From IMG/VR virus record IMGVR_UViG_3300049846_001431, positions 1-37,276 of that record: a DNA stretch of 37,276 bases; one strand, given 5' to 3'. Numbering within the stretch: position 1 is the first letter of the stretch; each line of letters opens with the position of its first letter. Of this stretch, positions 1-37,276 are shown piece by piece. Source of the stretch: a virus. Made by a program: the position numbers and the translations under genes. Below the pieces are notes generated by a model, which did not search any database, was not told the origin of the DNA, and was given only the letters and a program-made list of their open reading frames with translations.

Positions 1-49
1 CCTCAACAGCATCGTGAATGGTGCGACTACCAGCAATGATTGTACGCAT
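1..49 (-). CDS. DUF2493/SLOG-family protein, N-terminal fragment
   Basis: Only the first 16 codons lie in the window, beginning M-R-T-I-I-A-G-S-R-T-I. The pattern 'I-I-A-G-S-R-T' at the extreme N-terminus is the nucleotide-binding signature of DUF2493 (YspA/SLOG Rossmann-like) proteins common in phages. The ATG is preceded by GGAG at a spacing of 8 nt and lies 5 nt after the stop of the primase gene, so the two are co-transcribed leftwards. Members of this family are thought to bind nucleotide-derived ligands; the role in phages is not known. The rest of the gene is outside the window. Confidence 0.7.
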   Translation of the reverse strand, partial: MRTIIAGSRTIHDAVE

Positions 50-54
50 GACGA

Positions 55-924
55 CTACTCCATCACTACCGAGGGTTGGTAGACTTTGCTGCCCCGAGCC
101 CCGGTGGCACTGCGCTCTGCGTTGCTAGTGATTTCGTAACACTCATCGTATTCGTAAGCGTAATCCCCGTGCGCTGCGAGGCTGAGGGAGTGGAGCACAT
201 CTGCAACGACTGCAACCGGGAGGGCGAAGTCTCTCACCCCCGCAGCGGCCTTGCGGTAGAACCAGCCATTGCGTTCTCCGTTACCAGCGGCTGGGGGTTG
301 GGCAGCCGCGAGCCACGCTCGATAGCGCTTGAGTCTTGTGTCATCTTCCTGCACAACTTTTGGTGCAGATTTTTGTGCGGATTCATTCCACAATTCGTTG
401 CATCCGTAAATGTTCTTGATGTCATTTAGTAAATAACGTGTGGAGTTACATAGCAGTAGCTTCGTTACAGGTTTCGTTCCATATTTATGATTTATAAATC
501 CTGGTACTCGGAGGATGCGTGACACATCAATGGCCGCAGGGTCGCCCCCGGTGGCATGCACAACCGCTCTCTGCACACCTCTCCATACTTTGGTCTCTAC
601 CTCACCTGTGAGTAACCAATACGCCTGCGCTTTGCCAGGCGATGATTCTACCAAGATGCTTGGGGGGATAGCCCAGCTCGGTGGTACGCCTTTATCGTAA
701 TCGGCGTAAATGGCTCGCAACTTCACCAGGTTATCCATGGTGCGTCCCTTGCCATCCATGCCGTTAACCGTGCAGTAGATGTCCTTGCCAAGGTCTTCGT
801 TGTAGATTCGCAACTTCGTTTCTAACTTGTGGTAGTAACCGAAGAAAGGTTTTTTACCAATGACTACGAAGGTTTGCGGGTCGTCTCCACAGAGTGTCTT
901 GACAAAGGTATTGGCTGAATCCAT
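55..924 (-). CDS. PrimPol/RepB-type DNA primase-like protein
   Basis: A 289-aa protein with archaeo-eukaryotic-primase-like motifs in order: an acidic motif 'IYADYD', then 'SSPGKAQAYW' matching the second AEP motif, then 'DVSRILRVPGFINHK', which fits the conserved D/R..R.PG..N segment of RepB/PrimPol primases. The C-terminal third resembles a primase-associated helical region (inference). Members synthesise primers, and sometimes short DNA, at replication forks. The start at 924 has AGG 8-11 nt upstream; ATGs at 978 and 1059 extend the frame but lack a ribosome site and would cross the divergent metalloprotease gene. No DnaG-like primase or replicative helicase is seen in the window, so this may be the main primase. 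Confidence 0.7.
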   Translation of the reverse strand: MDSANTFVKTLCGDDPQTFVVIGKKPFFGYYHKLETKLRIYNEDLGKDIYCTVNGMDGKGRTMDNLVKLRAIYADYDKGVPPSWAIPPSILVESSPGKAQAYWLLTGEVETKVWRGVQRAVVHATGGDPAAIDVSRILRVPGFINHKYGTKPVTKLLLCNSTRYLLNDIKNIYGCNELWNESAQKSAPKVVQEDDTRLKRYRAWLAAAQPPAAGNGERNGWFYRKAAAGVRDFALPVAVVADVLHSLSLAAHGDYAYEYDECYEITSNAERSATGARGSKVYQPSVVME

Positions 925-973
925 AGTGTTAGCTACCTTAGCGGAACGATAGAAAGTTTGCAAGTTATGCCGC

Positions 974-1399
974 ATGTTGATAACGTATGCTCGTATAGAA
1001 GGCGGCAAGCCGGCGCAGCTGGAGGTACTTCGTGTTCTCTTCGCTGATATCGAAAGCATTCTTGGCCTCTGCGTGCGACCGCGTGAGGAGCGAACCGGGC
1101 TTGCAATCTACTTTTCCAGCCGTGATGAGGACGGTAATAACATTTGCAAATCGCAGTGGCTCGGCTATTATTTCGACAAGCAAATCTATTTGCGGCCGGG
1201 GCTGAGGGGAAACGAATTGTATGCGGTGGCGCTGCATGAGCTTGGGCATTATTGGGGACTCGACCACACGAGGCGGGGTATAATGGCGGCCGTGCAGAAC
1301 AGCAGTCCCGCTGGTAGGCTGTCGGTGAAGTGGCGACGGCGGTGCTTGCGCTCGTTAATGGGTGCGTTGCTGCGTAACAAGTTGCGGAGAATGAAATGA
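974..1399 (+). CDS. small metzincin-type zinc metalloprotease
   Basis: A 141-aa protein carrying a perfect metzincin zinc motif HExxHxxGxxH: HELGHYWGLDH at residues 88-98. It is followed by 'RGIM' at 101-104, which fits the Met-turn. The three His would bind zinc and Glu89 would be the general base. The domain is very small for the family, with under 90 residues before the motif. No signal peptide is evident, so it probably acts in the cytoplasm or virion. It is the first gene of the plus strand, divergent from the primase, and its stop overlaps the next gene by ATGA. The start has no good ribosome site. The target is unknown. Confidence 0.72.
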   Translation: MLITYARIEGGKPAQLEVLRVLFADIESILGLCVRPREERTGLAIYFSSRDEDGNNICKSQWLGYYFDKQIYLRPGLRGNELYAVALHELGHYWGLDHTRRGIMAAVQNSSPAGRLSVKWRRRCLRSLMGALLRNKLRRMK

Positions 1400-1809
1400 G
1401 CTTTGACGATGATGTCAGCTTTTATGCGCGTCAGGCGCGTATTGAGTGTGCGAAGGAGATAGAGAAAATCCGGGCTGCTTTGGTCGAAGCGATTAGGCTA
1501 GGCAATATTTTATCAGAGGTTGGACGTAAGCCAAATTCCGGTGGTCAGATGGCCTACAAGATCCAGCGTAACCCGAAGGTAGCAGCAGCGATTGAACTAC
1601 TCCGCTCACCAATTTCAACTAGCTTAAACCCCGCCGTCCAACTAGCCGATGTGGAGAGAGTGAGGAACGAAGCCCGAATGGCCCAAATCTATGTTCGATG
1701 GCGACCAGTGGACCGGGCGTTACGTGCTTGCTCGCGTGCGGGTGCTGAAAACTTAGACACACCGCGTCGGTCGATTTTATATGAAATCGGCTTGACGAAA
1801 TCAAGATGA
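1396..1809 (+). CDS. hypothetical protein
   Basis: A 137-aa protein that I do not recognise. Its start overlaps the metalloprotease stop by ATGA, which implies translational coupling. The first 40 residues are acidic and helical (S-F-D-D-D-V-S-F-Y-A-R onwards), the middle is basic, and the C-terminal part is Arg-rich without Cys clusters or membrane segments. It could be a partner or substrate of the metalloprotease, but only its position suggests this. Confidence 0.55.
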   Translation: MSFDDDVSFYARQARIECAKEIEKIRAALVEAIRLGNILSEVGRKPNSGGQMAYKIQRNPKVAAAIELLRSPISTSLNPAVQLADVERVRNEARMAQIYVRWRPVDRALRACSRAGAENLDTPRRSILYEIGLTKSR

Positions 1810-1849
1810 TGGGCGATACTCTAATCATGAAGACGGAACAAACGAACGA

Positions 1850-2065
1850 ATGCCGCTGAGCGAATACAACAAGCCGTTGTGCATGAAGCGCGCGGCTAGA
1901 GGTCTTTGCTGCATCCTCGACGCGAAAGCATCGGGTCGCAAGCTTCCGGGGTTCGCGACCGAGCAGGAGGCACGCAATGTAGCGAACGGTCGCCCGGTTA
2001 TCCGCATTGCAGCAAACACGCTGCACTCAGGAGGCGCCCGCACCATGCGCTGGTTCGTGAAGTAA
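1850..2065 (+). CDS. small basic hypothetical protein
   Basis: A 71-aa Arg/Lys-rich frame ending 21 bp before a strong terminator hairpin. No convincing ribosome site precedes the ATG at 1850; an internal ATG at 1883 is an alternative start. There is no recognised domain. The segment 'ATEQEARNVANGRPVI' looks like a normal soluble protein rather than a shadow frame, and no competing frame covers the interval. Existence is moderately likely; function unknown. Confidence 0.45.
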   Translation: MPLSEYNKPLCMKRAARGLCCILDAKASGRKLPGFATEQEARNVANGRPVIRIAANTLHSGGARTMRWFVK

Positions 2066-2086
2066 CCCAAACACAACCCGCCACCT

Positions 2087-2105
2087 GCCCCTAACCGGGG
2101 CTTTT
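2087..2105 (+). terminator. rho-independent terminator
   Basis: The stem GCCCC/GGGGC encloses a TAACC loop and is followed directly by TTTT. It lies between the stop of the gene ending at 2065 and the ribosome site of the gene at 2123. It should end the leftmost plus-strand transcript. Confidence 0.7.
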
Positions 2106-2122
2106 GGCGTTAGGAGGGCAGT

Positions 2123-2305
2123 ATGTCAAAAACTAACTGGGAATCTTTCGAGTCAATGTTCGACACACTGAGCGACGCAATGCGCGCTGAACAGCACCAC
2201 CGCGAGAAAGACGCGTTCCTCAGATCCTTGCCGGACAGCCATCGCTACTATGACCTGCTTATCAAAGCTGAGAAGCTCGCGCGAGAGATCTCGGAAAAAC
2301 CGTGA
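2123..2305 (+). CDS. small helical hypothetical protein
   Basis: A 60-aa charged, fully helical protein (S-K-T-N-W-E-S-F-E-S-M-F onwards) with an excellent ribosome site, GGAGG 5-6 nt before the ATG. It is the first gene after the terminator at 2087-2105. Its stop overlaps the next start as GTGA. No family is recognised; the shape suits a small phage regulator or host-takeover protein, but that is a guess. Confidence 0.6.
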   Translation: MSKTNWESFESMFDTLSDAMRAEQHHREKDAFLRSLPDSHRYYDLLIKAEKLAREISEKP

Positions 2306-2544
2306 TTTGTAACTACTTTTTCGCGTCCGTAACTGAATTTGATAGGATTATCCAAAAACAGGCGTTCGAATTATTGATACGCAGGCAAATAAGGAAGGTA
2401 GCAGCGTCATTATGCAAGCAGTTGTACAGGAAGCCGGAGCAGGAATATTCCAAAGCGGAATTATGGGGAATTGGCCATTTTCTCAAAGAGGCAAAATTGA
2501 GTCGTTATCGCGAAGATTATGGCATAATCTATCAAAAACGATAG
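2302..2544 (+). CDS. small basic hypothetical protein, GTG start
   Basis: An 80-aa protein starting at GTG inside the GTGA overlap with the previous stop. It is rich in Lys, Arg and Ile with a Tyr-rich C-terminus ('REDYGIIYQKR'). The local sequence is more AT-rich than its neighbours. The 3' third overlaps the lipoprotein-like gene in another frame. No domain is recognised. Confidence 0.5.
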   Translation: MICNYFFASVTEFDRIIQKQAFELLIRRQIRKVAASLCKQLYRKPEQEYSKAELWGIGHFLKEAKLSRYREDYGIIYQKR

Positions 2545-2813
2545 TTTGTGTTTTGGTGGCGTGCGCCCCATTGCCGGAGCTTCAACCCCCGAACACTCGC
2601 CCGGTGTGTGAGCGGTTCGCCAGTTGCGGCGCCATCCCGGTTGCTAGCGTTGATAGCTGCGTGACGTGCATCGAAGGTATGCAGCCGGAGCGAATTTACG
2701 GTATCAGCAAGCGCTTCGAGAATCTACCTCCTGAGTTTTCTGATATCGAATGCAGCACGGTAGCGGAGATTGCCGCGTACCTGGAGCTGCAAGAATGTGT
2801 TGAAGGAGAATAG
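2463..2813 (+). CDS. putative small lipoprotein
   Basis: A 116-aa frame with a basic N-region, a hydrophobic run (TIVCVLVAC) and the lipobox L-V-A-C followed by A-P-L-P-E. This fits a signal-peptidase II site, so the mature product would be an about 80-residue outer-membrane-anchored periplasmic protein with several further Cys. The N-region before the hydrophobic core is long (about 25 residues). The chosen ATG at 2463 has only a weak site, and the frame stays open back to 2412. It overlaps the 80-aa gene by 82 bp. A superinfection or surface role is possible but unsupported. Confidence 0.45.
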   Translation: MGNWPFSQRGKIESLSRRLWHNLSKTIVCVLVACAPLPELQPPNTRPVCERFASCGAIPVASVDSCVTCIEGMQPERIYGISKRFENLPPEFSDIECSTVAEIAAYLELQECVEGE

Positions 2814-2815
2814 TC

Positions 2816-2902
2816 ATGGCGGGTACGCATCCAGTTGGTAGTTATTGGTGGCATTGGGCAGAGGCAATGAAGGGCGTTTTCAAGAGGCCGTACAGCCAAT
2901 GA
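2816..2902 (+). CDS. 28-residue Trp-rich peptide
   Basis: This tiny gene has a strong ribosome site (AAGGAGA 6-7 nt upstream) and a stop that overlaps the next ATG as ATGA. Both are hallmarks of a translated gene. The product contains three Trp in a short stretch (S-Y-W-W-H-W-A-E-A-M) and ends in a basic segment, so it may be amphipathic. At minimum it couples translation to the downstream gene. Confidence 0.5.
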   Translation: MAGTHPVGSYWWHWAEAMKGVFKRPYSQ

Positions 2903-3183
2903 AGAAACGGGACCGGGCTACCCTCGCTGAGTACACGTTAGCCATCAAGCAATATTTCGGTGACCGCGCCAAGTGGGTGCACATGCTTGACGGATATGGC
3001 GGACACTTACGCATCAGTTTGTATGATGTATCGTACAAAGATTTGTGCGAAATATCTAACATCTGCGGTGGGACTACCGAAATCAATGTACATCACGAGC
3101 CGGCCAGCGGTAGCGAATTCACGCCCTCTGGCGATTTCATGGAAATTATTGTGTTTGGACCGAAGAGAGAACATGAGACCTAA
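2899..3183 (+). CDS. hypothetical protein
   Basis: A 94-aa alpha/beta protein beginning M-K-K-R-D-R-A-T-L-A-E-Y, started by the ATGA overlap with the 28-residue peptide. It contains 'YGGHLRISLYDVSYKDLCEI' and a C-terminal strand 'MEIIVFGP'. No family is recognised. The next gene starts 11 nt before its stop. Confidence 0.55.
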   Translation: MKKRDRATLAEYTLAIKQYFGDRAKWVHMLDGYGGHLRISLYDVSYKDLCEISNICGGTTEINVHHEPASGSEFTPSGDFMEIIVFGPKREHET

Positions 3184-3535
3184 CAAGCACGAGAGTTGTA
3201 CTCGCAAGATGTCGCACTACCATAAGTGCCGATATGGTACTTACGGTTGCATCAATAAACACATTGAGCAGGCTAAGCAGCACGCCAAAGATGCGCGAGC
3301 GGCCGGAGAGCCGGAGCCAGTGCTTGAAGACGTGTTGCGTGAGCTGGAGCATTGCCAGGACGAAGCCGAACGGCTCCGGGAAGAGGAAGGCAAGCGACAT
3401 GCGCAGCTAGCCGCTATTCGTCATGCTTGGGAGCGATGGAAAGAGGCTAGGTCAGTGCGCGAATGTGATGAGCGTTTCAAGGCCATCGAAACCGCTATTT
3501 TTGGTAAGAAAATGCAGTCAGTGGTGGACTTCTAG
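3173..3535 (+). CDS. Cys/His N-terminus plus coiled-coil protein
   Basis: A 120-aa protein. The N-terminal 30 residues hold C, H and K residues ('CTRKMSHYHKCRYGTYGC') that could bind a metal. The rest is a highly charged coiled coil (residues about 35-105, Glu/Arg/Ala-rich). The start at 3173 is chosen from the short overlap with the previous gene and an AGAGA site; the frame is open upstream but reads against that gene. Function unknown. Confidence 0.5.
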   Translation: MRPNKHESCTRKMSHYHKCRYGTYGCINKHIEQAKQHAKDARAAGEPEPVLEDVLRELEHCQDEAERLREEEGKRHAQLAAIRHAWERWKEARSVRECDERFKAIETAIFGKKMQSVVDF

Positions 3536-3537
3536 CG

Positions 3538-3996
3538 ATGTATGATGACCACGTTTATGACGATGACGGTGACGGCTTCCAATGCTGGTGCGGTGAGACC
3601 CACAAGCTGCCGGGGGCGGCTGAGACTATTATCGCAATGTGCGATAGTAAAGGTGAAGAGCAGCAACTCACGCCAGAGGAACAATACTACTTGCATGCTC
3701 TTGTGGTGAGCCGGGACAACCATCAGCCCGGTAAGCCGTTCATGTGTGTAAGTTGTGGAGCGTGTTGCACAGGTGCCGATAAAATCGAAGGATTCGCTCT
3801 CCCCACCAAGCCAGACGGCTCATGTATTTACCTTAAAGGGCGTTTATGTTCAATATATGATACCAGACCGCAGAGCTGCCATGTTGATAAGTTCGACTTT
3901 AAGAAAATCGGGTTGCACTCGATAGAAGAGTGGTATAGCGTTAACTACGCTGCTTGTGAGAGACTTATCCGTATCGGAAGGATACCAAAGGTATGA
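3538..3996 (+). CDS. YkgJ-family cysteine-cluster protein
   Basis: A 152-aa protein with the YkgJ signature: C70-x2-C73-x2-C76-C77 ('CVSCGACC'), then C96, C104 and 'YDTRPQSC' ending at C114. This arrangement defines the Zn/Fe-binding cysteine-cluster domain (formerly 'Fe-S oxidoreductase'), whose biochemical role is poorly known. An extra acidic N-terminal stretch holds a C-x-C pair at 16-18. It lies 2 bp after the preceding stop, and its own stop overlaps the thyX start by ATGA, so the two are translationally coupled. Confidence 0.8.
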   Translation: MYDDHVYDDDGDGFQCWCGETHKLPGAAETIIAMCDSKGEEQQLTPEEQYYLHALVVSRDNHQPGKPFMCVSCGACCTGADKIEGFALPTKPDGSCIYLKGRLCSIYDTRPQSCHVDKFDFKKIGLHSIEEWYSVNYAACERLIRIGRIPKV

Positions 3997-4757
3997 CCTC
4001 GGCCCCCGGTAGCATTCAAGTCCTTGACCACGGTTATGTAACATTGATTGAGTCTTGGGGCAGCGATGAGCGAATCATTGAGGCTGCTCGCATGTCTACC
4101 AACAAGGGTTTCCTAGGATGGGGTGAGACGTGTGCGGAGTGTGGATACGGTAGGGGCGACGACCATGAAGTAGGCTGTTCCAGACCGGAGAAGTGGAAAA
4201 GTGGGGATGAGAAATTGCTTCGTTACTTGTACATGAATAATCACTACACCCCGTTCGAAATGGCCGGGGCAGTGTTCGAGGTGCAAGCCCCCATCTTCGT
4301 GTTTCGCGAATGGCACAGGCATCGTACCCAAAGCTACAACGAGATGTCCGCACGCTACACACCGTTGCCAGACACTAACTATGTCCCAACCGTTGAACGA
4401 TTGATGGTCAATGCTGCCGGCACGAACACGCAGGCTAACAGAGTCGCAGGGGCTTCCTCTCTCATAGAGAGTAATGCTGCTGTCTTTATCGAAAGCCTAG
4501 AGATTCACTATAAGCGGGCGGAAGCTCTTTATAACTTCGCGTTAAACAACGGGGTCTCCAAAGAGTTAGCGCGTCTTGCGCTACCGGTGGGCCGGTATTC
4601 CCGAATGCGAGCGCAGGCGAACTTGCGTAACTGGCTGGGATTCTTGACCTTGCGCCAGGCGGATAATGCGCAGTGGGAGATTCGGCAATACGCGGACGCA
4701 GTTTGCAATCTCCTGAAGCCGCTGTTTCCGCGCACGATGCAACTATACCTTGAGTGA
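3993..4757 (+). CDS. thyX: flavin-dependent thymidylate synthase ThyX
   Basis: A 254-aa protein with the ThyX motif RHRxxSxNExSxRY at residues 109-122 (RHRTQSYNEMSARY) and a 'YTPFEM' segment before it. ThyX makes dTMP from dUMP using methylene-tetrahydrofolate, FAD and NADPH as a homotetramer. The length is usual for the family. Residues 43-66 hold an insertion with C47-x2-C50, H58 and C62, absent from the textbook enzyme and resembling a small zinc site. It is coupled to the YkgJ gene and followed by a 73-bp regulatory-looking gap. Confidence 0.95.
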   Translation: MTSAPGSIQVLDHGYVTLIESWGSDERIIEAARMSTNKGFLGWGETCAECGYGRGDDHEVGCSRPEKWKSGDEKLLRYLYMNNHYTPFEMAGAVFEVQAPIFVFREWHRHRTQSYNEMSARYTPLPDTNYVPTVERLMVNAAGTNTQANRVAGASSLIESNAAVFIESLEIHYKRAEALYNFALNNGVSKELARLALPVGRYSRMRAQANLRNWLGFLTLRQADNAQWEIRQYADAVCNLLKPLFPRTMQLYLE

Positions 4758-4759
4758 CC

Positions 4760-4798
4760 GTTATAATGGTCATAAAGCACTATAATGCACATTATAAC
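4760..4798 (+). promoter_or_regulatory. 9-bp inverted repeat with overlapping TATAAT boxes
   Basis: GTTATAATG (4760-4768) and CATTATAAC (4790-4798) form a perfect inverted repeat around a 21-bp centre. TATAAT hexamers occur at 4762 and 4781 and TATAAC at 4793. A related direct repeat, TTATAAYGNYCATAA, is at 4761 and 4792. No good TTGACA box is spaced correctly. It lies in the only gap between thyX and the 4831 gene, so a promoter with its operator is likely. Confidence 0.5.
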
Positions 4799-4830
4799 GT
4801 CCATAACGCGTTTTTGGAGCACTTTAATAC

Positions 4831-5148
4831 ATGGTGAACGAGTTTGTAGTATTCATAGACCGTGACGTGCAGATTCCGTTGAACGTAACTACTCTGGACA
4901 AAATGACGTGCATCATTCTGTGGTTGGGCGGTAGGCGCGTTGAGATTTCTTGGGTAGATAATCAACTTGCGGTAACTAATGTTAGCGAATCGGCTAACCA
5001 TACTTGGTATCCAGTCGATAAGGATGGGTACAGCTTGGTTAGATTGCTTAGCGATGATTCACCAACATCCTACGAACTGCGTAAGATTGGGAAGGAGATT
5101 CAAGTCATGACGACCAAGAAAAAGAAGAAAAAGAAAGGCAGCTGCTGA
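4831..5148 (+). CDS. hypothetical protein with polylysine C-terminus
   Basis: A 105-aa protein. The body is beta-rich and acidic ('FVVFIDRDVQIPLNVTTLDK'). The last 14 residues turn abruptly into T-T-K followed by a run of Lys and G-S-C, a tail likely to bind nucleic acid or membrane. GGAG lies 11 nt before the ATG. It is the first gene after the inverted-repeat control region, so it may be separately regulated. No family is recognised. Confidence 0.6.
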   Translation: MVNEFVVFIDRDVQIPLNVTTLDKMTCIILWLGGRRVEISWVDNQLAVTNVSESANHTWYPVDKDGYSLVRLLSDDSPTSYELRKIGKEIQVMTTKKKKKKKGSC

Positions 5149-5150
5149 AA

Positions 5151-5477
5151 ATGTCGATACGAAGAGCGACACCGAAGCGTCACACAATGCCGGCATTCAC
5201 GGAGACGTTGATAGATGAGCTGAAAAGGTTCGTGCGCTCGAATAAAAAGGCGCCTGCTATCGAAGGTCCGCCAGAGCTGCAAGACGCGTTAGAGGACTTG
5301 TGTGTTCTCATTATTCGCAATGCTGGCCCCCGGGGCGTGAAGGCACGAGCACAGAAGATGAAGCGCGCTGCTCTACTCAACAAGGATTGGTATCCGGAAG
5401 AAGTTATCCGGTCAGGAGATAGTCAGGTACTCGACGGAGAACACGCACTCGTCAGCACTGTTGCCCACGAGGTCTAG
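5151..5477 (+). CDS. hypothetical basic protein
   Basis: A 108-aa protein, start 2 bp after the preceding stop. It is helical and basic ('LIDELKRFVRSNKK', 'ARAQKMKRAALL'), with no known motif. Its last 66 bp overlap the end of the minus-strand fibre-like gene tail to tail, so the extreme C-terminus is encoded antisense to that gene. Confidence 0.5.
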   Translation: MSIRRATPKRHTMPAFTETLIDELKRFVRSNKKAPAIEGPPELQDALEDLCVLIIRNAGPRGVKARAQKMKRAALLNKDWYPEEVIRSGDSQVLDGEHALVSTVAHEV

Positions 5478-5978
5478 AGCTGTAGCAGTGGTGTTAGTAT
5501 GGCTGGCGTATAGTTCCAGATAGTCGTTTTTGGCGACAGTGATAATATCCGTTGACGTGACGACATCACGAACACCGTTTGTCTGTACTTTAATATTGGC
5601 AAAACGGGAATTCGCTGATCCGGTAACACCGTTCTTAGAAACCCAGCCACCGACTCTATTCGTACCAGCGACTGCAAGCGCAGAGTAGGTTAGCGTCCAC
5701 CGTACCTGTACGATTCCGGCTTTAAGGCACGTTACCTTGGTAGTGTTTTCTACCGTGTTATGCACCAAGTGGCTCGCATCATCCATATCGTGCACGTCAA
5801 AAGTTACCGGTGTATTAGTACCGCTAGCTAACCCTGTTTGATTGGCGCTTTTACGCAAACGAAGGCGTCCGGTGATATTCAATCTATCAACGTTATCGGT
5901 TGTATGCTTCTGCCAACGTTTTAGCTCTACTACACCGTTGTTGGCTATTTCCGCAGGTCGTCTTAGCGTTGTTCCCAT
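5412..5978 (-). CDS. virion/fibre-type beta-sandwich protein (C1q-like)
   Basis: A 188-aa protein. Residues about 55-185 alternate short hydrophobic strands with polar loops ('CLKAGIVQVRWTLTYSA', 'NDYLELYASHTN', 'CVFSVEYLTIS'). The pattern of a jelly-roll with 'G-x-Y/V-x-V' and 'D-Y-L-E-L' strands resembles C1q/TNF-like heads of phage fibres. The ATG at 5978 has AAGGAG 8 nt upstream; a GTG at 5987 is too close to that site. It is the only minus-strand gene within the early region and must have its own promoter, probably in the gap holding the 6008-6024 inverted repeat. A receptor-binding or decoration role is inferred. Confidence 0.6.
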   Translation of the reverse strand: MGTTLRRPAEIANNGVVELKRWQKHTTDNVDRLNITGRLRLRKSANQTGLASGTNTPVTFDVHDMDDASHLVHNTVENTTKVTCLKAGIVQVRWTLTYSALAVAGTNRVGGWVSKNGVTGSANSRFANIKVQTNGVRDVVTSTDIITVAKNDYLELYASHTNTTATALDLVGNSADECVFSVEYLTIS

Positions 5979-6007
5979 CCCACGCACTCCTTTGCACTTG
6001 CTTTCTA

Positions 6008-6024
6008 CCTAAACATGGTTTAGG
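6008..6024. promoter_or_regulatory. perfect 7-bp inverted repeat, operator candidate
   Basis: CCTAAAC-ATG-GTTTAGG sits in the 54-bp divergent gap between the minus-strand fibre-like gene (start 5978) and the plus-strand gene at 6033. The centre, length and position fit the binding site of a dimeric regulator controlling one or both genes. Confidence 0.45.
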
Positions 6025-6032
6025 CTTCTAAC

Positions 6033-6332
6033 ATGAGGAATCCTCCGGAACGTCCGAAGTTGCTTGATACTGCCGATACAATTGCTGACCTTCAACGCGA
6101 AAACACGGGCCTGAAGCTCAAGGTTTCAGAGTATAAGCGTTTCAAGGCTAACTACCAGAAAATGCGTGAGATTTATCGCATGGAACAGGACTATCGCAAA
6201 CGTGAAAAAGGGATGTACAAGAAAGCTATGAAGGCATTTCGCAACATTGCTAACGCGGAATCTACCTCTAGCAAAGAGGACTTGCAGGAGTATGCAAAGA
6301 AGATGCTTGACGTGTTAGATTACTTGGAGTAA
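6033..6332 (+). CDS. coiled-coil hypothetical protein
   Basis: A 99-aa charged helical protein. Residues about 12-60 have heptad-like spacing ('LQRENTGLKLKVSEYKRFK'), and the middle is Tyr/Lys/Arg-rich. Only a weak TAGG lies upstream of the ATG; the inverted repeat at 6008-6024 ends 9 bp before the start, so binding there could block initiation. No family is recognised. Confidence 0.55.
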   Translation: MRNPPERPKLLDTADTIADLQRENTGLKLKVSEYKRFKANYQKMREIYRMEQDYRKREKGMYKKAMKAFRNIANAESTSSKEDLQEYAKKMLDVLDYLE

Positions 6333-6345
6333 GTTGTGGTTCTAT

Positions 6346-6417
6346 CGCGGGTTGGTGAAATGGTATCATTCCAGAATCATGCTCTGGTAGTTCCCGGTTC
6401 AAATCCGGGGCCCGCTA
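6346..6417 (+). tRNA. tRNA with anticodon CAT (Met, or Ile2)
   Basis: It folds by hand into a full cloverleaf: acceptor CGCGGGT/GCCCGCT, D-stem GTGA/TCAT with AATGGTA loop, anticodon stem CCAGA/TCTGG with loop ATCATGC, variable TAGTT, T-arm CCCGG-TTCAAAT-CCGGG, discriminator A. No CCA is encoded and a T-run follows. Pair 1-72 is C-U (unpaired), position 37 is G, and the anticodon stem lacks the three G-C pairs of initiator tRNA, so an elongator role is likelier. TilS-type recognition (Ile2) cannot be decided. Confidence 0.85.
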
Positions 6418-6438
6418 TTTTTTCTAAGAGGTTTTCTG

Positions 6439-6693
6439 ATGTCGATGCGTATTGATACCGAACCGGGCGAGAGGGTAGTTTTTAAATACCCGACACACGG
6501 TTACGAAAGCGACCAAAAACTTGCAACGAAGTATCTTCAAGAGAACGAGGAATACACAGTTAGCGCGATTGAAGTCGGCAACTGGCGTACAGACGTGACT
6601 TTTGATGAAGTGCCGGGTGTACAGTTCAACTCGGTATTGTTCGACAATATTAAGACGCAGCGCAAACCATACACGTATACGTACAGGGACTAA
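6439..6693 (+). CDS. small hypothetical protein
   Basis: An 84-aa beta-rich protein starting M-S-M-R-I-D-T-E-P-G-E-R. The order of turns ('EPGERVVFKYP', 'EEYTVSAIEVGNW', 'VPGVQFNSVLF') suggests a small barrel such as an SH3-like fold seen in many phage proteins of unknown role. AGG lies 8-9 nt upstream. It directly follows the tRNA and has the AT-rich T-run in its leader. Confidence 0.55.
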   Translation: MSMRIDTEPGERVVFKYPTHGYESDQKLATKYLQENEEYTVSAIEVGNWRTDVTFDEVPGVQFNSVLFDNIKTQRKPYTYTYRD

Positions 6694-6699
6694 TCTACC

Positions 6700-7020
6700 A
6701 TGCCAATGCCGACGTATAACGAGTTTTTTACAAACGAAGAGCAAGCAACCGGGGCGGCAGTACAAGCCCTCGTTCAGGTGTTGCAACCGCTGAACGATAG
6801 CGTTCGTGCACTCGCTGCCAATAATTTTCCCGAAAACGCCCAGAGGCGTTACCTGGCATTCATGGCCGAGGTTATCGGCGCACTCTATCGTGAAGTACCT
6901 TTGACATCTCAAGCTAAAGTGCAAGGTCTTGTTGACAAGGAGTTATTCGGTGTCGAGCCATCAAGTACCAGTGGTGAAGATTCAGGAAGTGAAACCGCAC
7001 CCGAACGCGGACAAACTTGA
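6700..7020 (+). CDS. hypothetical protein
   Basis: A 106-aa mostly helical protein ('AVQALVQVLQPLNDSVRALA') with a Ser/Glu-rich low-complexity tail. The last 71 bp overlap the RNA ligase start in another frame. No clear ribosome site is seen; it lies 6 bp behind the preceding stop. One copy of the GCNRCCGGGG motif lies inside it. Confidence 0.5.
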   Translation: MPMPTYNEFFTNEEQATGAAVQALVQVLQPLNDSVRALAANNFPENAQRRYLAFMAEVIGALYREVPLTSQAKVQGLVDKELFGVEPSSTSGEDSGSETAPERGQT

Positions 7021-8062
7021 TATCGCTACCATCGAAGGGTGGTCATGCGTGTGTGGCAAGGGAGAGTTCCCTGGAGCCGGTACGCTGGCGCTTTACATCC
7101 CAATCGATTCGGTGCTACCGGGGGCGGTCGAACAGACCCTGTTCGCTAATAGCAAGGTGAAACCGAACAACGGCCGCATTCGCACCGTAAAAATTCGCGG
7201 CGAAATCTCTCAGGGCATGCTCGTGTCACTGGACAAGTTCCCGCAGGTGCCGCGAAAGAAGGGCTTTGACGCCAGCGAGCTGCTGGGGATTACAAAGTAC
7301 CAGCCCCCGGCTGCTTCTTGGGAGCCACGGGAAAAGACCGCCAACAAGGTCAAGACGAAGAAGTCTCCCAATCCGAATTTTCACAAGTACACGGATTTGG
7401 AGAATATCAAGTGGTACACCAACGTCTTTGAAGAGGGAGAGCCGGTTGCTATCACGGAGAAGATTCATGGCACGAACTTCCGAGCTGGATACGTGAAGAC
7501 GGAAGTCAACACTTGGTGGAAGCGAGTCAAGAAGTTCTTTGGTGTTCTTGCCGAGTACGAATTCGTGCATGGCAGTCGCAATGTCCAGCTTCACGTCTGG
7601 GAGAACGGCAAAGGCACATATTACGGCAAGAACCTGTATCGCCAAGCCGCCATGGACTACAAACTCAAAGACAAGCTTCTGGGTGGAGAGGTCGTGTACG
7701 GAGAGGTTTACGGCACCGGCATTCAGAAGAACTATAACTACGGTTGCAAAAACGAAGAGCGGAAACTAGTTGTGTTCGACGTAATGAAAGATGGCAAGTA
7801 CCTCAATCATGAGGAGTTGGTCCTGTTCTGCCGTGCGCGAGACTTGCCAATGGTGCCGACGCTTTACACCGGCCCATTCAGTATGGACGTGCTCAAGACC
7901 CTCACCGAGGGCGATAGTGTGCTCGCGCCTGAGCAGAAGGTTCGTGAAGGGTGCGTTGTTCGCCCGCTGGAAGAGCGGAACCAAGATGGCCTTGGCAGAA
8001 AGATACTCAAGAGCATCAATCCGCTGTATCTGCTTCGAGACGACAACACGGACTTTCATTAG
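6950..8062 (+). CDS. RNA ligase, DRB0094 (Rnl5-like) family
   Basis: A 370-aa protein. The N-terminal about 100 residues form an OB-fold-like domain ('VKPHPNADKLDIATIEGW', also seen in EMAP-type tRNA-binding domains). The nucleotidyltransferase domain follows, with motif I E-K-I-H-G-T-N (Lys161 = adenylated lysine), motif III-like 'EFVHGSRN', motif IV 'VVYGEVYG', and motif V-like 'REGCVVRPL' with Lys near the end. An N-terminal OB domain before the ligase core is characteristic of the DRB0094 family, which seals 3'-OH/5'-phosphate RNA nicks. The GTG start is chosen because AAGGAG lies 7 nt upstream. Repair of host-cleaved tRNA is plausible beside the phage tRNA. Confidence 0.85.
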   Translation: MSSHQVPVVKIQEVKPHPNADKLDIATIEGWSCVCGKGEFPGAGTLALYIPIDSVLPGAVEQTLFANSKVKPNNGRIRTVKIRGEISQGMLVSLDKFPQVPRKKGFDASELLGITKYQPPAASWEPREKTANKVKTKKSPNPNFHKYTDLENIKWYTNVFEEGEPVAITEKIHGTNFRAGYVKTEVNTWWKRVKKFFGVLAEYEFVHGSRNVQLHVWENGKGTYYGKNLYRQAAMDYKLKDKLLGGEVVYGEVYGTGIQKNYNYGCKNEERKLVVFDVMKDGKYLNHEELVLFCRARDLPMVPTLYTGPFSMDVLKTLTEGDSVLAPEQKVREGCVVRPLEERNQDGLGRKILKSINPLYLLRDDNTDFH

Positions 8063-8088
8063 ACTCGGAAGTCTGATAAGCATGGACG

Positions 8089-8274
8089 ATGCTCACACTC
8101 ACAGAGGCGTATGAAGAATTGCAGCGGCGTAAACGCTTGGCCAGGCGCATGCAGGAGATACATGAAAAGTACGCCAGACTAATAAGAGACAGCTATGCAT
8201 GCAACAACAGGCTTTTGATTATTTACGAGCAAACCGAGACAAGTTCCCAGACCGACTCCCAGAAGTTCTCCTAA
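8089..8274 (+). CDS. small helical hypothetical protein
   Basis: A 61-aa Arg/Leu-rich helical frame ('EELQRRKRLARRMQEIHEKY'). The first half looks like a genuine coiled coil, while the last 25 residues are read over the start of the ATPase gene. The ribosome site is weak. It may exist mainly to couple translation into the ATPase gene. Confidence 0.45.
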   Translation: MLTLTEAYEELQRRKRLARRMQEIHEKYARLIRDSYACNNRLLIIYEQTETSSQTDSQKFS

Positions 8275-9143
8275 GCGAGTATTTCGTTTCGCCCACCTCC
8301 CGAACCGAATTCATTTTTGTTGGTCCGCGTGAGAGCGGAAAGACAACGTGGCTGCGCCAAAACGGCTGGCTACGCGATGATGGGTCCATTGTTGGCAACG
8401 GGGTATACGGTTACGACGCTGACCAAGATGCGGCCGACCTTGCCACTATGGGCAAGAAGCTAACCGCCATGAAGCGTTTCAGAGAGAACGAATGGCGCAG
8501 TCATCCGGATTACGTGCCCATCGTGGTCATGTCCGATACTAATTGGGCGAGGCTAAAGAGCCGTACAACTCATTCTATTGATACTACACACATCGCTAAC
8601 ATCAAGTTCCCCCAGGCCGCATTTTACGCAGCTATCAAGAAACTTCCCGTCAATATAGAAGCCGTGTATGAAGTTTTCGGGGCTACGTTCTTGCTTGCTG
8701 CCACTGACGCACACGGTCGTTTGCTGCCGGGGCTGGCGTACGCTATGTTGCTCGCTACCCTCGACGAGGGCGGCCGTGTGACGAGAGCTAAGGCCCGAGC
8801 GCAAGCCAAAATTGCTGGTGAATGGTTAGCACAGCAGCAAGACCTAGCTCGATGGCTGATAGAATTGGTGCCATCATACAAGCGTCTGGTAGATAAACAG
8901 CAGACCGTCAGCTACCATCTTAAAACCGTCCGCTCCCGGTTGCTTAGCCACTCTTTTCGCACTCGCATCGAACGACCTTGGGGATTAGGCGTCAACGAAT
9001 ACATGAAATATCTCGAAGCTGCCGGGGTGTGGAGGGTAACCGATAAGGGTTATGCTCATTGGGGACGGCCGTATTCTATCGGCTCTGCTTATCATAAACT
9101 TAGCTTGACAACGAAAGCTATCGATGCAATACTACCGGCATGA
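8199..9143 (+). CDS. P-loop NTPase of unknown role
   Basis: A 314-aa protein with a Walker A motif G-P-R-E-S-G-K-T-T at residues 42-50 after a beta-strand 'TEFIFVG'. The strand 'YVPIVVMSD' may carry the second acidic residue. The C-terminal half is helical and basic, ending with a winged-helix-like region ('EYMKYLEAAGVWRVTDKGYAHW'). It does not match kinase, terminase or helicase motifs that I know. Its stop overlaps the serine recombinase start by ATGA, so the two are coupled and may act together. Confidence 0.65.
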   Translation: MQQQAFDYLRANRDKFPDRLPEVLLSEYFVSPTSRTEFIFVGPRESGKTTWLRQNGWLRDDGSIVGNGVYGYDADQDAADLATMGKKLTAMKRFRENEWRSHPDYVPIVVMSDTNWARLKSRTTHSIDTTHIANIKFPQAAFYAAIKKLPVNIEAVYEVFGATFLLAATDAHGRLLPGLAYAMLLATLDEGGRVTRAKARAQAKIAGEWLAQQQDLARWLIELVPSYKRLVDKQQTVSYHLKTVRSRLLSHSFRTRIERPWGLGVNEYMKYLEAAGVWRVTDKGYAHWGRPYSIGSAYHKLSLTTKAIDAILPA

Positions 9144-9949
9144 GCAAGAAAACAATCGCCTATTGTCGTGTTTCCACGGATAAGCAGATGGACGGTGCTG
9201 GTATTGACCAGCAGCGCGCCTCTATTATCGCTTACGCTATGGCTCACAACATCACGATTGATGAATGGGCTATCGAGCATGAAACGGGAACCACCGAGGA
9301 ACGAGAAGTTATCCAACGTCTTCTTGCTGAAAGCAAGGCAGAAAAAGTACAAGCAATTATCGTTGACCGAGTTGACCGACTTGGCCGCACTCTCCTCACC
9401 TGTGAAAGATTGCATGCGGGATTTAGAGCGGCAGCAGTGGAAGTCGTTTTTGCAAATTCTAGTTTTGGCACTGGTGCTTCTGGCGATTTGTTTCGTCAAA
9501 TTATGGGTGCTTTAGCGCAATACGACCGTACCTCTTGGCTTTCTCGTATGTCGCAGTGCCGTAAATCTGCGGTTGCACGCAAAGGCACATCGGCCGGTGG
9601 AAGGACAGTGTACGGGTATGTTTCTATCGGTGACGGCCGGCTTGCTGTGGATTCTGCTACTGTTGGTATTGTACAGCGTGCTTTTGAACTTGCGGACCTC
9701 GGACGGTCCATCACAGAAATCGCAAAACAACTGAATGCAGAAGGGTTTCGCAGTCGCAAGGGTACGCAACTGTTTCCACAGCAGGTTAAGCGTATCCTCG
9801 GCCGTAAGGAAGTTTATGAAGGAAAGACTGTACTGCATAAGGTACAGCTAGAAGCTGGTGTGAGGCCATCCCAGCCGGAGATTATCAATATGCATGTCAC
9901 GCAATCGAGAGCCGTTGTGGAGTCGGATACTCCAAGACCCCAAGTGTAA
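9140..9949 (+). CDS. small serine recombinase (resolvase/invertase family)
   Basis: A 269-aa protein. Resolvase catalytic domain: 'AYCRVSTDKQ' with Arg10 and nucleophile Ser12, then 'DRVDRLGR' at 76-83 giving the further catalytic arginines. A 'Recombinase' DNA-binding domain follows at about 150-235 ('GRTVYGY', 'GRSITEIAKQLNAEGF'). Large serine integrases exceed 450 residues and carry a zinc ribbon and coiled coil; both are absent here, so this is a compact form. Such enzymes cut and rejoin DNA through a 5'-phosphoserine link. It is coupled to the upstream ATPase. No tyrosine integrase is in the window, so this is the only candidate for integration, inversion or dimer resolution. Confidence 0.85.
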   Translation: MSKKTIAYCRVSTDKQMDGAGIDQQRASIIAYAMAHNITIDEWAIEHETGTTEEREVIQRLLAESKAEKVQAIIVDRVDRLGRTLLTCERLHAGFRAAAVEVVFANSSFGTGASGDLFRQIMGALAQYDRTSWLSRMSQCRKSAVARKGTSAGGRTVYGYVSIGDGRLAVDSATVGIVQRAFELADLGRSITEIAKQLNAEGFRSRKGTQLFPQQVKRILGRKEVYEGKTVLHKVQLEAGVRPSQPEIINMHVTQSRAVVESDTPRPQV

Positions 9950-10478
9950 AGAGTTTCTCAAGAAGCACAAAGACGAGTTTGCCAAAGAGAGCTTCGTTCC
10001 GCAGCCCATTGCCTTCCCTGAGCTGGGCATTCCTAGCAGCTTCATGGCTGACGTTATCAAGGAGGCAATGCCTTTTGATAACCCAGAACACCAGATGTTG
10101 GCCGAAATGTACCTGGCTATGTCGGCTAGGCGCATTGCTTCAAAGCTAGATTGGCCTCGACGTAAGGTGTATGTGCGTTTGCGCAATCTCAAGCGCATTG
10201 CCCTCAGACGGTGGAAATCTAAACGTCGTAAGATGGTAGGGGCTCGCGAAGAGACTCGGGACCTGGATACCAGCCCGGATTTGATAGCCCTTAAGGTAAA
10301 AACTTTTACCTTCCTTGGTAGAAGTAAAAATGCGTATCTAATTCAAGTAGATGAAGACGATGACTTGAAGTGGGTAGATGAGAACGGTCAGGCTTTTACA
10401 CAAGAAATTCAGGTAATACTAAATAATATTGAAGAATACGGTCAGGAGTTTGAACATGTCGATATCGACAACTCCTAA
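9894..10478 (+). CDS. putative HTH DNA-binding protein
   Basis: A 194-aa protein overlapping the end of the recombinase by 56 bp. Residues about 65-95 ('HQMLAEMYLAMSARRIASKL', then 'WPRRKVYVRLRNLKRIALRR') have the shape of a sigma-70 region 4 or other helix-turn-helix followed by a very basic tail. The C-terminal 50 residues are acidic. GGAG lies upstream of the ATG at 9894. It may be a transcription regulator of the phage, or an accessory to the recombinase. Confidence 0.55.
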   Translation: MSRNREPLWSRILQDPKCKEFLKKHKDEFAKESFVPQPIAFPELGIPSSFMADVIKEAMPFDNPEHQMLAEMYLAMSARRIASKLDWPRRKVYVRLRNLKRIALRRWKSKRRKMVGAREETRDLDTSPDLIALKVKTFTFLGRSKNAYLIQVDEDDDLKWVDENGQAFTQEIQVILNNIEEYGQEFEHVDIDNS

Positions 10479-10944
10479 CTTTTTGCTAGCAATCGACCCA
10501 GGTGCATCCGCGGGATGGGCGCTTTTCGAAGAGGGAAAGCTAACCGCTTATGGGACCGCCCGCGGTAGCATGTGGCGCAGTTTTGTCCAGGACATGGCTC
10601 CCAAGCTGAAAAACTGGTACCAGAACGGTACTGCTATCATCGAACAAGGCTGGACAAATCGCAGCAAGAGTGCCCTGACTTTAGGTCAACGCAGAGGGCT
10701 CGCTCAAGCTGCGGCCGAGTTTTTTGGCTTCGACCAAATCGAGTACATCGCCTCATCCACATGGATGAATGGCCTGTACGGCTCTATTCACGGCAAGGAT
10801 ACGAAGCGGCTTTCTACCGAGCGGGTTAGAACTGTGCATAATCTTGTTGACCTAACTCACGATGTGTGTGACGCTATCAATATCGGAGAGTATTTTTTAC
10901 AAAACTGTAAAACCGGGTTGAAAAATGCCAAGAAAAAGCGGTAA
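10456..10944 (+). CDS. RuvC-like Holliday-junction resolvase
   Basis: A 162-aa protein with the RuvC/RNase H-fold opening 'LLAIDPGASAGWAL' (first catalytic Asp14), a second strand ending in Glu ('TAIIEQGW'), and a C-terminal 'LTHDVCDAI' giving the last acidic residues. Such enzymes cut four-way junctions produced by recombination-dependent replication. The start at 10456 has AGGAG 8 nt upstream; a longer frame to 10429 has none. It lies with Cas4-like, Sak4-like and SSB genes, which supports the role. Confidence 0.82.
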   Translation: MSISTTPNFLLAIDPGASAGWALFEEGKLTAYGTARGSMWRSFVQDMAPKLKNWYQNGTAIIEQGWTNRSKSALTLGQRRGLAQAAAEFFGFDQIEYIASSTWMNGLYGSIHGKDTKRLSTERVRTVHNLVDLTHDVCDAINIGEYFLQNCKTGLKNAKKKR

Positions 10945-11206
10945 TTTACGTTCTTGTAAAAATTGTGGCTGGGTGCACTTCGCTGTTTCACGCGAATTCG
11001 CAGAGGCTGAAGTTATAAAATTCAACGAATATTTCAACACGCTATCAGAGGTAGATAGGAAGTTATACTACGGCAACAGACCTGCTAGTATAGCTCTTTA
11101 TGACAGATGCGACAAGTGTGGTGAAGATTACAAAAATTTCAAAGCAACTCCGAAACAACAAGCCGAGGCTGTACGTGGCAGCACTATAGGACCGATTATA
11201 AAATGA
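10925..11206 (+). CDS. zinc-ribbon hypothetical protein
   Basis: A 93-aa protein with two C-x2-C pairs, 'CKNC' near the N-terminus and 'CDKC' at about residue 62, enclosing an about 50-residue helical insert. This is the layout of a four-Cys zinc ribbon. It overlaps the end of the resolvase gene by 20 bp. The role may be nucleic-acid binding in the replication block. Confidence 0.6.
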   Translation: MPRKSGNLRSCKNCGWVHFAVSREFAEAEVIKFNEYFNTLSEVDRKLYYGNRPASIALYDRCDKCGEDYKNFKATPKQQAEAVRGSTIGPIIK

Positions 11207-11207
11207 C

Positions 11208-11579
11208 ATGGCTAACCTTGAAAAACAAAGAGAGGCAAGCAGGCGTTGGAGAGAAAAGAATCCGAAGTTTACTTCTAAATGGCGACGCACACCGAGCGGC
11301 CTGTACTCAGCGTACAAATGTTCCGCTAAAAGTAAATTTCTATCTTTCACGCTTACAAAGCAGCAGTTTATATCTTTGGCACGTTTGCCTTGTACTTACT
11401 GTGGTGAGTTTATAGAACCTGGTGGTCTCGATAGAGTTGATAGTAGTCTAGGCTATACATTGAATAATGTGGTTTCTTGTTGCTCTCAGTGTAACACTAT
11501 GAAAATGGATTATTCGACTAGTGAATTCCTGAGTAAAGTAGCTAGAATATATCATAATATAGGACGGTCTGTATCATGA
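11208..11579 (+). CDS. HNH endonuclease, probable free-standing homing type
   Basis: A 123-aa protein. The basic N-terminus (R/K-rich, residues 1-45) is followed by C62-x2-C65, 'GLDRVDSSLGY' with the metal-binding core at 73-83, Asn86/87, and C92-x2-C95-N-T-M-K. This is the usual order of small phage HNH nucleases with a structural zinc. The gene is more AT-rich than the flanking genes and sits between replication genes, as mobile homing endonucleases do. Start is ATG at 11208, 1 bp after the previous stop; its stop overlaps the next gene by ATGA. Confidence 0.8.
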   Translation: MANLEKQREASRRWREKNPKFTSKWRRTPSGLYSAYKCSAKSKFLSFTLTKQQFISLARLPCTYCGEFIEPGGLDRVDSSLGYTLNNVVSCCSQCNTMKMDYSTSEFLSKVARIYHNIGRSVS

Positions 11580-12490
11580 GCAGTTTGTCGCATTCTAGGG
11601 CATATGTATTTACTAAGTGTCGTAAACAATACGATTATAAATACAGAAAAAATATTAAGACGTTACCAAAAAATTTGTATTTGGATTCATGGGAGCGAAT
11701 GAATAGAGGAATCTTAATACATGCTGGTATGGAAAGTGGGTTTCTGGGAGAGCCTGTCTATCAAGGTATCAATGAACACATAGAGGAGCTGCAAAAACAG
11801 GTCTTGAGTGATGAACAGAAGGCAATGCTACCGGGGATGGCGCAAGATTCTATCGCGGTAGCCTGTGCAGCGCTCGAATGGCTGCCTGTAACCGATTGGG
11901 AGCCGGTGATACACAATGGCAAGCCTATGGTCGAAGCTGAGTTGCGAATGCCGATTGCAGGTTGGGAAGATTATGTTGGATACGCAGATTTGGTGGCAAG
12001 ACATAAACCTACCGGTCGAGTACTGGTCCTCGACTATAAGAGCCGTGAAAGATTTGAAGCAGCAGAGTCAGACCGATTTAATAAGCAATTTGCTCTATAT
12101 CAGTATGTTCTCGGTTTCCTCGGTGTTCATTGTGATGGCAGCTTGCTTGTGGAACTTAAGCCTACTCCTCCTAGGCGTGCTGTTCGGGGCGGTAATGTCG
12201 ATATCGGTGGTATTGATAGTGAGCGTATTAGCGCTTGTGGACGTTTCCGCTCTATTCCTACGTACCGTTCTCAAACTTTCCTTGAAAATACGTGGCGTAA
12301 TTTCGAGCGCGAAGCAAAAGTTATGGCGTACGTTGGGGACGAAGAGATTTTCACGAACATGAATGCTTTCGTGTGCAAGGATTGTCCCTATCAACGCCTT
12401 TGCCAAGCAGAACTTAACGGGGAAGACGCAGATTATATTTTGCGTACTCAATACCAGCGCCCCGGTAGCATTAAGGTCGTTTGTGAGTAG
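11576..12490 (+). CDS. Cas4/RecB-like PD-(D/E)XK exonuclease with Fe-S cysteines
   Basis: A 304-aa protein with the RecB-type nuclease motifs: His49 ('GILIHAG'), Asp138 ('GYADLV'), Asp153-x-Lys155 ('VLDYKSR'), and Gln171-x3-Tyr175. Cys15 plus C267, C270 and C276 ('CKDCPYQRLC') match the four-Cys iron-sulfur cluster that ties together both ends of Cas4/AddB nucleases. Phage versions probably resect DNA ends for recombination; there is no CRISPR array here. The first 180 bp share the AT-rich composition of the HNH gene. Confidence 0.85.
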   Translation: MSSLSHSRAYVFTKCRKQYDYKYRKNIKTLPKNLYLDSWERMNRGILIHAGMESGFLGEPVYQGINEHIEELQKQVLSDEQKAMLPGMAQDSIAVACAALEWLPVTDWEPVIHNGKPMVEAELRMPIAGWEDYVGYADLVARHKPTGRVLVLDYKSRERFEAAESDRFNKQFALYQYVLGFLGVHCDGSLLVELKPTPPRRAVRGGNVDIGGIDSERISACGRFRSIPTYRSQTFLENTWRNFEREAKVMAYVGDEEIFTNMNAFVCKDCPYQRLCQAELNGEDADYILRTQYQRPGSIKVVCE

Positions 12491-12519
12491 TGGTAGTAGT
12501 AACAACCAAGGAGTTTTTA

Positions 12520-12725
12520 TGGCAACACCGAGAGACATTGCGAAAGTGTTTTACAAGCTCTCCTGGCTCGAAGGTAACACTGAGGTGCTGCAACAGCTGC
12601 TCAACGTCATGGCCGACGATTACAAAGGGCTGTCCAAGGACGTGGAAGCAGATGAAGAAGCGATTGTCAAGTGGAAAGAGATTTCTACCAAATGCCGAGA
12701 CCTGGCCAGGCTACTTGAAGCTTGA
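12520..12725 (+). CDS. small helical hypothetical protein
   Basis: A 68-aa protein (A-T-P-R-D-I-A-K-V-F-Y-K-L-S-W) with a good ribosome site, AAGGAG 5-6 nt upstream. It is all-helical and acidic. It sits between the nuclease and the Sak4-like ATPase, so it may be an accessory to recombination. No family is recognised. Confidence 0.6.
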
Positions 12726-12779
12726 CGTTTTGGTAGATGTACGATAGAAGAAGTATACAAACAAAGGAATAGTTTATGC

Positions 12780-13592
12780 ATGTTGCAAATCAGAAAATTG
12801 AACAACGAAAGCGCATCCCTCTCCCGGCGTATCCTCATCTATGGTGACCCAGGAGCAGGAAAAACGCATCTCATCGGAACTGCACAAGATGTTGCAGAGA
12901 TGCGGGACGTTCTTGTTGCCGATATGGATGGGGGTAGCATTACCCTTCTTTCTAGAGGTGATGTTAGCGCTGTTGATACTCGCGACGTTAATAGCGTTCA
13001 GCAACTACTCTGGATGATGGCACAGAAGGACCCTAAGGTTGCTAACATTAAGACTCTGGTGCTTGATGGTTGCAGCGAACTTCAGAAGCGCGACCTTTCT
13101 GATATTGCTACTGCTGAAGCTAAGAAGCCTCAAAACGATACCCGCAACAAACCTCGTGACGCGGACCGCAACGAGTTGCTGGACTACCGTGTGAATCAGA
13201 CGCGCATGTTGCGAATTTTCCGAATGGCGCGCGACATTCCTGGTATCAACATTATCGCTACTGCCTGGGCGAAGAAGACGTTTCCGAAGACCCCAGATGG
13301 CAAGCAGAAGAAAGAATCACAGCCGACTCTCATTGCACCGGACCTCACGGGCGGTGTGTTAGATACAGTTCTGGGGGCGTTTGATAATGTTTGGTACATG
13401 TTCCATGACCCGGATACTGACACTCGCCACCTTGTTACTAACAACTACCATACGGTGCGCGCGAAAACGCGAGACATTGAGGTCGCGAAGCTGCTTTCTA
13501 ACAAAGAGGGTGCTCCGCTCTTGACCAATCCTACCTTCTCTGCTATTTACGATGCATACAAAGCCGTGTATTCGGCCAAAGGAGATAAGTAA
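12780..13592 (+). CDS. Sak4-like RecA-fold ATPase (AAA_24 type)
   Basis: A 270-aa protein with Walker A G-D-P-G-A-G-K-T-H at 22-30 and Walker B 'TLVLDGC'. A long arginine/lysine-rich middle is followed by 'INIIATAWAKK'. This is the layout of Sak4-type phage recombinases (RecA-core only), which work with a phage SSB in strand annealing. The DUF669-like SSB lies immediately downstream with a 2-bp gap, a pairing frequent in phages. AAAGGA precedes the start. Confidence 0.82.
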   Translation: MLQIRKLNNESASLSRRILIYGDPGAGKTHLIGTAQDVAEMRDVLVADMDGGSITLLSRGDVSAVDTRDVNSVQQLLWMMAQKDPKVANIKTLVLDGCSELQKRDLSDIATAEAKKPQNDTRNKPRDADRNELLDYRVNQTRMLRIFRMARDIPGINIIATAWAKKTFPKTPDGKQKKESQPTLIAPDLTGGVLDTVLGAFDNVWYMFHDPDTDTRHLVTNNYHTVRAKTRDIEVAKLLSNKEGAPLLTNPTFSAIYDAYKAVYSAKGDK

Positions 13593-13594
13593 CT

Positions 13595-14044
13595 ATGACC
13601 GTTCCATTGTCTGCGCAAGAAGAAGAGTTCGTTTTCAAGCCGGGTGAGGCCGCCCTCAAGAGCAAGTTTGTCTTTGAGGACGGGAAATACGGTGCCCGCG
13701 TCACAGACGTGGAAAAGGGTACTAGCAAAGCCGGCAAGCCGAAATATGTTTTCAAGATTCTTGGTATCGAAGGTCCAACCGAAGGTATCGAGTACGAGCA
13801 ACACCTTTCGCTTGCTGAAAATGCTCAATGGAAACTCATTGAGGTTCTGGATGCGATTGGCGTGAAGCCTCGTGATGACGGCTCGTACAATGCCAAGGAA
13901 GCTATCGGCAAGCCGGTTACAATTTACCTCAAGCAAACCACGAACCCCGAGAGTGGCAAGAAGTTTATGCAGGTTGAGAGTCTTCTCCCTGCTACTAAGA
14001 ATGCTGCCGGGGGCGGGGCTCAAAAGAATGTTGTCCCCTTCTAA
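13595..14044 (+). CDS. single-stranded DNA-binding protein (DUF669-like)
   Basis: A 149-aa protein with strands and spacing of an OB-fold ('GKYGARVTDVEKGTSKAGKPK', 'EYEQHLSLAENAQWKLIEVL'), a Gly-rich linker, and the C-terminal tip N-V-V-P-F. That tip recalls the '-PF' end with which SSBs bind partner proteins. GGAG lies 10-12 nt before the ATG. It directly follows the Sak4-like ATPase. The family is usually annotated DUF669 and inferred to coat ssDNA during replication and recombination. Confidence 0.78.
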   Translation: MTVPLSAQEEEFVFKPGEAALKSKFVFEDGKYGARVTDVEKGTSKAGKPKYVFKILGIEGPTEGIEYEQHLSLAENAQWKLIEVLDAIGVKPRDDGSYNAKEAIGKPVTIYLKQTTNPESGKKFMQVESLLPATKNAAGGGAQKNVVPF

Positions 14045-14048
14045 AACG

Positions 14049-14077
14049 CGATAGAAGGGTGGGTGCCGACGTATAAT
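14049..14077 (+). promoter_or_regulatory. possible promoter (consensus -10 box)
   Basis: A perfect TATAAT is at 14072-14077 within the largest non-coding gap. The -35 position (about 14049) is poor and there is no TGn extension. A CCGAC/GTCGG pair flanks the -10 box (14066-14086), so it could also be a structured element. Confidence 0.35.
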
Positions 14078-14104
14078 GGGAGGTCGGTAAAGCCGGGGTA
14101 GGGT

Positions 14105-14130
14105 GCTGGGGCTTATTACCCCAGCGTTTT
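14105..14130 (+). terminator. rho-independent terminator
   Basis: The stem GCTGGGG/CCCCAGC (7 bp) has loop CTTATTA and is followed by GTTTT. It lies 60 bp after the SSB stop and should end the replication-block transcript, leaving polA to a separate promoter or read-through. Confidence 0.75.
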
Positions 14131-14317
14131 AAGGGCGACCACGGATGTTTTTGGGCTTCGGTAGTGTGAATGGTGTGCGGAATATCCGGGCGGCTAGTCG
14201 ACACGGCCAATACTAGTTGGTTAGTACGCATATACCTAGGAAGCACATTGGAGTGTTGAAGACTCCGAGAGTCTGGGTTCGAATCCCAGCAAGCCCCATT
14301 TCTTATATCGGAGACTT
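14131..14317 (+). other. non-coding region with tRNA-like 3' half
   Basis: No open frame covers this stretch. At 14250-14297 there is an anticodon-like arm GGAGT-GTTGAAG-ACTCC (anticodon TGA, U33 present), a 6-nt variable part, a perfect T-arm CTGGG-TTCGAAT-CCCAG, then CAAGCCC-C-A, exactly as in the 3' half of a tRNA. No acceptor partner or D-arm is at the right distance. GGGCTT at 14153-14158 could pair with AAGCCC at 14291-14296, but with 132 nt between. Possible explanations: a tRNA-derived attachment site, a decayed tRNA, or a tRNA-like small RNA. A ribosome site GGAG (14310) for polA closes the region. Confidence 0.55.
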
Positions 14318-16186
14318 ATGCTTATCACGACTCCACGTCAGTTTGATAGCGCCCTTGCATCTCTAACAAAAAGCAATGAAGTGGTGGTAGACACGGAAAC
14401 AACCGGGTTGACCATGTTCTCCAAAGAGAATCCGGCCCGAATGTGTGGTATCGCCATCGGTGATGCTGCTGTGGCCGGAGCGGATTTCTACTTTTCGTTT
14501 CGCCATGGTGAAGGTCCAAATCTCCCGATTGAGCTTCTAGACTATCTTCGTCAATATCTCAAGGGGAAGACCTGGCTAGGTCACAATATATCATTTGATA
14601 GCAAAATATTGCACTGTGATGGCTTTTCTTTGCCATTTTCATGTCAAGATTCCATGATTGCCGCTCATCTGGCGAACGAGAATGAGCCTTCGTTCGCTTT
14701 GAAGAAGCTGGCAGTAGAGCACCTTGGTAAAGACGCTGCTCAAGAGGATACAGCCCTGCAAGCTGAGCTGAAGAAACGCAAGCTTGGTAAGGGCGACATT
14801 AGCAAGTTGCCGGCTGAACTGGTAGCACCATATGCGCTCGCAGATATCGACCTCACAAGGCGCCTGCATGCTAATCGCTTCTTCGAGTTGGACCGATGGC
14901 GGCTGCTAGAGCTTTACAAAGAAGTCATGTCGTTTCAACTGGCGCTCATTCGCACCGAAATTCGCGGCATCATGCTGGACCAGGATGAGGTAAACCGGCA
15001 ACTGGAGACGATTGGGCCGAAAATCACGGAATACATGGAGCAACTACGTAAGCTCTCGGGCCGTGACATCAACCCCAACAGCCCTGCACAGCTGAAAAAC
15101 TGGCTCAATATGCCGTCAACAGCACATCAGGCTTTGGTTGAGGAGCTGGAAAAGAACCCACGAGAGGATATTCAAACCTTGCTGGACTATCGCTCGCTCA
15201 GCAAGGCGGAAAGCACGTATTTTCGGCCGTTCTTGGAGATGGTAGATACTGGCTCCCGGTTGCATACAAGCTACAAGGTGCATGGGACAGTAACCGGACG
15301 CCTCAGCAGCTCAGAACCCAATCTCCAGCAGCTCAGCCGGGATAGTGACAAGCGCCTGTACAGCGTCAAAAAATGCTTCCGGGCGGCAGATGGTCATTTC
15401 CTGCTGGAGTGCGACTATAGCGCCATTGAGCCTCGTATCGCGGCTCATTACAGCAACGACCCGACCATGATTGATGCTTTCGTGCAGGGCAAAGACTTCC
15501 ACACGTCCGTTGCTAAGAGCATGTTCAAGAAAGCCGATATTAATAAGGGGGAGCGACAAAGCGCTAAGACCCTCGGCCTGGGCGTTTTGTACGGCATGGG
15601 TGCTAACAAGGCTGCCAAGAATCTCAAGCTGCGACACTCGAAAATTAATGGCTTGTACGAATGGTGTGACGCTCAGGTGTGGGCGTTTTCTACCGAAGGT
15701 GAATTGGTACAGTGCGCATGCAGTGAAGTATCTCCAGAATTTTGCACCTATGCAGGCCGTTCCTACATTCGCAAGTTCTATGAAGGGCTGCCGGAGCTGG
15801 AGCCGTTTGTCAAGGCAGTGAGAAGTACAGCAGCTCGAAACGGGTATATTAGAAACCCGTTTTCTGGTAGATGTCGCAGGTTCGAAGATAACGGGTCGGC
15901 TCACAAGAGCTTTAACAGCCTTATCCAATCAACGGCCGCAGAGATTTTGCGCAGGGCTTTCACCAAGCTAGATACAATGTTTGCGGACATGAGCGATATT
16001 GCACCGAAAATTGTGCTAACGGTGCATGATAGTATCGTTTTCGAGATACCGTTTTCTGACATGGCCTATGACTACTGTTGGACAATCAAAGAGACGATGG
16101 AAGAGACCACAAAATTGCGTGTTCCTGTTGTAGTCGATATGAAAATCGGGTATAACCTTGGTAACATGACGGAGGTCAAGTTCTAA
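14318..16186 (+). CDS. polA: family A DNA polymerase with 3'-5' exonuclease
   Basis: A 622-aa protein. Exonuclease domain (1-190): DTET with Asp25/Glu27, 'HNISFDS' with Asp94, and Y172-x3-D176. Polymerase domain: motif A 'LLECDYSAIEPR' with Asp366, motif B R413-x3-K417 to Y425-G426, motif C 'TVHDS' with His570/Asp571. There is no 5'-nuclease domain, as in T7-type phage polymerases. The residue equivalent to E. coli Phe762 is Leu421. GGAG lies upstream of the ATG. It replicates the phage genome, probably primed by the PrimPol-like protein at 55-924 and assisted by the SSB. Confidence 0.95.
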   Translation: MLITTPRQFDSALASLTKSNEVVVDTETTGLTMFSKENPARMCGIAIGDAAVAGADFYFSFRHGEGPNLPIELLDYLRQYLKGKTWLGHNISFDSKILHCDGFSLPFSCQDSMIAAHLANENEPSFALKKLAVEHLGKDAAQEDTALQAELKKRKLGKGDISKLPAELVAPYALADIDLTRRLHANRFFELDRWRLLELYKEVMSFQLALIRTEIRGIMLDQDEVNRQLETIGPKITEYMEQLRKLSGRDINPNSPAQLKNWLNMPSTAHQALVEELEKNPREDIQTLLDYRSLSKAESTYFRPFLEMVDTGSRLHTSYKVHGTVTGRLSSSEPNLQQLSRDSDKRLYSVKKCFRAADGHFLLECDYSAIEPRIAAHYSNDPTMIDAFVQGKDFHTSVAKSMFKKADINKGERQSAKTLGLGVLYGMGANKAAKNLKLRHSKINGLYEWCDAQVWAFSTEGELVQCACSEVSPEFCTYAGRSYIRKFYEGLPELEPFVKAVRSTAARNGYIRNPFSGRCRRFEDNGSAHKSFNSLIQSTAAEILRRAFTKLDTMFADMSDIAPKIVLTVHDSIVFEIPFSDMAYDYCWTIKETMEETTKLRVPVVVDMKIGYNLGNMTEVKF

Positions 16187-16187
16187 C

Positions 16188-16403
16188 ATGGAAATTCTCT
16201 TCGCTGCAAAAAATACTGCTCTTTTCACGTCTCTGAAACCTGGTGACGTGTTCGTGTATTGCGGTAACGCCTACATGAAGATTAAAACCATTGCTACCGT
16301 CTCAGAGAAATTCAACACGATTCAGCTGACAACCGGTGAGCCTCGCTGGTTTGATAATACCGAAGTCACGGAGACTGTAAAGTCCCGGTTGGTACTTGAG
16401 TAG
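16188..16403 (+). CDS. small hypothetical protein
   Basis: A 71-aa beta-rich protein ('LKPGDVFVYCGNAYMKIKT') starting 1 bp after the polA stop. It looks like a small SH3/OB-like barrel and could be a polymerase-linked accessory, judged only by position. Confidence 0.55.
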   Translation: MEILFAAKNTALFTSLKPGDVFVYCGNAYMKIKTIATVSEKFNTIQLTTGEPRWFDNTEVTETVKSRLVLE

Positions 16404-16410
16404 AATATTC

Positions 16411-16758
16411 ATGGTAGAATGGGTAGACGGCCTGGTTTTCATGGATGGAAAAGACTATGAAAATCTGCAAATTCTGTTGAAGTTGATAGTTAACCCAGCA
16501 GAGGGCTATGTGAAAATCAAGGACATGCCTTGCACGCTTGACCGAGCTGTGCGGATGGCTACTGACCTCTGCCAAGCTGCGGATTCTATTCAGCAGCTCC
16601 TACCAAATCTTGAAAGCATAAACAACGGTGTTTTCACGCCCGATTCTATTCGGAAGATACCTTTTTTCAAGCAATTAATAAGGTCTCGTGATGAGTTCAA
16701 CTACTTCGAACTGGATTCAGAAGAGTTGCAGAAAGAGCCTTTTAGGAGGACCGAGTGA
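16411..16758 (+). CDS. hypothetical protein
   Basis: A 115-aa mixed alpha/beta protein starting M-V-E-W-V-D-G-L-V-F. The ATG at 16411 lacks a clear ribosome site; a TTG at 16396 inside the previous stop is an alternative. No family is recognised. Confidence 0.5.
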   Translation: MVEWVDGLVFMDGKDYENLQILLKLIVNPAEGYVKIKDMPCTLDRAVRMATDLCQAADSIQQLLPNLESINNGVFTPDSIRKIPFFKQLIRSRDEFNYFELDSEELQKEPFRRTE

Positions 16759-16970
16759 CGAAGGCTGACCGAGTTAGGAAGTTCTGGAAAGCTAAAGTTC
16801 GCAAGCTGGAACAGCAGCTAGCACGTGAACGCGAGGCTCATGATGCTACCAAGCATTCTAAGTTGGTAGAGGTGAATTACGACCCGAACGTTCCGAAAAA
16901 CTATATCTACATGCTGGATACAGACAGCCTGAGGCGGAAAAATGAAGCTCCTCTTGTGCATAACCTGTAA
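16755..16970 (+). CDS. small coiled-coil protein, GTG start
   Basis: A 71-aa protein starting at GTG in the GTGA overlap, with AGGAGG 6 nt upstream, one of the best ribosome sites here. The N-terminal 35 residues are a basic coiled coil ('VRKFWKAKVRKLEQQLARER'). Function unknown. Confidence 0.6.
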   Translation: MTKADRVRKFWKAKVRKLEQQLAREREAHDATKHSKLVEVNYDPNVPKNYIYMLDTDSLRRKNEAPLVHNL

Positions 16971-17271
16971 TGACATCTTCCCGGTTGGTAGGAAGAAGCG
17001 TCTATGTAGCTGCAAAGCTACCGGGGGCAAGTATTATGATGATGGTTGGCATGCTTGTTATTGGGGCAAAAAAGCCGTTCCTTTGGGATTCGCTAACCCT
17101 TCATTCGTCTCAGCTATCCGTAACCGCGGATACATGCCGGTCACGTTCGATGCCTTTGTGATTGAAAAGGCATGTCGAACGTTCGTTGAAGTAGAGAATG
17201 CAAAGAGTCCTATGCCGGACAGCATCAAGGAACATATGCAATTCTGCAAGAGAATTGGTGTTATTACATGA
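16942..17271 (+). CDS. Cys-rich putative zinc-binding protein
   Basis: A 109-aa protein. 'CITC' at 6-9 and 'CSC' at 22-24 make a treble-clef or ribbon-like zinc site; the remaining part is a globular alpha/beta domain. GAGG lies 7-8 nt before the ATG. It overlaps the previous gene by 29 bp and the next by ATGA. Confidence 0.6.
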   Translation: MKLLLCITCNDIFPVGRKKRLCSCKATGGKYYDDGWHACYWGKKAVPLGFANPSFVSAIRNRGYMPVTFDAFVIEKACRTFVEVENAKSPMPDSIKEHMQFCKRIGVIT

Positions 17272-17495
17272 CGGAATCCTCAGTCATTTGCGAATGCTTA
17301 CTTTGTAGTGAAGATTCGCTAGGCGATGAACATTCTTTCGTCAAAGAATATACCACCGGAGAGAATAATGGATTTCGTGGCGGAGATGAACGCAGCGATA
17401 GAACAAGCCTTAATAACCGAAGAATCCGACGACTTCGAGATAACGGAGGTGACCTCAACCTCCTGCCTCTACCAGCTACCAGCAGTGAAGGATAG
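17268..17495 (+). CDS. small hypothetical protein, overlapping frame
   Basis: A 75-aa frame begun by ATGA overlap. The first about 33 residues, with 'CECLLC', look natural. The rest becomes Arg/Asn-rich because it is read over the next gene in another frame. Either the gene truly overlaps by 128 bp or a frameshift links it to the next frame. Confidence 0.4.
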   Translation: MTESSVICECLLCSEDSLGDEHSFVKEYTTGENNGFRGGDERSDRTSLNNRRIRRLRDNGGDLNLLPLPATSSEG

Positions 17496-17568
17496 CAGTC
17501 ATGAGAGTGTTGATGGATGTAGACGGGGTTTGCGCAGATTTTGTTGGTGGCGTAATAGCGCTAGTTGA
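17368..17568 (+). CDS. small acidic hypothetical protein
   Basis: A 66-aa frame with GGAGAG 4-5 nt before the ATG. The first 45 residues are strongly acidic ('ITEESDDFEITEV'). The last about 18 are Arg/Trp-rich because they are read over the nucleotidase start. The composition fits a small acidic phage regulator or DNA mimic, without further support. Confidence 0.45.
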   Translation: MDFVAEMNAAIEQALITEESDDFEITEVTSTSCLYQLPAVKDSSHESVDGCRRGLRRFCWWRNSAS

Positions 17569-18124
17569 CGAAATCAGTGGGAAGAAGGTTCAGCGAGAGA
17601 CACTAAATCGCTGGGATATATTTCCGCTTCTTCCACTTTCGGTAGAGGAAAGAGCCGTATTCCACAGTAGAATACAGAAGCCTGGATTCTGCGATTCGTT
17701 GAAAATGCTACCGGGGGCGAAAGAGGGTATCAATGCAATCAAGCGAATGGGAATACAGGTCGTTTTCGTCACTTCACCTTATGCGACCTCTCCCACTTGG
17801 TGTTACGAGCGGTCTAACTGGCTCATTAGCCATGGGCTCGCCCTTAATCACAAGGAGATTGTACACGCCCAGAACAAGGCTGTGGTGGCTGGCGATATTC
17901 TGGTTGATGATAATGTTGAGAATGTTAGGGATTGGGAAAAGCATAACCCCAACGGTACCGGCATCGTCTGGCGAGCGCCCTACAATGTCACGGCCGAAGG
18001 TATGAAGATGGGTCAGTTTTGGGAGCTTGAGAGCTATATTCGATGGAGGACGGTACAATGTCAGATAGTAGAAAAGAAGCAGCCCCCGGTGGCAAGAAAT
18101 TCGACAATGGCAAGCCAAGGATGA
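17501..18124 (+). CDS. 5'(3')-deoxyribonucleotidase, HAD superfamily
   Basis: A 207-aa protein. Motif I is D6-V-D8-G-V ('MDVDGVCADF'), the second motif is 'VVFVTSPY', and the HAD acidic motif is 'DILVDDNVENV'. This matches the NT5C-type nucleotidases that remove the phosphate from dNMPs. AAGGA lies about 8 nt before the ATG. The last 67 bp overlap the DUF5664 gene, and the tail after 'SYIRW' is read over it. With ThyX and DUF5664 it suggests control of deoxynucleotide pools. Confidence 0.82.
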   Translation: MRVLMDVDGVCADFVGGVIALVDEISGKKVQRETLNRWDIFPLLPLSVEERAVFHSRIQKPGFCDSLKMLPGAKEGINAIKRMGIQVVFVTSPYATSPTWCYERSNWLISHGLALNHKEIVHAQNKAVVAGDILVDDNVENVRDWEKHNPNGTGIVWRAPYNVTAEGMKMGQFWELESYIRWRTVQCQIVEKKQPPVARNSTMASQG

Positions 18125-18600
18125 GTTTACTTTCCTCGAAGTTCCTGCTTGGTATGGGCCAAGTCATGGAGTTCGGGCAGCGCAAATACGACCAGAATAA
18201 CTGGCGTAAGGGCATCGAGGTTAGCCGTCTTTTAGACGCTGCTAATCGTCATTTGTTGAAGTGGACGGAAGGTGATGAGCAAGATGAGGAGTCCGGTCAG
18301 GACCATCTTTTTCACGCTGCCGTTGACTTGATGATGGCTTGGGAGACGGCCAGGAATCGGCCGAGCTTTGATGACCGATTTATGGAGCGGGCTGGGATGG
18401 AGGCCAAGCTCTCGACACTACAACCCCCACCGTCACAGTTAGGATTACACCTAACACGAGGCCAATACTCCCCCAAAACATCGGATGTTCATACCATTTC
18501 GGAAGAACAGATTGCGCAGAAGCTAGCGCGGCTTGAGCAGCTTTGCCAAGGGCCGTATTCTGCTCAGTCAGAATCCGTAACTGTTCTTCCGAAATCTTAA
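18058..18600 (+). CDS. dATP/dGTP diphosphohydrolase-like protein (DUF5664)
   Basis: A 180-aa protein. Residues about 8-105 carry the DUF5664 pattern: 'KKFDNGKPRMSLL', 'EFGQRKYDQNNWRKG', 'RLLDAANRHLLKW' and 'DHLFHAAVDLMMAWE' with an acidic, metal-binding helix between. Proteins of this family are annotated as dATP/dGTP diphosphohydrolase N-terminal domains. The start at 18058 has GGAGG 7 nt upstream. After about residue 108 the frame runs 221 bp antisense through the spanin-like gene, giving an odd Pro/Gln/Ser-rich tail. It is the last plus-strand gene. Confidence 0.75.
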   Translation: MSDSRKEAAPGGKKFDNGKPRMSLLSSKFLLGMGQVMEFGQRKYDQNNWRKGIEVSRLLDAANRHLLKWTEGDEQDEESGQDHLFHAAVDLMMAWETARNRPSFDDRFMERAGMEAKLSTLQPPPSQLGLHLTRGQYSPKTSDVHTISEEQIAQKLARLEQLCQGPYSAQSESVTVLPKS

Positions 18601-18778
18601 ACAGCTTGTCCATACCTTCCAGCTGCAATTTCAGACGGTCATTGTCTTCTTCTGCATTCAGAAGTCTAAGGCGAAGGCACGGTAAGTCACCTTCAGCGCA
18701 GCTCGCCCAGGCTGGCTTACTTGATAGAACCGCGCTCGCGAAGACGGTCAACAACATCACGGTCAGAAAGTTTCGCAT
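18380..18778 (-). CDS. spanin-like protein with signal peptide and C-terminal TM
   Basis: A 132-aa protein: signal peptide (1-26) ending 'AWASC' with Cys27, coiled coil 40-95, and a C-terminal transmembrane helix about 101-121. A lipid- or signal-anchored N-terminus combined with a C-terminal membrane helix is the topology of unimolecular spanins, which fuse inner and outer membranes after lysozyme action. The lipobox is imperfect (Trp at -3), so SPase I cleavage is possible. GGAG lies 5 nt upstream. It overlaps the preceding coiled-coil protein by 62 bp, as Rz1 genes overlap Rz, and overlaps the plus-strand DUF5664 gene antisense. Confidence 0.6.
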   Translation of the reverse strand: MRNFLTVMLLTVFASAVLSSKPAWASCAEGDLPCLRLRLLNAEEDNDRLKLQLEGMDKLFKISEEQLRILTEQNTALGKAAQAALASAQSVLPKWYEHPMFWGSIGLVLGVILTVTVGVVVSRAWPPSQPAP

Positions 18779-19040
18779 TTTTCTCCTCAGCAGCTAACTT
18801 TTGGAGCTTTTCAGCTGCGATATCAGCAATGATATCAAGCTTTTGCTCTTGTAGCTTGTCAAGATTCTGCGTTAGAACTTTCTGCTTGTCAATGGTAGCT
18901 TGGAGTTCGCGATTCGCGATTTCTAGGTTGAGTTCGCCTTTGCGGTTCCTGCGGCCGATGAAGTAGACGCTAATAAGACCGATGAAGCCTGCCAATGTCA
19001 ACAAAATCTGTCGTTTGAAGCGCTCGAAGAATGCTCGCAT
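18717..19040 (-). CDS. i-spanin (Rz)-like protein
   Basis: A 107-aa protein with a basic N-terminus, a single membrane helix at about 12-29, and a long charged coiled coil (35-100). This is the type II membrane arrangement of Rz-like spanins that span the periplasm. It sits directly after the lysozyme gene and overlaps the following signal-peptide protein, as in Rz/Rz1 pairs. The sequence does not name the family, so the call rests on topology and position. Confidence 0.6.
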   Translation of the reverse strand: MRAFFERFKRQILLTLAGFIGLISVYFIGRRNRKGELNLEIANRELQATIDKQKVLTQNLDKLQEQKLDIIADIAAEKLQKLAAEEKNAKLSDRDVVDRLRERGSIK

Positions 19041-19046
19041 GGAATG

Positions 19047-19532
19047 TTACCCCACAGAGTTTAGAAGTCCTATAATTTCAGTAGCACGTTTGCCTACCTG
19101 ACCTGCCCATTTTGACACCGAAAGCCTCCGGGCGGCCGATTTGTAATCACCTTTTTTGAAGTCCGCGATGGTGTTAGGGAAGCCTCTAAAGCGGGTAGGG
19201 CCGAGGTTGAAGCGTAGGTCAACCAGGCATTTTTGCACGACCAGTGGCATAGCATCGAAGGCAGTGAAAAGGGCCCTGAGGTCTTTTACGCAGTCATCTA
19301 TATCGAGGTCCAATAGTGCGGAAATTTGGTTAGGGTCTAGACGACTCTTTTTTGTAGCAATGCTGTTGTAGTTTCCGCCAACTTTCGCAACGCGCTCTTT
19401 AGCGTCATCTCGAAGTAGATTAAATCCGACTCCGATGGTCGGTATTCCGAGGCTATCATAATACATGAGAGAGCGTACCCCCTCATGTTTAATAACAAAG
19501 TCGCGTATTTCCTTCTTTTCAGCATCCGTCAT
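19047..19532 (-). CDS. endolysin, T4-type lysozyme (GH24)
   Basis: A 161-aa muramidase. The catalytic triad Glu17-Asp26-Thr32 ('KHEGVRSLMYYDSLGIPT') has the same spacing as T4 lysozyme (11-20-26), followed by 'IGVGFNL'. The length matches T4 lysozyme. It hydrolyses peptidoglycan between MurNAc and GlcNAc. No signal peptide or SAR domain is seen, so it relies on the holin encoded just upstream (transcription is leftward). Confidence 0.92.
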   Translation of the reverse strand: MTDAEKKEIRDFVIKHEGVRSLMYYDSLGIPTIGVGFNLLRDDAKERVAKVGGNYNSIATKKSRLDPNQISALLDLDIDDCVKDLRALFTAFDAMPLVVQKCLVDLRFNLGPTRFRGFPNTIADFKKGDYKSAARRLSVSKWAGQVGKRATEIIGLLNSVG

Positions 19533-19541
19533 GAACCGTTA

Positions 19542-19949
19542 TTACTCTGCGTCCTTGGGGGAATTAGCCGGCTTGAACACTTTGTTTAACACTTCTTTGA
19601 TATTGATACCAGTAATCTTAAAGAAGTTCTCAGCGAGGGAGGAGCACTCAGCTACCCCTACCGCAAGAGAGAAGCCTCGGGCCACTGCCAGCACGGACGT
19701 ATCACCGATGATGTAATCTAACGCAAAACCGGCCACTACAGCCAATGTATACTTAGTAGCTTTGCCAATGGTTTGACGAATAGCCTGGCTCGGTCGCACA
19801 GATTGCCCTTGCTTTAAAGCGCGCCAAACTCCGAGAATCATATCGATGAGGATAAGGGCGCCCAGAGCAAGGAGAAGGCCTTGAATCGGAGCTATCACTA
19901 CCCATATTGCTGCAAGTGCGGTTAAAATATACTCAGGAATCTTATCCAT
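19542..19949 (-). CDS. holin
   Basis: A 135-aa protein with about three hydrophobic segments (7-24, 26-43, 68-88) and a charged C-terminus. The segment 'LIDMILGVWRALKQG' resembles the phage holin-4 (toxin-secretion/lysis) family. It forms the inner-membrane lesion that frees the lysozyme encoded 10 bp downstream. The ATG is 7 nt after the stop of the ejection-protein gene. Confidence 0.82.
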   Translation of the reverse strand: MDKIPEYILTALAAIWVVIAPIQGLLLALGALILIDMILGVWRALKQGQSVRPSQAIRQTIGKATKYTLAVVAGFALDYIIGDTSVLAVARGFSLAVGVAECSSLAENFFKITGINIKEVLNKVFKPANSPKDAE

Positions 19950-19956
19950 GTAACCA

Positions 19957-21885
19957 TTAGTACCCCATCGCCATCAGGCGGCTAGCAAACGTCTCTAACT
20001 CATCCCCGTACTGTTCAGGCGGGGCATACACTTCTGGTGGAATCGTACCGTCCTTGTTCAGCATCGAGAGGCGCAGCGCTAGCTCACTCGGTTTCAGCTT
20101 CATCTCTTGCAGCTGACCGGTGATTGCGAGACGGTCTTGCGGAGACGAGACTTTACCATTAAATTCCGACTGGTACGGGCTTGGGGCCATGAACTGTTGG
20201 AACATCGGCATAATGGCGCGCAATTCCACCTCTGCCCGAGCCTCTGGAGATTGCAAGATGCGCTGCAATTCGGGACGCAGCCCGGGAGCAAATTGGTCTA
20301 CAAGCTGTTCTTTACCCACTAACCATTGCTTGAGCCCGCTCAGAGAGCGCGGAATCGCACCTGCGGCAGCTGCTTGCTGCTGTTGGCCGATGTGGAGTTT
20401 TTCACCGATTTGAGCGCGTAACAAGCGGCCGGGGGTGGAGCCGTAAGCCTTGCTGGCTGCTGCGCCAACGAAGCCAGCAACGGGACCGCCCACAGCGCTC
20501 GCGCCAAGGCCAGTCACCCAATCGCGTACCCGGAAACCGCCCGCGCTCGCTTGCCAAAGTCCAGCGGCCTCCTGCTTGCGGGCCATGTCTTGGAGAGTCG
20601 CCATTGCACCGTACTGCTGATTGAGTTCGCGCAACGTATTGTTGTTGGTGGAAGTCGCAATGTTTTCGGTAACTTGTTCCAGCTTGCTACCGAGGGTCTG
20701 GTTGATGGCTTGGTAGGCCTCAGATTCGCTGGGGAGACGGTTAGCTGCCCGTTCCCAATCTGGTCCCACCCATCGGCCGGTGTTTTTCTTCACCTGCCAC
20801 AGCTTCGCAAGGTCGCCCTCGCTCTTGATAACGTCATCCATGACCTCGGAGATGGTAGAGGCCAGTTTAGCGCGCTCATCGGGGGGCGCATTTCGCATGA
20901 TATCGTCAAGACGGGCTGTCAAGCCTTCGTCAATAACATCGTCTACACCGATTCGAACGCCTTTCACCTTGTTAAAGATTTCCGTCATTCCATCGGCTGC
21001 ACCGGAACGCATGCTTTCCATGCGCGTAATGAGTTCATTGAGATTCGGAGGTAACGCGCCCTGCTCGGCTTTGAAGAGACCCAATTTGTTAGCGGTTTCT
21101 ACTGCTTCCTCGACTTTCGTACCTCGAACACCGGTCAGGTCACGCATCTTCGCGCCCAATGCAAGCATACGCTGTACAGTCGGGTCGAAAGATTGACGAA
21201 GTTGTGTTGCAACTGGTTTTGCGACTGCCCCAAGGGCTTTGCCAGCCACATTGAAACCGGCTCCAAGAGCCCCGCCACTGATTCCCCCCGAGATAGCATC
21301 ACCTGCCACCTCAGGCAAGGAATCTTTTTCAGAATATCCCGCCCCTGCGACAGCACCGAGTTTAGCACCAAGAAGCGCTTCACGGCCAAGAGTCATGGCC
21401 GCGGTTGCCCCTTTGGCAGCTTTCGCAACGCCAAGACCGGGAATAAGTGCGCTTCCTACTCCACCAGCAAGCTCCGAACCTTTGAAAGTCCAGGGGTTGG
21501 CTTCTTCGGCTATTTTATCGTCTGCACGATACTCGTCACGAATCTGTTCATAGGTGCGGTCACTAAACGGGGCTCGCAAACCGGCTTGCAGTTCATCAAA
21601 CCAGCCCATCGTCACACCCTGCGCAAGACCTCGTGCCCCAGACTCCAGCTTGCCCGTGGTTGCAACCGTGTGAGCACGCGAGCCTACAGGCAGAGCCCCG
21701 GCAGCCATTGCGTCTCGGGCCATTTCTGGACTGACTTTGCCCGTTCCGCCTGTTTCCGGATTATACAGTTCGATTTCATCAACTAGCTGAGCGCCTGCAC
21801 TGATGGCTTCTGGCACACGGTCAGCATCAACTTCACCGACATTGCCAGTTTCAGGGTTGAGAAGGCGAATCTTAGTGGTTGCCAT
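19957..21885 (-). CDS. internal virion/ejection protein with N-terminal tandem repeat
   Basis: A 642-aa protein. The N-terminus holds two copies of an about 33-residue module ('LLNPETGNVGEV...AISAGAQLV' at 8-35, 'LYNPETGGTGKV...AMAAGALPV' at 40-68). A Gly/Ala-rich, membrane-active-looking stretch follows at 120-230, then long helices. This composition and the position between the tail and lysis genes fit proteins ejected into the cell by short-tailed phages. The C-terminal 120 residues are globular. No lytic transglycosylase motif was found. Confidence 0.6.
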   Translation of the reverse strand: MATTKIRLLNPETGNVGEVDADRVPEAISAGAQLVDEIELYNPETGGTGKVSPEMARDAMAAGALPVGSRAHTVATTGKLESGARGLAQGVTMGWFDELQAGLRAPFSDRTYEQIRDEYRADDKIAEEANPWTFKGSELAGGVGSALIPGLGVAKAAKGATAAMTLGREALLGAKLGAVAGAGYSEKDSLPEVAGDAISGGISGGALGAGFNVAGKALGAVAKPVATQLRQSFDPTVQRMLALGAKMRDLTGVRGTKVEEAVETANKLGLFKAEQGALPPNLNELITRMESMRSGAADGMTEIFNKVKGVRIGVDDVIDEGLTARLDDIMRNAPPDERAKLASTISEVMDDVIKSEGDLAKLWQVKKNTGRWVGPDWERAANRLPSESEAYQAINQTLGSKLEQVTENIATSTNNNTLRELNQQYGAMATLQDMARKQEAAGLWQASAGGFRVRDWVTGLGASAVGGPVAGFVGAAASKAYGSTPGRLLRAQIGEKLHIGQQQQAAAAGAIPRSLSGLKQWLVGKEQLVDQFAPGLRPELQRILQSPEARAEVELRAIMPMFQQFMAPSPYQSEFNGKVSSPQDRLAITGQLQEMKLKPSELALRLSMLNKDGTIPPEVYAPPEQYGDELETFASRLMAMGY

Positions 21886-21890
21886 GGGTG

Positions 21891-23180
21891 TTAGAATCCT
21901 AGAATATCTTTCAGGGACTTAGTTGCGGCCGGGGCTGGGCTACCGCCTGATTGCTGTAGTGTGTCTCGCACACGGCCACCTGCGGAACCAGCGGCTTTCA
22001 GCATCGCTTCCGCGGCCGTCTCTCGCTTCTGACGCTTCAGAGCGATAGTCTCTTGGCTATCCCCCATCAGCGGAAAGTACTGTCTGTAGTAGGTTGCCCA
22101 TTCGTCAGCCCGAATACCGGCACCGGTACGCGAACGAGCAATAGCGTCCAGGAACGTCATCGCATCGGCTGCGTACTGTTGCATCTGAGGGTCACGAAGG
22201 CTGTTGAGGTTGTCGTAGTTCAAGAGAGCGCCCGTAACGCTCGCACGTTCAAAATCACCGCCCTTCAAACGGGGAATAGTGTCAAGCATATCAGTAGCGT
22301 AAAGGGCCGCCTTGGACTCGAATTCGGTAGGCGGCTTTCCTTCCTTGTTCGAAGCCGCAAGCATGGCTTTTTGAAGGTCACCTTGTTCAGCCAACCGAGC
22401 GCGGTCCATAGCCGCCTTGGCTTGGAAGATATCTCGCCCCATCGCATGACGGTGACTGATGCCTTCCATTTCCTTCTCAAACTTCTGCTTTTCGCCAAGC
22501 AGTTTCTCCGCATTCTTACGCTCTTTCTCCGCTTCGCCTGCGGTGAATTGTCGCGTCTCCATCTTCTCACGCTGAGCTGCAAGCTGCGTATCGATGCGGT
22601 CAATACGGTCTTGGAGGTCCTGCGCACGGCCCAAGGCTTCACTTCTGCGCTCTTTCTTGGCAGTTGCAATCGTTTGCATGCCTTGAGCACCGCCCTGAAG
22701 GCCACCAGCTAAACCAGCCGCAGCGCCATAGCCCCCGGCAGCAATCCCGCCACCAATTCCACCAACTAGGCCGGGCAGAATCGAGAGCAAGGCCATTGCA
22801 ACCTTTTCTTCAGACGATAGGTCTTTCTCGGCCAACGCGTTCGCAAGCTGTTCACGTTGCTGAGTGACAAAATCCTTCTGCCGAGCCGCTAGAGGGTCTT
22901 CTGAAGGTGGTGCCATGGCCTCAATTGGGGTGGATTGAGCAATAGCGGCAGGGGAAACACTTGCAGGCGGTCTGTGCTTTGCTCGACTGCTGACCGCTGT
23001 TGCGGGCGCAGGGGCAGCCAAATCGTCTGGTGCAAAGTCCATCTGCTTGATACCGTTTTGCAAAGAGAGCAGGTCCGCTACCGTCAAAGGCTGGGACATG
23101 TCTTCTGGAGGAAACTCCATCGGCTCCTTGCCAGGCGGATACGGAACCAGTTGCGTTGCGGTGAACTTAGGAATGGCCAT
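21891..23180 (-). CDS. ejection/internal virion protein, Gly-rich core
   Basis: A 429-aa protein: Pro/Ala-rich N-terminus (1-105), a Gly/Ala/Leu hydrophobic segment about 127-166, a charged coiled coil 172-260, and a helical C-terminal region. It resembles pore-forming ejection proteins in layout. GGAG lies 9 nt before the ATG. It is one of three consecutive large helical proteins after the nozzle gene. Confidence 0.55.
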   Translation of the reverse strand: MAIPKFTATQLVPYPPGKEPMEFPPEDMSQPLTVADLLSLQNGIKQMDFAPDDLAAPAPATAVSSRAKHRPPASVSPAAIAQSTPIEAMAPPSEDPLAARQKDFVTQQREQLANALAEKDLSSEEKVAMALLSILPGLVGGIGGGIAAGGYGAAAGLAGGLQGGAQGMQTIATAKKERRSEALGRAQDLQDRIDRIDTQLAAQREKMETRQFTAGEAEKERKNAEKLLGEKQKFEKEMEGISHRHAMGRDIFQAKAAMDRARLAEQGDLQKAMLAASNKEGKPPTEFESKAALYATDMLDTIPRLKGGDFERASVTGALLNYDNLNSLRDPQMQQYAADAMTFLDAIARSRTGAGIRADEWATYYRQYFPLMGDSQETIALKRQKRETAAEAMLKAAGSAGGRVRDTLQQSGGSPAPAATKSLKDILGF

Positions 23181-23184
23181 GTGA

Positions 23185-23802
23185 TTATTGCTCCAACCTC
23201 ATCCGTGGCTCTGCGAGGTCTTCCAACATCATCAGCTGAGCTTCAGCTAGCTTCTGGTCGGGCGTACTGGCTTTGGTAGCTTTCTTCGCGCGCATCGGTG
23301 TATACGAAACTTTCCCTGCACCAGAAGCCAATTTAGCCACCGGGGGAGCGGCTGCGGGCGGCTGCGGTATGTCAGGCTGTTCCGGAGTTGGCGGAATAAA
23401 TGAGCGGACAAGTTCCAGCGCCTTCATTTGTCTCTCAAGAGGGCTGCCACCGTTCTGCCGAATGAGGGCGGCTAACTCTTCCGCTGTTTTGCCGTTAGAG
23501 TATTTCGGGTCAGCGGCCATAGCAGCAGCACGGCTGTTTATTTCGGTGTCTGTGATAGGTCCTGAAGCTTCCTCAGCGCTAGGCAAACTGCCGCCAAACA
23601 TGTTGTTGACAATCCAGCGATAGGCCTCTTCTTTTCCTACCTGCTGATATTGCTCAGGCGATACCTTGCCCTGGTAAGTAGACAGGTATTGCTTGAGATG
23701 ACCGACAAGCGGGCTTTTGTCATCAGTTAGAATGCTCTCTAGCTGATACATTTGCTCCAGGTCTTTTTGGTAGTTACGCTGCGATTTTGACGGTTTTGCC
23801 AT
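23185..23802 (-). CDS. virion-associated hypothetical protein
   Basis: A 205-aa protein with a basic N-terminus, acidic helical body and a Pro/Ala linker at about 140-160. It overlaps the upstream gene by 29 bp with AAGG 10 nt before the ATG. It may be a small ejection or chaperone component. Confidence 0.5.
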   Translation of the reverse strand: MAKPSKSQRNYQKDLEQMYQLESILTDDKSPLVGHLKQYLSTYQGKVSPEQYQQVGKEEAYRWIVNNMFGGSLPSAEEASGPITDTEINSRAAAMAADPKYSNGKTAEELAALIRQNGGSPLERQMKALELVRSFIPPTPEQPDIPQPPAAAPPVAKLASGAGKVSYTPMRAKKATKASTPDQKLAEAQLMMLEDLAEPRMRLEQ

Positions 23803-25768
23803 GTTGTTTCAGCCTTAAAGAGCGGTATCGCATGACCAGTCGATTGATGAAATGGAAAGTTCTCCAGCTAATAGACTGCTCAGCATGTCCAGCACGTAAG
23901 TCTTTGACCATTGACCGAACGATACGGCCCATAATTTTTGCAACGAATTTAGACTTTCGCATCTTGAATACAACTGGAGTCGCCCAGGCCCAATACGCTT
24001 TGAATTCCGAGAGAGACATGGTTCTCAGCCCGTGCTCGGACATTGCGCTTCGCTCGTCTGGAGTTATAAAGCCTTGGGCACAAGCCTCGGAGCAAACAAT
24101 TGTGCCTCCGGCTGCTTTTTTAGCTTGTTCCTTACCGGTCGGAGACAGGGAAGTCATGTCGTAGTACGTAAGGCCTGTAGTTGGGTCCTTGTACTTGTTC
24201 TGTACCTCAGCTGCGTTCACGCCCTTCGGCAAATCTCGAATATAGGTCACACCGTCTCGAATCATGTTTGACGGTCCGCCATGTTCTGCGGCATCTTTTT
24301 GTGAGGCAATGGAGGTAGTGGTCCGAGGGCCCGTATCGTAAGACGCGTTGCCGTTTTTATCAGTCGTAATGGGATTCCAAAAGTCGTAATCCTTTGGTGT
24401 CAGACCTTTTTTCTTAGCCTCACTCTGACCAAAATCCTGTGCAACGATATCGGCAGCTGCTCGTTTGTCTTCGGCAGAGGCGTTAGCATCAGAAATCGTC
24501 TTTTTTGCTGCCGAAACTTCCTCAGACGAGAACTGGCTACCGGGTTTACCGCTAAATCCGCCAGTCTGACCAAACTGCTTGACATACTGTTTAGCGATGT
24601 CCAATTGCTCACGCGAAAGCTCATCTGCCCGCGCCCCAGACCGAGCCGCATCGAGAGCAGAAGCGATTTGGAACGGGGTCGAGGTACGGCCAAACAACTC
24701 TTGACGTTGGGCACCAAGATTCTCTTGCTGAATACCTAGCTCGCGGCCTTGCTGCTCACTGAGCGTGTTACCATATCGCTCACCCATAAGGTTTTTCTGG
24801 CCGAGGTTACCAACCAGCTCCGCTTGACGCGCGGTCAGATTGCGGTCCTGGATACCCAGCTCGGTAGCTTGTTGCTGGCCCAAAGCTTGACCATACATTT
24901 GCGTACCGAGATTGCGCTGTGCCAAGTTGTCCAAAATCAGCTTCCGGGCAAGGTCTCCGCTCTGCGTTTGCGCATCGCTGATAGCGCGCTGAGATAGTGC
25001 CGCACCAGCCCCACCGCGCACACCGTTTGAGGCAGCAATACCACTCATCCGTTGCAGGTTGATAGCAAGTTGCCGGTTAATATCCGCCTCGCCTTGTTCG
25101 CGAGCCGCTCGCATTTCGTCCGGGGTCATGCCCTGCATACCAGCCTGAAGCTTGGCTAGATATTGCTGCGCCTCTGCTGCACGCGGGTCAATGGCTGTGC
25201 CAAAGGCCCCGGTAGCATATGCATCAGTGGACATTCCAGCCTTTTGCTGTGCCAGTAACGCATTGATTTCGGCCTGGCGAGGGTCGTTGATACGGCCCAT
25301 GCTGCCCTCAGCGAAGTGCTTATTGGCCCAATCTTCACCTTTGGAAACATCGCCCCAGAACTGGCCCTCCGCCGTCTTATCGAGTTCACCGCGCGCCTGT
25401 GCGGCTTTGAAAGCAGGGTCATTAAGGTTTTGAGCAGCTTTTGCGAAATCTGCCATGGTTTGTGGGTCGAGAACACGAGGTCCAGCTACGGGCTGACCGG
25501 TCTGCGTAGTTGTGGTACCAACCGGTCTACCCATATCCGTTGGACCAGCATTACCACTTGGCATACGAGTCGCAGTAACCATGCCACCGGGGGTGGGTTG
25601 GGGCTGTGGTTGAGGTTGCGGTTGTGGCGTGATAGTAGGACGCGGGTCGAACCTGGTCCCACCGAGAATATCAGTTACCGCATCCCGCGCGCCAAACTGA
25701 GAGCCGCTGCGTGTAAGAAGTTGAGCCGCCATGTCAGAAACGTTCCTCGTTATAAGATTTTTAGTCAT
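23774..25768 (-). CDS. virion/ejection protein with Gln-rich repeats
   Basis: A 664-aa protein. Residues about 45-60 are a PQ repeat. About 290-370 hold two repeats of a Gly/Gln/Leu pattern ('LGIQDRNLTARQAELVG' and 'LGIQQENLGAQRQELFG'). A C-terminal basic domain follows from about 560, with 'CSEACAQGF' and many Arg/Lys. The ATG at 25768 overlaps the nozzle stop (ATGACTAA); an internal ATG at 25732 has an AGGA site and may be the true start. Internal-virion role inferred. Confidence 0.55.
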   Translation of the reverse strand: MTKNLITRNVSDMAAQLLTRSGSQFGARDAVTDILGGTRFDPRPTITPQPQPQPQPQPTPGGMVTATRMPSGNAGPTDMGRPVGTTTTQTGQPVAGPRVLDPQTMADFAKAAQNLNDPAFKAAQARGELDKTAEGQFWGDVSKGEDWANKHFAEGSMGRINDPRQAEINALLAQQKAGMSTDAYATGAFGTAIDPRAAEAQQYLAKLQAGMQGMTPDEMRAAREQGEADINRQLAINLQRMSGIAASNGVRGGAGAALSQRAISDAQTQSGDLARKLILDNLAQRNLGTQMYGQALGQQQATELGIQDRNLTARQAELVGNLGQKNLMGERYGNTLSEQQGRELGIQQENLGAQRQELFGRTSTPFQIASALDAARSGARADELSREQLDIAKQYVKQFGQTGGFSGKPGSQFSSEEVSAAKKTISDANASAEDKRAAADIVAQDFGQSEAKKKGLTPKDYDFWNPITTDKNGNASYDTGPRTTTSIASQKDAAEHGGPSNMIRDGVTYIRDLPKGVNAAEVQNKYKDPTTGLTYYDMTSLSPTGKEQAKKAAGGTIVCSEACAQGFITPDERSAMSEHGLRTMSLSEFKAYWAWATPVVFKMRKSKFVAKIMGRIVRSMVKDLRAGHAEQSISWRTFHFINRLVMRYRSLRLKQHGKTVKIAA

Positions 25769-28598
25769 CCGTGAGGTTAGGCTTGTTTTCAGTTGCTACT
25801 TCAGTAGCCCAGCCGCTAATAATCGGCTTTTCTGTGCCTACACTATTGCTAAACCTGTACCGGATTGCCTTGACTTTTTGGTTGGTGAGGGCAACGACCT
25901 CATTGTTTGGAGCCGAAGCGCCATTGAGCGTTATAGTTCTAGAAACCGTGCTACTTTGCGCCCAATCCTTGTCCATCGTCACAGTGAGCGTAAAAGAGTT
26001 GGTTTGACCTTCTTTGACGCTAAAAAGCTGCATTCTCGGAAACACTTTGAGCAGGCTAGGGTCCTCAAGGTCTTCCCATGCCGTAATATACTCGAAGTTG
26101 ATGGCTCCGGTGTAATCCTTAGGCCAGTAGTCCGAAAGTTTCCACAAAGACGATTTCAACGTACTGGAGCTGTTCAGCTGACGAGTGGCACCGTAAATTT
26201 CGTCATTGTGAACGGCCAATCCACCGAGCGCATCTAGACCGGTCCACGTGAACCATTTGTCTTCCACAAAGTCGTACACGCAAAGCACGCCCGGATTTGA
26301 AGTCGGGGAGTAGTTGATTGTTGATGGCTCAACGAATGCGCGTTCAAGTGCGGAGGCTCCGCCTCTCCGAATAGCGTCAAAGACTTGCTCCCCGGTGGTA
26401 TATTCACTAGGAATCGGTTTCGGAACAAAGCAGGCATACCAACGCTTGGAGGGAACAACCACGCTCTGCGCCAAGTCCGGTTTGTAAGCATAGTCAGTTC
26501 CGCTATACGGCAAAGCATGACCGATTATTTCGTTTTGAATCGTGACCGGCAAAAGTGGTCGGCTGATATTAAAGCTGCGGATATCAGTTTGCGACATACC
26601 TTTGAGGAATACAAACCCTCTTGACCCCAGATATATGACGCCATTCGGAACAACCTGCACCGAACCTGAGGACACGCAGCCGTCAGCGCCAGACACTTTA
26701 GAGACGGTAAAAGATTCGGCAGACGAAAGAGAGCCGGAAACTGTCCAAACCCCCTTAGACGTAAGAATGTAGAGCGTATCCGCAAAGGATGCGGTTGCCA
26801 TAATATCGACATCAGAGTCAGAAAACAGCAGGCTATTCGACGGAGGAAAATACTCCGAATTCGGTTCAGACCAAGCAACCTTGGTGAACGGCATGCGAAT
26901 ATTTTGTAGTCCCGGCTCACTCAGTTCATTTGACAAGTCACGACAGATAACAACAAGACGTGTCTGGTGCACCGATACATGACGGGTCACTCTAGGTGCG
27001 CCCGAGCGCGTGAACGCGGTATCCGCATACTGTGCGTGTGTAATTAGGGTAGCATCCGTAACTGTGTCAGTTGTAGCCGTACTCTCAGGTATCAATGCAG
27101 TTGTGGTCTGTGTAGCTGCAAACTGCTTGGCAAGATAATAAGTAGACCCGTTAGCTACAGTACGATAAATGTTCCATGTACCACCGACATGGAAATACTC
27201 TGGCCATACGGGCGGGGCAGTGCCGTCAAACATTGTGGCTGCCGTTGTGCTACCAGGTCCGTTAATTACCATTCTGCTTATTGTCGTACCGGTTGCTGCA
27301 TCCCACCAATATACCTTTTCCCCAATCTGCAAATCATTCACAGTGGCGGAACCATTTCCCAGAACCGTACCGGCAACATTTTGGTATGTGTCGCAGTTGT
27401 AGTGCGGCAATCTTCGTCCGTTGCTCCGACTGGAGTAGCCATGAGAAAGCGGAATTACGCCACCGGGGACGAATTCTTCCGGTAGAGTGACAGTGAATCC
27501 ATTTACCGCACCGCCTACTGTTACCGACGTGTCAAGGGGTGTACTCTCATGCACCGTCCCGTTAGGGTCATAGGTAGTAAAGGTGATTCGGTATTTATAC
27601 GTACCTGCATTGAGACCGACCCCTGCGATTGCGGTTGGAGCAGTCTGAATAGCCGCTCGGGCCGCTAGGTCTGGTACACCAGCCATCATAGACCTGAAGC
27701 CGTTGAATTTCATCAATGGATGAGACTTGCCGGCCCAGAAAAGCGAATCGTTGAACGTGACATGTGAAAGTGTGTGGTCATCAAAGCCGAGCAGAGGCGG
27801 ATGTAGTTCACCAGAGACAGCACTGGAAATATTGCCGATGCCAAGCCCGGTTGCAGTTGGTACCTTGAACAGAGCATGTGCGTAAATGTATAAGGCAGCA
27901 CCGGGGCTGCTAGGAACACCGACATTAGCAATACCGTCCGTTATGAACATCGTATTTGCCAAAAATCCGGTTTGGCCGTAGCTATCGATTGGAGGAGTCC
28001 AACCGCCAGGGATTGCACCACCAAGATTGGAGAAAGTGAAGACATCGGAAATGGTCTGTGCCATAACTTCTACCGAGTCTACTTTCAGTCTGAAAATGAG
28101 TACGCCATTTTCCCAATTCATCGAATGCTGAACAAGGGCGTTGCTTGAATACTGCTTGGCAATGACAATCACGGGCACAACGCGAAACAAGTTGCTAGAG
28201 GTACACATGTACAACTCTGGACAAGCGCGCTGATGATTAACATCCCCACCCCGGATGGTAGCAAGAGGAATCACAGCCGGAGGAGTACCGCCGCCGTATC
28301 CCGTCCAAAGGTCTTTGTATAAATCGCAGTTATACGAGAAGAGTCCAAGGCTTCCGAATCGAGTAAATTTTAGCGGTGCAAGAGCCGGTGGACCAGCATA
28401 TGTGTAAACAATTGGAGGCGCGTCAGACGTGGATAGGTCAGTGACTTTCTGGCAACCAGGGCGCTGAACGATATGACCGTACTCATCAATGTACCAGTTA
28501 GCGCCCTGGGCGGTATCCTTATCTTGCGTAAGGGGATTCGGAGTTGTTGCATACCCCTTGAAATCTTTACGCACGATTTTTCGGTAGTTATCAGCCAT
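25761..28598 (-). CDS. large tail hub/nozzle-like protein
   Basis: A 945-aa beta-rich protein, the largest gene here. It opens 'KIVRKDFKGYATTPNPLTQD' and 'YIDEYGHIVQRPGCQKV', a style typical of nozzle proteins of short-tailed phages (tail tubular B / gp10-like). It has many Thr/Val/Gly strands suggesting beta-propeller or platform domains. It lies immediately after the adaptor gene in transcription order, as nozzle genes do. Assignment is by size, style and position. Confidence 0.6.
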   Translation of the reverse strand: MADNYRKIVRKDFKGYATTPNPLTQDKDTAQGANWYIDEYGHIVQRPGCQKVTDLSTSDAPPIVYTYAGPPALAPLKFTRFGSLGLFSYNCDLYKDLWTGYGGGTPPAVIPLATIRGGDVNHQRACPELYMCTSSNLFRVVPVIVIAKQYSSNALVQHSMNWENGVLIFRLKVDSVEVMAQTISDVFTFSNLGGAIPGGWTPPIDSYGQTGFLANTMFITDGIANVGVPSSPGAALYIYAHALFKVPTATGLGIGNISSAVSGELHPPLLGFDDHTLSHVTFNDSLFWAGKSHPLMKFNGFRSMMAGVPDLAARAAIQTAPTAIAGVGLNAGTYKYRITFTTYDPNGTVHESTPLDTSVTVGGAVNGFTVTLPEEFVPGGVIPLSHGYSSRSNGRRLPHYNCDTYQNVAGTVLGNGSATVNDLQIGEKVYWWDAATGTTISRMVINGPGSTTAATMFDGTAPPVWPEYFHVGGTWNIYRTVANGSTYYLAKQFAATQTTTALIPESTATTDTVTDATLITHAQYADTAFTRSGAPRVTRHVSVHQTRLVVICRDLSNELSEPGLQNIRMPFTKVAWSEPNSEYFPPSNSLLFSDSDVDIMATASFADTLYILTSKGVWTVSGSLSSAESFTVSKVSGADGCVSSGSVQVVPNGVIYLGSRGFVFLKGMSQTDIRSFNISRPLLPVTIQNEIIGHALPYSGTDYAYKPDLAQSVVVPSKRWYACFVPKPIPSEYTTGEQVFDAIRRGGASALERAFVEPSTINYSPTSNPGVLCVYDFVEDKWFTWTGLDALGGLAVHNDEIYGATRQLNSSSTLKSSLWKLSDYWPKDYTGAINFEYITAWEDLEDPSLLKVFPRMQLFSVKEGQTNSFTLTVTMDKDWAQSSTVSRTITLNGASAPNNEVVALTNQKVKAIRYRFSNSVGTEKPIISGWATEVATENKPNLTDD

Positions 28599-28604
28599 GA
28601 TTTC

Positions 28605-29561
28605 TTAGTGATAATCTTCTGTGTAGTTCAACATGGAATAGTCTAGAATCGGAATCGCTACAATGTCCTCTTCCAGGCCGGCAATCGAGTCGATAATTTC
28701 CTGTTCGATGGCGGTCAGCAGCGGTGAAGTATCCATTAGGTTCGCGTTGCTGTCTCGCATCTGCGTGCGCAATACTCCGTACTCCAGAAGATACCGCTCA
28801 CAGATTGGAAGCAGGGAAGAGTGTGTAGTCGCGTTCTTTCCGAAAACAACGTAAGAGCCGACTGCAATGGATTCACCGGAACCTAACGTATGGTTGCAAG
28901 TCGCTACGTTCGTAGTAGAGTTGTAACTAACGATAGGGATGTTTACCGCGGTTTGCACACCATCTTTGTTAACAATGGAAATGTATTCTACATACCCATT
29001 CTCAAGGTCACTCTCACTCTCGGCAATCAGCAGAGAGTTGGAAGTAAGCGTGATGCTGGTGACATTCGTGCCACCGGAGGCGTAGCTAGCTACCTGCCCC
29101 CTGCGAATGTCGATGGTGGGAATTGTATACTGATAGTTGAGCCGAATGCCGTTCGTGATGCTGCTGGACGGAATAGGTGAGAGAATAAGCGTCCCGTCAC
29201 GCAAGAAATACGAATCCGGGTAACCGGCTACACTAATTTCCTGACGCGGAGAACGTAAATCAAGGGGTGCGTAATTCTGTGCGCTGCCGTTGTGGCTGTA
29301 ATCCACCTTGATAATGTTGTGCTTGAGGAGAATGTCAGTCGGCAGTGTGTACGAAGCCTGGTTCGCTACCGTGCTGATGAAGCTCTCTTTGGTGAAGAGG
29401 CTAGAGCGCTCCATTGAGATTTTGTTGAAGATTCTGTCTTGCGCTTCGTTGAGATAAGATACAATTTCGCGCTGCGGCACACCATTAGTGGCACTGTAGC
29501 TTTGATTGCCCGTGCGGTCGCGGATTGCCCGGACCAAAATGTCTGCTCGTGATGTCGCCAT
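28605..29561 (-). CDS. head-to-tail adaptor protein
   Basis: A 318-aa protein. The N-terminal helices ('QREIVSYLNEAQDRIFNKIS') are followed by a beta domain with 'ASYTLPTDILLKHNIIKV' and 'DSYFLRDGTLILSPIP', then C-terminal helices. 'YLNEAQDRIF...' plus 'Y-x-L-P-x-D' is the pattern of ring-forming adaptors joining portal to tail nozzle. It is followed directly by the nozzle gene. Confidence 0.65.
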   Translation of the reverse strand: MATSRADILVRAIRDRTGNQSYSATNGVPQREIVSYLNEAQDRIFNKISMERSSLFTKESFISTVANQASYTLPTDILLKHNIIKVDYSHNGSAQNYAPLDLRSPRQEISVAGYPDSYFLRDGTLILSPIPSSSITNGIRLNYQYTIPTIDIRRGQVASYASGGTNVTSITLTSNSLLIAESESDLENGYVEYISIVNKDGVQTAVNIPIVSYNSTTNVATCNHTLGSGESIAVGSYVVFGKNATTHSSLLPICERYLLEYGVLRTQMRDSNANLMDTSPLLTAIEQEIIDSIAGLEEDIVAIPILDYSMLNYTEDYH

Positions 29562-29571
29562 GTATCATAAA

Positions 29572-29814
29572 TTACCCAAGTTGCTTCTTAATCATCGCTA
29601 CCGCTGCGGCCTTCTTCATGTCCTTGTCGGCACTGTCAGAAGGCTTGAGAGATTCGTCTCCAACGGCTTTTGTCTCGCCTTCTTCAGTCGCTTCATCAAC
29701 TTCCGACGATTGCTCCTCAGCACTATCGCCAGGCAGCATGTCGCGAATCTTCTGAATCATTGCGCCCATCGAATCAAGCGCCTCAAGCACAGCCCCAAAA
29801 TCAGCCTTTTCCAT
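29572..29814 (-). CDS. small acidic hypothetical protein
   Basis: An 80-aa protein with a helical N-terminus, a Glu/Ser-rich acidic centre and a basic end ('KKAAAVAMIKKQLG'). AGGA lies 5-6 nt upstream of the ATG. Its charge pattern suits an assembly helper. Confidence 0.55.
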   Translation of the reverse strand: MEKADFGAVLEALDSMGAMIQKIRDMLPGDSAEEQSSEVDEATEEGETKAVGDESLKPSDSADKDMKKAAAVAMIKKQLG

Positions 29815-29827
29815 GTCTTTCCTCTTA

Positions 29828-30283
29828 TTATCGCCTCAAGTACGCTCGTGAGAGCACTTCGTCCATACCAATGTTCGCAGTTCTTCGAAGGTCGCGGTTA
29901 CCGCTGATATTTCCAATATTGCTTTGAATGGCCGAGAGCAGCAGGTTTTGCAGCGCATCGCGTTTACGACCGGCAAACAACTCCTGCTCGGACTTCAGCT
30001 GCATCTTCGCCATGTTTTCAGACGCTGCTCGCGACAAATCCGCTTGCTGAGCCGATGACTGGATAGCCGCTTGCTGAGCCGCCAACTGCGCTATCGTTCC
30101 GAGAGTCGCACCGGCCGCCTGAATTCCAGCCCCAGCCGCAGCAGCACCACCAGCTGAGAGTCCACCACCGTTACTCGGAGTCGGTGTAGATGCAGCCGGG
30201 GGTGCAGAGGTTTCCGGTACCTCAAGTGGGGTGCGCTTGGGCCAATCGGACTGCCAGCCTGTGAACATCTGCGAAAATGCCAT
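29828..30283 (-). CDS. Ala/Gly-rich virion protein
   Basis: A 151-aa protein: Pro/Ser N-terminus, an Ala/Gly-rich hydrophobic helix at 45-75, then a Gln/Ser/Ala coiled coil. It resembles its neighbour at 30290 in layout, so the two may be paralogous small ejection proteins. AGGG lies about 9 nt upstream. Confidence 0.5.
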   Translation of the reverse strand: MAFSQMFTGWQSDWPKRTPLEVPETSAPPAASTPTPSNGGGLSAGGAAAAGAGIQAAGATLGTIAQLAAQQAAIQSSAQQADLSRAASENMAKMQLKSEQELFAGRKRDALQNLLLSAIQSNIGNISGNRDLRRTANIGMDEVLSRAYLRR

Positions 30284-30289
30284 GAGGTA

Positions 30290-30706
30290 CTACCCTAAGA
30301 AGGCCTTGGCCAACGTGTTTTGAATGTCGGAACGGGCCGCCATACGACCTTTGGACTGTTCACGAGCACCGCTAGCCGCCTGGTCATACGCACTCATCAA
30401 GCCCTGTTGAGCCGCTACCTGGCGCTGCTCCTTGGCTTGCCGTTGCTGCTCGGCAATCTGCATCTTGGCCAGCCGTTCACGCATTGCTCGGTCAGAGGCC
30501 GCCATTTGCGATTGACGCTCAGCGGCTTCACCTTGACCAACGGCCCCAGCGATTCCGCCCGCGGCAGCACCTACAGCACCGATGATAGCCGGGAGCAACG
30601 CCAGCAAGGCCGGACAATTGGTCCTGGTGCCGCTAGCAAGGTCCTTATACGATGCAGTGCAATAAGCATAAAACTTACTCCACGTATGTTTGAGGTGCTT
30701 CAACAT
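30290..30706 (-). CDS. Ala/Gly-rich virion protein with hydrophobic helix
   Basis: A 138-aa protein. An odd basic/Cys-containing N-terminus precedes a strongly hydrophobic Gly/Ala segment ('ALLALLPAIIGAVGAAAGG') and then a Gln/Arg/Ala coiled coil. The ATG at 30706 is 5 nt after the protease stop, and the frame is open to 30772 over that gene. The true start could also be closer to the hydrophobic segment. Probably a membrane-interacting ejection component. Confidence 0.5.
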   Translation of the reverse strand: MLKHLKHTWSKFYAYCTASYKDLASGTRTNCPALLALLPAIIGAVGAAAGGIAGAVGQGEAAERQSQMAASDRAMRERLAKMQIAEQQRQAKEQRQVAAQQGLMSAYDQAASGAREQSKGRMAARSDIQNTLAKAFLG

Positions 30707-30711
30707 GCATA

Positions 30712-31332
30712 TTACGAATCCTGTCCAAGAAAGCTGCGAATCAACGATGGGGGCGCCAGAATCGAGTAGCAAGCAGGCACCAGACCCCTAGGCGTACCAA
30801 AGCAAATCTTGGCTTGAACTATCCCTACTAAAACATTATTCGCCACTGCCGGACCGCCTGAATTGCCACCCGCAATTAGTACGTCAGAAATCATGACCGG
30901 TCTCGGCTTAGAACTGCGGTCCTCAAAGGTAATCTTGTCGTATCCACTGACTACACCTGACGTTGTACGTCTGGGTCCGCCAGCTGGATACCCTTGTACG
31001 ACAATTCTCGTACCCTCGTCTGGGTTCGTGCTTGCGATAGCTAGCACAGTCACCGAGTTACAAGGTATCAAAGTGTCCACAACCGCCAAATCGGCCGCTG
31101 CATCAAACTTTGTCACAATGCCGAACATAAGCTCTTTTCCACATCGCATGAAGACCGGTTCATACAGGCCCTCAACCGCATGCGCAGCAGTGAGCGCATG
31201 CGTTGGCGAGAGCAGAGCAGCAGAGGCTACCGTATCACCTTCGAGGTCTAGAATCGGAACAGAGTAGTTAGGTGCCGAAGATGCCACCGGGGCGGCAGAG
31301 AGAAAAAGTGAAGCAATAATTCCAAGCAACAT
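30712..31332 (-). CDS. exported trypsin-like serine protease
   Basis: A 206-aa protein. Signal peptide about 1-20 (cleavage near 'VASSA'), then the chymotrypsin-fold triad: His51 in 'LTAAHAV', Asp81 in 'DAAADLAVV', Ser158 in 'GGNSGGPA'. Three or four further Cys could form disulfides in the periplasm. It sits between virion genes, transcribed with them. Such proteases usually degrade or mature proteins outside the cytoplasm; a virion or cell-envelope target is likely but unknown. Weak ribosome site. Confidence 0.85.
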   Translation of the reverse strand: MLLGIIASLFLSAAPVASSAPNYSVPILDLEGDTVASAALLSPTHALTAAHAVEGLYEPVFMRCGKELMFGIVTKFDAAADLAVVDTLIPCNSVTVLAIASTNPDEGTRIVVQGYPAGGPRRTTSGVVSGYDKITFEDRSSKPRPVMISDVLIAGGNSGGPAVANNVLVGIVQAKICFGTPRGLVPACYSILAPPSLIRSFLGQDS

Positions 31333-31367
31333 GCGTTTTTAACCGCCCTAACCTACCGTAACCTTGC

Positions 31368-31384
31368 GTTGCAAAAATTGCAAC
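31368..31384. promoter_or_regulatory. 7-bp inverted repeat upstream of the protease
   Basis: GTTGCAA-AAA-TTGCAAC is a perfect dyad in the 58-bp gap between the propeller gene and the protease. On the minus strand it is not followed by a T-run, so it is better read as an operator or RNA hairpin than a terminator. Confidence 0.4.
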
Positions 31385-31390
31385 AAAATA

Positions 31391-32416
31391 TTAGAACCTA
31401 CATTGACTTACGGTAGCCGCACCATAAGACGGGGCTACAGCCATTTTGAGCTTGGGAGAGTAGCAAATTGCGCGCTGCTGCATGGTCCCAGGTCGCTGCA
31501 TGTTATGCCAGATAACGCCATCATAGCTAAACCCTGAGTTACTATTAGCTCCGGTTTGCCCACCAATTAAGTAAACATCAGGGCCAGGACACCAGACAAT
31601 GCCGGCTCCCGCACTTATCGTTTCCAGTGTGTCTATTCTTGTCCAGCGCTTGCCATCTCTTGATGTATACACTCGGTTAGACGTGCCCAAACAAGTAGCG
31701 ACAAACATCCCCAATTTTGGGGACCACTCAACGCCCGTACATGTTTCTCCGGCCGTGAATCCCGTTGTAGCAGCAGTCCATGTGATACCGTCCAGAGACC
31801 ACATCGCATCTCCGCCACCAGAGCGGTCACAGCTAGCCACCCAAATTTTCAATTCCGGAGACCATGCCGGGAAAATGTACACACCTGCTGGCGTTGTCCT
31901 TTGGGTCCAGTTTATGCCGTCCGGGCTCGTTGCGGCACATGTCGTATCATTATCAAAATTGATTGCGACAAACTGGCGCTGCTCATGTGAGTAGCGAACA
32001 CCACGCCAGAGGCCGGCTCCAAGGGTAACGGCAGTCCAAATGATACCGTCATAGCTGATACACCCTTGCGCGGTTGCGGAAGCTACTGCAACAAAACAGC
32101 GAAGGTCAGAAGACCAGCACACGCTTCGCCATGTACCGGATGGAACCGTACGGTTTATCCAATTAACGCCGTCTCTAGAGGTCATACAGGCGCTGGATTC
32201 CCCCACCGCAGCAAAAATGCCTAGTTCTGGAGACCAACACACATCTGACCATGTACCAGAAGACGGACAGCTAGATACCGTCCAGCGTGGGACGATATTA
32301 GAACGGACTTGAATCCTACCGCCTAACCGACCGCTAAGACGGTTTCCTCCAGGAGGAAGCAAAGTGCTACCGGTGGCCCGGCGCCGTTTGGGCATGTCTG
32401 GAACATTTTTCGCCAT
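31391..32416 (-). CDS. BNR-like beta-propeller protein
   Basis: A 341-aa protein. About six blades of 42-47 residues repeat the pattern 'W/V-x-W-S-P-E-L-x-x-F-V-A ... S-x-D-G-x-x-W' (e.g. 'WSPELGIFAAVG', 'WSPELKIWVAS', 'WSPKLGMFVATC'). A last partial blade pairs with the N-terminal strand, so seven blades are likely. Such domains bind glycans or act in virion surface recognition. An Arg-rich 30-residue N-terminus may anchor it. AGG lies about 9 nt before the ATG. Confidence 0.75.
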   Translation of the reverse strand: MAKNVPDMPKRRRATGSTLLPPGGNRLSGRLGGRIQVRSNIVPRWTVSSCPSSGTWSDVCWSPELGIFAAVGESSACMTSRDGVNWINRTVPSGTWRSVCWSSDLRCFVAVASATAQGCISYDGIIWTAVTLGAGLWRGVRYSHEQRQFVAINFDNDTTCAATSPDGINWTQRTTPAGVYIFPAWSPELKIWVASCDRSGGGDAMWSLDGITWTAATTGFTAGETCTGVEWSPKLGMFVATCLGTSNRVYTSRDGKRWTRIDTLETISAGAGIVWCPGPDVYLIGGQTGANSNSGFSYDGVIWHNMQRPGTMQQRAICYSPKLKMAVAPSYGAATVSQCRF

Positions 32417-32433
32417 CGGCGTACCTACAAATA

Positions 32434-32844
32434 TTAGTAGTCTGCGTAAACAGCGCTAGGCTTCAACAGAGCGGCGATAGTCGTACCAATGGTGCAGGTC
32501 AGCTTGTAACCGGCCGGCAATGGCAAATCGAGCTGAATCGTGGTCTCTGCGAGCGCGGCAACTTCGGACAGCGTGGTCGCTGCGATGGTCGCTTCCGTGA
32601 AAAGCACGTTGTTCGTAGCAACAGTAGGGTCACTGCCGTTGTTAATGAACAGACGAAAAACCGTCGCGGTGTTGGTACCAGTAGCGCGCACGCGAACATA
32701 GTCCACACGCGAGCCGTTCGCACCAGCCGTCATAATCGTGCTAACTGTGCCCGTGCCGTCCTTAGCAGTGTTAGCCGTTTGTAAGTCAGCGCCCCAGGAA
32801 ACCTTGGGCGACAATGGGAAGATTGGAACGGTATTAGCCGCCAT
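32434..32844 (-). CDS. virion decoration-like beta protein
   Basis: A 136-aa Thr/Ala-rich beta protein ('DYVRVRATGTNTATVFRLFI') typical of small jelly-roll proteins on phage capsids or fibres. GGAGG, overlapping the previous gene's stop region, precedes the ATG. The role is inferred from style and position. Confidence 0.55.
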   Translation of the reverse strand: MAANTVPIFPLSPKVSWGADLQTANTAKDGTGTVSTIMTAGANGSRVDYVRVRATGTNTATVFRLFINNGSDPTVATNNVLFTEATIAATTLSEVAALAETTIQLDLPLPAGYKLTCTIGTTIAALLKPSAVYADY

Positions 32845-32847
32845 GAA

Positions 32848-33276
32848 CTAGAGACCTCCGAAATTTGTTTGCTGAACCACGGTCAGAGCCGCAGTAATTA
32901 CCGCGTTGTTGATACTGGTAGCTGTTGCAACACCAAGCACTGGAGTCACGAGCGTTGGTGTATTCGCAAAAACCAGCGCTCCCGTGCCAGTCTCATCGCT
33001 AATCACACCCGCCAGTTCAGACGAACTAGTAGAGGCGTGCACAGACAGCTTATCCGTTGTTACAACTAGGGTTTTGCTTGTAGGAATCGTAGTACCATTA
33101 ATGGTACCGGGCGATGTTATGTTGTTGCTGTCATCAACAATGAGGCCAGAGTTCTGCAACAGCTTTCCGCTGGTACCGTCAAAACGCACTACTGCATTGT
33201 CGGTCGAGCTTGCAGCCCCCGTAGTATCTCCAGAACCGCCCCCGCCTCCAGAACCAATTGGACCAAAAGCTGACAT
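32848..33276 (-). CDS. fibre/decoration-like repeat protein
   Basis: A 142-aa protein. A Gly/Ser N-terminal linker is followed by 'DNAVVRFDGTSGKLLQNSG' and 'TGALVFANTPTLVTPVLG', segments that recur in phage tail-fibre and capsid-fibre connectors. It probably forms a trimeric stalk. Confidence 0.6.
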   Translation of the reverse strand: MSAFGPIGSGGGGGSGDTTGAASSTDNAVVRFDGTSGKLLQNSGLIVDDSNNITSPGTINGTTIPTSKTLVVTTDKLSVHASTSSSELAGVISDETGTGALVFANTPTLVTPVLGVATATSINNAVITAALTVVQQTNFGGL

Positions 33277-33279
33277 GCG

Positions 33280-33711
33280 TTACGCCAGTCCTTGCATTGC
33301 GGTAATAGCAAGCGTTGTCGCAGCGGAGCCGCCCGTTCGTTTTCCAACAACCCGAACCCATTTGTAGCAAGCCGGGATTGGGATAACGATTTGACCGTTA
33401 CCCAACATCTGGAAATTAGCCGTGCGAATAGGAATTGTAGAATCCGTCCCGCTCGTTGTCGGACTGCCTTGCGCTGCTAGGTCAAACCAATCTGAGCTAC
33501 CGGGGGCGGTGTCACCAGCCGTCAATGCGGCTTGTGCCTTGATTTCGACGGAAGTCGCGTCAAACCCAGCTACAACACAGAACAACAACAGCTGGTTGAA
33601 ATTCTGCATACGATAGGTACTGACGTTGGAGCTATCATACGAGGTGCCTAGAGACGTAGTGGCAGCTCGCAAGACCTTTCCGTCTGAGGAGACTTGTGGA
33701 TTATAGCTCAT
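33280..33711 (-). CDS. virion decoration-like beta protein
   Basis: A 143-aa beta-sandwich-like protein ('MQNFNQLLLFCVVAGF' and 'IPIPACYKWVRVVGKR'), similar in style to the gene at 32434. It is separated by 3 bp from the next gene. Probably a minor capsid or fibre-associated protein. Confidence 0.55.
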   Translation of the reverse strand: MSYNPQVSSDGKVLRAATTSLGTSYDSSNVSTYRMQNFNQLLLFCVVAGFDATSVEIKAQAALTAGDTAPGSSDWFDLAAQGSPTTSGTDSTIPIRTANFQMLGNGQIVIPIPACYKWVRVVGKRTGGSAATTLAITAMQGLA

Positions 33712-33723
33712 AGGTCACCTCAA

Positions 33724-34107
33724 TTAGAGGACATCGGCCGAGTCAAAACCCGTGACCACGACATGGAAGCCCGTGGGCGCACCAGCAGCCGAAGCATCAT
33801 TCTCAACACGCCACGAAATAGCCGTGGTCGAGGTAGAAACGATGTTGCAGATATACGACACGCCCGTACCAGATTCCAATGCTTGCACGGTAAACGCGGG
33901 CGCTCTTCCGAACGGCTCCGCAAATTGAATCGTATAGACGTTGTTGGCCTGCTCCGAGCAGTAGCCGCGTGTCCAGCCTTCCGGCATGATTGTTGACGTT
34001 TGAGTCGTATTAGACGCGGAGGCAGCTTCTACCGGCACGCTGGACTCAGCGATACGGAAAACTTCAACCCGCGGATTTCTTTGCGGAGATTTAATACTGT
34101 TGCGCAT
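33724..34107 (-). CDS. virion protein
   Basis: A 127-aa protein with a basic N-terminus, then a beta-rich body ('NVYTIQFAEPFGRAPAFTVQ'). It is the first gene after the terminator hairpin at 34142-34187, so its expression depends on read-through or a local promoter. Confidence 0.55.
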   Translation of the reverse strand: MRNSIKSPQRNPRVEVFRIAESSVPVEAASASNTTQTSTIMPEGWTRGYCSEQANNVYTIQFAEPFGRAPAFTVQALESGTGVSYICNIVSTSTTAISWRVENDASAAGAPTGFHVVVTGFDSADVL

Positions 34108-34141
34108 GATTTTTCTATTACCTTTTTTGTATATGCAAAAC

Positions 34142-34187
34142 GAAAATGCAGGGAGGGGGATGGATTCGGACCATCACCCCGCCCTGC
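34142..34187 (-). terminator. strong rho-independent terminator or attenuator
   Basis: A near-perfect 40-nt hairpin: GCAGGG and GGGG pair with CCCC and CCCTGC, and an inner GATGG/CCATC stem closes an ATTCGGA loop (34148-34187). On the minus strand it is followed by ATTTTCGTTTT. It separates capsid genes from the distal virion genes. Confidence 0.75.
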
Positions 34188-34200
34188 AAAATTCTAGAGA

Positions 34201-34752
34201 TTACGCTTCGGAGGCCCAGACGCCCTTACCACCGATAACCCACCAACCGGTGGAACCATCGCTAACAAGCACGAGATAGTCACCCTTCTTCGCCGTTGCC
34301 TTCGTGTTGATGGCATCTTTGTCGACAGTGCCGCTAAACGACACAAGGTCACCGGTAGCAGCGCCGTGCACGCCACCGAAAATACCATCCGAAGAGTGCG
34401 GGCTTATGCTAACTTTCGCCGCACCATCCGCACCCGTGTTCTGCACCGTGATACGCTTGCCAGCATTACCAGCCGCAGCATCCGGCAACGTGATAACCGC
34501 GTTATCAGTCGCCGTCTGGATAACAGCATCGCCATCAACGGCTGAACCAACCGTGTACGCCGCGCCACCCGCAACAAGCTTTTGCAGACCGGTAATACGA
34601 CCGGTCACATCAAGTGAACTGGCCATAGTAGCCGCGCCGGTAACAGCGACAGTGCTATCAAAAGTAGCCGCACTAGCAATAGGAAACGTAGCGGTACCGT
34701 CCAAGGCATTGGCCAAGGCGAGTAAATCTTTGGGACTTGCGTGATAAGCCAT
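34201..34752 (-). CDS. capsid fibre/decoration protein
   Basis: A 183-aa Ala/Thr/Val-rich protein. The middle has short repeats 'TFDSTVAVTGAATMASSLDVTGRI' and the C-terminal domain is beta-rich, ending 'STGWWVIGGKGVWAS'. GGGAG lies 9 nt before the ATG and 23 bp separate it from the major capsid stop. Position directly after the major capsid gene favours a head decoration role. Confidence 0.6.
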   Translation of the reverse strand: MAYHASPKDLLALANALDGTATFPIASAATFDSTVAVTGAATMASSLDVTGRITGLQKLVAGGAAYTVGSAVDGDAVIQTATDNAVITLPDAAAGNAGKRITVQNTGADGAAKVSISPHSSDGIFGGVHGAATGDLVSFSGTVDKDAINTKATAKKGDYLVLVSDGSTGWWVIGGKGVWASEA

Positions 34753-34775
34753 GTAGTTTTCTCCCTTTTTGCGAA

Positions 34776-35999
34776 TTACGCGAGACCGTAAAGAACGCCC
34801 TGAGCAGCCGGGTGGCAGAACAGTTCGCCGTAGCAAGCGTAACGCGCTTCATACGCATCAGCCGAGCTGGAACGCAGGAGCACCGTGCCGTCTTCGTCCG
34901 CCCACTTCGGGGCTTCCGCGGTCAACAGCATGATGTTGTCCGTGTTCAGCGCAAAGAAGTGGTCATCCGGGCACATGCGGTCAGGAACAATCGCAACCTC
35001 ACCCGAGTTAGTAATCCACTCGATACCTTTGAAGTTAAACGCCGCCTTGTTGAAAATCGGGTCCCGGTTGCTAACCGCGCAATAACGCAACTTGTCACCA
35101 AGCAGGTTCTGAATCTTGCGGTACTGCTTAAAGCTCGTCACCAACAGGTCCGGGCTCTCGCCCGAGTTGAATTCGACTTCCGTCACCAGCTGGTTAATAA
35201 GGTCCGTGGTAACACCAGCGCTGGAAGCATCAACCTGCGAAGCTTGCCAACGATTACCAATCGAAAGACCATACTTCGTGCTAGAAGTCGCCTTGGTAAC
35301 ACCAAGAATCGACTCAAGGTCATTGTCCTTCGACCGCTGCATATAAACCTTCGCGCTCGTCGCCGAAGCACCGGTAGCCGCCGCGAGGGTAGCCGAGGTA
35401 CCAACAAGCGAAACATCGCGAGTCGTATAGTTCACCGCCGTGATTTCGAGCTGGGTCGTCTCCGAACCAACGTTCACGTAGTCTTTCTTCTCAACGAAGC
35501 TACGCACCCACGTCGAAGCAAGAGCGCGCACAACGTAGGGCGAACCCGAAGTACCTGCACCGCTAACCGTAGTCGCGTTATCACCTTCGAACAGCTTGCC
35601 ATTCTCATACGCGAACAGCTGACGGCTCATGTTGCGCATGAAGGACTCAACGCCCTTCTTCACCATACGCTTGGTAGCTTGCTCGAAAGCGCTCTCTTCG
35701 CCCTTCGACGCAATCATTGCCTCGCGGTCCAGAAGAATACGCGCATAGAGCTTTTTACGCGTCAAAGAAGCGTTCTCGTCTTGGAACACGTTGCTCTCAG
35801 GCAACGAACCCGAACCAACGCTACCCGCGAAACCAAGCACGGCTTCGAGGCTGAGCGACTTACCTTTGAAGGCACCGTGCTCTTTGCGAATCTTAGAAAG
35901 CAGAGGAGTCGCAGTATTGAAAACCGCGTAGCTCTTCTTTCCGTAAAGGATTTTGAACATATTAGAAAGCGTGCTAGTAGAAGCTGAAATGTCTGCCAT
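34776..35999 (-). CDS. major capsid protein
   Basis: A 407-aa protein with the order N-terminal helical arm, 'KTLYG'-like segment, long spine-helix region ('SAFEQATKRMVKKGVESFMRN') and beta-rich P-domain. It ends 'HPAAQGVLYGLA'. The length, position after the scaffold-like gene and overall style fit an HK97-fold capsid protein, though no signature motif alone proves it. GGAG lies 12 nt upstream, next to a hairpin in the leader. Confidence 0.8.
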   Translation of the reverse strand: MADISASTSTLSNMFKILYGKKSYAVFNTATPLLSKIRKEHGAFKGKSLSLEAVLGFAGSVGSGSLPESNVFQDENASLTRKKLYARILLDREAMIASKGEESAFEQATKRMVKKGVESFMRNMSRQLFAYENGKLFEGDNATTVSGAGTSGSPYVVRALASTWVRSFVEKKDYVNVGSETTQLEITAVNYTTRDVSLVGTSATLAAATGASATSAKVYMQRSKDNDLESILGVTKATSSTKYGLSIGNRWQASQVDASSAGVTTDLINQLVTEVEFNSGESPDLLVTSFKQYRKIQNLLGDKLRYCAVSNRDPIFNKAAFNFKGIEWITNSGEVAIVPDRMCPDDHFFALNTDNIMLLTAEAPKWADEDGTVLLRSSSADAYEARYACYGELFCHPAAQGVLYGLA

Positions 36000-36011
36000 G
36001 AATCATAAAAT

Positions 36012-36035
36012 CTCCGCGCCAACACATGGGGGCGC
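36012..36035 (-). promoter_or_regulatory. hairpin immediately upstream of the capsid ribosome site
   Basis: On the minus strand GCGCC (36035-36031) pairs with GGCGC (36020-36016) around a 10-nt loop, and the Shine-Dalgarno GGAG (36015-36012) follows directly. Such leader hairpins can protect mRNA or tune translation of the most abundant protein. Confidence 0.4.
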
Positions 36036-36074
36036 CTTACAGGTAAAAAGGAACTAAACTTTTTGGGGTTCTAA

Positions 36075-37276
36075 CTAAAAAAGGTCTGCTTCGCTGAAGG
36101 ACGTGAAATCTTCGCGTGAAGTTTTGGTCTTAGCGGTCTTTGTACCCGCCTTGGCCATAGTAGCAACCGGGGCGGCAGCAACTTTCTTACTAACAGTTGT
36201 CGCGCGCTTCTTCTGGACTGCTTCCTTGAACACTTCCTTAACGTCGTCTGGCGTCCAATCCGGGTTATCACGGAGCATCTTTGCCGCTTGGTCCCACAAT
36301 TTCTCGTTCTTAGCGAGTTCTGGGTCCACCGACTCCAACACTTCTTTTGCCGTTTTATAACTTCGGTTGATACCAATTTGGTCGGCCACTACCTCAGGAG
36401 TAATCGTAGCAGGGTCCCCACCCTGTTTACGCACCAGCTCGGCCAACCCATCCCGAGTCTGGACAAACTCCTCAATCGAGGATTTCGCACCGTCTATTGC
36501 CTTGGTCACCCGCTCCTGGAATGTCCTTTCGGCCTGTTCCTGTTGCTGGCGCTGGATAGCCTGCGCATACTTCGATTTCGTATATTCTTGCTCTTCCTTG
36601 ACCTCAAACAGTTCGCGTTGTTCTGGAGTCAGTTTCGCCAACTCCTGCGCCTGTTTCATCAGGGAATCGCGCAAGTTTTTCACATATTGACGAGCATCGA
36701 TTTTCTCACCGAGCCCGTTCATATCAATCATTGCCTGCACAGCTTCGAAGATTTTTCCTTCGGCAGCCTTGTTGTGCATATCCGTAATCAACTGACCATG
36801 CCGCGTACGGACATTTTCGAAGTTCTGAATCTCGGCCGCAGCTTGCTTCCGCTGCGCCGCCAATTCATTGTACTTACGGTCCCAAGCAACCTTACCGGCG
36901 AAGTTCTCCAAGAGGTCCTTCACCGCCACCGGCTGCATTTTGCCGTCTACTTTCCACTCAATGACAGCCGTTTCCGACAGTGGAACCGTCGTGTCACCGG
37001 CCTTGAAGGTCAGCTGCTTTGGCTCTTTCGCGCCGGGCACCGCCGCTGTAGCTGCTGCGGCTGCCGCTGCTTTTGCAACTGCTTCTGCCTCGGCCTCTTT
37101 CGGGTCCTTAGCAACTGCCGCGTCACCGGACTCTTCCGGTGCTTCTACAGTAGTCTTTTTCTCAGCTTCGGCCGAAACATCTTTTTTTGGTGTTTCGCTC
37201 GAAGTCGCCTCTTCGTCATCGCTTCCGGAATCAAAGCCCGGAACATTTAATGAGGAGAGGTCAGAATCAAACAGGT
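36075..37276 (-). CDS. scaffold-like virion assembly protein, N-terminus missing
   Basis: The frame is open to the window edge, giving at least 400 residues. It is acidic, Ala/Glu/Gln/Lys-rich and mostly helical with coiled coil ('NELAAQRKQAAAEIQNFENV'), preceded by a long acidic Ala-rich N-terminal region and ending 'SFSEADLF'. A GTG at 37040 is in frame but not the real start, because the frame continues upstream. This is the layout of phage scaffolding proteins, and it directly precedes the major capsid gene. A capsid-assembly protease could be fused upstream, out of view. Confidence 0.7.
   Translation of the reverse strand, partial: LFDSDLSSLNVPGFDSGSDDEEATSSETPKKDVSAEAEKKTTVEAPEESGDAAVAKDPKEAEAEAVAKAAAAAAATAAVPGAKEPKQLTFKAGDTTVPLSETAVIEWKVDGKMQPVAVKDLLENFAGKVAWDRKYNELAAQRKQAAAEIQNFENVRTRHGQLITDMHNKAAEGKIFEAVQAMIDMNGLGEKIDARQYVKNLRDSLMKQAQELAKLTPEQRELFEVKEEQEYTKSKYAQAIQRQQQEQAERTFQERVTKAIDGAKSSIEEFVQTRDGLAELVRKQGGDPATITPEVVADQIGINRSYKTAKEVLESVDPELAKNEKLWDQAAKMLRDNPDWTPDDVKEVFKEAVQKKRATTVSKKVAAAPVATMAKAGTKTAKTKTSREDFTSFSEADLF

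Follow-up and report, generated by a model that had tools for sequence, protein, structure and literature searches.

A dispersed ten-base word in a phage genome may be read by the phage's own replication or recombination machinery

Dispersed functional words are known from phage genomes, with Chi, promoters, and stoperators as examples. The window analyzed here, a 37,276-nucleotide stretch from a phage that we refer to as W, carries the word GCNRCCGGGG on both strands, which raises the question of whether this is a real signal and, if so, what reads it. A recount reproduced the 28 exact cores reported in the first-pass annotation (19 on the plus and 9 on the minus strand, spanning positions 99 to 36172), compared to an expectation of 0.47. 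That annotation had allowed that shuffles preserving codons or dinucleotides might yield a similar count, and this was not observed: 100 dinucleotide shuffles reached at most 3 copies, 1,000 codon-preserving shuffles gave a mean of 1.8 (maximum 7), and 200 codon-preserving shuffles under a second gene model gave a mean of 4.1 (maximum 8). Single-base neighbors were scarce (2 copies of GCNYCCGGGG and 0 to 6 of every other one-base change), showing that the core is sharply defined as GC-N-R-CCGGGG. The motif was the top word in both of two overlapping halves of the window and, in one scan, outscored Chi in phage P1 and the T7 promoters. We conclude that the motif is a real signal.

All sites are exact matches, with strands given here as listed. 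The form GCCACCGGGG was found at 99..108, 546..555, and 18084..18093 on the minus strand and at 23336..23345, 25583..25592, 27459..27468, and 31283..31292 on the plus strand, and GCGGCCGGGG at 1192..1201, 20425..20434, and 21925..21934, all plus. GCTGCCGGGG occurred at 3606..3615, 8723..8732, 9018..9027, and 14003..14012 (plus) and at 21696..21705 and 22733..22742 (minus), while GCTACCGGGG occurred at 7114..7123, 11827..11836, 17017..17026, 17707..17716, and 33496..33505 (plus) and at 4004..4013, 12460..12469, and 25207..25216 (minus). The remaining forms were GCAACCGGGG, at 6745..6754 and 36163..36172 (both plus), and GCAGCCGGGG, at 7305..7314 (minus) and 30192..30201 (plus). A shared flank had also been proposed; what stood of it was a loose preference, with mostly A/T at positions -2 and -1, in either order, and a loose G/C-rich tail, while inspection by eye of the 28 listed sites showed the full ATGCTACCGGGGGCGG at none of them.

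Nearly all cores had been placed in coding sequence, and this was borne out, with 28/28 inside 49 ORFs picked from the ORF list and 26 of 28 inside ORFs in a longest-ORF model. The sites fell into four strand and phase classes (9 in sense phase 0, 6 in sense phase 2, 7 in antisense phase 1, and 6 in antisense phase 2). Together with the loss of the excess in codon-preserving shuffles, this supports the earlier view that the motif is under selection as DNA and not as peptide.

In two phages sharing the replication cassette of W, the motif recurs in diverged form and in the same register, as YYAGCYRCTGYGGKG in G001 and as GRRRCCGSGG in G002. Their codon-shuffle z-scores of 14.5 and 8.7 are optimistic, since the motif definitions were picked from the data. 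The G002 version was the weakest, with scan scores of 11.5 and 9.5 compared to 6.8 to 8.2 in other phages, and a 22-kb piece of G002 scanned alone had no standout word. These were the only full-cassette relatives found; G004 and G001 are one phage, so G004 was not counted, and G003 (6.6 kb) was set aside as short and lacking the motif. At homologous positions, none of 17 mapped W sites was common to G001, and 2 of 16 coincided with G002 sites, one in the same (546..555) and one in the opposite orientation (1192..1201). Relatives without the motif at homologous sites had been named as evidence against the signal; literally this is what was found, yet each relative has its own version elsewhere, and we therefore read the non-shared positions as site turnover. 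The CCGGGG of W and the CTGYGG of G001 may be one signal that has drifted. Two distant capsid relatives without the cassette had the looser GCNRCYGNGG three times and not at all, with top words at background. At 21 loci with a distant polymerase, no word of the W form was detected (L156, L015, and L016 were left out of this count as pieces of G002, G001, and G004, and L160 and L161 are near-duplicates). By tblastn, some of these loci have RuvC, ThyX, or Exo as one further shared gene, and other words rose above background in three of them (L175, 12.3; L177, 9.4; L174, 9.1).

Motif orientation was unrelated to gene direction, as had been claimed, with 12 sense and 14 antisense sites in the longest-ORF model of W, 11 and 16 in G001, and 7 and 13 in G002. 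This random orientation disfavors a transcription-linked site, and T7-type promoters were rejected on this ground. It also bears on a reading of the sites as stoperator-like elements at which an immunity repressor would act in silencing. Cluster A mycobacteriophages are described as having 20 to 30 dispersed, asymmetric sites of 13 to 14 bp whose sequence drifts among relatives (PMC6550527, PMC9283540), and W encodes a repressor-sized protein of 194 amino acids upstream of its PD-(D/E)XK exonuclease gene. However, the same reports describe stoperators as mostly oriented with transcription and inactive when reversed; the W sites show no such orientation, lie mostly within genes, and are not in short intergenic spaces, and we consider this explanation very unlikely. 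Other candidates were rejected as well. Methylase sites had been proposed earlier; these and restriction sites were dropped since none of the 23 W proteins scanned was called a methylase and the motif is in excess rather than avoided. Targets of the serine recombinase (9140..9949, plus strand; Pfam Resolvase and Recombinase) were set aside by reasoning, as a genome with crossover sites by the dozen would be broken up. Hairpins were no more evident at W sites than in shuffles (mean folding energy, -12.2 versus -12.3 in 50-nt windows), which also counts against AEP start sites of the ssi type, where a hairpin adjoins the recognition sequence.

W encodes several enzymes that could act at such a signal. 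The leading candidate reader is a RepB'-type archaeo-eukaryotic primase (AEP; 55..1059, minus strand), which matched Pfam RepB_primase at 41.3 bits (cut-off, 24.3) and RSF1010 RepB' (3h25) by profile with an E value of 0.0013. Its structure model was weak (mean pLDDT, 55.8), so the fold matches of this model to S-2L PrimPol and RepB' serve as backing for the Pfam and PDB sequence matches. The enzyme that AEP start sites call for is thus encoded in the same genome. On the plus strand, PHROGs matches identified a RuvC-like Holliday junction resolvase (10429..10944) and a Sak4-like recombinase ATPase (12780..13592), PHROGs and Pfam a PD-(D/E)XK exonuclease (11576..12490; a candidate in a recombination reading) and a DUF669/single-strand-binding-like protein (13595..14044); a family A DNA polymerase lies at 14318..16186.

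Two further plus-strand genes, conserved in G001 and G002, encode alternative candidate readers: a 314-aa P-loop protein (8199..9143) and the 194-aa protein (9894..10478), which looks helix-turn-helix-like by eye. One of them could bind the motif in genome organization, origin firing, or packaging. Both are present in all three motif-bearing relatives and in no other sequence searched, and the 314-aa protein showed Orc1/Cdc6-like fold matches, all weak and above E 0.001; its model (mean pLDDT, 67) is poor, and we regarded it as too weak to use. A search of phages gave no match to either protein outside the W lineage. Neither was found in nine phages rich in a related word (see below), so they cannot account for that wider word, and we regard a reader of this kind as unlikely.

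The arrangement of the sites was also informative. The plus-strand sites of W were evenly spaced (CV 0.46; P = 0.00025; largest gap, 3.1 kb), while P was 0.07 for its minus strand, 0.11 and 0.39 for G001, and 0.80 and 0.23 for G002. In all three phages, minus sites tended leftward and plus sites rightward (P = 0.20, 0.02, and 0.013 with the main patterns; 0.7 and 0.12 with other G002 patterns of 6 and 10 sites). This polarity partly tracks gene direction, and the order fits a directional process along the DNA. It is also what an enzyme entering from either end would meet if the motif were a Chi-like signal, at which a nuclease-helicase (the phage Cas4/RecB-like exonuclease with Sak4, or host RecBCD or AddAB) would switch mode and lead to recombination rather than degradation. 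The W motif shares the features of such signals, being dispersed, G-rich, asymmetric, within genes, and on both strands, and as a 10-mer that starts with GC and ends with GG it resembles Chi (GCTGGTGG) itself. Chi has a similar layout in P1, whose first 50 kb contain 27 sites (z = 14.4), most of them genic and distributed over both strands, and its over-representation in phages has been published (PMC3784561). In contrast to the regular plus strand of W, Chi in P1 is irregularly spaced (CV 1.32 and 1.04), and W has a Sak4-like recombinase of its own. We consider a Chi-like recombination signal a close rival of the primase reading, possible though doubtful.

A word contained in the G001 motif provided a broader comparison. 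Nine PolA-encoding phages that infect other bacteria were rich in GTGTGG or CTGTGG, with codon-shuffle z-scores of 5.0 to 14.0 compared to 3.2 for lambda and 2.8 for T7, and GTGTGG was the top non-palindromic 6-mer in six of them; in the Desulfofustis phage, Librie, and YuuY, the G/CTGTGG word was not the top 6-mer. GTGTGG was found by looking, and three phages were scored with their own observed form: GTGTGGCC for Librie, CTGTGG for the Desulfofustis phage, and both for MW202455. Five of the nine (JacoRen57, Muddy, Tlacuache, YuuY, and STP12) were retrieved once the word was known from the other four, and 5/5 carried it (z = 6.1 to 13.0), although not all are independent (JacoRen57 belongs to Mapvirus, as does Muddy, and YuuY is a Microbacterium phage, as is Librie). 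The reversed word was also elevated, less so, with scores of 9.4 in STP12, 5.7 in JacoRen57, 3.3 in Muddy, and 3.1 in Tlacuache. For several phages the analysis covered part of the record: P1 (50 of 94.8 kb), T5 (20 of 121.75), PMBT14 (29.5 of 47.8), JacoRen57 (31 of 52.4), Muddy (27.6 of 48.2), Tlacuache (25.9 of 42.7), YuuY (30.3 of 41), Librie (38.5 of 39.9), and the Vibrio phages 159E36-3 (39.9 of 44), 1.250 (30.4 of 60), and 1.066 (34.4 of 47).

Profile searches detected an AEP in 8/9 of the word-rich phages, most of which also have a Cas4-like nuclease, and none of 27 controls without a detected AEP scored as high as 2 (many are pieces of 12 to 22 kb, and STP12 is counted apart). The TGTGG words were present in 8 of 11 AEP-positive named phages and absent from three Vibrio phages, suggesting that the word tracks the cassette and not the AEP alone. 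STP12 had the strongest GTGTGG excess (74 versus 17.6), and no AEP was detected by profile across its whole 36 kb; given this phage and the three Vibrio phages, the primase remains a candidate reader. The exonuclease profile matched 7/9 of the word-rich phages, STP12 included, which favors a Chi-like signal, whereas locus L170 (15 kb only) matched the exonuclease and polymerase profiles and had no such word. Mycobacterium, Microbacterium, Pseudomonas, and Serratia are the hosts on record, with two records naming none; this variety makes a host factor unlikely as the common cause and speaks against a host-read form of Chi. W and G002 showed no TGTGG excess, and plain CTGTGG was mildly elevated in G001 (54 versus 35), so the link to the wider word runs through the longer G001 motif.

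The motif had also been suggested to be a host-wide or uptake signal. No support for this was found in 670 sampled genomes, none of which approached the density of W, although its host may lie outside the sample; the best had about 26 copies per Mb compared to about 617 in the window, as read by eye from the listings, which also weighs against a Chi-like site. Some genomes of the Verrucomicrobiota sample exceeded the reversed control (e.g., G643, 40 versus 2), and this could favor a genome-wide codon, repeat, or uptake word of the host merely shared by the phage. However, pieces of G643 (172 kb) and G663 (184 kb) had other top words and carried the core at 47 and 125 sites per Mb, compared to about 750 per Mb for the 28 sites of the 37-kb window, and this lead was dropped. 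Since codon-preserving shuffles also remove the excess in W, we regard a shared host word as the least probable explanation, and a highly improbable one. A protein-level search for the host, a pattern scan of 84,980 genomes based on the capsid alignment, matched 27 stretches, none of them a relative. The host pattern scan, with at least 120 stretches, of which the 80 listed had one match each, carries no weight either way.

Of the candidates listed in the first-pass annotation, whose interpretation was partly supported, two survive: start sites for a primase and a recombination signal of the Chi type. Our best explanation, tentative and held at rather less than even chances, is that the 28 sites are a signal read by a DNA-processing enzyme encoded in the phage's own replication/recombination cassette, most likely as start sites of the RepB'-type AEP primase. 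DNA-level selection, dispersal in genes, indifference to gene direction, turnover, diverged versions, and G/CTGTGG enrichment are the observations behind it. The fork would open the duplex, and the primase, as the presumed reader, would recognize either the motif itself or the C-rich complementary sequence in the single-stranded template and synthesize a primer there; priming at fork-opened sites would need a site every 1 to 3 kb and be indifferent to exact position. To our knowledge, the start rules of these primases are poorly known, and the motif offers a directly testable site.

More speculatively, a widespread module of PolA, Cas4-like nuclease, AEP, and often Sak4 might write its own genome-wide licensing word, which would be G/CTGTGG in most cases, into phages whose hosts span several bacterial phyla. 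The W lineage may have extended this word to a lineage-specific code of 10 to 14 bases, evolving together with its reader and potentially distinguishing the phage's DNA from foreign DNA when priming or recombination takes place. If true, a dispersed, cassette-tied word of this strength that drifts between relatives and is recognizable in Mycobacterium, Microbacterium, Pseudomonas, and Serratia phages would add a further, new level to the organization of phage genomes, and the motif could serve for typing replication modules.

Among known systems, Chi in P1 resembles the W motif in density, in being a G-rich asymmetric word, and in lying within genes on both strands (PMC3784561), but is read by a host enzyme. 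Stoperators resemble it in number, length, asymmetry, and drift between relatives, but are oriented with transcription, and the spaces between genes in which they are described are short. The known AEP primases that use long sites are each served by very few of them. NrS-1 PrimPol is a phage AEP with a sequence-specific start at an 8-nt recognition sequence, of which its genome has only two copies, near the center (PMC7102993). RSF1010 has one ssi site per strand, the 40-nt hairpins ssiA and ssiB, compared to 28 short sites without hairpin excess in W, while its RepB', in sequence the closest primase of solved structure, is an AEP of the same Pfam family with a long, sequence-specific initiation site in which GTG is the proposed start (PMC4434180).

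The first-pass annotation had reported the core GCNRCCGGGG as far more frequent than chance allows and had attributed it to selection on the DNA rather than on a peptide. The follow-up supported both points. There were 28 copies (19 plus, 9 minus) against 0.47 expected, and single-base variants of the core were nearly absent from the window. Permuting synonymous codons within genes left a mean of 1.8 copies (maximum 7 in 1000 shuffles), and a second gene model left 4.1 (maximum 8 in 200 shuffles). The sites were spread over four strand/phase classes, and therefore no peptide accounts for them. An unbiased search over gapped 8-mers, in which matches <150 bases apart were merged, ranked GCNNCCGGGG as the window's top word, with a score of 32.4 (30 observed versus 1.0 expected), and gave the same word for both of two overlapping halves of the window (scores 18.2 and 11.7). 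By the same method, Chi scored 17.4 in P1 (first 50 kb) and a promoter-like word 12.8 in T7; lambda peaked at 6.9, as do phages that lack a clear word. TTGATA, CTACCA/CTACCAA and TTGATACC were also enriched across the window, by about 3 to 11 fold under a dinucleotide model.

The 37,276-base window, in which no end repeats were found, is probably a virus fragment. Its left half carries replication and nucleotide genes on the plus strand, with the primase gene on the minus strand at the left end, and its right half carries lysis and structural genes on the minus strand. A tRNA-Met gene (anticodon cat; 6345-6418, plus) and two phage-encoded peptidases, a Matrixin-like metallopeptidase (974-1399, plus) and a trypsin-like protease (30712-31332, minus), were also located. 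At 8199-10478 (plus), two lineage-only proteins, a 314-aa P-loop protein and a 194-aa protein that looks helix-turn-helix-like by eye, flank a serine recombinase that resembles a shortened large-type enzyme.

Relatives were sought by scanning a viral collection with single window proteins and with alignments. This identified G001 (57 kb, capsid 81 percent), G002 (51 kb, capsid about 71 percent), G003 (a 6.6-kb piece), two distant relatives by capsid (G005, G006), and 21 loci whose polymerase is a distant match. The ends of G001 were alike over about 255 bases (L010:1-253 versus L012:17013-17267, 98.8 percent), and G004, a 36-kb contig of the same phage, crosses their joint, as for a terminal repeat or a circular map. 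The window, G001 and G002 have in common an archaeo-eukaryotic primase (AEP), the 314-aa protein, the serine recombinase, the 194-aa protein, a RuvC-like protein, an exonuclease, Sak4 and the polymerase. The window's core occurred once in G001 and three times in G002, and each carried, in the same register, a dispersed motif of its own, YYAGCYRCTGYGGKG in G001 (codon-shuffle z 14.5) and about GRRRCCGSGG in G002 (z 8.7). G005 and G006 had only structural genes in common with the window, and no comparable motif was found in them. Conservation of motif positions in relatives, raised in the first-pass annotation, was not borne out. When 32 window sites of the looser GCNRCCGNGG were mapped through protein alignments, none of the 17 mappable to G001 was present there and 2 of the 16 mappable to G002 coincided with a site, one of them inverted. 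Sites therefore turn over while motif frequency is kept. As separate observations, G001 contains a short tandem (TACGGC)n-type array (L010:6090-6380), itself the source of a large k-mer excess, and the viral locus L175 has a strong excess of TTCGAGCG (15 observed versus 1.0 expected in 15 kb).

Judged by the genomes sampled, the motif is probably not a host word. The stricter pattern WWGCNRCCGGGG covered 23 of the 28 window sites (by eye), or about 617 per Mb, and reached at most about 26 per Mb (by eye, lengths rounded) in 670 genomes sampled around a Pseudomonas (369), a Rhodospirillales (142), a Bacteroidetes (80) and a Verrucomicrobiales (79) genome. In one of the genomes examined (G663, L189-L198), 184 kb held 15 to 17 copies of words such as AGCTTGGTCG and CCAAGCTGGG.

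The window's primase matched Pfam RepB_primase; a sequence-profile comparison also linked it to the RSF1010 RepB' structures (E 0.0013 and 0.0019). The pRN1 primase prefers GTG. RepB' recognizes long initiation sites, with a GTG as the proposed start (PMC4434180). Further phages with related replication proteins were examined. An excess of GTGTGG or CTGTGG, the word contained in the G001 motif, was seen in the first four (Librie, PMBT14, MW202455 and a Desulfofustis phage) and in all five fetched after the word was noticed (JacoRen57, Muddy, Tlacuache, YuuY and STP12; codon-shuffle z 6.1 to 13.0). Across the nine, which are not nine independent cases because some are mutually related, z ranged from 5.0 to 14.0 (lambda 3.2, T7 2.8), and GTGTGG was the top over-represented non-palindromic 6-mer in six (PMBT14, MW202455, JacoRen57, Muddy, Tlacuache and STP12). 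A reversed-word control was raised too in STP12, JacoRen57, Muddy and Tlacuache, but less. The excess was absent from three AEP-bearing Vibrio phages and from 27 control sequences without a detected AEP, many of them only pieces (largest score 1.9). In the Microbacterium phages Librie (L201) and YuuY (L206), CTGTGG was strongly depleted (5 observed versus 33 and 27 expected) and GTGTGG enriched. The window and G002 showed no TGTGG excess and G001 only a mild rise in plain CTGTGG; the place of the window and G002 in this series rests on their aligned register with G001's longer motif. The recorded hosts, among them Mycobacterium, Microbacterium, Pseudomonas and Serratia, are varied enough that the common cause more likely lies in the phage than in the host.

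The word tracks a phage module of DNA polymerase family A, mostly with a Cas4-like exonuclease and an AEP primase. The primase is not singled out as its partner, because a profile search of the whole STP12 genome, which has the strongest word excess of all, found no AEP, and because the exonuclease profile matched in seven of the nine word phages. Librie and YuuY have a gene annotated as a Cas4 family exonuclease. Among the matches listed from open-licence literature (titles and abstract openings) on NrS-1-type primases, Chi in phages, RSF1010 ssi sites, stoperators, GTGTGG in phages and over-represented primase sites, neither the window's motif nor a dispersed GTGTGG word in phages was described.

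Our best reading, held tentatively, is that the sites may be a priming signal. The primase would recognize a site on the exposed strand; one would be needed every one to three kilobases, at any position and irrespective of genes, and its sequence would drift along with the primase. The main rival, a Chi-like signal read by the phage nuclease and Sak4 or by a host enzyme, seems somewhat less likely; it accounts for nearly the same facts and fits STP12 better. The GTG is better explained by priming. Site strand was independent of gene direction, as first claimed (sense/antisense 12/14 in the window, 11/16 in G001, 7/13 in G002; random in all three), which speaks against sites tied to transcription, for example stoperators, whose reported orientation follows transcription (PMC6550527, PMC9283540). 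In a common genome orientation, minus sites lay leftward and plus sites rightward in all three (two-sided P with the main patterns 0.20 in the window, 0.02 in G001, 0.013 in G002; with alternative patterns 0.38; 0.04 and 0.009; 0.7, 0.12 and 0.008, respectively), a polarity that could be partly due to gene direction. The window's plus-strand sites were spaced with unusual regularity (CV 0.46, P 0.00025, no gap above 3.1 kb), with weaker evenness on its other strand and in G001 and G002 (P 0.07 to 0.80). This even spacing is better explained by priming than by a Chi-like signal, and it differs from that of the Chi sites in P1, which are unevenly spaced.
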